Assembly (NCBI RefSeq): GCF_038719015.1
Contig: NZ_CP152276.1
Location: forward strand, 568,001 to 632,000
DNA length: 64,000 nucleotides
Direction of reading: 5' to 3'
From: Nguyenibacter vanlangensis
GTDB lineage: Bacteria; Pseudomonadota; Alphaproteobacteria; Acetobacterales; Acetobacteraceae
Position numbers and translations under genes: made by a program. Under the pieces are notes generated by a model, which saw only the letters and a program-made list of their open reading frames with translations, was not told where the DNA came from and made no database searches. Positions 1 to 64,000 of the stretch are shown here, piece after piece; the first letter of the stretch is position 1; every line of letters starts with the position of its first letter.

Positions 1-699
1 GCGTGCCGCGTCGCGCACGGCCTCGACATCCATGCCGTCGACCTTGCGGCCCGGGATGCCCCAGGGTTCGCCGTTGCGCCACAATTCCTTGGACGCCGAA
101 GCACGCTCGACGCTGGTGCCCATGCCGTACTGATTGTTCTCGATCACGAAGACGCAGGGCAGCTTGTGCAGGGCGGCGAGGTTGAAGCTTTCATAGACCT
201 GGCCCTGGTTGGACGCGCCCTCGCCGAAATAGGTGACCGAGACTTCGTCCGTGCCGCGATATTTGTTGGCGAAGGCCAGGCCGATGCCCAGCGAGACCTG
301 GGCGCCGACGATGCCGTGGCCGCCATAGAAATGTTTTTCGGTCGAGAACATGTGCATCGACCCGCCCTTGCCGCGGGAATAGCCGCCCTCGCGCCCCGTC
401 AGTTCGGCCATGACGCCGCGCGGATCCATGCCGGCCGCCAGCATCTGGCCGTGGTCGCGGTAGGAGGTGATGATCTTGTCGCCGTGCTTGAGTTCCATCT
501 GCACGCCGACGACGACCGCTTCCTGGCCGATATAGAGGTGACAGAAGCCGCCGATCAGCCCCATGCCGTAGAGCTGGCCGGCCCGTTCCTCGAACCGGCG
601 GATCAGCACCATGTCGTGGAAGGCGCGCTGCAGGTCGTCCTTGCCCATGGACGGCGCGTTGCGTCCGGCCTCGGTCTTGGGTTTGCGAATTTCGCCCAT
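1..699 (-). CDS. pdhA: Pyruvate dehydrogenase E1 component, alpha subunit (N-terminal part, runs off the window)
   Basis: E1-alpha of the pyruvate dehydrogenase complex, the thiamine-diphosphate subunit that decarboxylates pyruvate in the cytoplasm. Only the first 233 codons are present; the gene continues past base 1 with no stop. The ATG at 699 begins MGEIRKPK. Visible family features are the RRFEERAGQLYG segment (residues 34-45), RDHGQMLAAGMDPR (81-94), GREGGYSRGKGGSMH (102-116) and the diphosphate-binding segment from GEG (159-161) to NN (188-189). A purine-rich GAGGGAAACG lies before the start. In most alphaproteobacteria pdhA follows eno-ftsB; here moaC occupies that place. Confidence 0.95.
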   Translation of the reverse strand, partial: MGEIRKPKTEAGRNAPSMGKDDLQRAFHDMVLIRRFEERAGQLYGMGLIGGFCHLYIGQEAVVVGVQMELKHGDKIITSYRDHGQMLAAGMDPRGVMAELTGREGGYSRGKGGSMHMFSTEKHFYGGHGIVGAQVSLGIGLAFANKYRGTDEVSVTYFGEGASNQGQVYESFNLAALHKLPCVFVIENNQYGMGTSVERASASKELWRNGEPWGIPGRKVDGMDVEAVRDAAR

Positions 700-782
700 T
701 CTGAAACGTTTCCCTCTTTATTGTTATGACGGAATTGTTAAGACGACGTGGTCGTTATGACGGAGCCGATCGCGGGACCGGG

Positions 783-818
783 TCACCGGCGGGCCGGGCG
801 GGGCCCCGAGGCCGGTGA
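783..818. terminator. GC-rich hairpin between moaC and pdhA
   Basis: Perfect 8-bp arms, TCACCGGC and GCCGGTGA, flank a 20-base GC-rich centre containing the self-complementary CGGGGCCCCG (799-808). It lies just downstream of moaC in the direction of transcription and could end the trp-moaC transcript, but there is no T-run on either side, so a terminator role is only a guess. The same ten bases recur in the terminator at 14122-14159. Confidence 0.35.
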
Positions 819-852
819 GCGGCCGCCGGCGTGCCGTCCGGCGGGTCGCGCG

Positions 853-1368
853 TCATTCCGTCTGTTTCGATAATGCGCCCGCCCCCGCTCTTTCATAGGG
901 GCCGGAACGCCCGCCCGTCTTGCGCACCAGGCATATCGCCTCGATCGTCATGTCGCGGTCGACGGCCTTGCACATGTCGTAGAGGGTCAGCGCCGCCACG
1001 CTGACCGCGGTCAGAGCCTCCATTTCGACGCCGGTCTGTCCGGTGGTGCCGACATGGGCCGCGATCTCGACCCCTGCCCCGTCGGCGGCGGCCGCCAGTT
1101 CGACCCGGACCGACGTCAGGGGCAGCGGATGGCAGAGCGGGACCAGGTCGGCGGTCTTCTTGGCCGCCATGATGCCGGCGATCCGCGAGACGGCGAGCAC
1201 GTCGCCCTTGGGCACGCCGCCGGAAAGGATGAGGGCCAGGGTTTCGGGCCGCATCGTCACGCGGCCGCGGGCTGTGGCCTGGCGCACGGTCGCCGGCTTG
1301 GCGGACACGTCCACCATCACGGCGTGGCCGCCGGCGTCGAGATGGGAGAGTTCGGCCGCTGCCGCCAT
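853..1368 (-). CDS. moaC: Cyclic pyranopterin monophosphate synthase MoaC
   Basis: Second step of molybdenum-cofactor synthesis: converts the 3',8-cyclo-GTP made by MoaA (44127-45143 here) into cyclic pyranopterin monophosphate. 171 residues, slightly longer than the usual ~160. Seen are the family motif LCHPLPL (78-84) and the active-site segment [22 protein letters not shown] (split here as MEALTAVSV and YDMCKAVD, with D131 and K134). It starts 2 bases after the trpC stop and is the last gene of a ppiD-trpEGDC-moaC run. In many alphaproteobacteria moeA and lexA follow directly; here they lie 13 kb away. Confidence 0.95.
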
Positions 1369-1370
1369 GT

Positions 1371-2234
1371 TCAGGCGGGACCGAGCAGCGCGCGGGCCGC
1401 GTCGCCGGGAGAGGGCTGGCGCAGCAGGCTCTCGCCGACCAGGAATCCGCTGGCGCCGATCTCGCTGAGCCGGACGACGTCCTCATGCGTGCGGATTCCG
1501 CTTTCGGAGACGACGATCCGGTCGGGCGGCACCAGGGGGGTGAGTTGGATCGTTGTCTCAAGATCAGTCTTCAATGTCTTGAGATTGCGGTTATTTATGC
1601 CGATCAGCGACGTGTCCAGGGCCAGGGCCCGGTTCAGTTCGGCTTCGTCATGCACCTCGACCAGAACGTCCATGTCCAGGCCGCGGGCGATATCGAGCAG
1701 TTCCGATGCCTCGGTATCGGTCAGGGCGGCCATGATCAGCAGGATGCAGTCGGCGCCGATGATGCGGCTTTCATGGACCTGCCACGGGTCGAGGATGAAA
1801 TCCTTGCGCAGGATCGGCAGGCGGCTGGCCTCGCGCACCCGCTGGAGGTCCTCCGCACAGCCATGGAAGCATGACCCCTCGGTCAGGACGGAGAGGCAGG
1901 CGGCGCCGGCTTTCTCGTAGTCGGCGGCGATGCCGGCGGGGTCGTATTCGGGGCGGAGGATGCCGGCGGAGGGCGAGGCCTTCTTGATTTCCGCGATCAG
2001 GCCGATCTGGCGATCGGCGGTGCGCTGCTTGAGCGCCTGGCCGAACCCGCGGGTGGGGGTATCGACCTCACGCGCGCGGGCGACGATGTCCTTCAGCGGC
2101 GTGATGGTGGCGCGCTGGGCGACATCCACGCGCGTCCGGGCGCAAATTCGGGCCAGGACGTCCGGAAGGACATCCGGGTCGGGGACGGTACCGCAATCGG
2201 CATGAACCTGATTCGTCGGCATGTCGGTCATCAT
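1371..2234 (-). CDS. trpC: Indole-3-glycerol phosphate synthase
   Basis: Fourth step of tryptophan synthesis from chorismate: closes the indole ring to give indole-3-glycerol phosphate. 287 residues, a single TIM-barrel protein not fused to TrpF. The N-terminal IGPS signature [11 protein letters not shown] lies near residue 81, with [20 protein letters not shown] and the phosphate-binding VSESGI further on. Start and stop overlap the trpD stop as ATGA (2231-2234), indicating translational coupling. A Cys/Asp/Pro-containing N-terminal extension of about 15 residues precedes the conserved domain, so the true start may be slightly downstream. Confidence 0.96.
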
Positions 2235-3418
2235 ACGCTCTGTATACTCTCCTCCGCGCTGCCCGGCCGGGGGGCGCGTGCGGAATTCAATGCGGCCAGT
2301 GCCGATCCGTCATCGAGGACGCGGGCGGCGTCGGCAACCAGGGCACGCAGGGCGTCCGTTCTGATCGCCCCATCGTGAAGCACTTCACCCCGGCCCGCAA
2401 CGTGCAACGATATGGCGGCGTTCAGCAGCACCGTGTCGCGATAGGCGCCGTGCGCTCCGCCCAGCAGGGCCGCCAGGGCGCGGGCGTTCTCGGCCGGGTC
2501 GCCGCCGGCGATCGCCGCGATCGGCGCCGCGCGCAGGCCGGCATCCTCGGGCTGGAGGGTCAGTTCATGGATCCGGCCGTCCTGCAGCGCCACGATGTCG
2601 GTCGGGCCGGCCAGGGTGAGTTCGTCCACGCCCCTGCCCGGCTGCGCGCCGCGGTTTTCGCCGCAGTTCCCGTGGACCGCCCAGACGCGTTCCGAGCCGA
2701 GGTCGCGGAGTGTCTCGACGACCGGGCGAAGCCAGGACGGGTCGTACACCCCGATGAGCTGGCGCCTGACCCCGGCCGGGTTGCTGAGCGGCCCGACCAG
2801 GTTGAACAGGGTGCGGATGCCCAGCGCGGCGCGCACCGGCGCGGCATGGCGCATGGCAGGGTGATGGGCCGGCGCCGCCAGGAAGGCCAGATGGTCGTGC
2901 GTGATCCGCGCGGCGATCAGCGCGGGATCGTCGGACAGCGGCACGCCCAGTTCACCCAGCACGTCGGTGGCGCCGGAGCGCGAGGAGAGCGCGCGGTTGC
3001 CGTGCTTGGCCACCGGCACGCCGAGCGCGGCCAGGACGAAGGCCACGGCGGTCGAGATATTCAATGTGCCCAGCCCGTCGCCGCCCGTGCCGCAGACGTC
3101 GATCGTGCCGGCGGGTACCGGGCCGACCCGGCGCATGCGCGCCCGCATGGCGCGGACCGCGCCCAGCAATTCGGCGGGCCGCTCGCCACGGACGCGCAGC
3201 GCCATCAGGAAGGCGGCGATCAGCGTGTCGGGGATCGCGCCGTCCATGATGAGGCCGAAGACCGTCTCGGCCTCGGCCTCGGTCAGGATGTCGCCGCGGG
3301 CCAGCCGGTCCAGGATGGCGCGGAAGGCGCCGGCGGGGTCGGGAGCCGGAGAATGGGTGGCCGGGGAAGCTGCCGCCGGAGGGGGAGAGTCTGCCGAAAG
3401 GGGCGGAATGCCGTCCAT
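2231..3418 (-). CDS. trpD: Anthranilate phosphoribosyltransferase
   Basis: Transfers the phosphoribosyl group of PRPP to anthranilate in tryptophan synthesis. 395 residues against a usual ~340; the extra length is a Pro/Ala/Ser-rich N-terminal stretch of about 27 residues, so the real start may be internal. Seen are the PRPP-binding DVCGTGGDG, the conserved KHGNRALSSRSGATDVLE-like segment (KHGNRALSSRSGATDVL) and LFNLVGPLSNP. It lies 7 bases after trpG and overlaps trpC by ATGA. Confidence 0.95.
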   Translation of the reverse strand: MDGIPPLSADSPPPAAASPATHSPAPDPAGAFRAILDRLARGDILTEAEAETVFGLIMDGAIPDTLIAAFLMALRVRGERPAELLGAVRAMRARMRRVGPVPAGTIDVCGTGGDGLGTLNISTAVAFVLAALGVPVAKHGNRALSSRSGATDVLGELGVPLSDDPALIAARITHDHLAFLAAPAHHPAMRHAAPVRAALGIRTLFNLVGPLSNPAGVRRQLIGVYDPSWLRPVVETLRDLGSERVWAVHGNCGENRGAQPGRGVDELTLAGPTDIVALQDGRIHELTLQPEDAGLRAAPIAAIAGGDPAENARALAALLGGAHGAYRDTVLLNAAISLHVAGRGEVLHDGAIRTDALRALVADAARVLDDGSALAALNSARAPRPGSAEESIQSV

Positions 3419-3425
3419 GGGCGGG

Positions 3426-4022
3426 TCAGGCGGCCTTGCGGGGCGCGTTGCGCCCGCGGACGATGGCCATGAAATTGGCCAGGATGTCGTGGCCGTGTTC
3501 GGACGCGATGCTTTCGGGATGGAACTGGACGCCGAAGATGGGCAGCGTGCGGTGGCGGAGCCCCATGATCACCCCGTCCTGCGTGTGCGCGACCGGGGCG
3601 AGTTCGTCCGGCAGGCTGGAGGGGTCGATCGTGAGGCTGTGATAGCGGGTGGCCATGAACGGGTCGGGCAGTCCCGCGAACACCCCGCTGCCGTCGTGAT
3701 GGACGGCGCTGACCTTGCCGTGCATCGGGACAGGGGCGCGGACGACGGTGCCGCCGAAGACCTGGCCGATCGCCTGGTGGCCCAGGCAGACCCCGAAGAC
3801 GGGAACCCGGCCGGCGGCCTTGCGGATCAGGTCGCAGCAGATCCCGGCCTCGTTGGGCGAACAGGGGCCGGGCGACAGGACGATCGCCTCGGGCCGCAGG
3901 GCCAGCGCGTCCTCGGACGTCAGAGCGTCGTTGCGGCGGACGTCGCAGACCTCCCCCAGGTCGCCCAGATAATGGACGAGATTGAAGGTGAAGCTGTCGT
4001 AATTGTCGATCAGCAGGATCAT
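3426..4022 (-). CDS. trpG: Anthranilate synthase component II (glutamine amidotransferase)
   Basis: Supplies ammonia from glutamine to TrpE for anthranilate synthesis. 198 residues, a normal stand-alone class I amidotransferase. The nucleophile elbow GVCLGHQAIG contains the catalytic Cys; the His-Glu pair is in VQFHPESIAS near the C terminus; the oxyanion strand is LSPGPCSPNEAG. It is separated from trpE by 144 bases, the only real gap in this operon, and that gap holds a good sigma70-like promoter, so trpGDC-moaC may be transcribed partly on its own. Confidence 0.95.
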   Translation of the reverse strand: MILLIDNYDSFTFNLVHYLGDLGEVCDVRRNDALTSEDALALRPEAIVLSPGPCSPNEAGICCDLIRKAAGRVPVFGVCLGHQAIGQVFGGTVVRAPVPMHGKVSAVHHDGSGVFAGLPDPFMATRYHSLTIDPSSLPDELAPVAHTQDGVIMGLRHRTLPIFGVQFHPESIASEHGHDILANFMAIVRGRNAPRKAA

Positions 4023-4070
4023 GGCAATATGATGAACTCGTGTTTCGGCCCGGTCAAACGGCAGATCCGA

Positions 4071-4099
4071 ATTTAACCGAAATAATCTTTGACGTGCAA
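4071..4099 (-). promoter_or_regulatory. Candidate sigma70-type promoter for trpG-trpD-trpC-moaC
   Basis: On the minus strand TTGCAC (4094-4099) and TTAAAT (4071-4076) are separated by exactly 17 bases, placing a start about 40 bases before the trpG ATG. The surrounding bases are much richer in A+T than the neighbouring genes. No leader peptide with tandem Trp codons was seen, so attenuation is not supported. Confidence 0.4.
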
Positions 4100-4166
4100 A
4101 AAGCGGGAGTTTGTTGCGCTCATCCGGGCCGGTTGCGCAATTTTGTGACGGGTTGCGGGTGCTGCG

Positions 4167-5747
4167 TCATCCTGCCCCGCCATGCCCCGCCGCGGTTCCA
4201 TTGCGACCCAGGGCGAACTGAACTGCTTCCTCGGCGGCGCGGAACAGGGCGCGGGCCTTGTGGCGGGTTTCCTCATATTCGGCTTCGGGTACGCTGTCGG
4301 CGACGACGCCGCAGCCGGCCTGCACGTGCATCTGGCCGTCCTTGACCACGGCCATGCGCAGCCCGATGCAGGTATCCATCTCGCCGTTCGCGCCGAAATA
4401 GCCGATGCAGCCGGCATAGGTGGCGCGGCGGGTCGGTTCGACCTCGTCGATGATCTCCATCGCGCGGATCTTCGGCGCGCCGGTCAGCGTGCCGGCCGGG
4501 AAGCCGGCGATCAGCGCGTCGATGGCCTCGAGCCCCGGGCGGAGCGTGCCCTCGACGTTCGAGGAGATGTGCATGACGTGGCTGAAACGCTCGATGACGA
4601 ATTTCTCGGTCACCTTGACCGAACCGATCTCGCAGACGCGGCCGACATCGTTGCGGCCGAGATCGATCAGCATCAGGTGTTCGGCCAGTTCCTTGGGATC
4701 GGCGAGCAGGTCGCGTTCGAGGGCCTGGTCTTCCTCGGGCGTGGCGCCGCGGGGGCGGGTGCCGGCCAGCGGGCGGACGGTCATGCGGCCGTCGCGCAGG
4801 CGCACCAGGATTTCCGGCGAGGAGCCGACCAGGCTGAACCCGTCGAACGCCAGGTTGAACAGGAACGGCGCGGGGTTGATGCGGCGCAGCGCGCGGTAGA
4901 GCGCGAGCGGCGGCAGGGTGAAGGACGTGGAGAAACGCTGGCTGGGCACGACCTGGAAGGCGTCGCCGGCGGCGATGTAGTCCTGGATGCGCCGGACGGC
5001 GTCGCAGAACGCGTCCCTGGTGAAGGTCGAATGCGGCGGGTCGAGCGGGCCGGTATAGCGTGGCGCGATCTCGTGCAGGGCCAGCGGTTCGGACAGGCTC
5101 TGTCGCGCGGTGGCCAGCAGGTCCTGCGCGGCCTGCAGCGCCTGTTCGGGCGCATGCCCGGCGCGGGGGCGGATCGGCGCCGCCAGGGTCAGTTCGTCGC
5201 GCACCGTGTCGAAGACCGCGAACAGGCGGGGGCGGATCATCACGCCTTCGGGCAGATGGAGGTCGTCGGGCGGCATGTGGGGCAGATGTTCCATCTGCCG
5301 GACCATGTCGTAGCCCAGATAGCCGAACAGGCCGCCGATCATCGGCGGCAGGCCGGCCGGAAGCGCCATGCGGGAATCGCGGATGACGGCGCGCAGCGAA
5401 TCGAGCGGTGCGGCCGCCGCCGGGGTGAAGGCGGCCGGGTCCGTGTCGGCGGTCGCGTTGATCGCGGCGTGGCCGCCATGGCAGCGCCAGATCAGGTCGG
5501 GCAGCAGGCCGATGACCGAGTAGCGGCCGCGGGCGACGCCGCCCTCGACGCTTTCGAACAGGAAGGCATTGCGCGGGGCGTCGGTTTCGGTCGCGCCGGC
5601 CAGGCGGGCGAGGCGCATATAGGCGGAGACCGGGGTGAGCAGGTCCGCGGCCTCGACGCTCCACAGGATCGCGGCGCGTCCCTGGCCGAGTGCGGACAGG
5701 ATCTCGTCGCCGCCGGAGGCGGGCGAAAGAGCGGGCGCGGTCGTCAC
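4167..5747 (-). CDS. trpE: Anthranilate synthase component I
   Basis: Chorismate-binding subunit that makes anthranilate with TrpG. 526 residues. The open frame extends far upstream, but a GTG at 5745-5747 overlaps the preceding gene's stop as GTGA, has GGAGAG 8 bases before it, and gives the normal length, so it is chosen. Conserved C-terminal motifs include FSLVGSSPEILVRL, RPLAGTRPRGATPEED, LIDLGRNDVGRV, FPAGTLTGAPK and the terminal GCGVVADSVPE. The upstream peptidyl-prolyl isomerase is translationally coupled. Confidence 0.95.
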   Translation of the reverse strand: MTTAPALSPASGGDEILSALGQGRAAILWSVEAADLLTPVSAYMRLARLAGATETDAPRNAFLFESVEGGVARGRYSVIGLLPDLIWRCHGGHAAINATADTDPAAFTPAAAAPLDSLRAVIRDSRMALPAGLPPMIGGLFGYLGYDMVRQMEHLPHMPPDDLHLPEGVMIRPRLFAVFDTVRDELTLAAPIRPRAGHAPEQALQAAQDLLATARQSLSEPLALHEIAPRYTGPLDPPHSTFTRDAFCDAVRRIQDYIAAGDAFQVVPSQRFSTSFTLPPLALYRALRRINPAPFLFNLAFDGFSLVGSSPEILVRLRDGRMTVRPLAGTRPRGATPEEDQALERDLLADPKELAEHLMLIDLGRNDVGRVCEIGSVKVTEKFVIERFSHVMHISSNVEGTLRPGLEAIDALIAGFPAGTLTGAPKIRAMEIIDEVEPTRRATYAGCIGYFGANGEMDTCIGLRMAVVKDGQMHVQAGCGVVADSVPEAEYEETRHKARALFRAAEEAVQFALGRNGTAAGHGGAG

Positions 5748-7675
5748 GGGCTGGACTCTCCGGCGCCGCTCGGACCGGCCACGGAGGACAGGACCGTATT
5801 CAGCGCGCTGGCATTGATCTTGGGTTTGGCGGATTTCTGCAGCGCCATGGCGTAGGCGATGCCGATATCGTCCTGCATCGACTGGCTGAGGCCCGTGCGG
5901 ATGCGCTGCATCTCCATCGGCTGGGCCGCCGGGTCGGGCTGGGTGATGGCCGTGAGGGTCGCGACATAGAATCCGTCCGGTTGGTCGAGCATCACCGTCT
6001 GTCCCGTCCTGGGGAGGCGGAAGACGAGCTGGGCCAGTTCGGGCGGCACATTCTCGACCGGCCGGGTGCGGGTCAGCGGCGCGGGGTGCTCGACCTGCTG
6101 CCCCGGCGCCGCGGCCGCCGCCACGCCGCCGCGACCCTTGGCCGTCAGGTAGAGCGAGGTGGCCTGGAGGTCGGCGGCGTGGCGGCGGGCCGCGTCCAGC
6201 CAGGCCGCGCGGACGCTGTCGCCGACGGTGTCGAAGGGCTGGAGCCGGCCGGGGGTGACCGTGTCGACCGCGACGGCGTACCAGCCATTGTCCGGGCCTT
6301 GCACCAGTGTCGGGTTGGCGCCTTTCGCCTGGCTGAAGATTCGCGCCGCGATCGCCTGGCGCAGGGCGTCGGAGGCGGGGATCGGGGCCGGCGTGCCGTC
6401 GGGCGTGCGGCCCTGGGCGTCCAGCGTGCCGGCGATGGCGACGGCGCCGAGATTGTCGGGGATATGGTCCAGGCCGCCGCCGGCGATCGCGTCCTGCAAT
6501 TTCTGGACGCGGGGACCGACGAGCGCGCCGGCCTGGGCATGGGCGATCTGGTCGCGCAGTTCGGTCCGGGCGGCGGCGAAATCGGTGTCGTGGGGCGGCG
6601 TTACCTGCGTCACCTTGAAGATGACCCAGCCGGTGTCGGTCTGGCTGGGACCCTGCAGCGCGTTCGCGGGGGCCGCGAAGACCAGTCTGGCCAGGGCCGG
6701 GGACGGGATCGCGCTTTCGCGCACGCTGTTCATTTCCACCGTGGCGCTGTCCTTGGCGCCGGCCTGGAGTGTCGCCCAGTCGGCGCCGGACTGCCACTGC
6801 GCCGCGATGGCCTGGGCGCGGGCCTGGCTGGGGGCGGTGACGATCTGCACGTCGCGGGTTTCGGGCACGTGGTATTTCGCCTGTTCCGAATCATAGAGCT
6901 TGCGCAGCTCGGTGTCGGGGATCTCGATCGAGCGGGCGACCGTGTCGGGGGACAGGATGACGATCCGGGCGTGGCGGTATTCCGGCGCGCGGAAGAGCCA
7001 CGGGTGGTTGTCATAATAACGGTGCAACTGAGCCGCGTCGGGGGTTGGCGCCGGCTGGTCGCCGTCGAGCACGCGCACCAGGTCGATGGTGCGGGCCTGT
7101 GCGTCGAAAGCGAAGGCGCGGCGGACCAGGATGTCGGGGGCGGTGGCGCCGCCCTGGAGCGGCTCGGCCAGGCCGCGCACGGCGATGTCCTGGCGCACCA
7201 GGTCCAGCAGGCGGGATTCGGTCATGCCGATCTGGCGCAGGCGGGCGTCGAAGAGGCTGCGGTCGAAGCGGCCGTCCGTGCCCTTGAAGACCTGCATGCC
7301 GAAGATTTCGTCGCGGACCGCCGCGTCGGGCACGATCAGCTTGAGCCGGTCGGCCGCGCGCACCATCTCGGATTGCATGAGCAGGCGCTGCAGGGCCTGC
7401 TGCGCCACCTGCCGGCGGGTCGCGGGCGGGAGTTGCGACGGATCGGTGACGCCGAACTGTCGGGCCGTCTGCTGCAGTTCGTTCTGCGTGGCGGAGAGCA
7501 GGGCGTCCGTGGTGATCGTCTGGTCGCCGATGCGGGCGACGACGTCGGCGCGTTCGCTGCCCATGTTCGTCAGCACGTCGCCGACTCCCCATCCGACGAA
7601 GGCGAGGAAGAGCAGGCCGGCAATGATGCGGCCCAGCCAGGAATCGACGAGAACACGGCGGAGGAAGGAAATCAT
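5744..7675 (-). CDS. ppiD: PpiD-type periplasmic peptidyl-prolyl isomerase/chaperone
   Basis: Membrane-anchored folding helper for exported proteins. The 643-residue product from the ATG at 7675 begins MISFLRRVLVDS followed by a single membrane segment (about residues 15-33), then a SurA-like N-terminal chaperone region (about 40-200) and PpiC-like rotamase domains in the middle and near residue 480. Length matches the family (about 620-650). The open frame continues upstream as far as 8236, but that part lies over tpiA on the other strand and has no family similarity. The gene heads the trp operon and shares a divergent promoter region with tpiA. The ribosome binding site is weak. PpiD versus another SurA/PpiC-family member rests on architecture. 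Confidence 0.85.
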   Translation of the reverse strand: MISFLRRVLVDSWLGRIIAGLLFLAFVGWGVGDVLTNMGSERADVVARIGDQTITTDALLSATQNELQQTARQFGVTDPSQLPPATRRQVAQQALQRLLMQSEMVRAADRLKLIVPDAAVRDEIFGMQVFKGTDGRFDRSLFDARLRQIGMTESRLLDLVRQDIAVRGLAEPLQGGATAPDILVRRAFAFDAQARTIDLVRVLDGDQPAPTPDAAQLHRYYDNHPWLFRAPEYRHARIVILSPDTVARSIEIPDTELRKLYDSEQAKYHVPETRDVQIVTAPSQARAQAIAAQWQSGADWATLQAGAKDSATVEMNSVRESAIPSPALARLVFAAPANALQGPSQTDTGWVIFKVTQVTPPHDTDFAAARTELRDQIAHAQAGALVGPRVQKLQDAIAGGGLDHIPDNLGAVAIAGTLDAQGRTPDGTPAPIPASDALRQAIAARIFSQAKGANPTLVQGPDNGWYAVAVDTVTPGRLQPFDTVGDSVRAAWLDAARRHAADLQATSLYLTAKGRGGVAAAAAPGQQVEHPAPLTRTRPVENVPPELAQLVFRLPRTGQTVMLDQPDGFYVATLTAITQPDPAAQPMEMQRIRTGLSQSMQDDIGIAYAMALQKSAKPKINASALNTVLSSVAGPSGAGESSP

Positions 7676-7815
7676 GAAATCCAGGGTCCGGACGAGAGCG
7701 GCTTGAGGCGTGCGGCCGCGCGCGGCCACCTTTTCGGCGGGGCACCATAGGGATACCGTTGCCGCTTGACCAGAACCCTGTTCACGGCCGCGCCAGCAGG
7801 GGCTTTGCGGCATTG

Positions 7816-7837
7816 CACCATGCGCGGCCGCATGGTG
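7816..7837. promoter_or_regulatory. Perfect inverted repeat in the ppiD-tpiA divergent promoter region
   Basis: CACCATGCG and CGCATGGTG (9-bp arms, 4-base centre CGGC) lie between the divergent ppiD and tpiA starts, close to TAGGGTATCAG, which could be a -10 region for tpiA. It could be an operator for a dimeric regulator or a leader hairpin. Which protein, if any, binds is unknown. Confidence 0.4.
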
Positions 7838-7930
7838 TAGGGTATCAGAACCTGGTCGGCCTTCCCCCTGAAAAGACGAGACCGCCGGCGGCCGGGTGGA
7901 AGGGCGGCGTTGGCACAGGATGGGAACATT

Positions 7931-8674
7931 ATGAGGCAGATGGTCGTCGGCAACTGGAAGATGCATGGGCTGAGTGCCGCGTCGCGCGATCTGGTCGGGG
8001 CGATCGCCGACGGGCTGGGCGCCATTCCCTCGCCGCCGCAGGTCGTCGTCTGTCCGCCTTTTACCCAACTGGCCCTGCTGGCGCCGATCCTGAAGGGAAG
8101 CGGGATCGCGCTGGGGGCGCAGGATTGCCATCAGGCGCCGATGGGCGCGCATACCGGCGACGTGTCGGCGCCCATGCTGGCCGAACTGGGTGTCGAATAT
8201 GTCATCCTGGGGCATTCCGAGCGGCGGCGCGACCATGGGGAGCTGGACGAGACGGTGCGCGAGAAGGCCCAGGCGGCGATGGCGGCGGGGCTGACGCCGA
8301 TCGTCTGCGTGGGCGAGAACGGCGACCAGAAGGCGGCGGGCGAGGATCGCGACGCGATCGGCTGGCAGATCAAGGGGTCGCTGCCCGACGGGTTTTCGGG
8401 GATCGTGGCCTATGAACCGGTATGGGCCATCGGGTCGGGCGTGCCGGCGTCGCGACAGGACATCGCGGACATGATGGGCTTTATCCGCGCGGAACTGGTC
8501 CGGCAGTTCGGCGCGGCTGGAAAAACCATGCGGATCCTCTATGGTGGGTCGGTGAATGCGCGCGACGCCGCGAGCATCCTGCCCATCGCGGAGGTCGGCG
8601 GCGCGCTGGTCGGTACTGCGAGTCTGCAGGCCGAGACGTTCCTGCCGATTGTCCGGGCCGCCGTGGATCTGTAA
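7931..8674 (+). CDS. tpiA: Triosephosphate isomerase
   Basis: Interconverts dihydroxyacetone phosphate and glyceraldehyde 3-phosphate. 247 residues from the ATG at 7931, which gives the standard N terminus MRQMVVGNWKMHG and has GGGA a few bases upstream; a TTG at 7910 with GGAAGGG upstream would add seven residues and cannot be excluded. Active-site segments are all present: NWKMH (Asn/Lys), ILGHSERR (His) and AYEPVWAIGSG (Glu), plus the phosphate-loop LYGGSVN. First gene of tpiA-secG-pyrG-kdsA. Confidence 0.97.
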   Translation: MRQMVVGNWKMHGLSAASRDLVGAIADGLGAIPSPPQVVVCPPFTQLALLAPILKGSGIALGAQDCHQAPMGAHTGDVSAPMLAELGVEYVILGHSERRRDHGELDETVREKAQAAMAAGLTPIVCVGENGDQKAAGEDRDAIGWQIKGSLPDGFSGIVAYEPVWAIGSGVPASRQDIADMMGFIRAELVRQFGAAGKTMRILYGGSVNARDAASILPIAEVGGALVGTASLQAETFLPIVRAAVDL

Positions 8675-8709
8675 ACGGTCGGTCTGCTGCGTGTTATCTG
8701 GAAGCTAGT

Positions 8710-9051
8710 ATGATCACCGTCCTTCTTTTTCTGCATCTGTTCGTGACCCTGGCGCTGATCGGGACAGTCCTGATCCAGCGTAGCGAGGGGGGCGGCCTGG
8801 GAATCGGCGGCAGCCAGGGCATGGGGGCGTTCATGTCCGGGCGGGGGACGGCGAACCTGCTGACGCGCACGACCGCGATCCTGGCCGGGATCTTCATGCT
8901 TCTGTCGCTGACCCTGGCGGTGATGAATCGCGGGGCCTCGACCGGCGGTGGCCATGACATCCTGGCCCAGCCGCCCGCGCCGGCCGGCGTTCCGGCCCCT
9001 GCCCCTGCTCCGGCTTCCACCCCTGCTCCGGCGCCCGCGCCGACGCGCTGA
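8710..9051 (+). CDS. secG: Preprotein translocase subunit SecG
   Basis: Small inner-membrane subunit of the SecYEG translocon. 113 residues from the ATG at 8710: a first membrane segment (about 3-20), the conserved RSEGGGLGIGGSQGMGAFMSGRG-type loop (here IQRSEGGGLGIGG and GRGTANLLTRTTAI) and a second membrane segment (about 52-72). The C terminus is a run of Pro-Ala repeats of about 30 residues, as often seen in alphaproteobacterial SecG. It sits 35 bases after tpiA and is followed by a strong terminator. Confidence 0.92.
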   Translation: MITVLLFLHLFVTLALIGTVLIQRSEGGGLGIGGSQGMGAFMSGRGTANLLTRTTAILAGIFMLLSLTLAVMNRGASTGGGHDILAQPPAPAGVPAPAPAPASTPAPAPAPTR

Positions 9052-11657
<2,606 letters not shown>

Positions 11658-11675
11658 GCGGGTGCCGTGCCGCTG

Positions 11676-12176
11676 TCATGCCAGGCGGGTCAGGACGATG
11701 AGCGCCAGGCATGACAGGGTGACGGCGGTGATCCACAGGCGCAGGGCGAGATAGCCGGACGGGAGTTCGCCCCGGCGCCAGGCCGCGCGTTCGGCCGCGA
11801 ACAGGCCGCCGAATCCGGCCATCAGGATGATGAGGCCGGCGACGGCGTGGCCCATATAGAGTATCTGGATGCCCAGCCAGGCGACCGGCAGCGGGATGGC
11901 GCCGGTCAGCAGGCGGCGCGTGTCGGCGGACGCGGTGCCGGATGCGGCGAGCAGGACCGGCCGGTCGAGGGCAAGCCCCCAATGGACCGCGCCGCCGAAT
12001 GCGAGAAGCAGGCCGCAATAGGCGGCGAGCGCCATCATCGGCCCCGATGCGGCCCCCGTTCCGGCGCCCGGCGCGGGCTGGCCGGCGGGGAAAAAAATGA
12101 CCCCGGCGCCGAACAGCAGGGCGGGCGCGGGGCTGGCGATCGCCAGAATGATGGCCAGGAGCGGCAGGCGCTTCAT
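11676..12176 (-). CDS. DUF3429 family membrane protein
   Basis: 166-residue integral membrane protein with about four or five hydrophobic segments. The family-typical FGGAVHWGLAL segment and an RLLTGAIPLPVAWL segment identify DUF3429, a family without assigned function. GGAGAAG precedes the ATG by a suitable distance. It is convergent with kdsA (18 bases between stops) and divergent from eno. The N-terminal hydrophobic stretch may be a signal or first membrane helix. Confidence 0.75.
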   Translation of the reverse strand: MKRLPLLAIILAIASPAPALLFGAGVIFFPAGQPAPGAGTGAASGPMMALAAYCGLLLAFGGAVHWGLALDRPVLLAASGTASADTRRLLTGAIPLPVAWLGIQILYMGHAVAGLIILMAGFGGLFAAERAAWRRGELPSGYLALRLWITAVTLSCLALIVLTRLA

Positions 12177-12351
12177 GTTCTTCTCCGTTTCGTGCTGCTA
12201 TGATCCTGCCCGTGACCGGAAACGACCCCACCATAGCGGCTTCGGCCGGCGGAGCGACGCGTCCTGTCCCTGTCCGTACGCGGGAGGGAGGGAGCCGGTC
12301 GCCGTTGCGCATCCTGACAGACGCCGCGACGGCCCAATATCCACATAATGA

Positions 12352-13653
<1,302 letters not shown>

Positions 13654-13670
13654 AGGGCAAAAAATACCGC

Positions 13671-13718
13671 GATCCGGCGCGTCCGGCGGGAAATTCTGTT
13701 TTCCGCCAGCGCCGGATC
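13671..13718. terminator. Long hairpin between eno and ftsB
   Basis: GATCCGGCGC (13671-13680) pairs with GCGCCGGATC (13709-13718), with further partial pairing inside (GGCGGGAAA against TTTTCCGCC). There is no T-run right after the stem, so it may attenuate or protect the eno 3' end rather than terminate fully. Confidence 0.55.
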
Positions 13719-13758
13719 GGGAATACTTCGGGACGAATCGGAGAGGGACTTATCGACC

Positions 13759-14088
13759 ATGCAGATCGGCCGGATGATTCGGCGGGCAATCCGCATGGTC
13801 GTTCCCCCTGCCCTGTTCATCGGGCTGACCGGTTATTTCGGCTGGAACGCCATGCAGGGCGATCATGGCATGCACAGCTATCAGGCGCAGCTCCGGCTGC
13901 TGGATGAGGCGCGTGCCGCCCAGCAGGACGCGATGTCGGAACAGCTTGCCTGGGCCCGGCGGGTGCGGGGACTGAAGGAAAACGCGCTGGACCGCGACAC
14001 GCTGGACGAGCGGGCGCGGGCGATGCTGAACCTGTCGCGCTCGAATGAGCTGGTCGTTCCCTATGGGGCGCACGACCGGCTTTATTGA
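13759..14088 (+). CDS. ftsB: FtsB/DivIC-family septum formation initiator
   Basis: 109-residue bitopic membrane protein: a short basic N terminus, one membrane helix (about residues 13-30), then a coiled coil (about 38-75), the FtsB/DivIC architecture. The position directly after eno is the usual alphaproteobacterial one for this family, which acts in the divisome with FtsL and FtsQ. Sequence identity within the family is always low, so the call leans on architecture and context. Confidence 0.75.
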   Translation: MQIGRMIRRAIRMVVPPALFIGLTGYFGWNAMQGDHGMHSYQAQLRLLDEARAAQQDAMSEQLAWARRVRGLKENALDRDTLDERARAMLNLSRSNELVVPYGAHDRLY

Positions 14089-14121
14089 GGATCGGGCGTT
14101 TCCGTCAGGCGAGGCGCAACG

Positions 14122-14159
14122 CAAAAAGCCGGGGCCCCGTGGGGCGCCCGGCTTTTTTG
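14122..14159. terminator. Bidirectional terminator between ftsB and rpmG
   Basis: AAAAAGCCGGG and CCCGGCTTTTTT frame a GC-rich loop that contains CGGGGCCCCG (14130-14139). T-runs exist on both strands, so it can end both the rightward eno-ftsB and the leftward rpmG transcripts. Confidence 0.85.
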
Positions 14160-14194
14160 TCGCATCCGTGGGTGAGACCCGTGGATGCGGCCGA

Positions 14195-14362
14195 TTATTT
14201 GATCTTCGCTTCGCGGAAGGCGACGTGCTTCCGCGCGACGGGATCGTATTTGCGCATCTCGAGCTTGCCGGTCTGGGCGCGGGCGTTCTTCTTCGTCACG
14301 TAGAAGTAGCCGGTGTCCGCCGTCGAGACGAGCTTGATCTGAATGGTGTTGGTCTTGGCCAT
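14195..14362 (-). CDS. rpmG: 50S ribosomal protein L33
   Basis: 55-residue ribosomal protein beginning [18 protein letters not shown] and ending EAKIK. It is the Cys-free alphaproteobacterial form: the zinc-binding Cys pairs of the C+ paralogue are absent, with [16 protein letters not shown] in the middle. The open frame extends 12 residues upstream but the family start is MAKTN. It stands alone between the ftsB terminator and the divergent moeA, at what appears to be an inversion end point. Confidence 0.95.
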
Positions 14363-14521
14363 GGAATCCTCAGCACTGCTCCGCCGCTGCTGGAACAATC
14401 AGGTGCAGCAGTGGTTCAAGTCGGCGGAAAATGCGCATACAGAGGCCCGAGGTCAAGCATTAGTCGCACGAATCGCGCAGATTCAGGGTGTGCGGCGCGC
14501 GGCGGAGGGAGAACGGGAGCC

Positions 14522-15751
14522 ATGCTGAGCGTATCCGAGGCGCAGGAGCGGATTCTGGCGGACCTGTCGCCGACCGGGCCGGAACTGGTCGCGCTGGCCG
14601 ATTCATGGGGGCGGGTGACGGCGGGGGAGATCGCGGCCCGGCTGGACAATCCGCCCGCCGACATATCGGCGATGGACGGATATGCGGTGCGGGCGGAGGA
14701 TGCCCGTGCGGGTGCTGTGCTGAATCTGGTGGGGGAAAGCCCGGCCGGCCATCCCTTTGCCGGCGCCGTGCCCGAGGGGGGCTGCGTGCGGCTGTATACC
14801 GGCAGCGTGATGCCGGCCGGGGCCGATTCGGTGCTGATCCAGGAAAACACGATTGCCCAGGGTGGAGCGCAGGATGACGCTGGGGGTGGGCGGATCGGCG
14901 TGACGGCGGATGTGCGCGCCGGGCAGCATATCCGGCGGCAGGGGCAGGATTTCGCCCGTGGCCAGGTCGTGGTCGGACAGGGCCGTGCGATCCTGGCGCG
15001 GGAAGTCGGGCTGATCGCGGCGGCGAATCATGCCTGGGTGCCGGTGCATCGGCGGCCGGTCGTCGCGATCCTGTCGACCGGCGACGAGATCGCCTTGCCC
15101 GGCAATCCGATCCCGCCGGGCGGGATTGCCAATTCGAACGCCCCGATGCTGGCCGCCCTGGTGCGGGCCAGCGGCGGGGTGCCGGTGATTCTGCCCGACG
15201 CGCGGGATGACGAGGCCGAGATTGCCCGGCTGGGCCAGGGGATCGCACGGGCCGACATGCTGCTGACCGCCGGCGGCGCCAGCGTGGGACGCTATGACCT
15301 GGTGCAGCGCGGGTTGGAGCGGATCGGGCTGGCGGTCGATTTCTGGAAGATCGCGATGCGGCCGGGCAAGCCGCTGATGTTCGGACGCATCGGCACGGTG
15401 CCGGTGCTGGGGCTGCCGGGCAATCCGGTCGCGGCGCTGGTCTGCGGCATTGTCTTCGCCCTGCCGGCGATTCGGGCCCTGAGCGGACGGAGCGACCGGC
15501 TGGTGATGCCGGAACAGGCGGTGCTGGGGGGCGACCTGCCGGAGAACGACCAGAGGGCGGACCATCTGCGCGCCACGCTGCGCCGCGATGCCGGCGGGGC
15601 GCTGGTCGCGACCGCGTTTTCCCGCCAGGATTCGGCGATGCTGCGGACCCTGGCCGACAGCCAGGCGCTGATCCTGCGGCCGCCGCATGCGCCGGCGGCG
15701 CGCACGGGTGCGCCGTGCCAGGTGCTGCGGCTGGACAGCCTGTCGATCTGA
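14522..15751 (+). CDS. moeA: Molybdopterin molybdotransferase MoeA
   Basis: Inserts molybdate into adenylylated molybdopterin. 409 residues from the ATG at 14522 with GGGAG just upstream; the open frame reaches back to 14045 but that part crosses rpmG. Family motifs seen are SAMDGYAVRAED, the YTGSVMPAGADSVL region, the molybdopterin-binding VAILSTGDE and the GLPGNPVAALV loop. lexA follows, as in other alphaproteobacteria, but the usual upstream partner moaC lies 13 kb away. Confidence 0.96.
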   Translation: MLSVSEAQERILADLSPTGPELVALADSWGRVTAGEIAARLDNPPADISAMDGYAVRAEDARAGAVLNLVGESPAGHPFAGAVPEGGCVRLYTGSVMPAGADSVLIQENTIAQGGAQDDAGGGRIGVTADVRAGQHIRRQGQDFARGQVVVGQGRAILAREVGLIAAANHAWVPVHRRPVVAILSTGDEIALPGNPIPPGGIANSNAPMLAALVRASGGVPVILPDARDDEAEIARLGQGIARADMLLTAGGASVGRYDLVQRGLERIGLAVDFWKIAMRPGKPLMFGRIGTVPVLGLPGNPVAALVCGIVFALPAIRALSGRSDRLVMPEQAVLGGDLPENDQRADHLRATLRRDAGGALVATAFSRQDSAMLRTLADSQALILRPPHAPAARTGAPCQVLRLDSLSI

Positions 15752-15856
15752 GACGCGCGTTTTCTGCCGGCCGCTCTGGCTTGCTAGCACGGCTTGTAAA
15801 ACGGCCTCGGCGCGGTCTTTTTCGTGTGATCCGGGGGCCGGGGCGGGCCGGTGCTG

Positions 15857-15884
15857 TTGACGGACGGGTGGGAACCAATATAGA
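15857..15884 (+). promoter_or_regulatory. Candidate lexA promoter
   Basis: TTGACG (15857-15862) and TATAGA (15879-15884) are 16 bases apart and lie about 100 bases before lexA. The -10 hexamer sits inside the SOS box at 15872-15886, which is what self-repression would need. Confidence 0.55.
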
Positions 15885-15886
15885 AC
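15872..15886. promoter_or_regulatory. LexA operator (alphaproteobacterial SOS box)
   Basis: GAAC-N7-GAAC, the complement of the direct repeat GTTC-N7-GTTC recognised by alphaproteobacterial LexA. It overlaps the candidate lexA -10. A second, imperfect box, GTTT-N7-GTTC, lies 12 bases downstream (15898-15912) in the opposite orientation. Confidence 0.8.
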
Positions 15887-15980
15887 AACATCAATAGGTT
15901 TCCTGTTTGTTCCCTGCCCTGGTAACGGATCGGCCAACCACGCGTCCAATAAGTCGCTCAATTCGGTCACGGGGGTGCCA

Positions 15981-16775
15981 ATGCTGACACGCAAGCAACA
16001 TGAGCTGCTGCTGTTCATCGACAGGCATCTGAAGCAGACCGGTTTTTCGCCGTCGTTCGATGAGATGAAGGATGCGCTGAACCTGCGGTCGAAATCGGGC
16101 ATTCACCGGCTGATCTCGGCGCTGGAGGAGCGCGATTTCCTGCGGCGGCGCCATCATCGTGCCCGGGCGCTGGAGGTGCTGCGCCTGCCGGAGGTCGTTA
16201 CGGCCGACGGGAGGGCCATGGGGGCGCAGATGGCGGAGGAAGCTGTTTCCTCCCCTGCCCCTGCCCCTGCCCCCGGCCCCGTTCGGGAGACGGAGGCGGC
16301 ACGGGCGCCGGCTGCCGATCCGTTCGTGCCCAATGTGATCCGGGGCGATTTCGCCGGGCGGCTGGCCGGGGCGCCCGTGGCGACGGAAGCGGGGTCGATC
16401 AACCTGCCCTTCTATGGCCGGATCGCCGCCGGCCAGGCCATCGAGGCGCTGCGCGAGACCGGGTCGCAGATCGCGGTGCCGCTGAACCTGCTGGGGCATG
16501 GCGCGCATTACGCGCTGGAAGTCACGGGCGATTCGATGATCGAAGCCGGAATCCTGGACGGGGATACGGTGATTATCCGCGAGGGGGAGTTCGCCGAGAA
16601 CGGGCAGATCGTCGTGGCGCTGATCGACGACCAGGAAGTGACCTTGAAGCGGCTGCGGCGGAAGGGCGGCGCGATCGCGCTGGAGCCGGCCAATGCGCGC
16701 TATGAGACGCGCATCGTGCCGTCGGATCGGGTGCGCATCCAGGGCAGGCTGGTGGGGCTGCTGCGTCAGTACTGA
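15981..16775 (+). CDS. lexA: SOS-response repressor LexA
   Basis: Represses DNA-damage genes and cleaves itself when RecA is activated. The ATG at 15981 gives the family start [12 protein letters not shown]; a GTG two codons earlier is possible. The product is 264 residues, longer than the usual ~230-240. Domains: winged helix (about 1-70), an unusually long linker rich in Ala and Pro (about 85-115, with PAPAPAPGP), cleavage site A150-G151 in RIAAGQ, and the protease domain with S185 (GDSM) and K223 (TLKRL). A typical alphaproteobacterial SOS box lies upstream. A perfect 12-bp inverted repeat follows the gene. Confidence 0.97.
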
Positions 16776-16830
16776 GCAATATTGCGCGGGAGATTTGGCA
16801 GCCCCTGCGGGCCGGGGGTTATGCTTGCAG

Positions 16831-16857
16831 CGTGTTGGACGCATGGCGTCCAACACG
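16831..16857. repeat. Perfect 12-bp inverted repeat downstream of lexA
   Basis: CGTGTTGGACGC and GCGTCCAACACG are separated by ATG. As RNA it would form a very stable hairpin, but no T-run follows. It may end lexA transcription or be a protein-binding site; the remaining ~170 bases up to the dehydrogenase gene show no convincing coding signal. Confidence 0.6.
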
Positions 16858-17029
16858 AGCAGCGGCATGCAGTCCGTCAGATCAAGCGCAGACATCTACA
16901 CCTGATGTCGCCCAAGCCATCCGAAATGGGCGATGTCGGCAATGCTATCCCCTCGGCAACTGCGCCGGCCGAACGAAACGTCATGACGTCGTGCTGGCCA
17001 TTCAGCGACGGGGCGGTGGGCGCTATGGT

Positions 17030-17782
17030 TCAGATCTGCTTCTGGCCGCCGTCGACAAACAGTTCGATGCCATTGACGAAGCTTGCGTCGTCCGAGGCGA
17101 GGAAAAGCACCGCGCGCGCGATTTCCTCGGGCTGCGCGATGCGTCCGGCGGGAATCAGGCCCGCTAGGTAGTTTTTGGTTCCTTCAGCCTGCGCGCCGCC
17201 GCCGAACAGATGATCGAGGCCCGCGGTCTCGGTGACGCCGGGGCTGATCGCATTGACCCGGATGTGGCGATCCTTGAGGTCGAGCATCCAGTTGCGTGCG
17301 AAGCTGCGCACGGCGGCCTTGCTTGCGGAATAGACGCTGAATGAGGGTGTCCCGGCCGCGCTGACGTTCGATGCGTTGAGGACGATCGACGCGCCGTCGC
17401 GCAGCAGCGGAAGGGCCTTCTGGACCGTGAACAGGACGCCTTTGACGTTGCCGTCGAAGGTCGATTGATAATGCGCCTCGGTGATTGCGCCGAGTGGTGC
17501 GAATTCGCCGCCACCGGCATTGGCGAAGAGGACGTCGATCTGGTCGTGCTTCTGCCGCACGGCCTCATAGAGACGGTCGATATCCTCGAGGCGACCCATA
17601 TCGCCCCGCACGCCCGTTACCCGGCCGCCGATGCTGCGGACAGCGGCATCGAGCGTCTCCTGGCGCCGGCCGGTGATGAAGACGAAGGCGCCGTCGTCGG
17701 CGAACGCCTTCGCGGTCGCGAGACCGATGCCGCTCGTCCCTCCGGTGACCACCACGACCTTGTTTTCGAGCCTGTTTGTCAT
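17030..17782 (-). CDS. Short-chain dehydrogenase/reductase (SDR), classical type
   Basis: 250-residue NAD(P)-dependent oxidoreductase. The cofactor loop TGGTSGIG (about 12-19), NAG at NAGGG, the catalytic Ser in NASNVSAAG and YSASKAA (Tyr-x3-Lys) are intact, and the C terminus ends FVDGGQKQI. The residue after the TGxxxGIG-bound strand is Arg-rich (TGRRQ), compatible with NADP(H). GGAGAC precedes the ATG at 17782. A LysR-type gene diverges from it with a 115-base shared promoter region, so it is probably that regulator's target. The substrate cannot be deduced. Confidence 0.88.
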   Translation of the reverse strand: MTNRLENKVVVVTGGTSGIGLATAKAFADDGAFVFITGRRQETLDAAVRSIGGRVTGVRGDMGRLEDIDRLYEAVRQKHDQIDVLFANAGGGEFAPLGAITEAHYQSTFDGNVKGVLFTVQKALPLLRDGASIVLNASNVSAAGTPSFSVYSASKAAVRSFARNWMLDLKDRHIRVNAISPGVTETAGLDHLFGGGAQAEGTKNYLAGLIPAGRIAQPEEIARAVLFLASDDASFVNGIELFVDGGQKQI

Positions 17783-17897
17783 TGTCCTGTCTCCTTGTCT
17801 TCGACGCTCGTGCGTCGGTGAGACGAACATGATCCTGGAACGATGATGCGATAAGTCGTCGTTTGTGGCACGCAGCGTTCACTAGGAGGAACGATGC

Positions 17898-18782
17898 ATG
17901 AAATCCGACCTGAACGACTTCTTCTATTTCGCGGAAATCGTCCGCCATGGCGGCTTCGCGGCTGCCGGCCGAACGTTGCGGGAGCCCAAATCGAAGCTCA
18001 GCCGACGCGTCGCGGCCCTGGAAGCGCGCCTCGGGCTGCGGCTGATCGAACGGACGAGCAGGCGTTTCCGCGTGACCGAGATCGGCCAGGCCTTTTACGA
18101 GCGCTGCAGACTTATCATGACGGAAATGGAACAGGCGGAGTCTCTTGTGGCACAGGCCAAGAGCGAACCGCAGGGTCGCATCCGCTTCAGTTGTCCGACT
18201 GGAATGATCGAGGAGATCTCGGACGCCGTATCGGGTTTCCTGGCCCGCTATCCGAAGGTGCGGCTTCAGCTTGTCGCGGTCGATCGCGCGGTCGATCTGA
18301 TTGCGGAGCGCGTCGATGTCGCCCTGAGGATACGCACGGCGCTGGTTGGCGATGCAGCCCTGACGATGCGCGCGCTGGGCAATTCCACGCGTATTCTCGT
18401 CGCCGCGCCAGGGTTGGCCGGACGGTTGCAGGACATCGACGATCTTTCCTCGGTGCCGACGCTCTCCACGTCCGATGAGGATGCGATCTGCGAATGGTAC
18501 CTGCAGACCGATGGGGGGCGATCCCATATCGCGCGTCATGAGCCCCGGTTGGGCTGTGCCGATTTTGCCGCCGTGCGGCAGGCGGCTGTTGCCGGGCTAG
18601 GTGTGGCGCTCCTCCCGGATCACCTTTGCCGCCAGGCGCTTGACCAAGGCGAACTTGTTCGCGTGCTTCCGGAATGGCGCGGCCTTCATGGCATCGTGCA
18701 TCTTGTCTTCACGACCCGGCATGGTTTGACCCCGGCCGTACGGGCCTTGATCGATCATCTCGCGACCGTCAGGTTTCGATGA
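17898..18782 (+). CDS. LysR-family transcriptional regulator
   Basis: 294 residues: winged helix-turn-helix at the N terminus (FAEIVRHGGFAAAGRTL followed by SKLSRRVAALEARLG), then a linker helix and the periplasmic-binding-like effector domain (about 90-294). AGGAGG stands before the ATG. It is divergent from an SDR gene, the common LysR arrangement in which the regulator controls its neighbour; the effector may be a quinone, aldehyde or similar SDR substrate, but this is inference. Confidence 0.9.
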   Translation: MKSDLNDFFYFAEIVRHGGFAAAGRTLREPKSKLSRRVAALEARLGLRLIERTSRRFRVTEIGQAFYERCRLIMTEMEQAESLVAQAKSEPQGRIRFSCPTGMIEEISDAVSGFLARYPKVRLQLVAVDRAVDLIAERVDVALRIRTALVGDAALTMRALGNSTRILVAAPGLAGRLQDIDDLSSVPTLSTSDEDAICEWYLQTDGGRSHIARHEPRLGCADFAAVRQAAVAGLGVALLPDHLCRQALDQGELVRVLPEWRGLHGIVHLVFTTRHGLTPAVRALIDHLATVRFR

Positions 18783-18857
18783 TTGAAGAGGACAAGTCTG
18801 GTTTAGCAGACGCCCGGTCAGGAGCGCGCGGATCAGTCGGCGGACCGGATAATAATT

Positions 18858-20318
18858 CTACGCATAATTGAACAGAGCCATGAATCCGAAATCCATGTGC
18901 AGTTGCTGGTGGCAATGGAACAGGGTCGGTCCGGGGTTGTCGGCCGTGAAGTCGAAGGACAGTTCCTGGAAGCCGCCGAGCATCACCACGTCCTTGATGA
19001 GTCCGGCGGTGGGTTTTCCGCCGATATGGGTCAGTTCGAAACTGTGGCGGTGCAGGTGCAGCGGATGGATGTCGTCGCTGGCATTGCGGAACGTGCACCG
19101 GTAGCGCCGGCCCCGGTGCAGGGTGTAGGCGGGCTGTCTGGTATCCATCGAGAAGGCGCGGCCGTTGAGCGTCCAGCGGTTGAAGCCGTTCAGGGCGCCG
19201 TTCTGCTTGACGATCAGGATTTCGATCGTCTCGTCCGGCGGAGGCAGCATCGCATCGGGCCTGCCGAAGCGTGCATAGTCCCAACGGAACGGCTGCGGCC
19301 GCGTCCATTGCGGGCTGCCCGTCATGCCGGCATATTCGACCACGATGCCCATGCCGCGCTGCCGGTCGTCGTCGGCCAGGTCGCCCATGATCCAGATGCC
19401 GGGGTGGGTCATGTCGACGATGGCCGAAACCCGTTCGGCCGCGCCCAGCCAGAGCACGGGGACGTCGCGCGGCGACGGCACCGGGTTGCCGTCGAGCGCC
19501 ACCACCCGGAAATTATGGCCGGGCAAGGCGAGGCTGCGGATTTCGCCGGCGCTGGCGTTCAGGACGTGGAACAGCACGCGCTCGCCCTGCCGGACGCGGA
19601 TCGGATCGCCATGACCCAGCATCCGGCCATTGACGGCGAAAAGCGCGTAGCCGACCTCGTAGCCCTTGGGCCCGTTGAACTGCCTGTCGGCCTGCCGGCC
19701 GATCCGCTGCAATGCGGCGAGCGGCGCGCCGGCGAGCGCGTCGACCGCCATGTCGCCGCCGCGGCTGAAGGAGGGCAGGAATTCCTTCAGCACCAGGAAG
19801 ATTTCTCGGTCGTAGGCGCCGGGATCCGCCGCCGGTTCGATATAGACCGGTCCGGCGAGGCCGGTATAGGTGCCGCGGCTGAGATCGGCGCCGGGCACGA
19901 TATGGGTATGGTAGAAACGCAAGCCCGCGGGCTGCGGCACATAGGCGATGCGGCGCATGGCGTGCGGCGGGATGAAGGGGGTGCCTTCCTCGGCCGCGCC
20001 GTCGATGTCGCTGGGTACGAACTGGCCATGCCAATGGACGAGTTCGGGCGTGTCGGTGTCGTTGACGATGTCGACCACGACCCGCCTGCCCTGTTTGAGC
20101 CGCAGCAGCGGTCCGGGGAACTGGCCGTTATAGAGCGTGGTCGAGACGATGTGGTCGGGCGCGAGTTCGACCAGTCCGGGGGCGATCCGCAGCGTGTAAT
20201 CGGGCTTCTGCCGCGCCATTTCTTCCGTTGCATCCCGGGCGCCCGCCATGCGCGGCGCGGCGCCGATTGCCGGGCCGAGGGCGGCGAGCTTCAGCAGCGT
20301 GCGGCGGTCGATGGGCAT
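18858..20318 (-). CDS. Tat-exported multicopper oxidase, laccase-like
   Basis: 486 residues. The N terminus MPIDRRTLLKLAALG resembles a twin-arginine signal. All four copper-ligand blocks are present: HWHG (95-98), HTH (137-139), HPLHLH (418-423) and HCHQQLH (468-474). At the type-1 copper the residue five after H474, usually Met, is Phe (F479), as in high-potential fungal laccases. Likely periplasmic; it could oxidise Cu(I), metals or phenolics, and the family relatives (CumA/CopA-like) do not decide which. A small membrane-protein gene lies 99 bases upstream in the same direction. Confidence 0.88.
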   Translation of the reverse strand: MPIDRRTLLKLAALGPAIGAAPRMAGARDATEEMARQKPDYTLRIAPGLVELAPDHIVSTTLYNGQFPGPLLRLKQGRRVVVDIVNDTDTPELVHWHGQFVPSDIDGAAEEGTPFIPPHAMRRIAYVPQPAGLRFYHTHIVPGADLSRGTYTGLAGPVYIEPAADPGAYDREIFLVLKEFLPSFSRGGDMAVDALAGAPLAALQRIGRQADRQFNGPKGYEVGYALFAVNGRMLGHGDPIRVRQGERVLFHVLNASAGEIRSLALPGHNFRVVALDGNPVPSPRDVPVLWLGAAERVSAIVDMTHPGIWIMGDLADDDRQRGMGIVVEYAGMTGSPQWTRPQPFRWDYARFGRPDAMLPPPDETIEILIVKQNGALNGFNRWTLNGRAFSMDTRQPAYTLHRGRRYRCTFRNASDDIHPLHLHRHSFELTHIGGKPTAGLIKDVVMLGGFQELSFDFTADNPGPTLFHCHQQLHMDFGFMALFNYA

Positions 20319-20417
20319 GGCGAGCCTCTTGCCGGGGTGTCGCTGTTCCTGGATGGTGGGAATGTCTGACGGCGGGAAGGGTTCGATCCGGGCGGTCAGC
20401 CGGAGGTGTCCTGGCGT

Positions 20418-20759
20418 TCAGTCGCGAGACGGCGGCGTTGCAAGGCCCATCCAGCGTGGGTGACGCATTTCGATCCAGCAGAGGAGCCGATCCCTGACGC
20501 GCCGCATGGGCGGCAGGTCGTCGGCCAGCAGCAACAGCCCCAGCGGCAGCATCCACAGCCCGAAGACCGGCAGCAGAGACAGGAAGCCGCCGAGGATCAG
20601 GAGAACGCCGACCGGGATTCGCACCCAGCGTGCCGCCGGCTGGCGCAGCCGGTGGATGGCGGGCCGCATCCATTCGGGGAGTTGCCCGATCAGAAGCGCG
20701 ATCCGCCGTTCCGGGGTGCCGCCATAGGCGCGATCCGCATCGGAACCGTCCTTGTCCAT
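20418..20759 (-). CDS. Small inner-membrane protein of unknown function
   Basis: 113 residues: a charged N terminus, then two closely spaced hydrophobic stretches (about 48-62 and 65-80; VGVLLILGGFLSLLPVFG and LPLGLLLLADD), then a basic C terminus. The LPLGLLLLA-type hairpin resembles small alphaproteobacterial membrane proteins that are sometimes misannotated as tryptophan synthase beta; there is no enzyme domain here. It is upstream of the multicopper oxidase and may share its transcript. Confidence 0.6.
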   Translation of the reverse strand: MDKDGSDADRAYGGTPERRIALLIGQLPEWMRPAIHRLRQPAARWVRIPVGVLLILGGFLSLLPVFGLWMLPLGLLLLADDLPPMRRVRDRLLCWIEMRHPRWMGLATPPSRD

Positions 20760-20934
20760 GCATCATGCTCCCCGTGCCATCTGTCGTGCCATCCATGACA
20801 TGAGCACGTCGCCATGTCCCGGCAAGGGCGGCGGGTCCGGGCGTCGATGGGGGCCGTCATGGCCCCTGCCCCGCGTCATCGTCGTATCCGGTCGGGAGAT
20901 TGCCGCGTCCGGTGCGGCATCGTAGCGTCGGGAC

Positions 20935-21159
20935 ATGACGCCCCATATCCGGCTGGCACGACCTGACGACCTGGCGAATGTGGAGGCGGTCGTGAAGGCC
21001 GCTTATGGACATTATGTCGCCCGGCTGGGCCGCGCGCCTGGCCCGATGCTTGCCGATTATCGCACGCTGATCGCCGCGCGGATGTGTCGTCAGAAGGCGC
21101 AGATCCGGTATGAATTTCTTCGGTTCGGCCAGCAATGTGGATTTGGTGATATGATATAA
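20935..21159 (+). pseudogene. Truncated GNAT acetyltransferase (N-terminal fragment)
   Basis: The first ~48 residues (IRLARPDDLANVEAVVKAAY, then YVARLGRAPGPML and DYRTLI) match the N terminus of a common alphaproteobacterial GNAT family. After about base 21078 the similarity stops, base composition drops in GC, and the frame ends after 26 more unrelated residues. The acetyl-CoA binding core is missing. A different, complete GNAT gene starts 21 bases later, suggesting that the original gene was cut by an insertion or recombination. Confidence 0.65.
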
Positions 21160-21180
21160 TAGAGAATAGTTGGGGGCGAT

Positions 21181-21672
21181 ATGGAGAAAAGAATGTACGG
21201 CCAAACAATTGCAATTAGAGAAGCCGTTGAAGCCGATACTGTCTGGATCCGCCCGTTTCTCGAGAGTCGATGGGGCGACGCGACAATGGTCGTGTCAGAT
21301 GTACGCGTTGATCTAATGAAAGTGCCCGCCTTGATCGCGGGAAACAACGAGGGTCTTCTTACATACAGGGTCGTGGACGACGAAGTGGAGATCCTGTCTC
21401 TCGACGCCATAGTGGCTCAGAAGGGTGTCGGGACCGCTCTCGTGACGCATTTGTGTGACTCTTTCAGAGAACTCGGGTCGAAAGCGATCATTGTTTCGAC
21501 GACGAACGACAACCTCGATGGCCTGCGGTTCTATCAGACGAGGGGATTTCAGATAACTGAGGTGAGATGTGGCGCCATTGGAAAGGCCCGGCTGATCAAA
21601 GCAAGCATTCCGCTTACTGGTGCATACGGAATACCGGTTTCTGACGAGATAAAACTGCGTCGGCCCCTGTGA
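21181..21672 (+). CDS. GNAT-family N-acetyltransferase
   Basis: 163 residues beginning MEKRMYGQTIAIREAVEAD. It has the GNAT core: a beta hairpin (GLLTYRVVDDEVEILSLD), the acetyl-CoA loop QKGVGTALVTHL (Q/R-x-x-G-x-G/A) and the motif LRFYQTRGFQ. GGGGG stands 5 bases before the ATG. Codon use is clearly less GC-rich than the rest of the window, suggesting recent acquisition. Substrate unknown; similar genes act on small molecules or antibiotics, but nothing here shows resistance. Confidence 0.85.
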   Translation: MEKRMYGQTIAIREAVEADTVWIRPFLESRWGDATMVVSDVRVDLMKVPALIAGNNEGLLTYRVVDDEVEILSLDAIVAQKGVGTALVTHLCDSFRELGSKAIIVSTTNDNLDGLRFYQTRGFQITEVRCGAIGKARLIKASIPLTGAYGIPVSDEIKLRRPL

Positions 21673-21916
21673 CGCCTAAGCGCGCGTGTTCTGTGGTCAG
21701 CGGTATGCTGCCCAGACCGGCCAGTTTGTGCGAGCCTCGCCGCGTGCGGACCGGGGATTCAGTAGTGATGCCCGGTGCCGCCCCGGAGCCGTCGCTTCGG
21801 GCCGGCGCGGGATTTGTTGCGGATCGTCAAAGTAAGCTTTGAAAGCTTCCGATCGAACGGCGGGCGGATTTCGTTCTTGGATGAGAACAACGCCATCCTC
21901 ATCGAACGAGAGCCTT

Positions 21917-24259
21917 ATGCGACATCCTGCCGGTTTTCAGTGCCCTTCCTGCCTGCCGCGACGGGGACGGCGCGTGCTGTTCAGCGCGGTGCTGCTGGCT
22001 GGGGTCAGTTCGATGGCCGCGCATGCGGCGCCGGCCGGGGCGCAGGCGCCCGTCCTGCATTCCGGCCCGCCTTCCGCCCTGCATGCCGCCCCAGCCTTGG
22101 GGCACCCCGCACGGCCTGGCCTTGCGGTGGGCCGGGCGGTGGGCCGTGCGGTGCGGCGGCCGACATTGGAGGCGATTACGGTCACCAGCGCGCGGACGGC
22201 GCGGTTTCATACGATGGCCAATACGGTCGACACCATCAGCGGCCGCGAATTGCAGGAACTGCATATCGTCAGCCCCAAGGAGATCGCGGCCTTCGTGCCC
22301 GGGGTCACGGCGGTGAACGCGACGTCGGGCAGCACGCCGATCTTCTCGATCCGGGGCATCGGGCTGGACGATTATATCGGCACCAATATGGGCGGGATCG
22401 GGATCTATCTCGACGGGGTCTTCGCGCCCTATCCGGTATTCTATAACGGCCAGATGTTCGACGTGCAGACCGTCAGCGTCGAGAAGGGGCCGCAGGGGTT
22501 CGAATATGGCCGCAGCACGACCGGCGGCAGCATCAATGTGGAATCCATCAAGCCGACCGATCATTTCGGCGGGTATCTGGACTGGGGCTATGGCAGCTAT
22601 GGCACCAATACCGCGCGCGGCGCCGTCAACGTGCCGGTTGCGGACAATATCTATAACCGTTTCGCCTTCAGCTATATCAACGGGGATGGCTGGCAGCACG
22701 ATATCCATACCGGCCGGCTGTACGGCGCGCAGGATTTGCTGGGGCTGCGCAACCTGACCCAGTTCGTCATCGACGACCGGTCGTCGCTGATGCTGAACAT
22801 CCATTATATCCGCGACAGGGGAACCCCGGTGTCGCCGCAGGACGTGGATGGCGACGCGGTCAACGGCCTGCCCGACCGCACGATCGGCGTGGGGCCGAAT
22901 GCCAGGGCCAATGCGGTCAATGTCGGCGACAATGCGGCGTCGCGCGACGAGAATGGCGGGGGGATCGGCGTCAACTATACGCGCGCGTTCGATTTCGGCA
23001 CCTTTACCTCGGCCACCGGGATCGATTTCTACCGGCGCGACGATTACGACAATTATGATGGCGAATCCGTCCATGTCGGCGATTATCGCTGGAACGACAC
23101 CGCGATCGTGCAGTCGCACGACATGCATCTGCGCATGCGCCTGGCGCGGCGCCTGACCGTGACGGTGGGGACGTACGAGTCCTGGGACAGGATCGACGGC
23201 GCCTATACGAGCTATCGCTCCTTCCTGCTGGGGGCGCCGAACGCGAACCTGACGGACCGGTTCGTGCAGCAGAACATATCGGCGGGGCTGTACGCCAACA
23301 CCGTCACCACTATCGTCAAGGGGTTGGATTTCATCGCGGCCGGGCGCGTGTCCTATGACAGCCGCGGGTTCGACGGGGGCACGATCGACGATTCCGGCGC
23401 CGTCACGGGGGTTGCGGGTTCGCACCTGTCGTACCTGAACACGGCGCATGATTATGGGCGCCTGACCGGCCGGGTGGGCCTGCGCTATACGATCATGCCG
23501 GGGACGCTCGTCTATGGCACGATTTCCAACGGCTATAAGGCCGGCGCGTATTTCGCCGCCCCCGTGACCGCGCCGCAGGCGCTGGATTACGTGCGGCCGG
23601 AGAATTTGACCGCCTATGAGATCGGCGCCAAGACCAGCCTGCTGCGCAACAGGGTGCAGCTTGAAGGGGCGCTGTTCGATTATGAATATCATAATCGCCA
23701 GACCCTGTTCGTGGCCGAGATGCCGCGGGGGATTACCTCGCTGAGCCTGGGGCCGATCCCGCGCGCCCGCTCGCGCGGCGGCGAGATGTCGGGCACGCTG
23801 CATGAACTGGTCCCGAATTTGGATTTGCGCGGGTCGTTCGCCTATCTGGATGCTCAGGCGATCACGCCGGTCACCAATATCGGCGGGCTGCCGCTGCTGT
23901 CGAACGTCACGGCGCATTCGGCCATCCCGTTCGCGCCGCGATTCTCGTGGGATGCGGTGGCGCGCTACGGGATCGATGCCGGACCGCGTTATCGCGTGAC
24001 GGTGCAGGCGAGCTATACGTGGAAGGACAATATGCTGGTCGCGCTGGGCGATCCGAACGGAAAGACCAGCAAGATCGGTTCGTTCGGCATGCGCATGGAA
24101 GTGGGGCCGAAGAGCGGCAAGTGGACCGCCGCACTCTATGTCGACAACATGCTGGACAAGCATGGCGACACCTATTCCTTCACCGGCAGCGACAATAGCC
24201 GGGTGCAGTATCTGCAGACGCCGCGCTGGGTCGGCTGCGACCTGCGGTATAATTTCTGA
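21917..24259 (+). CDS. TonB-dependent outer-membrane receptor
   Basis: 780 residues from the ATG at 21917. A signal peptide (RRVLFSAVLLAGVSSMAAHA) is followed by a Pro/Ala/Gly-rich stretch, a TonB-box-like LEAITVTSA, the plug domain (SIRGIG, IGIYLDGVFA, VEKGPQGFEYGRSTTGGSIN) and a beta barrel ending in the usual aromatic residue (LRYNF). No sigma factor, anti-sigma gene or transporter is adjacent, so the ligand is unknown. A small AGCTTT/AAAGCT inverted repeat lies about 75 bases upstream. The 3' end is duplicated in tandem. Confidence 0.92.
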   Translation: MRHPAGFQCPSCLPRRGRRVLFSAVLLAGVSSMAAHAAPAGAQAPVLHSGPPSALHAAPALGHPARPGLAVGRAVGRAVRRPTLEAITVTSARTARFHTMANTVDTISGRELQELHIVSPKEIAAFVPGVTAVNATSGSTPIFSIRGIGLDDYIGTNMGGIGIYLDGVFAPYPVFYNGQMFDVQTVSVEKGPQGFEYGRSTTGGSINVESIKPTDHFGGYLDWGYGSYGTNTARGAVNVPVADNIYNRFAFSYINGDGWQHDIHTGRLYGAQDLLGLRNLTQFVIDDRSSLMLNIHYIRDRGTPVSPQDVDGDAVNGLPDRTIGVGPNARANAVNVGDNAASRDENGGGIGVNYTRAFDFGTFTSATGIDFYRRDDYDNYDGESVHVGDYRWNDTAIVQSHDMHLRMRLARRLTVTVGTYESWDRIDGAYTSYRSFLLGAPNANLTDRFVQQNISAGLYANTVTTIVKGLDFIAAGRVSYDSRGFDGGTIDDSGAVTGVAGSHLSYLNTAHDYGRLTGRVGLRYTIMPGTLVYGTISNGYKAGAYFAAPVTAPQALDYVRPENLTAYEIGAKTSLLRNRVQLEGALFDYEYHNRQTLFVAEMPRGITSLSLGPIPRARSRGGEMSGTLHELVPNLDLRGSFAYLDAQAITPVTNIGGLPLLSNVTAHSAIPFAPRFSWDAVARYGIDAGPRYRVTVQASYTWKDNMLVALGDPNGKTSKIGSFGMRMEVGPKSGKWTAALYVDNMLDKHGDTYSFTGSDNSRVQYLQTPRWVGCDLRYNF

Positions 24260-24281
24260 ATAATTTCTGGATAATTTTTGG
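24249..24281. repeat. Three 11-bp tandem repeats over the TonB-receptor stop codon
   Basis: ATAATTTCTGA, ATAATTTCTGG and ATAATTTTTGG follow each other directly; the first copy contains the receptor stop, and a second in-frame stop (TAA) occurs in the repeated part. Confidence 0.9.
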
Positions 24282-24331
24282 CGCGTGCCGGAGCGGGACG
24301 GGGCTGATGGTCCGTCCCTTCGGCCCTCCTT

Positions 24332-25753
24332 TTAGTCCCGCGTGCGCCAGATCGTCGCGAAATCGGGCAGCGTGCGGGCCAGGGTTTCGACCTGCTCCGG
24401 GCCGATCCGGTCCAGATGGGGGAATTCGGCCAGGATGCGGGTGTGGCCGAATTGGGTGACCGCCCGGCGGGCGGCGGCGGAGGGCGGGCCGTTGAGCACG
24501 ATTCCGGCCACGGCGATGCCGCGTTCGCGCAGGGCCTGCAAGGTCAGCAGCGTGTGGTTGATCGTGCCGAGCCCGCTGCGCGCGACCAGGATGACCGGCA
24601 GGGCGAAGCGGGCGATCAGGTCGATCATCATGCAGTCCGCCGTGACGGGGACCATGACGCCCCCTGCCCCTTCGACCACCAGGGGGCGGGGATCGGCGGG
24701 CGGAGGCAAGGCGATGCCGGAGACGTCGAGCGGCGTGCCGGCCAGTTCGGCCGCGTCGAGGGGCGAGAGCGGGGCGGCCAGCGTGGCGAAGGCGGGATGG
24801 ATGGCGGCGGGCGCGCAGGCGCCGAGCGCCGCGAGCGTGTCGGCGTCGGCGGTCTCTTCGGCGATGCCGGTCTGCAGGGGCTTCCAGTAGCGGGCGCCCC
24901 AGGCGCGGACGAGGCAGGCCGAGACCAGGGTCTTGCCGACCCCGGTATCGGTGCCGGTGACGAACACCCCCTTTTGCGGCGGCGCGCGGAACATGCCGTA
25001 GCCGATCCGATATGTCATGACAGGCGCGCCCTGGGAAGCGCCTCGGGCATCCAGCGCGGCCAGCAGGCGGCGCATGGTGCCGGCACCCAGCGGCCGGGCG
25101 CCGTCCTGTGGCAGGGAGGCGCCGATCTGGCGCAGTTCGCGCAGGAAAGCCAGCGGTGACGCCGGCCGGTCGATGACGGTTTCGGTCTGCCACCTGCCCT
25201 GCCCCGGCCAGGGCCAGTCCGCCTGCAGGGTGGCGGTATCGGGATAGGCCGGGGTGGCGCAGGGTACGCCGGCGGCCTGGTGCACGGCGCGCCATTCGGC
25301 GAAGCTGCCGGCGCAGAGGGTGGAAAACCCCATCATGCCGCCGGGCGCCAGCAGGGCGGCCAGCCGTGCCAGGGTAGTCGCGCGGTCGGCGAACCACTGC
25401 ATGGACAGGCTGGAGCAGATCAGATCATAGCCGCTGCCGGCGGCGGCCGGGTCTTCGGCGTCCAGGGTCAGGAACCGGGTCTTGCCGTCCTCGCCCAGCC
25501 TTTGGCGGGCGCGGGCGACCATTTCGGGCGCCAGGTCGGTGACGGTGAGGTCCGCGTCGGGGAACAGGCGGCGCAGATGGGCGCCGAGAAAGCCGGTGCC
25601 GCAGCCGAGTTCGAGGATGCGGGCCGGCGGGGGGGCGCCGGCGGCGATGCGTTCGGCCAGGCGGGCGGCGACCAGGTGCTGGATGCGTGCCGCGCCGTCA
25701 TATTCGGTGGCCGCGCCGAAGCGGGCGGCGAGCTGGTGCTTGCGTGCCGTCAT
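24332..25753 (-). CDS. bioC-bioD: BioC-BioD fusion: malonyl-ACP O-methyltransferase plus dethiobiotin synthetase
   Basis: One open frame of 473 residues encodes two biotin enzymes. Residues ~1-255 are BioC, which methylates malonyl-ACP to start pimelate assembly (SAM loop LELGCGTG at 48-55; CSSLSMQW at 113-120). Residues ~262-473 are BioD, which closes the ureido ring (P-loop GTDTGVGKT at 267-275; KPLQTG; EGAGGVMVP). The link between them is only about five residues, and no stop separates them. The ATG at 25753 overlaps the bioH stop as ATGA. An internal ATG at 24994 could in principle start BioD alone. Confidence 0.9.
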   Translation of the reverse strand: MTARKHQLAARFGAATEYDGAARIQHLVAARLAERIAAGAPPPARILELGCGTGFLGAHLRRLFPDADLTVTDLAPEMVARARQRLGEDGKTRFLTLDAEDPAAAGSGYDLICSSLSMQWFADRATTLARLAALLAPGGMMGFSTLCAGSFAEWRAVHQAAGVPCATPAYPDTATLQADWPWPGQGRWQTETVIDRPASPLAFLRELRQIGASLPQDGARPLGAGTMRRLLAALDARGASQGAPVMTYRIGYGMFRAPPQKGVFVTGTDTGVGKTLVSACLVRAWGARYWKPLQTGIAEETADADTLAALGACAPAAIHPAFATLAAPLSPLDAAELAGTPLDVSGIALPPPADPRPLVVEGAGGVMVPVTADCMMIDLIARFALPVILVARSGLGTINHTLLTLQALRERGIAVAGIVLNGPPSAAARRAVTQFGHTRILAEFPHLDRIGPEQVETLARTLPDFATIWRTRD

Positions 25754-26496
25754 GGGTGATCTTTCGCGGGATCGGCGCCCCGAGCCGGCGGTATCGCGGC
25801 CAGCAGGTCCGCGATGAGGGCGGCGCAGCGTGCCGGATGGGTCAGCGGCAGGAGGTGGCCGCCATCCTCGACCCAATCGACGGGAAGCGGGGCGGGGAAG
25901 CTGGCGGTGGTCATGTCGGGCGGGACGATCGGGTCCTGCCGGCCGGCGAGGATGCGCAGGGTCGCCATTCCGTCCGGCGGGAGAGTCGTCCGGGCGTCGG
26001 CGTCGCGCAGCAGGCGCAGGGCGTGGGCCAGCCGGTCGGCCCGGGCCGGGGCGGGTGCCGGGGTGGTGATGCCGGCGCGGGCGCGGAACGTGGCGACGAC
26101 GTCGTCGGGGTTGCTGTCCAGTCCGTGCGCCATGCGGTCGATGATGCGGGGGGCGACGCCCGCCGGATAGTCGGGGGCGGCGCCGAACCGGGCGAAGCCG
26201 TTGAGCAACACTATTCCCACGCAGGGACCGGCGCCGGGGGCGGCCCGGGGGCCGATGCGGGCCTGCGAGCGGTGCAGCAGCAGCCAGAGCGTGCCGAGCG
26301 AATGGCCGACCGCGACGAAGGGGCGGGTTGGGCGCGCGGCGAGCGAGTCCGGCCCGAAGAAGCCGAAATCGAGCGTGACGGGATCCGGATGGTCCAGCCG
26401 GTCCAGGACCGGGTTCCAGAAATCCGGGGTGAATCCCCAGCCATGGACCAGCAGCAGGCCGGGGCGTTCGGAGGGGGCGGGAACCGGCGTCGTCAT
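25750..26496 (-). CDS. bioH: BioH-like pimeloyl-ACP methyl ester carboxylesterase
   Basis: 248-residue alpha/beta hydrolase. The oxyanion-hole segment LLLVHGWGFTPDFW, the nucleophile elbow VGHSLG (S66), the acid strand AGRQDPIVPP and the His in GGHLLPLTHP form a complete triad. BioH removes the methyl group that BioC adds, and here the two genes overlap by ATGA, with bioF also overlapping upstream, which supports the role. Sequence alone could also fit a generic hydrolase. Confidence 0.82.
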   Translation of the reverse strand: MTTPVPAPSERPGLLLVHGWGFTPDFWNPVLDRLDHPDPVTLDFGFFGPDSLAARPTRPFVAVGHSLGTLWLLLHRSQARIGPRAAPGAGPCVGIVLLNGFARFGAAPDYPAGVAPRIIDRMAHGLDSNPDDVVATFRARAGITTPAPAPARADRLAHALRLLRDADARTTLPPDGMATLRILAGRQDPIVPPDMTTASFPAPLPVDWVEDGGHLLPLTHPARCAALIADLLAAIPPARGADPAKDHP

Positions 26497-27722
26497 GCCG
26501 GCCCGGTTCCCGCCGCGAGCGCCCGCAGCAGGCGGTCGATCATCGAATCATCATGCGCCGCGCTGAGGGCGAGGCGGATGCGGGCGGTGCCGGCGGGGAC
26601 GGTCGGCGGGCGGATGGCGCTGCCGAGGATGCCGTGGTCGGTGAGGGTGCGGGCGAGTTGCAGCGTGCGGTCGGCGGGGCCGACGATGACCGGGACGATC
26701 TGGGTGGTCGAGGCGCCGGTGTCCCAGCCCAGGGCGGCGATGCCGGCGCGGACCCGGTCGGAGATCGCGGACAAATGGGCGCGGGCCGCGTCCATGGTGG
26801 GCACCAGGTCGAGTGCCGCGTCGATCGCGCCCAGCAGGCCGGGCGGCAGCGCGGTGGTGTAGATGAAGCCGGAGCAGGTGCTGACCAGCCAGTCGCACAG
26901 GGCGCGCGAGCCCGCGACATAGGCCCCGAAGCTGCCCATCGCCTTGCTGAACGTGCCCATGGCGAGATCGGCCCCGCCGGATGGGTGGGGGCCGCTCTGG
27001 ATACTCGCGCTCGGGATACTCGCACTTTGGGCGGACAGGCCCCTGCCCTGCGGCCCCAGCACGCCGGTGGCGTGGGCTTCGTCGAGATAGAGGAAGGCGT
27101 CGTGGCGGTCGGCCAGGGCGCGCAGGCCGGCGATGTCGGCGCGGTCGCCATCCATGCTGAAGACGCTTTCGGTGACGATGAAGCGCAGGCCGGCCTGACC
27201 CCGGCGCTGGGTCAGAAGCTGATCGAGATGGTCGAGATCGTTATGGGCGAAGCGGATCTGCCGGACGCCGGCGGCCTGGCAGCCATGGTGCATGCTGGCA
27301 TGGTTGAGGCGGTCGGTGAAGACCAGCGCGGGGGCGCCCGCCTGTTCGCGCGACAGGCGGAACAGCGACGGCAGCACGGCGGCGTTGGCCTGCCAGCCCG
27401 AGGCGAAGAGGAGCGCGGCCTCGGTCCCCTTGAAGCGGGCGAGCTTTTCCTCGACCAGGCGATGCTGGTCGGTGGTGCCGGTGACCAGGCGCGAGGCGCC
27501 GCTGCCGGTGCCGAAACGGCGGGTCCAGTCGATGGCGCGCTCCCGCAAGATGGGATGGCGGGACAGGCCGAGATAGTCGTTGGAGGAGAAATTCAGCAAT
27601 TCCGCGCCGTCGCGCCGGACGATGGCCGGGCCGTGATGGGCGAGCGGCGCCAGGTCGCGCCGGAGATGCTGCCGGGACAAGGCATCGAGCGCCGACTGGA
27701 AATAGGGATCGAAACGGGTCAT
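26493..27722 (-). CDS. bioF: 8-amino-7-oxononanoate synthase
   Basis: PLP enzyme joining pimeloyl-ACP and alanine. 409 residues. Fold-type I features are the FSSNDYLGLSRH segment, the YLDEAHATGVLGPQGRG region with the PLP Asp, and FSKAMGSFGAYVAGS holding the PLP lysine. About ten extra residues near 245 (a Ser/Ile-rich SIPSASIQSGPHP insert made of near-repeats) are unusual. It overlaps bioH by ATGA and diverges from bioA with about 85 bases between the starts. Confidence 0.95.
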   Translation of the reverse strand: MTRFDPYFQSALDALSRQHLRRDLAPLAHHGPAIVRRDGAELLNFSSNDYLGLSRHPILRERAIDWTRRFGTGSGASRLVTGTTDQHRLVEEKLARFKGTEAALLFASGWQANAAVLPSLFRLSREQAGAPALVFTDRLNHASMHHGCQAAGVRQIRFAHNDLDHLDQLLTQRRGQAGLRFIVTESVFSMDGDRADIAGLRALADRHDAFLYLDEAHATGVLGPQGRGLSAQSASIPSASIQSGPHPSGGADLAMGTFSKAMGSFGAYVAGSRALCDWLVSTCSGFIYTTALPPGLLGAIDAALDLVPTMDAARAHLSAISDRVRAGIAALGWDTGASTTQIVPVIVGPADRTLQLARTLTDHGILGSAIRPPTVPAGTARIRLALSAAHDDSMIDRLLRALAAGTGPA

Positions 27723-27807
27723 GAAGCGGTGTCTGCCATGAAGCGACGTTTTCTGCCGGACCGCCGGGGGCCGGTCAATTGCGGACCTGGGTCCGGGGAG
27801 AGTGACG

Positions 27808-29073
27808 ATGAGCGGACCGGACTGGCTGGGGGCCGGGCTGCCCCATATCTGGCTGCCTTATACCCAGATGCGCACCGTATCGCCGCCGCTGCCGACGGTG
27901 GCGACCGAGGGGTGCCGCATCCGGCTGGCCGATGGGCGGGAACTGGTCGACGGCATCGCGTCGTGGTGGACGGCCTGCCACGGCTATAACCATCCGCATA
28001 TCCGCCAGGCGGCGATGGCGCAGTTGGCGCGCATGCCGCACGTGATGTTCGGCGGGCTGGTGCACGAGCCGGCGCTGCGCCTGGCGCGGCGGCTGTCCGA
28101 CCTGCTGCCGGGCGACCTGGAGCGGGTGTTCTTTACCGATTCGGGGTCGGTCGCGGTCGAGGTCGCGATCAAGATGGCGGTGCAGTACTGGCTGAATCGC
28201 GGCGTGCGCGGGCGGAGCCGGCTGGTGGCGTTTCGCGGCGGGTATCATGGCGACACGCTGGCGACCATGGCGGTATGCGACCCCGAGGAAGGGATGCACA
28301 GCCTGTTCGCCGGCGTGCTGCCCGAACATTTCATTGCCGACCTGCCGCGGGACGACGCGTCGCGCGACGCGCTGGAGCGGCTGATGGCGCGCGAGGCGGG
28401 ACAGGTGGCGGCGATTCTGGTCGAGCCGCTGGTGCAGGGGGCCGGCGGCATGCTGTTCCATGACGCGGCGAGCCTGCGTTTCCTGCGCGACCTGGCGGAC
28501 CGGCATGGGGTACTGCTGATCCTGGACGAGGTCTTTACCGGGTTCGGGCGGACCGGCAGCCTGTTCGCCTGCGAGCAGGCCGGGATCGTCCCCGACATCA
28601 TCACCTTGTCCAAGGCGCTGTCGGGCGGCACGGTGCCGCTGGCCGCCACCGTGGCGCGGCGGCATGTCTTCGCGGCCTTCCTGTCGGATGATCCGTTGCA
28701 TGCGCTGATGCATGGGCCGACCTTCATGGCCAATCCGCTGGCCTGCGCCTGTGCCAATGCGTCGCTGGACCTGTTTGCCGGCGAGCCCCGGCTGGAACAG
28801 GTCGCGGCGATCGGCGCGCAGATGCGCGCGGAGCTGGAGCCGTGCCGCCACCTGCCTGGCGTGCGCGACGTGCGCGTCATGGGCGCGATCGGCGTGGTGG
28901 AGCTGGAACGGATCGGCGACATGAACCGGCTGAAGGCCCGGCTGGTCGAGCAGGGCGTCTGGGTCAGGCCGTTCCGGACCATCGTCTATCTGACGCCGTC
29001 CTTTACCATCACGCCCGGCGAGCTGGCGAAGCTGACCGGGGCGATCAGGACCGTGCTGGCCGATCCGCCGTGA
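27808..29073 (+). CDS. bioA: Adenosylmethionine-8-amino-7-oxononanoate aminotransferase
   Basis: Makes diaminopelargonate from the BioF product with SAM as amino donor. 421 residues from the ATG at 27808, with GGAG 7 bases upstream; a GTG two codons earlier is less well placed. Seen are WLPYTQM, DGIASWWTACHGYNHP, FFTDSGSVAVEVAIKMA, DEVFTGFGRTG and the PLP lysine in TLSKALSGGTVPL. It diverges from bioF-bioH-bioCD. bioB is not in the window, and no BioR or BirA operator was recognised in the short shared region. Confidence 0.96.
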   Translation: MSGPDWLGAGLPHIWLPYTQMRTVSPPLPTVATEGCRIRLADGRELVDGIASWWTACHGYNHPHIRQAAMAQLARMPHVMFGGLVHEPALRLARRLSDLLPGDLERVFFTDSGSVAVEVAIKMAVQYWLNRGVRGRSRLVAFRGGYHGDTLATMAVCDPEEGMHSLFAGVLPEHFIADLPRDDASRDALERLMAREAGQVAAILVEPLVQGAGGMLFHDAASLRFLRDLADRHGVLLILDEVFTGFGRTGSLFACEQAGIVPDIITLSKALSGGTVPLAATVARRHVFAAFLSDDPLHALMHGPTFMANPLACACANASLDLFAGEPRLEQVAAIGAQMRAELEPCRHLPGVRDVRVMGAIGVVELERIGDMNRLKARLVEQGVWVRPFRTIVYLTPSFTITPGELAKLTGAIRTVLADPP

Positions 29074-29111
29074 GCCCGCGCGGCCCCCGCCGCCGCGCCG
29101 GATCGGGTCTT

Positions 29112-29170
29112 GGGATCAGATCTCGTGGGGTCAGATCTCGCGGGGTCAGATCTCGTGGGGTCAGATCTCC
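29112..29170. repeat. Four 15-bp tandem repeats over the DUF4167 stop codon
   Basis: Units of GGGGTCAGATCTCGT (first copy GGGATCAGATCTCGT) at 29112, 29127, 29142 and 29157. Read on the minus strand each contains GAG ATC TGA, the last two codons and stop of the DUF4167 gene, in frame. They fill the space between convergent bioA and DUF4167. Confidence 0.92.
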
Positions 29171-29610
29171 GCTGGGGCGAACTGGATGTCGGGTTTGTCC
29201 TTGTCGACCGGCGGGTCGTCCGTGGCGGCGGGGTCAGCCGGATCGCCTTCATCGGTTTCGACCGCGTTGGCGCGGTGGCGGGGCTGGCGGTCCTGACGCT
29301 CCTGGCGTTCCTGCTGCGATTGCTGCGCCGCCTGGGTCATGGCGTTAAGAATGCGGAAATAATGTTCGGCGTGCTGGAAATAAGCCTCGGCCATCACGCG
29401 GTCGCCGGAGCCGCTGGCGTCGCGGCCGAGCTGAAGATATTTCTCGAATAGCTGCTGCGCGGTGCCGCGGATGCGCAGATCCGGACCGTTACTGTCGAAG
29501 ACATGGTTCCGGTTGAGAGGGATCTGGCCGTTATGCTGGCGCGTACTGCCGCCGCCGCCGTTGCTGCCGCCAGAGCGATGGTGCCGGCCCCGCATGCGTT
29601 TCATATTCAT
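29161..29610 (-). CDS. DUF4167 family protein
   Basis: 149 residues. A basic, Gly/Arg/Ser/Asn-rich N terminus (KRMRGRHHRSGG) is followed by the conserved core FDSNGPDLRIRGTAQQLFEKYLQLGRD (split as FDSNGPDLRIRG and AQQLFEKYLQLGRDA) and AYFQHAEHYFRI, then a charged, disordered tail. The family is alphaproteobacterial and usually follows prmC, as here, though 277 bases lie between. The composition suggests RNA or protein binding; no function is established. Confidence 0.88.
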   Translation of the reverse strand: MNMKRMRGRHHRSGGSNGGGGSTRQHNGQIPLNRNHVFDSNGPDLRIRGTAQQLFEKYLQLGRDASGSGDRVMAEAYFQHAEHYFRILNAMTQAAQQSQQERQERQDRQPRHRANAVETDEGDPADPAATDDPPVDKDKPDIQFAPAEI

Positions 29611-29887
29611 AAGTGTCGCAGCACTTTCCTGTTAACGATCGCCGCTGTTCCGCGACCGCCGGGACCGTCAGTCCCCTATTGTCCTAGTTGGCGCCCGGCT
29701 GCCGCCCGGCTTACGATCCCGATTCCGCTATGCGGGATATGCACGACCCTGCCCGCAATGGCGATCATACCTGTCGTCATGTGGTCAGGATCCGGGATGC
29801 GGCAGTTTCATGAGGGTCAAGGCCCCTGCCTGCATTCCCTGGTCAATTTATTCTCTCATCCTACGTCTGCCAAATGGTTTTTTTGGC

Positions 29888-30814
29888 TCAGGCCGTAGCG
29901 CGTTGCATCAGGACGGCGCGTGGGATGCCCCCGAGATCGGTGCGGATCGCGGCGATGTCAAGGCCCGCTGCGCGCGCGAGGGCGGGCATATCGCGATCCT
30001 GGCCGATTCCGACTTCGAAGATCGCAATTCCGCCGGGGGCCAGCAGCGACGGCAGCAGGAAGGTGAGATGGCGGTAGGCATCGAGTCCGTCCGGTCCGCC
30101 ATCGAGCGCGCGCATGGGTTCGTGATCGCGGACATCGCGCATCAGGCCGGCCAGGTCGCCCCTGGGGATGTAGGGCGGGTTGCTGAAGACGACGTCGAAG
30201 CGCCCCTGGAGCGGCGCGGCCCAGTCGGCGGCGAGCATGGCGCAGCGCCCCGCGAGCCCGGTGCGCCGGGCGTTGCGCGCGGCGAGCGCCGCCGCCGCCG
30301 GGGCGAGGTCCACCCCGACGCCCCAGGCGCCGGGATATTCGCCGAGGGCGGCGAGCAGCAGGCAGCCCGTGCCGGTGCCCAGATCCAGGATGGTGCGCAC
30401 GGCGGCGCGGTCCGGCCGCTGGGCCAGCAGGGCCTCGATCAGCGTTTCGCTGTCGGCGCGGGGGATCAGCGTGGCGGGCGAGGTTTCCAGGTCCAGCGAC
30501 CAGAATCCGGCATGGCCGGTGATGTAGGCCATGGGTTCATGCGCCACGCGGCGGGCGAGCGCCGCGCCGAAGGCCGCATGCTCGGCGGCGTCGAGCGCGC
30601 CCCGCGCCAGCAGGCCGGCCAGGTCGGTGCCCAGGACATGGGCCATGAGCAGCCGGGCCTCGCGCCGGGGGGTGTCGATCCCTGCCCCGGCCAGCCGCGT
30701 GGTGGCTTCGGCCAGCACCGTGGGAAGCGCCAAAGACGATAGCGACTGGGACGATTCGGCCGGTGTCGCGGGTGCTTCAGGCGATGCGGGCGATGCCGGA
30801 TCGTTGATCTTCAT
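29888..30814 (-). CDS. prmC: Peptide chain release factor N5-glutamine methyltransferase
   Basis: Methylates the GGQ glutamine of release factors; the target gene prfA is just upstream. 308 residues with an N-terminal helical domain (about 30-100), the SAM loop ILDLGTGTGCLLLA and the catalytic NPPYI. The first ~30 residues are a low-complexity Ala/Ser/Pro extension, so the start may be internal. Normally prmC follows prfA directly, but here a divergent gene and a cluster of inverted repeats stand between them. Confidence 0.94.
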   Translation of the reverse strand: MKINDPASPASPEAPATPAESSQSLSSLALPTVLAEATTRLAGAGIDTPRREARLLMAHVLGTDLAGLLARGALDAAEHAAFGAALARRVAHEPMAYITGHAGFWSLDLETSPATLIPRADSETLIEALLAQRPDRAAVRTILDLGTGTGCLLLAALGEYPGAWGVGVDLAPAAAALAARNARRTGLAGRCAMLAADWAAPLQGRFDVVFSNPPYIPRGDLAGLMRDVRDHEPMRALDGGPDGLDAYRHLTFLLPSLLAPGGIAIFEVGIGQDRDMPALARAAGLDIAAIRTDLGGIPRAVLMQRATA

Positions 30815-30844
30815 GTCAGGGGCGATCCGTCCTAAGCTGCCTGC

Positions 30845-31330
30845 ATGAATCGTATGAGCGGGTCATCGGGAATCCTTGCAGTTCAGGGGGCGATTCTTGG
30901 CGCGGTCACGGCGGGTTGCGCCATCCTGGCGCCGATGAAGCCGGCCCTGGCCGGGTCCTTTACCGTGGTCGACGGACGGGCGGCGACCGAGATTTCGGAA
31001 ATATCGCGTTTCTATATCGACGACCAACTGGCGGCCACCATCCGGCTGGATGCCGGGACCCCGCAGCGCATCGTGCGGATCGAGACCCCGGCGGGACGGC
31101 TGAACCACAGCTATGTCCTGTGCGGCGAGATTACCATACGCATGCCCGACGGGCATACCGAGACGCACGAGGTCAATGGCGAAGGGGTGCTGCATCATCC
31201 CGACGGGCAGGTGCTGAACGCGCTGGGCACGCGGAACTTTACCGAATTCTATCTGGCCGATCCGGATGACCCGTCGGTGGTGGAGCGCCGTCCGGGCCGC
31301 GCCGGCCTGTGCGCCGCGCCGACCTCGTAG
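30845..31330 (+). CDS. Exported protein of unknown function
   Basis: 161 residues with a signal peptide (hydrophobic ILAVQGAILGAVTAGCAIL, probable cleavage after PALA near residue 36). The mature part is about 125 residues, rich in beta-prone sequence (DGRAATEISEISRFYIDD, RIVRIETPAGRLNHSYVLCG, HHPDGQVLNALG), with two Cys that could pair. I recognise no family. It lies on the opposite strand between prfA and prmC, 31 bases from the prmC start, followed by the inverted-repeat cluster. The ribosome binding site is weak; an ATG three codons in is possible. Confidence 0.6.
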   Translation: MNRMSGSSGILAVQGAILGAVTAGCAILAPMKPALAGSFTVVDGRAATEISEISRFYIDDQLAATIRLDAGTPQRIVRIETPAGRLNHSYVLCGEITIRMPDGHTETHEVNGEGVLHHPDGQVLNALGTRNFTEFYLADPDDPSVVERRPGRAGLCAAPTS

Positions 31331-31331
31331 C

Positions 31332-31368
31332 CTGGAGCGTGATTCCGCCTCATCAGGATCTGCTCCAG
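31332..31368. repeat. Inverted repeat 1 of the prfA-side cluster
   Basis: CTGGAGC and GCTCCAG, 7-bp arms 23 bases apart, directly after the exported-protein gene. First of four consecutive inverted repeats filling the 150 bases before prfA. Confidence 0.6.
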
Positions 31369-31374
31369 TGTCCT

Positions 31375-31406
31375 GATTCCGAAATTCGCAAGCGAATTTC
31401 GGAATC
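31375..31406. repeat. Inverted repeat 2: 15-bp perfect arms
   Basis: GATTCCGAAATTCGC and GCGAATTTCGGAATC separated by AA. Much richer in A+T than its surroundings. It can act as a hairpin terminator-like structure on either strand, but has no T-run. Confidence 0.85.
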
Positions 31407-31409
31407 GAA

Positions 31410-31439
31410 AGGCCACTAGAATCAATATCTTAGTGGCCT
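31410..31439. repeat. Inverted repeat 3: 9-bp perfect arms
   Basis: AGGCCACTA and TAGTGGCCT with a 12-base loop, three bases after inverted repeat 2. Confidence 0.8.
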
Positions 31440-31445
31440 GCTGAT

Positions 31446-31473
31446 CCGAGAAATTCTCATGAGAATTTCTCGG
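31446..31473. repeat. Inverted repeat 4: 28-bp perfect palindrome
   Basis: CCGAGAAATTCTCA is followed at once by its exact complement, ending 8 bases before the prfA stop. The four inverted repeats together look like a mobile intergenic repeat (REP/BIME-like) unit rather than a simple terminator. Confidence 0.85.
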
Positions 31474-31481
31474 GCCGGACA

Positions 31482-32552
<1,071 letters not shown>

Positions 32553-32566
32553 GGCGCGCGTTCCCG

Positions 32567-33814
32567 TCAGCCGTCCCGCCCGGCCAGGTAGGGCGCGACG
32601 GCGTCCAGGGCGAGTTCGGCCTGGGTGCCGTCATCGAGCGCCTTGACCTGCGCCACGCCGCGCGCGACCTCGTCCTCGCCGATCAGGATGGCATGGGTGG
32701 CGCCGATGCGGTTGGCGCGTTCCATCCGCCGCTTGGCGTTGCCGCGATAGGCGATTTCGGCCCGGACGCCCCGGGCGCGCAGGGATTGCAGCAGCAGCAG
32801 CGCGGTGGCCGACGCGCCCTCGCCCAACGGGACCACCGCGACGGGGCGCGGTGCCGCCGGGGTGGCGTCCAGCAGCATGGCGAGCCGTTCGATGCCGCCC
32901 GCCCAGCCGATGGCCGGGGTGCGCGGGCCGCCCATTTCGGCCACCAGCCCGTCATAGCGGCCGCCGGCCAGCACGGTGCCCTGGGCCCCGAGACGCTCGG
33001 TGACGAATTCGAAGGCGGTGTGGCCGTAATAATCGAGGCCGCGCACGATGCCCGGATTCTCGCGGAAGGGCACGCCCAGCACGTCCAGCGCGGAGCGCAG
33101 CCCGTCCCAGAAGGCGCGGGCGGATTCGGTCAGGTAGGCGCCGATCCGCGGCGCGTCGGCGACCAGGGCGCGGTCCTGCGGCGCCTTGCTGTCGAGGATG
33201 CGCAGCGGGTTGCGTTCGAGCCGGGCCAGGCTGTCCTCGGACAACTGGTCGCGCAGGTCGGTGAAATAGGCGATGAGGGCGGCCCGCCAGGCGGCGCGGC
33301 TTTCGGCGTCGCCCAGCGTGTTGAGTTCCAGCACCGTGTCGCCGGCGATGCCCAGGGCGGCGAGGATGTCGCGGCCCATGGCGATCGTCTCGGCGTCCGC
33401 CAGGGGTTCGGCGGCGCCGATCAGCTCCGCGCCGACCTGGTGGAACTGGCGGTAGCGCCCCTTCTGCGGCCGTTCGTAGCGGAACATCGGGCCGGCATAG
33501 AACACTTTCTGCGGCAGGGACTGGGTCAGGCCGTTGGTGACCAGGGCACGGCAGATGGCGGCGGTGCCCTCGGGCCGCAGGGTGAGCGATTCGCCGCCGC
33601 GGTCCTCGAAGGTGTACATCTCCTTCGACACCACGTCGGAGGTGTCGCCCAGCGAGCGGGAGAAGACGCGCGTATCCTCGAAGATCGGGGTCGTCCATTC
33701 GTCGAACCCGTACAGCCCGGCGATCCGGCGCGCGGTCTGGACCACATGGGCGTGGCGAAGCTGGGCCTCGCCGATCAGGTCATGGGTGCCACGGACGGGT
33801 TGCAAGCTGCTCAC
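32567..33814 (-). CDS. hisS: Histidyl-tRNA synthetase
   Basis: Charges tRNA-His. 415 residues beginning with a GTG codon ([12 protein letters not shown]). Class II features are motif 2 [16 protein letters not shown], the histidine-specific [14 protein letters not shown] and motif 3 around [12 protein letters not shown]; the anticodon-binding domain is the last ~95 residues. The position between ispG and prfA is common in alphaproteobacteria. Confidence 0.96.
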
Positions 33815-33941
33815 GGAGACGAGATTCCTGAATCTGGGCCTGAATTCGGGTGCCCCCGAATTGGCATGGCCGGGGCGGACGGCGCCGCGCCCGGGACCGC
33901 GAGCGGTACCGGGATGCGGCGAAGGGCGAGCGGGTTCGGCC

Positions 33942-35090
33942 CTATCGGGCCGGGGCCAGGGCGGATTCGGCCTCGGCCTTGGCGGCCTCTTCCTCGGCGC
34001 GGATCAGCTCGGCCTTCTGCTCGACCAGGTCGACGATATGGTCGATCATCGAGTCGGCGGCAATGGTGTGGTCCTGCCGGCCGGCGGAATAGACCATGTG
34101 GCGGCCCGAACCGCCGCCGGTCAGCCCGATATCGGTCATCAGCGCCTCGCCGGGGCCGTTGACGACGCAGCCGATGATCGACAGGGTCAGCGGAGTCTGG
34201 ATATGAGCCAGGCGTTCTTCCAGCGTCTGGACGGTCTGGATCACGTTGAAGCCCTGGCGCGCGCAGGACGGGCAGGAGATGATCTTGACCCCGCGATGGC
34301 GCAGGCCCAGCGATTTGAGGATGTCCCAGCCGACCAGCACTTCTTCCTCGGGCTCGGCCGAGAGGGAGACGCGCATCGTGTCGCCCACGCCGGCCCACAG
34401 CAGGTTGCCCAGGCCGATCGAGGATTTGACGGTGCCGGCGCGCTTGGACCCGGCCTCGGTGATGCCGATATGCAGCGGGTGGTCGCAGATTTCGGCCAGT
34501 TGCTGGTAAGCGGCGACGGCGAGGAAGACGTCGGAGGCCTTCACGCTGATCTTGAATTCGTGGAAATCGTGATCCTGCAGGATTTTGGCGTGTTCGAGGG
34601 CGCTTTCGACCAGCGCGTCGGGGTTGGGCTCGCCGTATTTTTCCAGCAGGTGCCGTTCCAGCGAGCCGGCATTCACGCCGATGCGGATCGAGCAATTATG
34701 GTCTTTGGCGGCGTTCACGACCTCACGCACGCGTTCGGCGCTGCCGATATTGCCGGGATTGATGCGCAGGCAGGCGGCGCCGGCCTGGGCGGCCTCGATC
34801 GCCCGCTTGTAGTGGAAATGGATGTCGGCGACGATCGGCACGTTGACCTCGCGCACGATCTCGGCCAGGGCGGCGGTGCTTTCCTCGTCGGGGCAGGAGA
34901 CGCGGACGATGTCGACGCCGGCCAGTTCGGCGCGGCGGATCTGCGCGATGGTCGCCGCCGCGTCCGTGGTCAGGGTGTTGGTCATGGTCTGCACCGAGAT
35001 GGGCGCGTCGCCGCCGACCGGAACCTTGCCGACATGGATCTGCCGCGACTTGCGGCGTTCGATATATTGGTACGGACGATAGCTGCTCAT
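33942..35090 (-). CDS. ispG: 4-hydroxy-3-methylbut-2-en-1-yl diphosphate synthase (flavodoxin)
   Basis: Iron-sulfur enzyme of the MEP isoprenoid pathway. 382 residues from the ATG at 35090, which has GGAGGG 6 bases upstream; the longer frame starts inside the promoter region. Cluster Cys residues are seen in [10 protein letters not shown] and [10 protein letters not shown]. The product begins [21 protein letters not shown]. It lies 114 bases downstream of rodZ and 127 bases upstream of hisS. Confidence 0.96.
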
Positions 35091-35204
35091 GGTCTGCCCT
35101 CCGGATGAGGCTGATAACACGGTTCTATCCGACGGCCTGACGGATGGCCGCATACCCGTTTGGTGCTTCCTGCCAAAAAGCGGCGGGTTTGGCCAGAGTA
35201 GTCG

Positions 35205-36362
35205 CTAATGCGGGATGGTCGCCGGCGGGGTGGTGGCAGTGGCGGCTGTTGGCGCGCCGGCTGTCGGGTCGCCGGCCGGCGCGGGCGCGGCGATGCTGCC
35301 GTTGCGGATGGCGTCGGGCGAGAGGACGAGATTGTGCCGCACCGCGCCGGGGCGGCCCAGCGGCGGCGTGGTGATTCCGTCCATGGTCAGGACCAGGCCG
35401 CCGGCATTGCCGACGGTCAGCAGGACGTTCGCCTTGTCCGGCGGGATCGACCAACTGTCGCCCGGCTGGAGGACATGTTCGTAGAGGACAGGGCCGGCCG
35501 CCTGCCGCAGGCGGACCCAGGTGCGGGCCGTGGCGGTGAGCGTGATCTGGCCGGGCACGGGCGGCGGCGCGAGGCTCGGTCCGGCGAGGTCGGGGCCAGG
35601 TATTGTGGTGGGCGTTGTAGTGGGCGTTGCGGCGGTTGGCGGGGCGGGCGTGGCTGCGTCGGTGGCGCCGGGCGCCGGCGTGGCCGGTATCGCGGGTGCG
35701 GGCTGGACGGGCGTGGGCAAGGCGGGCGGCGGGGATGGCTGCGCGGCGGGCGTGGCCGGCGCGGCGGGCATGTCGTCGGCGGTGATCGCGGATTTCTCGG
35801 CGCTGGACAGCGGCTGCGGCGGGGCGGTGGGCCGTTCCGGCGGCAGGACGGAGGCGACCTGCGGGGAGGTCGTCCCCTGGCGGACCAGGCCGGGAATGGC
35901 CGATGACACGGACGGGACGGGCTGCGGCGGCGGCTGGACGTCCGTCATGCGGTACCAGCCGATATAGGCGATGACGATCACCACCCCGCCGAGCAGCGCC
36001 ATGACGCCGGCGGGCATGGTGCGTTCGGGCACCGGTTCGGGAAAGGAGAGTTCGGGCTTGGTGTCGATGCTGCCCCTGGTCTCGGACTTGAAGCGGGCGG
36101 CCAGGGATTCGGCGTCCAGGCCCAATGCCTGGGCGTAGGTGCGCAGGAAGCCGATCGCGTAGACATTGCCCGGCAGGTCCTGGACGCGGCCCTCCTCCAG
36201 CGCTTCGAGGGTCGGCAGGCGGATGCGCAGCCAGGTGGCGACGTCCGGCAGCGCCCAGCCGAGCTGTTCGCGGCGGGCGCGCAGGGTGGGGCCGACGCCG
36301 CCGGGCGGTTCGGCCGGGCGGGACGCGCCGGCCGGGGATGAGGCGGCGGCGCCCTCGCTCAC
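35205..36362 (-). CDS. rodZ: RodZ-like cytoskeletal helix-turn-helix membrane protein
   Basis: 385 residues. An N-terminal HTH_25 domain (about 25-95: LRARREQLGWALPDVATWL, then LEALEEGRVQDLPG) is followed by one membrane helix (about 117-136), a long Pro/Ala/Thr-rich periplasmic linker (about 140-290) and a C-terminal DUF4115 domain (LTATARTWVRLR to the C terminus). This is the RodZ layout; RodZ links MreB to the elongation machinery. It overlaps the nitronate monooxygenase gene by ATGA and precedes ispG, as in other alphaproteobacteria. Confidence 0.85.
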   Translation of the reverse strand: MSEGAAASSPAGASRPAEPPGGVGPTLRARREQLGWALPDVATWLRIRLPTLEALEEGRVQDLPGNVYAIGFLRTYAQALGLDAESLAARFKSETRGSIDTKPELSFPEPVPERTMPAGVMALLGGVVIVIAYIGWYRMTDVQPPPQPVPSVSSAIPGLVRQGTTSPQVASVLPPERPTAPPQPLSSAEKSAITADDMPAAPATPAAQPSPPPALPTPVQPAPAIPATPAPGATDAATPAPPTAATPTTTPTTIPGPDLAGPSLAPPPVPGQITLTATARTWVRLRQAAGPVLYEHVLQPGDSWSIPPDKANVLLTVGNAGGLVLTMDGITTPPLGRPGAVRHNLVLSPDAIRNGSIAAPAPAGDPTAGAPTAATATTPPATIPH

Positions 36363-37486
36363 ATCTCCTCCGCCGGATTGTCGCGCCGCACCAGCGCGTC
36401 GACGGCCTGTTCGACCAGTTCGGCGATGATGGCGGCGACCGGCTGGACCGCGCTGATCATGCCGACCGATTGTCCGGCCATGACGGAGCCGTTTTCCACG
36501 TCGCCGTCGATGACGGCGCGGCGCAGCGAGCCGGCCCAGAAATGCTCGATCTCGAGCTGGGCTTGCTCTCGCGTGAATTCGCCGTCGAGGAAGCGGCGGA
36601 CCGTTTCGCCCTGGTGGCGCAGGAAGGCGCGGGTGCCCTCGTTGGTCAGGCCGCGGACCGGGATGACGGGGAAGCGTTCGTCGAGCTGGATGGAGGCGAC
36701 CGCGTCGCGCGCGTTGGCGCGGACGAAGGCGGCCTTGAAGCGGTCATGCGCGATGCTTTCGGCCGAGGCGGCGAAGCGGGTGCCGAGCTGCGCGCCGGCC
36801 GCGCCCTGTTCGAGATAGGACAGGATGGCCTCGCCCCGGCCCAGGCCGCCCGCGACGAAGACCGGCACCGAGCGGATGAAGGGCAGCACCTCCTGCGCCA
36901 GGACGGTCAGCGAGACCGGGCCGATATGGCCGCCGGCCTCGGCGCCCTCGATCACCAGGGCGTCCACGCCCATGCGGACCAGGCGCTTGGCCAGGACCAG
37001 CGCCGGGGCGAAGGCGATGGCGCGCGCGCCGCCGTCCTTGATCGCGCGGATCGCCGGACCGGGGGGGATGCCGCCGGCCAGGACGACATGCGTCACCTTC
37101 GCCGCGAGGCAGACGCGGACCAGGTCGTCCAGCCTGGGATGCATGGTGATCAGGTTGACGCCGAAGGGGCGGCTGGTCATCGCCTGGGTGGCGGCGATTT
37201 CCTCGGCCAGGCGGTCGGGTTCCATCGCGCCGCAGGCCAGCACGCCGAACCCGCCGGCATTGGAGATGGCCGAGACCAGGTTGCGTTCGCTGACCCACGA
37301 CATGGCGCCGCCGAGGATGGCATAGCGGCTGCCGAGGAAGCCCGTGCCGGCGGACCAGAGGCGGTCGAGCCGCGCGCGCGCGGCAGAACGAGCAGCAGAA
37401 CGAGCGGTGTCATGCGCGGCGTCATGCGCCGCCGTGTCGTGGGCCTGTTCGTTGCCCTCGGGGGGCGGGGAAAAATCGTCCATCAT
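36359..37486 (-). CDS. Nitronate monooxygenase family protein (2-nitropropane dioxygenase)
   Basis: 375 residues, FMN-dependent TIM-barrel flavoprotein. Conserved segments are GGAMSWVSERNLVSAISNAGGFG, split as GGAMSWVSE and SAISNAGGFGVLA, FGVNLIT, EGAEAGGHIG (active-site His) and VFVAGGLGRGE with QLGTRF. The true substrate is unclear; many members oxidise toxic alkyl nitronates. The first ~35 residues are a low-complexity Ala/His/Asp/Arg tail built from 12-bp tandem duplications, so the functional start may be internal. It lies 2 bases after lysC and overlaps rodZ. Confidence 0.85.
   Translation of the reverse strand: MMDDFSPPPEGNEQAHDTAAHDAAHDTARSAARSAARARLDRLWSAGTGFLGSRYAILGGAMSWVSERNLVSAISNAGGFGVLACGAMEPDRLAEEIAATQAMTSRPFGVNLITMHPRLDDLVRVCLAAKVTHVVLAGGIPPGPAIRAIKDGGARAIAFAPALVLAKRLVRMGVDALVIEGAEAGGHIGPVSLTVLAQEVLPFIRSVPVFVAGGLGRGEAILSYLEQGAAGAQLGTRFAASAESIAHDRFKAAFVRANARDAVASIQLDERFPVIPVRGLTNEGTRAFLRHQGETVRRFLDGEFTREQAQLEIEHFWAGSLRRAVIDGDVENGSVMAGQSVGMISAVQPVAAIIAELVEQAVDALVRRDNPAEEM
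37383..37442. repeat. 12-bp tandem duplications in the N-terminal codons of the nitronate monooxygenase gene
   Basis: GCAGAACGAGCA/GCAGAACGAGCG and GTGTCATGCGCG/GCGTCATGCGCC/GCCGTGTCGTGG follow each other. They encode the repetitive HDTAAHDAAHDTARSAARSA tail in frame. Confidence 0.8.
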
Positions 37487-37488
37487 CG

Positions 37489-38742
37489 TCAGGCCGCGTC
37501 GAGACCGTAGGCGGTGTGCAGGGCGCGCACCGCCAGTTCGGTATATTCCGATGCGATCAGGACGGATACCTTGATCTCGCTGGTCGAGATGACCTGGATG
37601 TTGATGTTGCGATCAGACAGGGTGCGGAACATCGTGTTGGCGACCCCGGCATGCGAGCGCATGCCGACCCCGACCACGCTGATCTTCACGACGTCGTCGT
37701 CGGTGACCAGTTCGCCGTACTGGATCACGCCCTTCGCGGCCTCGAGCGCCTGAATGGCGCGGGCCAGGTCGGTCTTGCCGGTGGTGAAGGTCATGTTGGT
37801 CAGACCGTCGGCCCCCGTGCTCTGCACGATCATGTCCACGTTCACGTTGGCCGCCGTCAGCGGGCCGAAGATCGCCGCCGCGATGCCAGGACGGTCGGGG
37901 ATGCTTCTGACGGACAGCTTGGCTTCGTCGCGCGAGTAGGCGATGCCGGCGACCAGTTCCTTTTCCACGATTTCGTCCTCATCAACCACTAATGAACCGG
38001 GCAGGCTGCCTTCCGCCGGGGCGGGACCGTCGACGAAGCTGGACAGGACCTGCACCCGGACGCGTTCCTTCATCGCCAGTTCGACGCTGCGGGTCTGCAG
38101 CACCTTGGCGCCCACCGACGCCAGTTCGAGCATCTCTTCGTACGTGATCTTATCCAGCTTGCGCGCCCTCGCAACAATGCGGGGGTCGGTGGTGTAGATT
38201 CCGTCGACATCGGTGTAGATGTCGCACCGGTCGGCCTGGATCGCCGCGGCCAGCGCCACGGCCGAGGTGTCCGACCCGCCGCGGCCGAGGGTGGTGACCC
38301 GGCCGTCGGGGCCCAGGCCCTGGAAGCCGGCGATCACCGGCACCTGGCCGGCCTGCATGCGCGCGACCAGGGATTCGCCGTCGATCGACGCGATCCGGGC
38401 CTTGCCGTGCGCGCCGTCGGTGCGTAGCGGGACCTGCCAGCCGTGCCAGGAGCGCGCCTCGACGCCCAGCGTCTGCAGCGCGATGGCCAGCAGGCCGCTG
38501 GTGACCTGTTCGCCGGTGGCGACGACCGCGTCATATTCGCGCGCATCGTGCAGCGGGGACAGGGATTGGCAGTAGCCGACCAGGCGGTTGGTGACGCCGG
38601 ACATGGCGGAGACGACCACCGCGACCTCGCACCCCGCGGCGACCTGCTTGTGGACTTTTTCGGCCACCGCGCGAATCCGGTCGAGATCGGCCACCGAGGT
38701 GCCGCCGAATTTCATGACGATCCGCGGGACGGTACGAGGCAT
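37489..38742 (-). CDS. lysC: Aspartate kinase
   Basis: First step of the lysine/threonine/methionine branch. 417 residues from the ATG at 38742 ([20 protein letters not shown]). The kinase domain has [22 protein letters not shown] and [14 protein letters not shown]; two ACT domains fill the last ~150 residues ([16 protein letters not shown] and [16 protein letters not shown]), so allosteric control by end products is expected. It is divergent from ubiG, as in many alphaproteobacteria, with 170 bases between. Confidence 0.96.
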
Positions 38743-38912
38743 GGACAAGGCTCTCCAGTTCGGCGCCCAATTCGGTGGGATGGGCCGTTCCAGCCCGTCG
38801 GAACCGCCCGGAGCGGCCGAGGGGGCATTGCGGTTATCCGCAAGGCGCGTCACATACCCTTCCACCGTTGCGCCGTCCAGCGGGAGATGGCGCGCGCACA
38901 GGTGGGGGAACC

Positions 38913-39683
38913 ATGCAGGTCAATGATACGTCCCGGCACGCCATGCCGGGCGCCGATGCTGTTTCCGACTCGGTGGCGCCGGATGAGATCGCGCGGTTCA
39001 GCGCGCTGGCCGATCGGTGGTGGGACCCGTCGGGGCCGATGCGGCCGCTGCATGCGATGAACGGGCTGCGCCTGGACTGGACGCGCCGCCACCTGCCCGC
39101 CCCGCTGGGCGCCGGCGGGCGGCGCGCGCGGGTCCTGGATGTGGGGTGCGGCGCCGGCCTGGCCAGCGAGGGGCTGGCGCGCATGGGGTACGACGTGCTG
39201 GGCCTGGACGCGTCCGAGGCCGCCATCGCGGCGGCGCGGCGGCACCTGGACGCGCATCCTCTGCCCCCGGATGGCGGCATGCTGGCCTATCGCGCCGGGA
39301 GCGCCGAGGCGCTGCTGGCCGAGGGGGCGCGCTTCGATGCGATTACCGCGCTGGAGGTGATCGAGCACGTGACCGATCCGGCCGCGTTCCTGAGGCTGCT
39401 GGCCGGGATGGTTGCGCCGGGCGGGAGGATCGTCGTCTCGACCCTGAACCGGACCTGGCGGTCGCTGGCGACGGCCAAGATCGGGGCGGAATACGTGCTG
39501 CGCCTGTTGCCGGCGGGCACGCATGAATGGCGGAAATTCATCACCCCCGCCGAGCTGGGTACGTTCGCGGGCCAGGCCGGGCTGCGCGTGTCGGACACGG
39601 CCGGCATGGTCCCGGGCATCGGCGGATGGCGCGAGAGCCGGGACCTGTCGGTGAATTATATCGCCTGCCTGGCGGCGCCCTGA
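38913..39683 (+). CDS. ubiG: Bifunctional ubiquinone biosynthesis O-methyltransferase UbiG
   Basis: Both O-methylations of ubiquinone synthesis. 256 residues from the ATG at 38913, with GGGGG shortly upstream. Typical are [19 protein letters not shown], the SAM loop [19 protein letters not shown] and [11 protein letters not shown], then [14 protein letters not shown] ~15-residue N-terminal extension precedes the conserved part. It ends convergently with the lactonase gene, with a hairpin between. Confidence 0.95.
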
Positions 39684-39694
39684 ACGGCCCCCCT

Positions 39695-39714
39695 GCCCCG
39701 GCTGGAGCCGGGGC
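39695..39714. terminator. Hairpin between convergent ubiG and lactonase genes
   Basis: GCCCCGGC and GCCGGGGC with loop TGGA. No T-run, so a weak or Rho-assisted terminator at most. Confidence 0.45.
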
Positions 39715-39725
39715 ATGGGAGCGGC

Positions 39726-40952
39726 TCAAATCTGCAGGAACGCGAAGGTGGTCGGGCTGCCGACGGCGGTGAAGTGCCAGGTGAAGTCCAGGGCCCCGGT
39801 TTCCTGGTTGATGCGGAAGGAGGTCACCGAATCGCTGCGCTGATTGGCGCAGTAGAGGAAGGTGCCGGACGGGTCGAACATCATGGCGCGGCCGTAATCG
39901 GCGTGCATCCAGACCTCGTCGACCAGGGTCAGGGTGCCGTCGCGCGGGCTGACCCGGAACACCGCCAGCGAATCGCCCAGGCGATTCGAGGCGTAGACGA
40001 AGCGGCCGTTGGGCGAGAGCAGGATTTCCGCCGCCAGGGTGCTGCCCTGGAAATAGGACGTGACGGTGCTGACCTTCTGCACCGGGGTCAGGGCGCCGGT
40101 GCGCGGATCGAACGACGCGACGACGACCTTCGAATCCTGTTCGCAGAGGATGTAGATGATCTTGCCGTCATTGCTGAAGGCGAAATGGCGGGGGGCGGAG
40201 CCGGGGATCAGGTTGATGAAGGGCGTCGCGGCCGGGCGCAGCTTGCCGGTCGCGATATCCAGCGCCCAGACATAGACGCGGTCGAGCCCGGCGTCGCAGG
40301 CCAGGACGAAGCGGCCCGAGGGATCGCTGGCGACCATATGGACGTGCGAGCCGGAATGATCGCTGACCGCGTAATTGCCGGGGGGATTGTCCTCGGCCCG
40401 CTCGGGCATGCGCGGGCCGGTATTGTGCACCACGTCGGTGGGCTCGCCCAGGCTGCCGTCCGCGCGGATGGGCAGCACGCCGACGCTGCCGCCGACATAA
40501 TTGGCCACCAGCACGTAGCGGCCGGAATGATGGACGCTGAGATGGGCCGGGACCGCGCCGCCCGACGAGACGGCGTTCAGCCGGCTGAGTTCGCCCGACA
40601 CCGGGTCGATCGAGAAGGCGGTGACGCTGCCGTCATGGCTGGCGTTGAAATCGTCGATTTCGCTGAGCGCGTACAGGAAGCGGCTGTCGGCCGACATCGT
40701 GATGAAGGACGGGCTGGCGATGTCCATATAGGTGGTGACGGGGATGAGGCCGCCCGTCTGGCGGTTCATCTCGAACACCGCGATGCCCTGGCCGTTGCCC
40801 GCGCCGCCCGGGGGGGCGTGCTTGTTGTAGCCGCCGATATAGCACAGCGTCCGCGACGTGGCGGGGATGGCGGCGCGGGCGGAAACGAGGGGAACGGTGC
40901 CGGATGCCGCGAGCGCCAGCATCAGGTTACGTCGCGAAAGGAGCATGTTCAT
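39726..40952 (-). CDS. Exported lactonase-family beta-propeller protein (6-phosphogluconolactonase/YbhE type)
   Basis: 408 residues. The N terminus (LSRRNLMLALAASGTVPLVSARA) looks like a twin-arginine signal. The rest is a seven-bladed propeller of the PF10282 type with repeated FSIDPVSGEL, GRYVLVANYVGGSVGVLPI, GRFVYASNRLGDSLAVFRV and FLYCANQRSDSV units. YbhE itself hydrolyses 6-phosphogluconolactone in the cytoplasm; an exported form in an acetic acid bacterium could act on free sugar lactones made by periplasmic oxidases, but that is inference. Confidence 0.82.
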   Translation of the reverse strand: MNMLLSRRNLMLALAASGTVPLVSARAAIPATSRTLCYIGGYNKHAPPGGAGNGQGIAVFEMNRQTGGLIPVTTYMDIASPSFITMSADSRFLYALSEIDDFNASHDGSVTAFSIDPVSGELSRLNAVSSGGAVPAHLSVHHSGRYVLVANYVGGSVGVLPIRADGSLGEPTDVVHNTGPRMPERAEDNPPGNYAVSDHSGSHVHMVASDPSGRFVLACDAGLDRVYVWALDIATGKLRPAATPFINLIPGSAPRHFAFSNDGKIIYILCEQDSKVVVASFDPRTGALTPVQKVSTVTSYFQGSTLAAEILLSPNGRFVYASNRLGDSLAVFRVSPRDGTLTLVDEVWMHADYGRAMMFDPSGTFLYCANQRSDSVTSFRINQETGALDFTWHFTAVGSPTTFAFLQI

Positions 40953-41006
40953 TCTTGTAGGATCTCGATTCGATCTTTTCCGACGGAAACGGGCACGGGC
41001 AGGACA

Positions 41007-41522
41007 CTAGGGCATTCGGCAGAGGGGGCCGATCGTGCCCGCATAACGGGTCCAGGTCTGGGTCTCGCCGAAAAGGGGGATGCCGACATAGCCGCGCAGC
41101 TTCAGGACTCCTTCCCGCGGGGACCAGATCTGGGCGTGGTAGACGTGCTCATCGTCCGGATCCAGGATATGGCCGTTCCAGCGGCCCGGATCGTCGGGAT
41201 CCGGCGTGAAGCCGGTCAACATGAGGAGTCCGCATTCGGATTCGCCGTCCTTGCCCTTGGGAACCTCGCCGGTATAGCGCATGCCGACGAGGCGCCCGCA
41301 GACCTGAGTGCCGCAGGAAGTAATCTGGAACACCCCATCGTGTTCCTTGGTTTCCCACAAGCCCAGGACGGATAAAATTCCCGTGTCGGCCGGCTGGGCC
41401 CGTGCCTGTGTTTGGGCCTGGAGGGCCACGGCCGGCGCGGCCAGGAGGGCGAGCAGCGGCAGGAGACGGACCCACGGCGTGCGCCTGGGCGGGCCGGGGA
41501 TGCCGTCGGTCGTCCGCGCCAT
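41007..41522 (-). CDS. Exported DUF2147 family protein
   Basis: 171 residues from the ATG at 41522. A signal peptide (WVRLLPLLALLAAPAVALQAQ) is followed by the DUF2147 core: GLWETKEHDGVFQI, CGTQVCGRLVGMRY, WNGHILDPDDEHVYHAQI and LRGYVGIPLFGETQTWTR. The family is a small beta-barrel-like periplasmic fold of unknown function. The open frame continues 64 codons upstream but overlaps the DUF1178 gene. Confidence 0.82.
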   Translation of the reverse strand: MARTTDGIPGPPRRTPWVRLLPLLALLAAPAVALQAQTQARAQPADTGILSVLGLWETKEHDGVFQITSCGTQVCGRLVGMRYTGEVPKGKDGESECGLLMLTGFTPDPDDPGRWNGHILDPDDEHVYHAQIWSPREGVLKLRGYVGIPLFGETQTWTRYAGTIGPLCRMP

Positions 41523-41553
41523 GGCGCGTCGTCGGGCCAGACGTCGCGCGCGT

Positions 41554-41988
41554 TCAGCTATCGGCGCGCGGGACCCAGGGAATGGCGACGATGTCGACCC
41601 CTTCATCGGCCAGGCGGTGACGGTCGTCGTCGGAGGCGTGGCCGTAGATGCCACGCTCGTCGGCGTCGCCGCGATGGATCCGCAGGGCCTCGTCCGCGAA
41701 GCGATCGCCCACATTTTCGCAATTCTCTTCGATATGCCGGCGCAGTTTCTGGAGTGCGGCCATCGCTGCCGCCGGGATCGACGCCTGGCCGGGCATGGGC
41801 GCCGGGTCGGGCGTGGGGGCCGGGGCGGTGCGGACGGCGGGCGCCATCAACGCGCGGGTGACGTCGGCGGTGCCGCAATGCGGGCAGGACAGGAGATTGC
41901 GCCTGGCCTGGTCGTCGAAGGCCGCGCTGCCGGGAAACCAGGCATCGAATTCATGGCCCTGACCGCAGCGCAACTGATAGCGGATCAC
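41554..41988 (-). CDS. DUF1178 family zinc-ribbon-like protein
   Basis: 144 residues. The N-terminal IRYQLRCGQGHEFDAWF with Cys8 and the later CPHCG form a four-ligand-like knuckle (C-GH...CPHC); the C-terminal GDRFADEALRIHRGDADERGIYGHA is the family signature. Function unknown. It begins 15 bases after grxC and is probably co-transcribed with comF-grxC. Confidence 0.85.
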   Translation of the reverse strand: MIRYQLRCGQGHEFDAWFPGSAAFDDQARRNLLSCPHCGTADVTRALMAPAVRTAPAPTPDPAPMPGQASIPAAAMAALQKLRRHIEENCENVGDRFADEALRIHRGDADERGIYGHASDDDRHRLADEGVDIVAIPWVPRADS

Positions 41989-42003
41989 GCGTTCGATGCC
42001 CTT

Positions 42004-42264
42004 TCAGGCGGCCTGGAGCAGCGGGTCGAGCCGACCGCCGCGGTCCAGCGCCATCAGGTCGTCGCATCCGCCGATATGCCGGCCGTCGATGAAGATCTGC
42101 GGCACCGTGGTCCGGCCGCCGGAGCGGGCCTGGGCCTCGGCGCGTTCGGGCGTGCCGTGCAGGGCGCGGATCTCGGTGAACGGTGTGCCTTTCTGCTGCA
42201 GCAGGCGCATGGCGCGCACGCAATAGGGACAGCCGGGCTGCGTATAGATTTCGATCTTCGGCAT
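42004..42264 (-). CDS. grxC: Glutaredoxin 3
   Basis: 86-residue dithiol glutaredoxin (MPKIEIYTQPGCPYCVRAM): the active site is CPYC at residues 12-15, with the glutathione-binding TVPQIFIDGRHIGGCDDL. Of two adjacent ATGs the second (42264) has the better spacing from GAGG and gives the family start. Its place between comF and DUF1178 is frequent in alphaproteobacteria. Confidence 0.94.
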   Translation of the reverse strand: MPKIEIYTQPGCPYCVRAMRLLQQKGTPFTEIRALHGTPERAEAQARSGGRTTVPQIFIDGRHIGGCDDLMALDRGGRLDPLLQAA

Positions 42265-42339
42265 CATGGTCCTCGCCTGGGCAATAAAAGCCAGCATATC
42301 GTACTTGGCGGATTGCAACATAGGATCGCGTGCATGCCG

Positions 42340-43131
42340 TTACGAGCGGGGCGGCGCCGGGGCGCGGGCGGCGACCAGCACATCGACCGAGCGGGCGCCG
42401 GCGGCCAGGAGCACGCGCGCGCATTCACCGGTCGTGGCGCCCGTCGTCATGACGTCGTCGACGAGCAGGATACGTTGCCCGGCGACCTGGGCGGCGCGGC
42501 CGGGGCGGAGCGCGATGGCGCCGCGCAGCGTGTCGCGCCGTGCCGTGGCGCCCAGTCGGCCCAATGGCGGCGTGGGGTGCGGGCGGACCAGCAGATCGGG
42601 GATGGTCGGGAGGCCGGCGAGACGTCCCGTCGCCCGGGCTAGCAGCGCGGCCTGGTTGTAGCGGCGGTGGAACAGGCGCCGGCGATGCAGCGGCACGGGG
42701 ACCAGCAGGTCGGCGCCGTCGAGCAGGCCGGCGCCGGCCCGGAGCATGTGGCGGGCCAGGATCGGGGCGAGGTCGGTGCGGTCGGCGTATTTGAGGCGCA
42801 GGATCAGCGGGCGCGACCATTCGTCATAGACCATCGCCGCGCGGCCTTGGCGCCAGGGCGGCGGGGCCGCGCCGCAGGGGGCGCAGATGCGCCCCGCGCC
42901 GCCGAAGCCCGGCGCGGAAAACGGTTCGCCGCACTGCCGGCAGCACGGCTCGGCGATGAAGCGGATGCGGCGGAAGCATTCGGGGCAGAGCAGGCTCGCT
43001 CGGTCGACCGGCTGGTGACAGAGCGGGCAATCGGGTGGCAGAAGACAATCCAGCAGCAGCGTGCGCGCGCGGCGCAGGGCGGCCGCGGCGCCCCGCCGCC
43101 CTGCCCCGCCGTCCGTTCCGCTGTCCGTCAT
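42340..43131 (-). CDS. comF: ComF-family phosphoribosyltransferase-like protein
   Basis: 263 residues. The N terminus has a double zinc-ribbon (CPLCHQ, CPECF, CRQC and CAPC); the C-terminal half has the PRPP-binding loop ILLVDDVMTTGATTGE and the FHRRYNQAALLARA segment. ComF proteins are needed for natural transformation in some bacteria; here competence is not shown. The start is uncertain (no strong ribosome binding site; the frame opens 14 codons earlier). It is divergent from a methyltransferase gene. Confidence 0.88.
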   Translation of the reverse strand: MTDSGTDGGAGRRGAAAALRRARTLLLDCLLPPDCPLCHQPVDRASLLCPECFRRIRFIAEPCCRQCGEPFSAPGFGGAGRICAPCGAAPPPWRQGRAAMVYDEWSRPLILRLKYADRTDLAPILARHMLRAGAGLLDGADLLVPVPLHRRRLFHRRYNQAALLARATGRLAGLPTIPDLLVRPHPTPPLGRLGATARRDTLRGAIALRPGRAAQVAGQRILLVDDVMTTGATTGECARVLLAAGARSVDVLVAARAPAPPRS

Positions 43132-43220
43132 GGACTGCCCGTCATGCGTTTTTCGCCCTGCGTCGTTCCTCACGCAAAGGTGCCATTGGCAGAGTTCGAC
43201 CGGAAGAGCACATCCCGCCC

Positions 43221-44108
43221 ATGACCGACCGTGAAATGACCGGCCCTATAATGACTGGCCCTGTGATTTTCGACCGGCGCGCCGTTCGCCGGCATCGCGA
43301 CCGCGCCGCCCTGCTGGCGGGGGATGTGGCGCCGATCCTGGAGGACGTGGCGGAGCGGCTGCTGGACCGGCTGGACGACACGACCTATCGCTTCTCCGCC
43401 GCGCTGGATATCGGTGGACGGGGCGTGGTGGCGCCGCGATTGCGGGCCCGGGGCATCGATTTCGTCGTGTCCTGCGACCTGTCGCCGCGCATGGCCGGCG
43501 TGAATGGCGGCATGGCGGTCTGCGCGGACGAGGAGTGGCTGCCGTTCGGGCCGGGGGCGTTCGACCTGGTGGTGGCCAACCTGTCGCTGCACTGGGTCAA
43601 CGACCTGCCGGGGGCGCTGGCGCAGATCCGGCATGCGCTGCGGCCGGACGGGCTGTTCCTGGCCAGCCTGCCGGTGCTGCCCAGCCTGTCCGCACTGCGC
43701 CATGCCCTGACGGAGGCGGAATGCCAACTGGCCGGGGGCGCCGCGCCGCGGGTCTCGCCCCTGCCGGACCTGCGCGATTGCGCGGCGCTGCTGCAGCGGG
43801 CGGGGTTTGCGCTGCCGGTGGCAGACGCCGAGACGGTGGCGCTGGCCTATCGCGCGCCCTTCGGCCTGTTGCGCGACCTGCGCGCGGCGGGCGAGACGAA
43901 TGCGCTGATGCTGCGCAGCCGGCAGGCCGCGCCGGCCGGCCTGTTCCCCGCCGCCCTGGCCGCCATGATGCAGGAGGATGGCGGGCTGTCGGTGCCGCTG
44001 CGGGTCGCCATCATGACAGGCTGGTCGCCCGATGCCGGGCAGCCGAAGCCCCTTCGGCCGGGGCAGTTCACCACGCCGCTGGAAGATGCGTTGAAGAACA
44101 TCGAATAG
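43221..44108 (+). CDS. SAM-dependent methyltransferase, BioC/NDUFAF5-like
   Basis: 295 residues from the ATG at 43221. The class I core is present but degenerate at motif I (ALDIGGRGVVAPRLRA rather than GCGTG), with NLSLHWVNDLPGALAQIRHALRPDGLFL after it. FDRRAVRRHRDRAA at the N terminus and the position divergent from comF-grxC are typical of the alphaproteobacterial relatives of NDUFAF5, a complex I arginine hydroxylase. It may therefore be a complex I assembly factor rather than a true methyltransferase. Confidence 0.78.
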   Translation: MTDREMTGPIMTGPVIFDRRAVRRHRDRAALLAGDVAPILEDVAERLLDRLDDTTYRFSAALDIGGRGVVAPRLRARGIDFVVSCDLSPRMAGVNGGMAVCADEEWLPFGPGAFDLVVANLSLHWVNDLPGALAQIRHALRPDGLFLASLPVLPSLSALRHALTEAECQLAGGAAPRVSPLPDLRDCAALLQRAGFALPVADAETVALAYRAPFGLLRDLRAAGETNALMLRSRQAAPAGLFPAALAAMMQEDGGLSVPLRVAIMTGWSPDAGQPKPLRPGQFTTPLEDALKNIE

Positions 44109-44126
44109 TCGATTGAGTATGAAATA

Positions 44127-45143
44127 TTATCCGCCCGTGACGCTCATGTGTCGGCGGATGGCGGCGGGGTCGTCGGCCTGACGGCCGATGACGAAATCAT
44201 GGCCTTTCGGCTTGCGCAGGATCGCCTGCCGGACCAGGTGGAGCAGGGTGTCGTCGGTCGCGCCGTCCCGGACCGGTCGGCGCAGGTCGGTCGCGCCTTC
44301 ATGCCCCAGGCAGGTATAGAGCTGGCCGGTGCAGGAGAGGCGCACCCGGTTGCAGCTTTCGCAGAAATTATGGGTCATCGGCGTGATCAGGCCGAGTTTT
44401 CGGCCGGTCTCGCGCACATGCAGATAACGGGCCGGGCCGCCGGTGCGCAGGGGGAGCGGTTCCAGCGTCCAGCGCCGGGCAAGGTCGGCGCGGATGGCGG
44501 AGAGCGGCAGGTAGCGGTCGGTCCGGTCCTCGCCCGTCTCGCCCATCGGCATGGTTTCGATCAGGCAGAGATCGGCGCCTATTTCGCCGCACCAGGCGAG
44601 CAGCGTATCGAATTCGTCGTCATTCACGCCCGCCATTGCGACGGTATTGATGCGAACGGCCAGTCCGGCCGCGCGGGCGGCGCGGATGCCGTTGAGGGTC
44701 TGGTCGAGGACGCCGCGACGGGTGATGCGGCGAAATCGTTCAGGATCAAGGGAATCCAGGCTGATATTCACACGCCGTACGCCGGCGCGGGCCAGGGCGT
44801 CGGCATGGTCGGCCAGCAGCGAGCCGTTGGTGGTCAATGTCAGTTCGTCGAGATGGCCGGAATCGTCCCTGCCGTGCAGCCAGCGCCCCAGCGCCTGGAA
44901 GAACAGGTCGATGTCGCGGCGGACCAGGGGTTCGCCGCCGGTGATCCGGATGCGGGTGACGCCGTTGCGGATGAAGGCGGCGCAGAGCCGGTCCAGTTCC
45001 TCGAAGGTCAGGATGTCGGCCTTGGGGAGGAAGGACATGGTTTCCGACATGCAGTAGACGCAGCGCATGTCGCAGCGGTCGGTGACCGACACGCGCAGAT
45101 AGGTCACCGCGCGGCCGAAGGAATCGAGGAACGGCATGGCCAT
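44127..45143 (-). CDS. moaA: GTP 3',8-cyclase MoaA
   Basis: Radical-SAM enzyme making 3',8-cyclo-GTP, the substrate of MoaC (853-1368). 338 residues. The SAM cluster motif CDMRCVYC is near residue 24, [12 protein letters not shown] binds SAM, and the second cluster uses [21 protein letters not shown]. The protein ends in the essential GG. It follows the DUF3553 gene by 12 bases. Confidence 0.96.
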
Positions 45144-45155
45144 GACCCGGCCCCT

Positions 45156-45341
45156 TCAGGACAGGATGGTCAGGGCGACGATGGATGCGTCGATCAGCAT
45201 TTTGCCCTGATGTTCGAAATTGACCGTCACGCGATGGCCGACGGCCGATTGCACCTGGCCCCGTCCCCATTCCGGATGGTCGGGATGCAGGACGAACTGT
45301 CCCGGTTCGAGGAAGGAGCGGAAGGGGGGTGCGGCGGGCAT
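45156..45341 (-). CDS. DUF3553 family protein
   Basis: 61 residues from the ATG at 45341. The core is FLEPGQFVLHPDHPEWGRGQ followed by SAVGHRVTVNFEHQGKMLID. Longer starts are possible, but they lie inside the terminator that ends the upstream phosphohexomutase transcript, so the short form is preferred. A small beta-barrel fold like CarD/Tudor-type domains is likely; function unknown. Probably co-transcribed with moaA. Confidence 0.8.
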   Translation of the reverse strand: MPAAPPFRSFLEPGQFVLHPDHPEWGRGQVQSAVGHRVTVNFEHQGKMLIDASIVALTILS

Positions 45342-45368
45342 GGGTCCGGCGGAACTCCGGGACGGCAT

Positions 45369-45399
45369 GAAAAACGGCCTGGTACCATACCAGGCCGTT
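45369..45399 (-). terminator. Rho-independent terminator after phosphohexomutase gene
   Basis: AACGGCCTGGTA and TACCAGGCCGTT form a perfect 12-bp stem with a 3-base loop; on the minus strand it is followed by TTTTT. It ends galU-phosphohexomutase transcription before DUF3553-moaA. Confidence 0.88.
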
Positions 45400-45468
45400 G
45401 CCGAAACTTCAAAGCCCGTGGCGACGGGAGGCGTGCTCCGGGAGATGTGCTCCGGGAGAGGGGCCGGG

Positions 45469-46878
45469 TCAGTGCCCGGCATTTTCCCCCGAGAAATCCG
45501 GCGCGGCGAGGCCGGATTTTTCGAGCTGGGCGGTCAGCGCGACCTTCAGTCGTTCCAGGCCGGCCTGGGTGTTGCCCTCGGCGCGGGCCACCAGCACCGC
45601 CTGGGTGTTGGAGGCGCGCAGCAGCCACCAGCCGTCTTGCGTATTGACGCGGACGCCGTCGATCATCGAGACGTCGCTGCCGTCTTCCTTCAGCCGGCCG
45701 GCGACTTCCTCGATCACCGCGAATTTGCGGGTGTCGGGGCAGTCGAAGCGCAGTTCGGGGGTCGAGATGGTCTCGGGCAGGGCCTCACGCACCGCCGACA
45801 GCGTGGTGTCGAGGCGGGCGACGATGCCGAGCAGGCGCACGGCGGCGTACAGCGCGTCGTCGAAGCCGTACCATTTGTCGGCGAAGAAGATGTGGCCCGA
45901 CATTTCGCCGGCCAGCGGGGACGCGGTCTCGGCCATCTTCGACTTGATCAGCGAATGGCCGGTGCGCCACATCAGCGGCTTGCCGCCGGCCTTCGCCACC
46001 TCGTCGAACAGGACCTGGCTGGCCTTGACGTCGGCGATGATCGTGGCGCCCGGATGGGTGCGCAGCACGTCGCGGGCCAGGATGACCAGGATCTGGTCGC
46101 CCCACAGGATCTCGCCCTTGTCGTCGACCACGCCGACGCGGTCGGCGTCGCCGTCGAAGGCGAGGCCGATATCGGCCCCGGTCCTGCGCACTGTGTCGAT
46201 GAGCTGTTCGAGGTTCTTGGCGACGGTCGGGTCGGGATGGTGCGCCGGGAACGTGCCGTCGATCTCGCCGTTCAGGACGGTGTGCTCGCCGGGGATCTTC
46301 GTGACCAGATCGGCCAGGACCTCGCCCGCGACGCTGTTGCCGTTGTCCCAGACGATCTTGAGCTTGCGGTCGCCGCCGTCCCAATCCTGGACCAGACGGG
46401 TGATGTAGTCGTCCTTGAGATGCACGTCGCGCACGCTGCCCGCGGCCTCGGGCACCACGTCGCCGGCGGCGGCCAGGTCGCCCAGTTCCTTGATCTGGGC
46501 GCCGAAGAACGGCTTGCCCGCCAGCATCATCTTGAAGCCGTTGTAATTGGGCGGGTTGTGGCTGCCGGTGACCATGATGGCGCCGTCGGCCTTGAGCGTG
46601 ACCGACGCGAAATAGAGCATCGGGGTGGGGCCGCGTCCTACGCGCAGGACCTCGACCCCCGACGCCACGGCGCCCTCGACCAGCGCCGCCTCGAGCGCGG
46701 GCGAGGACAGGCGGCCGTCATAGCCGATGGCGACCGTCTTGCCGCCCTTGCGGGCCACGATGCTGCCGAAGGTCCGGCCGATGGCGAACGCGTCTTCGGG
46801 GTGCAGGGTCTTTCCGACGATTCCGCGGATATCATATTCGCGCAGGCTGGTCGGATCGAAACTGTGCGTAAAGGACAT
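45469..46878 (-). CDS. Phosphomannomutase/phosphoglucomutase
   Basis: 469 residues, alpha-D-phosphohexomutase family (AlgC/ManB type). The active-site phosphoserine is in [12 protein letters not shown], the metal loop is [12 protein letters not shown], sugar recognition is GEMSGH and the phosphate loop is [15 protein letters not shown] near the C terminus. It follows galU with a shared TAATG, so both probably supply UDP-glucose and other activated sugars for cell-surface polysaccharides. Confidence 0.9.
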
Positions 46879-47756
46879 TACAGTTCACCGCAGTAGGATT
46901 TGAGGAATTCGCGTACCGACGGGCCCAGGTCGGGGCGGTCGATGGAGAACGCGATCTGCGCTTCGAGGAAGCCGATCTTGTTGCCGCAATCGAAGCGCGT
47001 GCCCTCGTAGCGCAGGCCGTGGAAGGGCGCGTGGCCGATGACCTTGGCCATCGCGTCGGTCAACTGGACCTCGCCGCCCGCGCCGCGTTCCAGCTTGGCC
47101 AGGTGGGTCATGACGTCGGCGGTCAGCACGTAGCGCCCGATGATCGACAGGTTGGACGGCGCTTCCTCGGGCTTGGGCTTCTCGACCAGGCCCTCGACCT
47201 CGACCAGACGGCCGTCATCGCGACCGGTCTTGAGGATGCCGTAGCGGTTGGTGTGTTCGCGCGGGACCTCGGTCACCGCCACGACGTTGCCGCCGGTCTG
47301 GTAATACGCGTCGGCGAGCTGCTTGAGGCAGGGCACCTTGCTCTTGACCACGTCGTCGGGCAGCAGGATGGCGAACGGGTCGTCGCCGATGAAGCTGCGC
47401 GCGCACCAGATCGCATGGCCCAGGCCCAGCGGTTCCTGCTGGCGGACGGCGCTGAGCGCGCCGGCTTCGATGCTGGAGGGGGCCAGGGCTTCGAGCGCCT
47501 CGGTCTTGTTGCGCTCGCGCAATGTGGTCTCGAGCTCGAAGGCGACGTCGAAATAATCGATCAGCGAATCCTTGCCGCGTCCGGTGATCAGGCAGAATTC
47601 CTCGATCCCGGCGGCGCGTGCCTCGTCGATCGCATACTGGATCAGAGGCTTGTCGACGACGGGGAGCATTTCCTTCGGCATGGCCTTGGTGGCCGGGAGG
47701 AAACGCGTGCCGAGGCCGGCGACGGGGAGGACGGCTTTTCGCAAGGGTTTGATCAC
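46878..47756 (-). CDS. galU: UTP-glucose-1-phosphate uridylyltransferase
   Basis: Makes UDP-glucose, the precursor for cellulose, acetan-like exopolysaccharide and LPS sugars. 292 residues. Two in-frame GTG codons are possible; the one at 47756 has AGAAGG 8 bases upstream and gives the family start [20 protein letters not shown], whereas the earlier one (47765) has none. Other motifs are [18 protein letters not shown] and [14 protein letters not shown]. The stop overlaps the next start as TAATG. About 280 bases upstream, up to the tRNA gene, are AT-richer and free of coding signal. Confidence 0.96.
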
Positions 47757-48043
47757 AAGCGTCACCTTCTATCCACGGTATGAAACGAAATGTCCGAGTG
47801 TCCCCGTAGTATAGAAATACCGGAGGGTAAATGGACGTTCAGGGGCTACTTCCCTGAAAATACCAAGAAAAGATGACGGAATTTAGGCTGCGTCACGGCG
47901 TCGGCCGACCGAGCTTTCTTCGTACGGGATCACTCGCGAAGCGAACGCGAAGGGGGGCCAAACGTTGCGCTGCCGTGGAAATTTCGTGCATGAAAAAAAA
48001 TTTACCTGCACGGTGATCCGAATTGCCCATTAAAGGGGATCGG

Positions 48044-48129
48044 TGGTGCGGTCGAGAAGACTCGAACTTCCACGGGGTTGCCCCCACAAGCACCTCAAGC
48101 TTGCGCGTCTACCATTCCGCCACGACCGC
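48044..48129 (-). tRNA. tRNA-Leu (anticodon GAG)
   Basis: The minus strand folds as a complete class II tRNA: acceptor GCGGTCG with CGACCGC, D-arm TGGCGGAATGGTAGACGCG, anticodon stem CAAGC/GCTTG with loop TTGAGGT (GAG, reading CUC/CUU Leu), a variable arm TGGGGGCAACCCCG and T-arm AAGTTCGAGTCTT. The discriminator base A is followed by encoded CCA. Confidence 0.95.
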
Positions 48130-48184
48130 ACCGTGACATCGGTCATCGCCTGAGCGATACCGTGCGACGGAGGCCGTATAGACG

Positions 48185-48862
48185 ATGCATGATCGACGGG
48201 CAATGACCGAAAAGACGATTCTGTGGAATTCCAGCGCGGGCCCGGTGCCCTACCCGGATGCCGTCGCCGAGATGGAGCGGCAGGTGGCGGCGATTCGCGA
48301 CGGGCAGGCCCCGGAGCGGGTCTGGCTGCTGGAGCATCCGCCGACCTTTACGGCCGGGACGTCGGCGCGGGCCGAGGACCTGTTCAACCCGCGCGGCTTT
48401 CCGACCTATGACGCGGGGCGCGGCGGGCAATGGACCTATCACGGGCCGGGGCAGCGCGTGGCCTATGTGATGCTGGACCTGACCCGGCCGCACGGCGACG
48501 TGCCGCCGCGCGACCTGCGCGCGTATGTCCATGGGCTGGAAGCCTGGCTGATCCGGACCTTGCGCTGTTTCGACGTGTCGGGCGAGCGGCGCGAGGGGCG
48601 CATCGGCGTCTGGGTCGTGGACCCGGACAGCGGCGCGGAAAACAAGATCGCGGCGCTGGGCGTGCGGGTGTCGCGCTGGACGTCCTGGCACGGGGTGGCG
48701 CTGAACGTGATGCCGGACCTGGACGATTTCGCGGGCATCGTCCCGTGCGGGATCCGCGAGCACGGGGTGACCAGCCTGCATGCGCTGGGCCGTCGCGCGA
48801 GCATGGCGGAGGTGGACGAGGCGCTGCGGGCGTGCTGGCAGGATGTGTTCGGCGCGGCCTGA
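48185..48862 (+). CDS. lipB: Octanoyltransferase LipB
   Basis: Transfers octanoate from ACP to lipoyl domains, for example those of the pyruvate dehydrogenase complex. 225 residues from 48185 (GGAGG 11 bases upstream) or 219 from the ATG at 48203. Motifs are [35 protein letters not shown] (His/Gly active-site region), [18 protein letters not shown] (catalytic Lys) and GIVPCGI (catalytic Cys). It is convergent with the lolA-like gene. Confidence 0.95.
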
Positions 48863-48873
48863 GATGGGCGCGC

Positions 48874-48930
48874 CGGTGACGGGTGCGACGGTGACGGGTG
48901 CGCCAGTGTCAGAGCGGCTGTCAGAGCGGC
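48874..48930. repeat. Tandem duplications between convergent lipB and lolA-like genes
   Basis: CGGTGACGGGTGCGA/CGGTGACGGGTGCGC (15 bp twice, 48874-48903) and TGTCAGAGCGGC twice (48907-48930). The second pair covers the stop codon of the lolA-like gene on the minus strand and gives it a second in-frame TGA. Confidence 0.9.
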
Positions 48931-49541
48931 GTCGACAGGGAGAAGAAATCGGGGGGGAAGATCCGGCCGGTCCCGACGTCCGTCAGGTGCAGGCGGGTCC
49001 GGTTGCGGCGGGCGTCCAGGATGTCGATCGCGACCAGCGACAATTGTCCGGCGAAATCCGAAAAGCCCAGGGTCAGCAGGCCCTGTGACGGATTGTCGGT
49101 ACGGGCGAGCGAGACCTGCAGCACGTCGGCGCCGTGCTGGATCGCGGTGACGGTCACGGCGCCGGCCAGGTGAACCGGGGTGGTCAGCAGCAGCCCGAGC
49201 GGCTGGCGCGAAAGGTTCATGCGCGTGACCGATTGCTGGGCCGCGTCGCGGAAGACCACGTGGCCGCCGGCGGCGACGAGACGCATCGGGTGCGGCGTAT
49301 CGTAGTCGAGCCGCAGATGGCCGGGTTCATAGAAGAGGGTCCCGGCCCCGACCGTGCCGTTCGGCCAGGTCTGGACGACATGGGCGGTCAGGCCGTGCGT
49401 GTCGTTGAGATAGCGTTCGATGCGCGCGACGTCCCGCCCGCCGCCGGTCGGGCCCGGGGCCGCCTGGCAGGCGGCGAGGACCAGCGGCGCGGCGAGGAGC
49501 GCGCGACGCGGGAGGGCGCGGTGTGGGGCGGCGGCGGTCAT
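48921..49541 (-). CDS. lolA: LolA-like outer-membrane lipoprotein carrier protein, itself with a lipobox
   Basis: 206 residues. The core matches LolA (IERYLNDTHGLTAHVVQTWPNG, split as IERYLNDTHGL and FVQ-like VVQTWPNG; LFYEPGHLRLDYDTP; DARRNRTRLHL). LolA ferries lipoproteins across the periplasm and is normally soluble, but here the N terminus has a lipobox LVLAAC (Cys near residue 25), so the product may be membrane-tethered. It overlaps bolA by ATGA. The 3' end is duplicated in tandem. Confidence 0.82.
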   Translation of the reverse strand: MTAAAPHRALPRRALLAAPLVLAACQAAPGPTGGGRDVARIERYLNDTHGLTAHVVQTWPNGTVGAGTLFYEPGHLRLDYDTPHPMRLVAAGGHVVFRDAAQQSVTRMNLSRQPLGLLLTTPVHLAGAVTVTAIQHGADVLQVSLARTDNPSQGLLTLGFSDFAGQLSLVAIDILDARRNRTRLHLTDVGTGRIFPPDFFSLSTPL

Positions 49542-49933
49542 ATGGCTGCCGCCTTTGCGCCGGTCGTCTTCTCATGCTCCGCCGGGGTGCGCAGGGTCAG
49601 CGACAGGGCGTGCAGGCCGGCCGTGAATTCGTCGCCCAGCAGGTCGTGCACCAGGCGCGAGCGCGGCACGCGCCCCATGGTTTCGAACGCGGTGCTGACG
49701 ATCAGGATGCTGAAATGGGTTTCGCCCCCCGATGCGCCGCGCATGGCGGCATGGTGGGCGTGGCGGGCGCTGTCGTCGCTGATCTCCAGCAGCGCCGGGG
49801 CCAGGCGGGCGCGCAGGATCCGGCCGATCCGGGCCGCGCGGGTCGGTTCCGCATCGGTCGCGGGATCGGTCGGGGTGTCGGTCCCAGGGTCGGTTGCGGG
49901 GGCGGTCCCAGGGTCGGTCGCAGGGTCGGTCAT
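49538..49933 (-). CDS. bolA: BolA family protein
   Basis: 131 residues from the ATG at 49933. The BolA domain occupies about 32-120 (RIGRILRARLAPALLEISDDSARHAHH, split as RIGRILRARLAPALLEI and DDSARHAHHAAMRG; THFSILIVSTAFETMGRVPRSRLVHDLL; HALSLTLRTPAEH). BolA partners monothiol glutaredoxins in Fe-S handling. The first ~30 residues are Thr-Asp-Pro-Ala repeats from tandem codon duplication. It diverges from the J-domain gene, a conserved alphaproteobacterial neighbourhood. Confidence 0.88.
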   Translation of the reverse strand: MTDPATDPGTAPATDPGTDTPTDPATDAEPTRAARIGRILRARLAPALLEISDDSARHAHHAAMRGASGGETHFSILIVSTAFETMGRVPRSRLVHDLLGDEFTAGLHALSLTLRTPAEHEKTTGAKAAAI

Positions 49934-50004
49934 GAGGGCGGTCTCCCGGCTGGCATGTGTGCTTGGCACTTGCACGAATACGGTCCGGACGCACATAACG
50001 CCAG

Positions 50005-50607
50005 ATGATGAACCGAAGGAACACACGACACCGGGCTTTCGATCCCGATCCGGATGCGCCGGAGCGGTGTTGCGACATGGCGGGCTGCGGCGAGGCCGCC
50101 GGTTATCGCGCGCCGCGCTCACGCGAGACGCTGACGGAGTATTTCTGGTTCTGCCTGCCGCATGTCCGCGAATACAATGCGCGGTGGGATTACTACAAAG
50201 GCATGTCGCCCGGCCAGATCGAGGCGCATATCCGCGACGACGTCTCGTGGAACCGGCCGTCCTGGCGGCTGGGACAGCGGGGCGGGCGGACGCATTTCGC
50301 GGAAGAGGACCTGATCGATCCGCTGGACCTGCTGGGCGGCGGGCGGCCCGTGCGCCGCCCCGCCGCCGCCCGGCCGGACGTGCCGGAAGGGCTGCGCCAG
50401 CCGCTGGATACGCTGGGGCTGGAATGGCCGCTGTCGATGGACGAGTTGAAAATGCGCTACAAGGACCTGGCGCGGCGGCACCATCCCGATACGAATGGCG
50501 GCGACCGCGTGGCCGAGGAGCGGCTGAAGAGCATCAACGTGGCCTATACCGCCGTGCGTGCGCACCTGACGGCGGCGCGTGAGGCGGACCTGGAAAGAAC
50601 GGCCTGA
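50005..50607 (+). CDS. J-domain protein with N-terminal Cys-rich segment
   Basis: 200 residues. The C-terminal ~65 residues are a J domain (PLDTLGLEWPLSMDELKMRY, HPD at 160-162, LKSINVAYTAV). The N-terminal part carries clustered Cys (CC at 22-23, C28, C50 with H53) suggesting a zinc knuckle, then YFWFCLPHVREYN and WDYYKGM. This architecture sits between bolA and cobS in many alphaproteobacteria; a role in maturing or assisting the CobST chelatase is plausible but unproven. Confidence 0.85.
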   Translation: MMNRRNTRHRAFDPDPDAPERCCDMAGCGEAAGYRAPRSRETLTEYFWFCLPHVREYNARWDYYKGMSPGQIEAHIRDDVSWNRPSWRLGQRGGRTHFAEEDLIDPLDLLGGGRPVRRPAAARPDVPEGLRQPLDTLGLEWPLSMDELKMRYKDLARRHHPDTNGGDRVAEERLKSINVAYTAVRAHLTAAREADLERTA

Positions 50608-50725
50608 CCCCATGGCCTTGCGGGCGTTCCGGTCTATAGTGGCTTGGAACGCCGAAAATATATGAGATGCGGGACGGTCCTGCGCCAGGCGCCGTCCGCC
50701 CCGCCAGCCGCGACGGATAGAACCG

Positions 50726-51757
50726 ATGAATGACCTTGCCACCCTGACCGCCGGATCCGTTGCCGAGAACGGGGACGACCTGCCGCCGATCTCGGTCCTG
50801 TCCGCGCCCGACCGCGTCGTGTCCGCCCGCGAGACCTTCGGCATCGACAGCGACCTGGAGGTGCCGGCATTTTCGGTGCGTACCGACCATGTGCCGGATG
50901 CCGACCCGACCTATCGCTTCGATCACGATACGACGCTGGCCATCCTGGCGGGGTTTGCCTTCAACCGCCGGGTGATGATCCAGGGCTATCACGGGACCGG
51001 CAAGTCGTCGCATATCGAGCAGGTGGCGTCGCGCCTGAACTGGCCGTGCGTGCGCATCAACCTGGACAGCCATATCTCGCGCATCGACCTGATCGGCAAG
51101 GATGCGATCGTGCTGCGCGACGGCAAGCAGGTGACGGAATTCCGCGAGGGGCTGTTGCCGTGGGGGCTGCAGCATCCCTGCGCGCTGGTGTTCGACGAAT
51201 ATGACGCGGGCCGTCCGGACGTGATGTTCGTCATCCAGCGCGTGCTGGAGATCGAGGGCCACCTGACCTTGCTGGACCAGAACCGGGTGATCCGGCCGCA
51301 TCCGTATTTCCGGCTGTTCGCCACGGCGAACACGGTCGGGCTGGGCGACACGACGGGGCTGTATCACGGCACGCAGCAGATCAACCAGGGACAGATGGAC
51401 CGCTGGAACATCGTCACCACGCTGAATTACCTGCCCCATGCCGAGGAAACGGCCATCGTGGTGGCCAAGATGGGCGTGGACCCGCATGACGGGCCGGCGC
51501 GCAAGCGGATCGAGAGCATGGTCGCGCTGGCCGACCTGACGCGGTCGGGATTCATCGCCGGGGATATCTCGACCGTCATGTCGCCGCGGACCGTCATAAG
51601 CTGGGCGGAGAATTTCAGGATCTTCAAGGATCTGGAATTCGCCTTCCGCGTGTCGTTCCTGAACAAGTGCGACGAGGCGGAGCGCCCGACCGTGGCGGAA
51701 TATTACCAGCGTTGCTTCAACGTCGACCCCATGGGGGCGGCGGCGCGTCCGCGCTGA
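50726..51757 (+). CDS. cobS: Cobaltochelatase AAA+ subunit CobS
   Basis: MoxR-type AAA+ ATPase that, with CobT, drives cobalt insertion by CobN in aerobic cobalamin synthesis. 343 residues. Walker A is GYHGTGKS (87-94), Walker B LVFDEYD, and the sensor region includes [14 protein letters not shown]. An N-terminal extension of about 40 residues precedes the conserved REtFGID-like start. CobN is not in the window. The gap to cobT is 13 bases. Confidence 0.95.
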
Positions 51758-51770
51758 TCGGCAAGGGGGC

Positions 51771-53672
51771 ATGCGCGAGAAGAAGGACACCGGCCGGACC
51801 GCCAGGACCGAGGCTGCCGAGCGGGCGGACGCGTTCAAGCGCGCGACGGTCGGCGCGCTGCGCGCGCTGGGCGGACGGGCGCATGCCGAGGTGACGTTCC
51901 AGAGCGGGCCGATCCCGCCGGCGGCGGCGCTGAGCGGCGATCATGTCCGGCTGCCGCAGCCGTCGCTGCACCTGTCGGACGCGGATATCCGCAAGCTGCG
52001 CGGGGCGGCGGACGCCGCGGCCCTGCAACTGCGCCATCACGACGCGGCGCTGCACGGCGCGGCGCGGCCGGAACAGGGCGATGCGCGCGCGGCCTATGAC
52101 GCGCTGGAGCAGGCGCGGGTCGAGAGTGTCGGCGCGCGCTACATGGCCGGGGTCGCGGCCAATCTGCGCGACCGGACGGAGCAGGCCTATCGCGACGCCG
52201 GCCACGACCGTGCCGAGACGCGCCAGGACCTGCCGGTGCATGTGGCGCTGTCGCTGCTGGCGCATGAGCGGCTGAGCGGCGAGCCCGTGCCGGAGCGCAT
52301 GCGCGCGGTGGCCGAGGCCTGGCGCGCGCATCTGGGCGCGGCCGGACGGAAGGCGCTGGACGACATGGCGGCCTGTCTGGACGACCAGGCGGCGTTCGCG
52401 CGGGCGGCGCGGCGCCTGCTGGTGGCGTGCGACCTGATCGAGGGCGAGGCCGAGACCGAGGAAGCGCCCGAGGGCGACGACAGCGCCCCGTCCGACCGGG
52501 ACGAGGAGGAGGACGGCGAGGCCCCGGACAAGCCCGAGCAGCAGGACGACGAGTCCGGCAGCCAGGAGGAGGACGAGACCGGCCTGCAGCCCCAACTGGC
52601 GCAGGGCGCCGGCCTGGGCGACGAGGATGGCGACGAATCGGACGGGGCCAGCGCGTCGGGGTCGGAGGAAGCGGGCGGGCCGCGCGCGCCGGACGAGAAG
52701 GAGGCGGCCGACCCGGCGCTGTCCTATCATCCCTATACGACCGCGTTCGACGAGGAGATCGCGGCGGAGGATCTGTGCGACCCCGAGGAACTGACGCGGC
52801 TGCGGCAGCAATTGGACCACCAGTTGATCAGCCTGCAGGGGGTGGTGTCGCGGCTGGCGAACCGTCTGCAGCGGCGGCTGCTGGCGCAGCAGACCCGGGC
52901 GTGGGAGTTCGACCTGGACGAGGGAATCCTGGATGCGGGGCGCCTGTCGCGGGTCGTGGTCAATCCGACCCTGTCGCTGTCGTACAAGCATGAGCGGGAC
53001 ACGGATTTCCGCGATACGGTGGTCACGCTGCTGATCGACAATTCGGGGTCGATGCGCGGGCGGCCGATTTCGGTGGCGGCGATGTGCGGCGATATCCTGG
53101 CGCGCACGCTGGAGCGCTGCGCGGTGAAGGTCGAGGTGCTGGGCTTTACCACCCGGGCGTGGAAGGGCGGGCAGAGCCGCGAGCGCTGGGTGGCGGACGG
53201 CAAGCCGCGCCATCCCGGGCGGCTGAACGACCTGCGGCATATCGTCTACAAGGCGGCGGACATGCCGTGGCGGCGGGCGCGGAAGAATCTGGGCCTGATG
53301 CTGCGCGAGGGGCTGCTGAAGGAGAACATCGACGGCGAGGCGCTGCTGTGGGCGTCGCGGCGGCTGCAGGCCCGTCCGGAAAGCCGGCGCATCCTGATGG
53401 TGATTTCCGATGGCGCGCCGGTGGATGACAGCACCCTGTCGGTCAATCCCGGGTCCTATCTGGAGACGCATCTGCGGCAGGTGATCGCGCAGATCGAAAG
53501 CCGCAGCATGATCGAGCTGATCGCCATCGGCATCGGCCATGACGTGACGCGCTATTACCGGCGCGCGGTGACGATTACCGACGCCGAGGAGCTGGGCGGC
53601 ACGATGATGCGGAAATTGTCGGAACTGTTCGACGAGAAATCCGCATCGATGGGCCGCCGCGGGGTGGCTTAA
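51771..53672 (+). CDS. cobT: Cobaltochelatase subunit CobT
   Basis: 633 residues: an N-terminal helical region, a long acidic Asp/Glu/Ser segment (about 220-310) and a C-terminal VWA domain (about 410-633) with the MIDAS motif [10 protein letters not shown]. This is the partner of CobS in aerobic cobalt chelation. The gene is convergent with the decarboxylase gene, with 9 bases between stops. Confidence 0.95.
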
Positions 53673-53681
53673 CCCCCTGCC

Positions 53682-55169
53682 CTACTGATTTTTGCCCGGC
53701 GGGTCGGTATCGGTTGGGCGGACATCGGCCAGGCGGATGTCGGTCAGGCGGGCAGCGGCGAAGCCGAGCAGCGCGTCGATCATGCGGTCGGTGTCGCGGG
53801 GCGTCGTGCGATGGTTCACGATGGCCGCGCGGATGGCCAGCATGCCGCCCACCACCGTCGTCGATGGCGCGGCGATGCCGGATTCGTGCAGGTCCTTCAC
53901 CAGTTCGCCGTTCAGCCGGTCCAGGTCGGCGTCCCCGGTCCGTACGCGGAAGCAGACGATGTTGAGCGCGACCGGGGCCAGCCGTTCGAGCATCGGTTCG
54001 GCATCCACGCGGGCGGCCAGGTGGCGGGCGGCCGCGCAGCAGGATTCGACCATCCGGCCCAGGCGGTCGGTGCCGTACGTGCCGAGGGTCATCCAGACCT
54101 TGAGCGCGCGGAAGCCGCGCGACAGGTCGGGCCCGAGGTCGCAGAACCAGGGAGCGTTGGCCGCCAGGCCCCGGTCGGCGCGCGAGAGATAGGCCAGCGA
54201 TTGCGCGAAGGCGGCGGCCTGGCGCCCGGGTTCGCGGACCAGGATGCAGCCGGCGTCGTAGGGGACCTGGGCCCATTTGTGGAAATCGAAGGCCAGGCTG
54301 TCGGCCCGCGACAGGCCGCGCAATTGCGGGCGCAGCCGGTCCGACAGCATGGCCAGGGCGCCGAACGCGCCGTCGACATGGAACCAGAGCCCGTCGCGCG
54401 CCGCGATGGCGGCGATGGCGTCCAGGTCGTCGGTGGCCCCGGTATCGACCGTGCCGGCGGTGCCGATGACGATGAACGGCACGAATCCGGCCCGGCGGTC
54501 GGCCGCGATGGCGGCGTCGAGGGCGGCGATATCCATGCGGTGGGCCGGATCGGCCGGGATGATGCGCAGCGAATCGGTGCCCAGCCCGGCGAGGTCGAAG
54601 GCGCGGGCCACGCAGCCATGGGCGGTTTCGGCCGCGTAGCCGACCAGGCGGCGGCCGCCGACCCCCTGCTGCCGCAAGGACGCGCCGTTGGGGGTGGCGC
54701 GGCTGGCGGTGATCACGGCGATCAGGTTGGCCATGGAGGAGCCGGTGACCAGCAGGCCGGACGAATCGGCGGGGAAGCCCATGATTTCCGCCGCCCATCC
54801 GATGACCGCGCGCTCGATTTCGACCGGTGCGTGGTCGCGGCCCCCGCAATTGGCGTTGAGCCCCCCGGCGAGCATTTCGGCCAGCATGCCGATCGCGGTG
54901 CCGCCGCCATGCACCCATCCCATGAAGCCCGGATGGGTATTGCCGGTGGCATAGGGCGCGACCTGGTCGCGGAACCGTTCGTACAGCGCCTGGGGCGCCG
55001 TGGGCGCGGTGGGCAAAGGCTGGTCGCGCAGGCCGGCGCGGAAATCGTCGGGCAGCTTGCGCCAGACCGGGCCGTCGCGCAGGCCGGCCAGATGGTCGAA
55101 CATGTCGTCCAGCATGCGGTGGCCGAGGCCGCGCAGTTCGTCCCAATCGTCGGGGTCCAGTCCGGTCAT
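53682..55169 (-). CDS. PLP-dependent amino-acid decarboxylase (group II)
   Basis: 495 residues of the aromatic/glutamate decarboxylase superfamily. Seen are HPGFMGWVHGGGT, TGSSMANLIAVITASRA, FHVDGAFGALAM, and the PLP lysine in SLAFDFHKWAQVPYDAG. The substrate cannot be read from the sequence; relatives decarboxylate aromatic amino acids, diaminobutyrate or act as carbon-carbon lyases. A 130-base region separates it from the divergent hydrolase homologue. Confidence 0.85.
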   Translation of the reverse strand: MTGLDPDDWDELRGLGHRMLDDMFDHLAGLRDGPVWRKLPDDFRAGLRDQPLPTAPTAPQALYERFRDQVAPYATGNTHPGFMGWVHGGGTAIGMLAEMLAGGLNANCGGRDHAPVEIERAVIGWAAEIMGFPADSSGLLVTGSSMANLIAVITASRATPNGASLRQQGVGGRRLVGYAAETAHGCVARAFDLAGLGTDSLRIIPADPAHRMDIAALDAAIAADRRAGFVPFIVIGTAGTVDTGATDDLDAIAAIAARDGLWFHVDGAFGALAMLSDRLRPQLRGLSRADSLAFDFHKWAQVPYDAGCILVREPGRQAAAFAQSLAYLSRADRGLAANAPWFCDLGPDLSRGFRALKVWMTLGTYGTDRLGRMVESCCAAARHLAARVDAEPMLERLAPVALNIVCFRVRTGDADLDRLNGELVKDLHESGIAAPSTTVVGGMLAIRAAIVNHRTTPRDTDRMIDALLGFAAARLTDIRLADVRPTDTDPPGKNQ

Positions 55170-55299
55170 GAGCCTGTATGTCCTGTTGAGGTGGGAGCAG
55201 CGGGCGGCCGGTTTCGTCGCGGGTTTCGTCCCCGGTTTTGTCCAGTGCCGCGACTGTGCCTATATGTCTGTCTGTCGTATGTGCCCCTATCCGGGCGTC

Positions 55300-56139
55300 A
55301 TGTCTGCAATGGATCGCTGCATGTTCTTCGGGCAACTGGAATTGACGGACGTAGCGTGGGGCGCGGGGCGCGTACGGGCGCGGCTGGGCGGCCGGGGGCC
55401 GCTGCTGGTGCTGCTGCACGGCCAGGTGCAGAGTCACGCGGCCTGGCACGATGTGGCCCCGCGACTGGCCGACCGCCATACCGTGCTGTGTCCGGACCTG
55501 CCGCGCGACATGGATTTTGCCCGGCAGGCGCGCGATCTGCTGGCCTGCGCGCGGGCGCTGGGCCATGAGACGCTGGCCATCGCGGGGCATGGGACGGGCG
55601 GCCATGTGGCGGCCTATGCCGCCGCCTATGCTGCCTCGTGGGCGCCGGAGCGGGTGACGCATCTGGCCGAGATCGAATGCATCCCCTCGCCCGGGCATCA
55701 TGGCCGGGCGGACCTGGCCTATGAATTATCGCGCTATCAGGCCTGCTGGTTCGCGCAGCTTCATCCGAAGCCGGAATCGGCGACGGTGGCGGTTCCCGAG
55801 GAATGGACGCAGCCCGCGGCGGAATCGGCCGGTGCCTTCAACCCCTCGGCCGTGGCCGACTACCTGGACCTGGTGCCGCCGGGCCAGTCACCCGGGGCGA
55901 ACGGGCATTTCCGGGTGCCGCCCTATCCGGTCGATCTGCGTTTCGGGTGTCCGCTGCTGGTCGCCTGGTCGCGCGACGGGCGGCTGGGCGGCTGGTACGA
56001 TCCGCCGGACCTGTGGCGGGCCTTTGCGACCGGGCCGGTCGAGGGGCTGGAAGTCGATTGCGGCTATTACATTCCCGAAGAGGCGCCCGACATCCTGTCG
56101 GACGCGCTGCGGCGGTTTCTGACGGCCGAGCTTTATTAA
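55300..56139 (+). CDS. Haloacetate-dehalogenase-like alpha/beta hydrolase with all catalytic residues replaced
   Basis: 279 residues; the start could also be at 55309 or 55321. The layout follows fluoroacetate dehalogenases: LLVLLHGQVQSHAAWHDVAPRLA, VLCPDLPRDMDFARQARDLL, the CWFAQLHPKPE segment and WRAFATGPVEGLEVDCGYYIPEEAP. But the nucleophile elbow reads GHGTGG (Gly98 where GHDRGG has the Asp), the acid strand EIECIPS has Glu for Asp, and the final GHF/GHY motif reads GYY (Tyr256 for His). It is probably a non-catalytic homologue or has a changed chemistry. Confidence 0.8.
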   Translation: MSAMDRCMFFGQLELTDVAWGAGRVRARLGGRGPLLVLLHGQVQSHAAWHDVAPRLADRHTVLCPDLPRDMDFARQARDLLACARALGHETLAIAGHGTGGHVAAYAAAYAASWAPERVTHLAEIECIPSPGHHGRADLAYELSRYQACWFAQLHPKPESATVAVPEEWTQPAAESAGAFNPSAVADYLDLVPPGQSPGANGHFRVPPYPVDLRFGCPLLVAWSRDGRLGGWYDPPDLWRAFATGPVEGLEVDCGYYIPEEAPDILSDALRRFLTAELY

Positions 56140-57125
56140 GCGCCCACCTGGGCCGTGTCCTGGCTTGCCTGGCGCTGGTTCTGCGCCGCCGCGTAGCGGC
56201 GGGCGAGGACGGCGCAGACGAAGAGCTGGATCTGGTGATAGATCATCAGCGGCAGGACCACGAGCCCGACCGTGGCCGGGGCGAAGAGGACGTTGGCCAT
56301 CGGCACGCCGGAGGCCAGGGTCTTCTTCGAGCCGCAGAAGACGATCGCCGCTTCGTCCGTGGGGGAGAAGCCCAGGACGCGGCTGCCCATGGTGGTGACG
56401 AGCAGAACCGCCGCCAGCAGGGCGGCGTCGACCAGCAGGACCAGGCCGATCTGCGACAGCGGCAGCTTGTGCCACAGGCCCTGGATCACGGCCTCGCTGA
56501 ACGCGGTGTAGACGACGATCAGGATCGAGCCGCGATCGGTCATGGAGAGCAGGCGCTTGTTGCGATGCGCCCATTTGCCCAGCCAGGGCTGCAGGACCTG
56601 GCCCAGCACGAAGGGCAGCAGCAATTGCAGCATGATCGCCACCACCCCGCCCTGGCCGGCGGACGCGCCGTGCCGGCCGAGCACCAGGCCGGTCAGCACC
56701 GGGGTGATGAAGATGCCCAGGATGTTGGAGGTGGTGGCCGAGCAGACCGCCGCCGGCACGTTGCCGCGCGCGATCGAGGTGAAGGCGATCGAGGACTGGA
56801 CGGTCGAGGGCAGGCAGCACAGGAAGAGGATGCCCAGCCACACCGAGGGATGCAGCAGATGCGGGAAGAGCGCGTGCAGCCCCAGCCCCAGCAGCGGGAA
56901 CAGCGCGAAGGTGCAGAGCAGGATCACCAGGTGCAGCCGCCAGTTGACCAGCCCGTCCAGCACCGCCCGGCGCGACAGGCGCGCGCCCTGGAGGAAGAAC
57001 ATGACGGCGATGACCGCGATGGCCAGATCCTGGAAGACGGGGACCGCCGCGCCGTGGCACGGCAGCAGGGTGGCGAGGATGACGGTGCAGATGAGGCTGA
57101 TCAGGAACGGATCCGGCTTGAACAT
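56136..57125 (-). CDS. Bile acid:sodium symporter family transporter (SBF-like)
   Basis: 329 residues with nine or ten hydrophobic segments. The family-typical CCLPSTVQSSIAFTSIARGN and FCGSKKTLASGVPMA motifs place it in the SBF-like (PF13593) group of membrane transporters; the substrate is unknown. It is convergent with the hydrolase homologue; their two TAA stops share the bases TTAA. Upstream lies a 240-base region with five 16-bp repeats. Confidence 0.88.
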   Translation of the reverse strand: MFKPDPFLISLICTVILATLLPCHGAAVPVFQDLAIAVIAVMFFLQGARLSRRAVLDGLVNWRLHLVILLCTFALFPLLGLGLHALFPHLLHPSVWLGILFLCCLPSTVQSSIAFTSIARGNVPAAVCSATTSNILGIFITPVLTGLVLGRHGASAGQGGVVAIMLQLLLPFVLGQVLQPWLGKWAHRNKRLLSMTDRGSILIVVYTAFSEAVIQGLWHKLPLSQIGLVLLVDAALLAAVLLVTTMGSRVLGFSPTDEAAIVFCGSKKTLASGVPMANVLFAPATVGLVVLPLMIYHQIQLFVCAVLARRYAAAQNQRQASQDTAQVGA

Positions 57126-57240
57126 CGAACGAAGGTCCCGGTGAAACGCATGGGCCGGTGCGCCGGCCGGCTGGAAGGGATTTGAAGGCGGAACGGGCGC
57201 GGCGGGCGATGCCGCCTCGCCTCGGTCATACTCTCATGTC

Positions 57241-57319
57241 ATTGATTGCGTCATGGATTGATTGCGTGACGGATTAACCGCGTCACGGATTGACTGCGTC
57301 ATGTTAACTGCGTCAGGGG
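57241..57319. repeat. Five imperfect 16-bp direct repeats upstream of the SBF transporter and exported-protein genes
   Basis: Units follow each other at 57241, 57257, 57273, 57289 and 57304: ATTGATTGCGTCATGG, ATTGATTGCGTGACGG, ATTAACCGCGTCACGG, ATTGACTGCGTCATG and TTAACTGCGTCAGGGG. They share GCGTCA and lie in the divergent promoter region. A TGACGTCA palindrome follows at about 57333. They could be cooperative binding sites or decayed slippage copies. Confidence 0.8.
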
Positions 57320-57364
57320 CGGCATCCGTCGATGACGTCACTTTTTTCGGCCGGAACGACGACT

Positions 57365-58318
57365 ATGCGACTCCCCTTGTTTGCGTCCCTTGCCGTGGCC
57401 CTGGCGCTGCCGGCCGTTCTGCTGGCGGGCGCGGCCCCGGCCGCCGCGCTGCCCCTGCCCGCGAACTGCGCCGTCGCGCGGGCCGCGCCGGCCCCCGTGC
57501 CCGGCGGGGCGGCGGCCCGCGATTACAGGCTGCGCCTTGCCGGGGGGGCGGACGCCCCTTCGCTCCGTGCCGGCCTGGTCACCATCAGGGGCGGGGACGG
57601 CGCGGCGCCCGAGACATTGCCCGAGATATTGAACGCGGCGTCGGTCGGGCTGCTGGGCGCGCTGAGCGGCCGTCATGCGCCCGGATGTTCGACCGAGTAT
57701 TTCGCGACGGCCTTGCAGCCCGTGCTGCGCGGGCTGGCGGCGGGGCGGGCCTATGACGTGGCGTGGCGCGGGGTCGAGGCGGTCAGCGGCCGGTCGCGCC
57801 TGTCGATGGGAATGCTGCGCCTGCATCTGGAAGGGGCGCCGCCGGGCATGCAGCCGGGCGTTTCGATGACGATGTCGCTGGAGATGCACGGGTTGCGCGA
57901 CGACGGCGCGGCGGTGCCGGCCGCATTGCTGCCCGAGGATGCGCGGTCGGTCGTCTCGCTGCCCGTTTCGGCGCTGGCGCCGCTGCTGGCGGCGACGGCG
58001 GGCGGGCCGGTACGTCCGGTCGCGGTGCCGGTGACCATCCGGACCCTGACGGCGGCGCATGGCGACATGCGGCTGGACGGCAGCTTCATGGCGGTGGTGA
58101 CCGGCCTGCCGGACGGGGCGTCGGCCAGCGGGCACATGCGGATGCGCAACCTGCCCGAATTGATCGCCGCCCTGCGCGACGCGGGCCAGACGCGGGCCAG
58201 TGCCGCGCTGGTCCTGGCCAACCTGGTCGGGCACCATGCGGACGATGCGACGTCGTGGGACGTGGATTGGCAGGGGGGCATCCTGACGGTGAACCGGATC
58301 CCCCTGCCCTTGCGCTGA
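57365..58318 (+). CDS. Exported protein of unknown function
   Basis: 317 residues from the ATG at 57365 (GGAA about 8 bases upstream). A clear signal peptide (LPLFASLAVALALPAVLLAGAAPAAA) is followed by a mainly beta-type mature part, with two Cys (about 36 and 103) that could pair. The C terminus DWQGGILTVNRIPLPLR recalls large periplasmic AsmA/DUF2125-like repeat proteins, but I cannot assign a family. It lies between the 16-bp repeats and a convergent dehydrogenase. The 3' end is duplicated in tandem. Confidence 0.65.
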   Translation: MRLPLFASLAVALALPAVLLAGAAPAAALPLPANCAVARAAPAPVPGGAAARDYRLRLAGGADAPSLRAGLVTIRGGDGAAPETLPEILNAASVGLLGALSGRHAPGCSTEYFATALQPVLRGLAAGRAYDVAWRGVEAVSGRSRLSMGMLRLHLEGAPPGMQPGVSMTMSLEMHGLRDDGAAVPAALLPEDARSVVSLPVSALAPLLAATAGGPVRPVAVPVTIRTLTAAHGDMRLDGSFMAVVTGLPDGASASGHMRMRNLPELIAALRDAGQTRASAALVLANLVGHHADDATSWDVDWQGGILTVNRIPLPLR

Positions 58319-58354
58319 TTGGCTTTGCGCTGATTGACCTTGCGCTGGTCGGCC
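58310..58354. repeat. Three 15-bp tandem repeats over the stop codon of the exported-protein gene
   Basis: TTGCGCTGATTGGCT, TTGCGCTGATTGACC and TTGCGCTGGTCGGCC. The first contains the gene's last codons and TGA, and the second repeats them in frame with another TGA. Confidence 0.9.
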
Positions 58355-58365
58355 CGCGCCGGCGA

Positions 58366-59160
58366 TCAGCCCGGGTGGCGCAGCAGCCCGCCTTCGACGC
58401 GCAGCGCGGCGCCGGTGGTGGCCGATGCCTGGGGCGAGCAGAGATAGGCGACCATGCTGGCGACCTCCTCGGGTTCGGCCAGGCGGCGGATCAGCGAGCT
58501 GGGGCGGTGCATGGGCACGAATTCGGCCGCGATCTCGGCGGCCGGGCGGCCGGACTCGCGGGCCGCCTTTTCGAACATCTCCATCACGCCTTCGGTGCGG
58601 GTGGGGCCGGGCAGCACCGAATTGACGGTGACGCCGGTGCCCGGGACGCTTTCGGCGATGCCCCGGGCGATGGCGATCTGCGCGGCCTTGGTGAAGCCGT
58701 AGGGGATCATGTCGGGCGGGATGTTCAGTCCGGATTCGCTGGAGATGAAGACCACGCGGCCCCATTGGCGGCCGACCATGCCGGGCAGGTAGTGCCGGGT
58801 CAGGCGCACGCCGCTCATGACGTTGACGTCGAAGAATCGCTGCCAGTCGGCATCCGGCGTTTCGAGGAAATCGCCCTGTTCGAAGATGCCGAGATTATTG
58901 ACCAGGATATCGGCCTGCGGCACCTGTCGGACGAAGCTGTCGGCGCCGGATTCGCTGCCCAGGTCGCCGGCCACGCCGCGCAGGCGGGCGGCGGGCACAT
59001 GGGCGCGGACATGGGCGATGGCCGCGTCCACCCGGTCCTGGCCGCGGCCGTTGACGACGATTTCGGCGCCGGTTTCCGCCAGGGCGGCGACGATGGCCAG
59101 GCCGATTCCGGCGGTCGAGCCGGTGACGATGGCGGTCTTGCCGGTCAGGTCGATCTTCAT
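58366..59160 (-). CDS. Short-chain dehydrogenase/reductase (SDR)
   Basis: 264 residues. The cofactor loop TGSTAGIG (14-21), NNLG, the catalytic Ser in FISSES and YGFTKAA (Tyr-x3-Lys) are intact. NGRGQDR after the second strand suggests NADP(H). AAGGAGACAGG precedes the ATG; the other SDR gene at 17030-17782 has nearly the same leader. Substrate unknown. It is not obviously linked to mfd, which ends 63 bases upstream. Confidence 0.87.
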   Translation of the reverse strand: MKIDLTGKTAIVTGSTAGIGLAIVAALAETGAEIVVNGRGQDRVDAAIAHVRAHVPAARLRGVAGDLGSESGADSFVRQVPQADILVNNLGIFEQGDFLETPDADWQRFFDVNVMSGVRLTRHYLPGMVGRQWGRVVFISSESGLNIPPDMIPYGFTKAAQIAIARGIAESVPGTGVTVNSVLPGPTRTEGVMEMFEKAARESGRPAAEIAAEFVPMHRPSSLIRRLAEPEEVASMVAYLCSPQASATTGAALRVEGGLLRHPG

Positions 59161-59223
59161 GTTGCCTGTCTCCTTCGATTGGGGGTGGCGATTGGGGGTG
59201 GCGGCCGTGACGGGCCGTGCCCG

Positions 59224-62200
59224 TCAGGCCGCCTTGTCCTGCCCGGCCGCCAGGCGGCCGAGCGCCTGGACCGTGTCCTTGGCCAGCCGGATGCGCTGGG
59301 CGTTCGTCAGTTCGCGCACCAGCGCCAGCTTGTGGTCGGGCCGCAGGCGGACATTGGCTTCCTTCTGCGTCGCGATCCAGCCGACCAGTCCGCCGGGATT
59401 GGCGAAGCTGTTGCCGCGGAACTGGAGCACCATGCCCTTGGGCCCGGCTTCGAGCCGTTCGACGCCGGCCTCGCGGCACAGGCGCTTGAGCGTGACGACG
59501 TCGAGCAGGTTGCGGACCTCGTCGGGCGGCGTGCCGAAGCGATCGACCAGTTCGGCCTCCATCGCCTCGATCTCGGCATCGTTGGCCAGGGCGGCGATGC
59601 GGCGATACAGGCCCAGCCGGACCGGCAGGTCGGTCACGTAGCCCTCGGGGATCAGCACCGGCAGGCCGAGGATGATGTTGGGCGTCCAGTCGCGGTCCTG
59701 GAGCTTGCGCTTGCCCTTCTCGACGCGCAGTTCGGCCACCGCGTCCTCGAGCATCTGCTGGTAGAGTTCGATCCCGACCTCGCGGATATGGCCGGATTGC
59801 TCGTCGCCCAGCAGGTTGCCGGCGCCGCGCAGGTCCAGATCGTGCGAGGCGAGCGTGAAGCCGGCGCCCAGCGTGTCCAGCGTCTGCATGACTTCCAGCC
59901 GTTTTTCGGCCGCGGCGGACAGGACATGGGTCTGCGGCCAGGTCAGGTAGGCATAGCCGCGCTGCTTGCCGCGCCCGACGCGGCCGCGCAACTGATAGAG
60001 CTGGCCCAGCCCGAACATGTCGGCGCGATGGATGATCAGCGTGTTGACCGCCGGCATGTCCAGCCCGCTTTCCACGATGTTGGTGGAGAGCAGGATATCG
60101 TATTTGCCGTCGCCGAATTCGGTCATGACCCGTTCCAGCTCGGTCGGCGTCAGGCGGCCATGGGCCTGGACGAGCCGCGCGTCGGGCACGATGTCGTGCA
60201 GGCGCGCGGCCATGCGGTCCAGGTCCTCGATCCGCGGGACGACGCAGAAGATCTGTCCGCCGCGGAAGCGCTCGCGCTGGATCGCCTCGCGGATCACGAC
60301 GCTGTCGAAGGGCATGATGAAGGTGCGCACCGCCAGCCGGTCGGTGGGCGGGGTGGCGATCAGGCTCATTTCCCGCACGCCGGTCAGAGCGAGCTGGAGC
60401 GTGCGGGGCAGCGGCGTGGCCGAGAGGGTGAGGACGTGCACGTCCTCGCGCAGCGCCTTCAGCTTCTCCTTGTGGGCCACGCCGAAATGCTGTTCCTCGT
60501 CGATGATCAGCAGTTCCAGGTCGGCGAACTGGACGCCCTTGGCCAGCAGCGCGTGGGTGCCGACCACGATGTTGATCGTGCCGTCGGTCAGGCCCTTGCG
60601 CACGGCGGCGGCGTCCTTGGCGGTGACCATGCGCGAGAGCTGCGCCACCGTGATCGGCAGGCCCGCGAAACGGGCCGAGAAGGTGCGGAAATGCTGCCGC
60701 GCCAGCAGGGTGGTGGGCACCACCACCGCGACCTGCGCCCCCGACAGGGCGGCGACGAAGGCGGCGCGCAATGCGACCTCGGTCTTGCCGAAGCCGACAT
60801 CGCCGCAGACCAGCCGGTCCATCGGCCGGCCCGAGCCCATGTCCTCCAGCACGTCGGCGATCGCGCGGGACTGGTCCTCGGTCTCGACGAAGGGGAAGCG
60901 GGCGCAGAATTCGTCCCACAGCCCTTCGGCCGGGGCCAGGGCGGGGGCTTCGCGCAGCGCGCGCAGGGCGGCGGTGCGGATCAGTTCACCCGCCATGTCG
61001 CGGATGCGCTGCTTCATCTTCGCCTTGCGGTTCTGCCACGAGGCACCGCCCAGCCTGTCCAGCGCGACCCCGGCCTGGTCGGAGCCGAAGCGGCTGAGCA
61101 ATTCGATGTTTTCCACCGGCAGGAACAGTTTTTCGTTCCCGTCATAGATCAGCCGCAAGCAGTCGTGCGGCGCGCTGCCGACGCCGATCGTCTCGAGCCC
61201 GTCATAGCGGCCGATGCCGTAATCCTGGTGGACCACCAGGTCGCCCTCGGCGATTTCCGAGGCTTCGGCGATGAACTGGTCGGCCTTCCTGCGGCGGCGG
61301 GGCGGGCGGGCGATCCGTTCGCCCAGCAGGTCCTGCTCGGAGACGAAGGCCATGTTGTCGGCGATGAAGCCGCGTTCCAGCCCCATGATGGTCAGCCCGA
61401 CCGTGCCGGGCGGCATGTCGTGGTCACGCGACCAGGTTTCGACCACCCGCACCCGCATGCCGTGTTCGCGCAGCAGGCTGGCGATCCGTTCGCGCGAGCC
61501 GCGGGTCCAGGCGGAGACGTAGGCGCGGCGTCCGACCTCGGTCCATTGCCGGACCTGGGTGTCGAGCAGCGCGAAGACGTTCTCGCGCCCCTCGGCGCCC
61601 GCGCCGCGGGCGAACAGGATGCCCGGCCGGCCGCCGGCATCGAGGCCCGGGGCGTCGTCGGGGCGGGCGAAGGGATTGAAGGTGATGACCGGATGGCCGG
61701 CCAGGATTCCGTCCCAGCCCTTGCGGTCCAGATACATCAGGTGCGGCGGCAGCGGGCGGTACGGGACCTCGCCCTCGCGCACCGGCTGGCGGCGGGCTTC
61801 GAAATGATCGGCGATCATTTCCAGCCTGGCGGCCAGGACCTCCTCGGCCTGGTGGGCCAGGATGACGGCCAGGCCCGGCAGGTAGTCGACCAGGGTCTCC
61901 ATCTGATCGTGGAACAGTGGCAGCCAATGTTCCATGCCGGCGTGGCGGCGGCCGTCCGAGACGTGCTGGTAGAGCGGATCGGCGGCGGCCGGGCCGAACA
62001 GGTCGCGCCAGCCGGTCCGGAAGCGCGAGATGCTGGCCTGGTCGAGCGTGAAATCGGCGACCGGCCGCATGACGAAGCGATCCAGCCGGTCCGAGGACCG
62101 CTGGCTGGCGGGGTCGAAGCGGCGGATATTTTCGATTTCGTCGCCGAACAGGTCGAGGCGGACCGGTTCGGGCTCGCCCGCCGGGAAAATGTCGAAGATG

Positions 62201-62673
62201 CCGCCGCGGGCGGCGAATTCGCCGGGTTCCATCACCGTGTCGGTGCGGTTGTAGCCGGCGGCGACGAGCAGTTCGATCAGCAATGGCTGGTCCAGGCTGT
62301 CGCCGGCGGCCAGCGTGATCGACTGGCCGCGGAAGGCGGCCCGGGGGGCGACGCGCTGGACCAGGCCGCCGACCGTGGTGAGCACGATGCGCGGGCCGGC
62401 CGCCGGTTCCAGCAGGCGCGTCAGCGTGGCGACGCGTTCGGCGACGATGGCGGGATTGGGCGAGACGCGGTCATAGGGCAGGCAGTCCCACGCCGGGAAG
62501 CGCAGGATTTCGACATTCGGGGCGACGAAGGACAGCAGGTCGCCGATGCGGGCCATGCCGGCATCGTCGCGCGCGACGTGCAGGACGGGGCCGTCTTGTT
62601 CGGCGGCGCGGCGCGCCAGCAGGAAGGCGTCGAACCCGTCGGGGACGCCCCAGATCGTGGCCCCCGCGGTCAT
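59224..62673 (-). CDS. mfd: Transcription-repair coupling factor Mfd
   Basis: Displaces stalled RNA polymerase at DNA lesions and recruits UvrA. 1149 residues, full length. The N-terminal UvrB-like modules (about 1-330), the RNA-polymerase-interacting CarD-like domain (about 490-560), a RecG-like translocase with Walker A CGDVGFGKTE and the DEEQ box IIDEEQHFGV, and the C-terminal TRCF domain (about 1000-1110) are all present. The ATG overlaps the sdhE stop as ATGA. A long open frame on the opposite strand here is a composition artefact. Confidence 0.97.
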   Translation of the reverse strand: MTAGATIWGVPDGFDAFLLARRAAEQDGPVLHVARDDAGMARIGDLLSFVAPNVEILRFPAWDCLPYDRVSPNPAIVAERVATLTRLLEPAAGPRIVLTTVGGLVQRVAPRAAFRGQSITLAAGDSLDQPLLIELLVAAGYNRTDTVMEPGEFAARGGIFDIFPAGEPEPVRLDLFGDEIENIRRFDPASQRSSDRLDRFVMRPVADFTLDQASISRFRTGWRDLFGPAAADPLYQHVSDGRRHAGMEHWLPLFHDQMETLVDYLPGLAVILAHQAEEVLAARLEMIADHFEARRQPVREGEVPYRPLPPHLMYLDRKGWDGILAGHPVITFNPFARPDDAPGLDAGGRPGILFARGAGAEGRENVFALLDTQVRQWTEVGRRAYVSAWTRGSRERIASLLREHGMRVRVVETWSRDHDMPPGTVGLTIMGLERGFIADNMAFVSEQDLLGERIARPPRRRRKADQFIAEASEIAEGDLVVHQDYGIGRYDGLETIGVGSAPHDCLRLIYDGNEKLFLPVENIELLSRFGSDQAGVALDRLGGASWQNRKAKMKQRIRDMAGELIRTAALRALREAPALAPAEGLWDEFCARFPFVETEDQSRAIADVLEDMGSGRPMDRLVCGDVGFGKTEVALRAAFVAALSGAQVAVVVPTTLLARQHFRTFSARFAGLPITVAQLSRMVTAKDAAAVRKGLTDGTINIVVGTHALLAKGVQFADLELLIIDEEQHFGVAHKEKLKALREDVHVLTLSATPLPRTLQLALTGVREMSLIATPPTDRLAVRTFIMPFDSVVIREAIQRERFRGGQIFCVVPRIEDLDRMAARLHDIVPDARLVQAHGRLTPTELERVMTEFGDGKYDILLSTNIVESGLDMPAVNTLIIHRADMFGLGQLYQLRGRVGRGKQRGYAYLTWPQTHVLSAAAEKRLEVMQTLDTLGAGFTLASHDLDLRGAGNLLGDEQSGHIREVGIELYQQMLEDAVAELRVEKGKRKLQDRDWTPNIILGLPVLIPEGYVTDLPVRLGLYRRIAALANDAEIEAMEAELVDRFGTPPDEVRNLLDVVTLKRLCREAGVERLEAGPKGMVLQFRGNSFANPGGLVGWIATQKEANVRLRPDHKLALVRELTNAQRIRLAKDTVQALGRLAAGQDKAA

Positions 62674-62993
62674 CGTGCGTTTCGCAGCGCGGCGTGGCGG
62701 GCAGGATCGCCCGCATCGGCCAGGAGCGCGCGCATCATCGGTCCGTCCAGTTCGGCCGGCACCGGCCTGCGGCCGCTGAGCCAGTCGGCCAGGTCGGTGT
62801 CGGGCAGGTCCATCACCGCCTCCAGCGCGTCCAGCTCGGCGTCGGTCATGCGGGCCAGGCGAGGCGCGACGAATCCGCCGATCAGGATGTCGGTTTCCTG
62901 CGTGCCGCGATGCGTGGCGCGGAAATAGATCCGCCGCCGGCGCGTATCGAGCGATGCGAGGTCGGGCGTGTCGTCGGACATGTCGTGGGGCAT
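62670..62993 (-). CDS. sdhE: FAD assembly factor SdhE
   Basis: 107 residues (103 if it starts at the ATG at 62981). It helps attach FAD covalently to succinate dehydrogenase. Seen are the family core RRRRIYFRATHRGTQETD, with the essential RGxxE (RGTQE), and DAELDALEAVMDLPDTDLADWLSG. It overlaps mfd and is divergent from recG with about 120 bases between, the common alphaproteobacterial arrangement. Confidence 0.92.
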   Translation of the reverse strand: MPHDMSDDTPDLASLDTRRRRIYFRATHRGTQETDILIGGFVAPRLARMTDAELDALEAVMDLPDTDLADWLSGRRPVPAELDGPMMRALLADAGDPARHAALRNAR

Positions 62994-63116
62994 AAGGCTG
63001 ACCCGGAATGGTTTCGTTTTGTTCCTGTGCGTCGCTGTCCTATAGCCCTCCGACGGGGTCCTGTCAGCCCGGCTGGGCACCGGGACGGAACGAGAGGGAC
63101 GGTCGAGCGGCGCGTG

Positions 63117-64000
63117 GTGGACAGTATTCTTCAGGACGGGCCGGAAAACGCAATCGCCCCGCTGCTGGCGCCGTTGGACAGCCTGCCGGGCGTGGGTCCC
63201 GCTGTGGCGCGGCTGCTGGCGCGGGCGGCGCGGGGCGGGCGGGTGATCGACCTGCTGTTCCATCTGCCGGAGTCGGTGATCGACCGGCGGTACCGGCCGG
63301 CGTTGCGCGATGCGATTCCGGGGCAGGTCTGCACGCTGCAGGCGGTGGTGCGCCGGGTGGATGCGCCGGCGCGCGGTACGCGCCAGCCCTGGCGGGTGCA
63401 GATATCGGACGGCACGGGCAGCGCCGACCTGGTGTTCTTTTCGCCCTATCAGGCGCGGCAGATGGCGGTGGGGGCCACCGTCGCGGTGTCGGGCATGCTG
63501 GAGGCTTTCGGCGACCGGCTGTCGATGGCGCATCCGGAGCATGTCGTCGCGGGCGGGCGCATCGAGCGGATACCGGCGCTGGAGCCTGTCTGGCCGCTGA
63601 CGGCGGGACTGTTTGCGCGCCATGTGCGCGGCGCGCTGCGGGAGGCCCTGCTGCGCCTGCCCCTCCTGCCCGAATGGCTGGATGCGGCACTGGTGGCCCG
63701 GCGGCACTGGCCGGATTTCGCAACCGCGCTGCGGCAGTTGCACAGCCCCGAATCCTTTCCCGAGCTGCTGTGCGACGATGCCTGCGGGGCGGCGTGGGAG
63801 CGGGCGCGGCAGCGCCTGGCCTGCGACGAATTGCTGGCGCAGCAAGTGGCGATGGCCGAGGCCCGGCGCCGCAACCGCGACCGGCCGGGCCGCGCGGTCG
63901 CCGCCACCGGCGCGTTGCGCGCCGAGGCGCTGGCGCGATTCGGCCATGTGCCGACCGGGGCGCAGGTCCGGGCGCTGCGCGAGATCGATTCGGACATGGC
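63117..64000 (+). CDS. recG: ATP-dependent DNA helicase RecG (N-terminal part, runs off the window)
   Basis: Remodels stalled replication forks. Only the first ~295 codons are present and no stop is reached. No ATG fits; the frame offers GTG codons at 63114 and 63117. The wedge/OB domain is recognisable: LAPLDSLPGVGPAVARLL (HhH-like start), DLLFHLPESVIDRRYRP, VQISDGTGSADLVFFSPYQ and VSGMLEAFGDRLSMAHPEH. A TTGTTC-N16-TATAGC pair (63019-63046) could be its promoter. The helicase motifs lie beyond the window. Confidence 0.93.
   Translation, partial: MDSILQDGPENAIAPLLAPLDSLPGVGPAVARLLARAARGGRVIDLLFHLPESVIDRRYRPALRDAIPGQVCTLQAVVRRVDAPARGTRQPWRVQISDGTGSADLVFFSPYQARQMAVGATVAVSGMLEAFGDRLSMAHPEHVVAGGRIERIPALEPVWPLTAGLFARHVRGALREALLRLPLLPEWLDAALVARRHWPDFATALRQLHSPESFPELLCDDACGAAWERARQRLACDELLAQQVAMAEARRRNRDRPGRAVAATGALRAEALARFGHVPTGAQVRALREIDSDM

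Follow-up and report, generated by a model that had tools for sequence, protein, structure and literature searches.

A strand-biased octamer close to the terminus of the Nguyenibacter vanlangensis chromosome, most probably its KOPS

The octamer in the 64-kb window

Here we describe a polar octamer in a 64,000-nt stretch of the Nguyenibacter vanlangensis chromosome (NZ_CP152276.1, positions 568,001 to 632,000; hereafter referred to as the window), in which a heuristic caller places 51 genes. The octamer reads CCCTGCCC on the plus strand at 19 positions and on the minus strand at one (45775), giving 20 copies in all and bearing out the one-sidedness claimed in a preliminary description. The positions listed there are all correct, save that the copy given as 57452 starts at 57453. 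In its other orientation, GGGCAGGG, the octamer fits the consensus GGGNAGGG of the KOPS (FtsK-orienting polar sequences), and the copies are listed below as putative KOPS, with coordinates in the window and the strand on which GGGCAGGG reads.

1072..1079, minus: putative KOPS GGGCAGGG, reading CCCTGCCC on the plus strand; points left, to dif
2632..2639, minus: putative KOPS; points left
8997..9004, minus: putative KOPS; points left; outside called genes
13806..13813, minus: putative KOPS; points left
15912..15919, minus: putative KOPS; points left; outside called genes
16253..16272, minus: three overlapping matches (16253, 16259, 16265), one place; (CCCTGC)n repeat, Pro-Ala codons, inside lexA (15975-16775, plus)
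20864..20871, minus: putative KOPS; points left
24662..24669, minus: putative KOPS; points left
25197..25204, minus: putative KOPS; points left
27041..27048, minus: putative KOPS; points left
29747..29754, minus: putative KOPS; points left; outside called genes
30680..30687, minus: putative KOPS; points left
39691..39698, minus: putative KOPS; points left; outside called genes
43099..43106, minus: putative KOPS; points left
45775..45782, plus: lone GGGCAGGG in the non-permissive (rightward) orientation
53675..53682, minus: putative KOPS; points left; outside called genes
57453..57460, minus: putative KOPS; points left
58302..58309, minus: putative KOPS; points left

The triple inside lexA is a single (CCCTGC)n repeat, so the window holds 17 independent places on the plus strand, not 19. 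We considered this triple as a built-in strong KOPS and rejected the idea, since it is a repeat of Pro-Ala codons. Dinucleotide shuffles of the window give 5.92 ± 2.33 copies on both strands together (maximum 11), and none of 100 shuffles reached 20. The earlier expectation of five copies per strand was too simple, as the figure depends on the model: for CCCTGCCC on the plus and minus strands, Markov models predict 1.7 and 4.6 (order 1), 3.3 and 5.0 (order 4), 6.5 and 5.0 (order 5) and 12.0 and 3.1 (order 6, a model that already holds most of the octamer word). The low-order models thus give fewer copies on the plus strand than on the minus strand. The plus strand of the window is G-rich (GC skew +0.097), and base composition therefore predicts only 29% of the copies in the observed orientation; against this prediction the one-sided p value is 9e-10 for 19 of 20 copies and 1e-8 for 17 of 18. 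When strand bias is ranked inside the window only, the octamer comes just 8th of 14,516.

Polarity along the chromosome and the position of dif

The genome is Gluconacetobacter-like and a single contig of 4.75 Mb, of which we sampled 80 stretches that together with the window cover 1.664 Mb (35%). Over the whole genome the octamer occurs 759 times (405 + 354), compared with 464 (218 + 246) for a reversed control pattern; the totals of 405:354 are uninformative on polarity because the two arms cancel. When the sample was oriented by replication arm, GGGCAGGG showed the strongest leading-strand bias (229:60) among 16,446 octamers, and it kept first rank when the window was removed (210:59); the ranking comprises words with at least 20 copies, each scored in its commoner orientation. 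Leading-strand copies number 228 of 289 in the arm-by-arm count of the sample, and both arms are biased (116/139 and 112/150). A local cluster or island was rejected as a description of the window's copies, the polarity extending along both arms. The other letters at position 4 of the octamer share the leading-strand lean but are rare in the sample: GGGGAGGG (23:3), GGGAAGGG (29:14) and GGGTAGGG (6:2).

A two-switch scan with the octamer positions as its sole input places the terminal switch at 534,652-543,667. Inside this interval, at 540,378, lies a dif site whose 23-bp core has no other match genome-wide with up to 3 mismatches allowed. The origin side is marked by parS, parA, gidAB, mnmE and hemE at 3.03-3.05 Mb, across the circle from dif; the best origin-side switch in the octamer scan falls at 3.197-3.239 Mb, roughly 150 kb away from parS. 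The arm that holds the window is replicated leftward; the window is 27.6 kb from dif, and its copies therefore point left. The terminus is thus to the left of the window, as the preliminary description had predicted, and the condition it set, that the octamer should change orientation at oriC and dif, is not contradicted by the 35% sample, which has a switch at dif and a loose one on the origin side. KOPS polarity here serves as a terminus marker precise to about 9 kb, where GC skew is uninformative.

In the sample, 46 of 50 copies within 100 kb of dif are leading (92%), and beyond 2.0 Mb the bias is absent (26/54; 48%). Octamer density outward from dif is 28.2, 17.7, 13.5, 19.8, 18.6, 15.9 and 12.6 per 100 kb; it is not monotonic with distance, and is highest within 100 kb of dif and 12.6 per 100 kb beyond 2 Mb. 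The first 130 kb of the chromosome yielded one copy in the 60 kb sampled. For E. coli, the available text of the sources is at odds, KOPS density being described as climbing toward dif (PMC5357621) and as uniform over the chromosome (PMC3140498).

Base skew, codons and other polar words

Could strand-specific mutation or skewed base composition have produced the bias as a side effect? Certain short leading-strand words are also biased in the sample, including TGCTGG (1955:1511) and GGGGCG (1801:1494). However, the GC skew of the plus strand is small and hardly differs between the arms (+0.011 and +0.015 in the sample), so it has no arm pattern, and in the window it has the wrong sign and opposes the motif. 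Octamers one mismatch away, position 4 excepted, mostly show about equal counts or a reversed bias, as seen for GGGCCGGG (207:202), GGCCAGGG (217:245) and GCGCAGGG (151:224). We therefore regard base skew as a highly improbable cause. Codon usage combined with gene orientation accounts for part of the pattern: the ratio of leading-oriented to other copies is 100:14 in lagging-strand genes versus 75:31 in leading-strand genes, and the lexA triple is itself a codon repeat. Codons do contribute to the bias, more strongly in lagging-strand genes. Yet under the heuristic gene calls the bias keeps its sign in leading-strand genes, in lagging-strand genes and away from any called gene (53:16), and the copies occupy each of the three frame offsets, so codons and gene strand were rejected as the entire cause, an explanation to which we attach hardly any credence. 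The observation in the preliminary description that copies fall in plus genes, minus genes and between genes is confirmed, with 7, 7 and 5 of the 19 plus-strand sites, respectively. From these controls we infer that selection acting on the motif, and not base skew or coding, maintains the bias, suggesting a strand polarity that persists by selection without the help of skew.

The octamer also resembles the AIMS (architecture imparting sequences), strand-biased octamers whose abundance and bias are greater close to the terminus than close to the origin; in the available text of PMC5993296, AIMS form a wider statistical class of which KOPS are a functional subclass. It could be a polar word of another system, such as a Chi-like repair site, unread by FtsK, and the lysine that replaces R1300 in the host FtsK (see below) would fit such a role. 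However, the octamer is an exact match to the KOPS consensus, FtsK-gamma is encoded in the genome, and the same source sets chi apart from AIMS, whose abundance and bias climb toward the terminus. In 19 relatives' assemblies, moreover, the polarity converges on dif, favouring KOPS over Chi, with 137 copies in the dif flanks pointing toward the site and 3 away, versus 26:17 for the reversed control pattern. These assemblies include a second assembly of one strain, and without it the count is 124:3 across 18 assemblies; the dif pattern gave no dif in 40 of 60 genomes, and the polarity counts come from genomes in which it gave one. A system other than FtsK is accordingly very unlikely. The KOPS reading proposed in the preliminary description is supported by the consensus fit, the leading-strand bias, the flip at dif and the FtsK gamma domain, and on this sequence evidence GGGCAGGG is very probably the KOPS of the host chromosome. 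By analogy with E. coli and other bacteria, FtsK-gamma would load in a single direction on every copy; the FtsK motor, sitting at the closing septum, would thereby be driven to dif and there activate XerCD, resolving chromosome dimers.

FtsK, relatives and known KOPS

The same genome encodes an FtsK gamma domain (winged helix; PF09397, 100 bits) at 3,134,891-3,135,073. The KOPS-reading residues of E. coli FtsK are given as R1300, E1303 and E1306 in the available text of PMC2680272; placed on the host helix via the R-x-x-E-x-x-E spacing, the corresponding residues are K, E and E. We fetched 80 FtsK loci, in 78 of which the helix was readable; 64 of these 78 have Ser, Lys, Asn or Thr at the R1300 position. 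Tentatively, FtsK-gamma of the Acetobacteraceae, and perhaps of most alphaproteobacteria, may read the same GGGCAGGG with another residue at this position; if so, R1300 would be dispensable for KOPS specificity and the remaining interface would compensate. For XerD, the best genome matches score 272.7 and 198.9 bits, below a model cut-off of 329.6 that just 4 of 14 control genomes pass, so any assignment of XerC and XerD in this genome is provisional.

As far as the available text of PMC2680272 and PMC5357621 describes the E. coli system of KOPS (GGGNAGGG), FtsK-gamma and XerCD/dif, the host shares with it the same octamer, a leading-strand polarity converging on dif, a leading fraction near dif above 90%, and an FtsK with a gamma domain together with a dif-like site. 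Unlike E. coli, the host has no supporting GC skew and carries the Arg-to-Lys change in the recognition helix; its dif differs from that of E. coli at 9 of 28 bases. KOPS are published for other alphaproteobacteria, Azorhizobium caulinodans and large alphaproteobacterial replicons, likewise with GGGNAGGG in a polarity that converges on dif or inverts there; these belong to other orders than the host, and the Acetobacteraceae are not named in the available text of these sources (PMC2443382, PMC13342612). Literature searches found nothing joining Gluconacetobacter with FtsK and dif, nothing relevant, judging by title, on KOPS in Gluconobacter, and nothing on inverted dif. KOPS are a well-known kind of element, and the host octamers form an ordinary but clear set that most likely steers FtsK to the terminus.

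Among the matches listed for one relative (G004), 46 GGGCAGGG on the plus strand fall within 213 kb to the left of dif, the nearest of them 1.1 kb from the site, and 54 more lie in the following 1.92 Mb; the remaining 218 of 318 are beyond 2.13 Mb or on a second contig. KOPS polarity may also reveal assembly errors: for G. diazotrophicus PAl 5, two chromosome sequences are public that differ in the agreement of KOPS, dif and parS, and the one in which these disagree is the one found to be rearranged by an optical map.

Octamer polarity in the window and along the chromosome

The window spans bases 568,001–632,000 of a single 4,751,768-bp contig. Within it, CCCTGCCC, the complement of GGGCAGGG, a leading-strand word that fits the KOPS (FtsK-orienting) consensus, occurs 19 times on the plus strand and once on the minus strand. 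The preliminary description had the same counts, although one of its listed positions was wrong by one base. In 100 dinucleotide shuffles of the window, 5.92 ± 2.33 octamers were found on both strands summed, and none reached 20. Three of the copies (16253, 16259 and 16265) form a single Pro-Ala-coding (CCCTGC)n repeat in lexA; there are thus 17 independent plus-strand places versus one on the minus strand. In lexA (window 15975–16775), this Pro-Ala repeat, which gives three overlapping KOPS matches, sits between the DNA-binding and peptidase domains. With a G-rich plus strand, the window would by composition have just 29% of its copies in the orientation seen. A Markov model of order six, in which most of the word is already contained, predicts 12.0 copies on the plus strand and 3.1 on the minus strand, and a blind window-only ranking for strand bias placed the octamer 8th of 14,516. 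The case is proven by the genome; the window alone is insufficient.

We sampled 80 stretches of 20 kb, more densely close to both switch points, which with the window make 1.664 Mb (35% of the genome). Among octamers with at least 20 copies in this sample, GGGCAGGG ranked 1st of 16,446 for leading-strand bias (229:60), and it was still first without the window (210:59). In a two-switch scan, with octamer positions as sole input, concordant minus discordant copies came to 185 of 289.

Octamer density and leading-strand share by distance from dif, the XerCD site at the terminus
0–100 kb: 28.2 per 100 kb, 92%
100–250 kb: 17.7, 92%
250–500 kb: 13.5, 82%
500–1000 kb: 19.8, 88%
1000–1500 kb: 18.6, 85%
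1500–2000 kb: 15.9, 74%
2000–2400 kb: 12.6, 48%

More than 2.0 Mb from dif, 26 of 54 octamers were on the leading strand. For E. coli, a passage of PMC5357621 describes KOPS concentration as climbing towards dif, with more than 90% leading nearby, and a passage of PMC3140498 describes the density as even. Three 20-kb stretches sampled from positions 1–115,000 (L001, L023 and L043) had one KOPS in their 60 kb, below the rest, and are perhaps acquired DNA.

Base skew was rejected as the cause of the bias: the GC skew of the plus strand is near-equal on the two arms (+0.011 and +0.015), and the one-base neighbours of the octamer, position 4 excepted, are mostly near parity. Codons were rejected as the whole cause, since the sign of the bias does not change across the three classes delimited by a home-made gene caller (leading:other, 75:31 in leading-strand genes, 100:14 in lagging-strand genes and 53:16 outside called genes); the bias is stronger in lagging-strand genes, which reveals a codon contribution. 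The plus strand of the window (1–64000) is G-rich, with a skew of about +0.1, yet the leading strand by dif and parS, the origin-side marker, is the minus strand; read conventionally, this skew would put the terminus on the wrong side.

Polarity of alphaproteobacterial GGGNAGGG has already been published (passages of PMC2443382 and PMC13342612). No KOPS polarity for Gluconacetobacter or Gluconobacter was found in the literature searched, the broadest query being looked at in small part. Polarity is cleanly shown in this Gluconacetobacter-like genome, its kind is already known, and the interest of the finding is modest.

Terminus, origin side and FtsK

A candidate dif, ACATCGCATAACATATATTATGCCAATT, with two Xer arms, lies at 540,378–540,405 and differs at 9 of 28 bases from the E. 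coli dif sequence. With as many as 3 mismatches allowed, its 23-bp core matches nowhere else in the genome. Plus-strand GGGCAGGG last occurs before dif at 534,652, plus-strand CCCTGCCC first occurs past it at 543,667, and one plus-strand GGGCAGGG lies beyond dif at 551,212. The two-switch scan placed the terminal switch within 534,652–543,667, the interval that holds dif. As the preliminary description had predicted, the terminus is left of the window, with dif 27.6 kb away.

Two parS sites, at 3,049,619 (0 mismatches) and 3,047,303 (1 mismatch), are adjoined by parA, gidB, gidA and mnmE, with hemE at 3,034,602; these genes with parS make up the usual alphaproteobacterial origin neighbourhood. 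A third place, at 522,313 (3 mismatches), does not stand out from the reversed control, where matches occur as well. The origin-side octamer switch is loose, its best interval in the scan being 3.197–3.239 Mb.

FtsK, the DNA pump, is 85–86% identical to its counterparts in Gluconacetobacter tumulicola and G. dulcium, and the organism is therefore Gluconacetobacter-like (Acetobacteraceae, Alphaproteobacteria). The protein has a gamma domain, and solved FtsK structures in the PDB, from E. coli and Pseudomonas, are among its matches. Reading of KOPS in E. coli depends in part on R1300, E1303 and E1306 (passage of PMC2680272); the aligned residues here are K, E and E. A pattern with the last E fixed gave 78 readable helices from 80 fetched FtsK loci, with 38 Ser, 19 Lys, 14 Arg, 4 Asn and 3 Thr at the R1300 position.

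Polarity beside dif in relatives

Of 60 genomes, 20 had a match to the dif pattern at no more than 3 mismatches; one of them is the own genome, and the polarity count covers the other 19. In the flanks of these relatives (up to 20 kb per side, shorter at contig ends), 137 octamers pointed toward dif against 3 in the opposite direction; for the reversed control pattern the counts were 26 and 17. Two same-genus assemblies, G004 and G012, are 99.49–99.97% identical in aligned pieces beside dif and agree exactly in chromosome length with the two sequences of G. diazotrophicus PAl 5 (3,887,492 and 3,944,163 in a passage of PMC3035290). As these are one strain, there are 18 independent relatives (124:3).

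In G004, parS (2.15 Mb) stands almost opposite dif (212,914) on the chromosome, with the last plus-strand GGGCAGGG 1.1 kb ahead of dif. In G012, parS (1.22 Mb) is just 0.78 Mb from dif, and in 20 stretches (L206–L225, G012:C3), all within the first 1.9 Mb, GGGCAGGG is in the majority on the plus strand on both sides of parS (38:7 at 98–1,196 kb; 15:5 at 1,274–1,882 kb). KOPS, dif and parS are thus out of agreement in G012:C3, judged by its length to be the RioGene PAl 5 sequence, which we read as misassembly because an optical map showed that assembly to be heavily rearranged (passage of PMC3035290).

Gene order and a second dif-like site near dif

In our genome, dnaA is at 425,445 (L022, L078), 115 kb from dif and at a great distance from the parS region. 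The PAl 5 assemblies (G004:C1:1160; G012:C3:1799323) have it about 212 and 207 kb away from dif, so its placement near the terminus is common to both organisms. A contig end lies 7–20 kb from dif in all 10 other same-genus assemblies (G001, G002, G003 and G005–G011), where there may be a repeat.

Past comM, 1.7–3.2 kb from dif, 9 of the 12 same-genus assemblies (8 of 11 strains) carry another dif-like site, which is inverted and has a variant XerC arm.

Assemblies with the second dif-like site (stretch read)
G005 (L186)
G003 (L168)
G004 (L170)
G012 (L171)
G011 (L191)
G006 (L193)
G007 (L194)
G001 (L176)
G008 (L177)

No second site was found in our genome (540,378–541,970), G002, G009 or G010; in these four, ppx is on the opposite side of dif, divergent from comM. 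The arrangement is consistent with a flip of the comM segment, flanked by dif sites in inverted orientation, and later loss of one site; an inversion larger than this segment is possible. In G009 (L178/L197), about 10.7 kb separates the two matching pieces of the comM next to dif, as though an insertion had split it.
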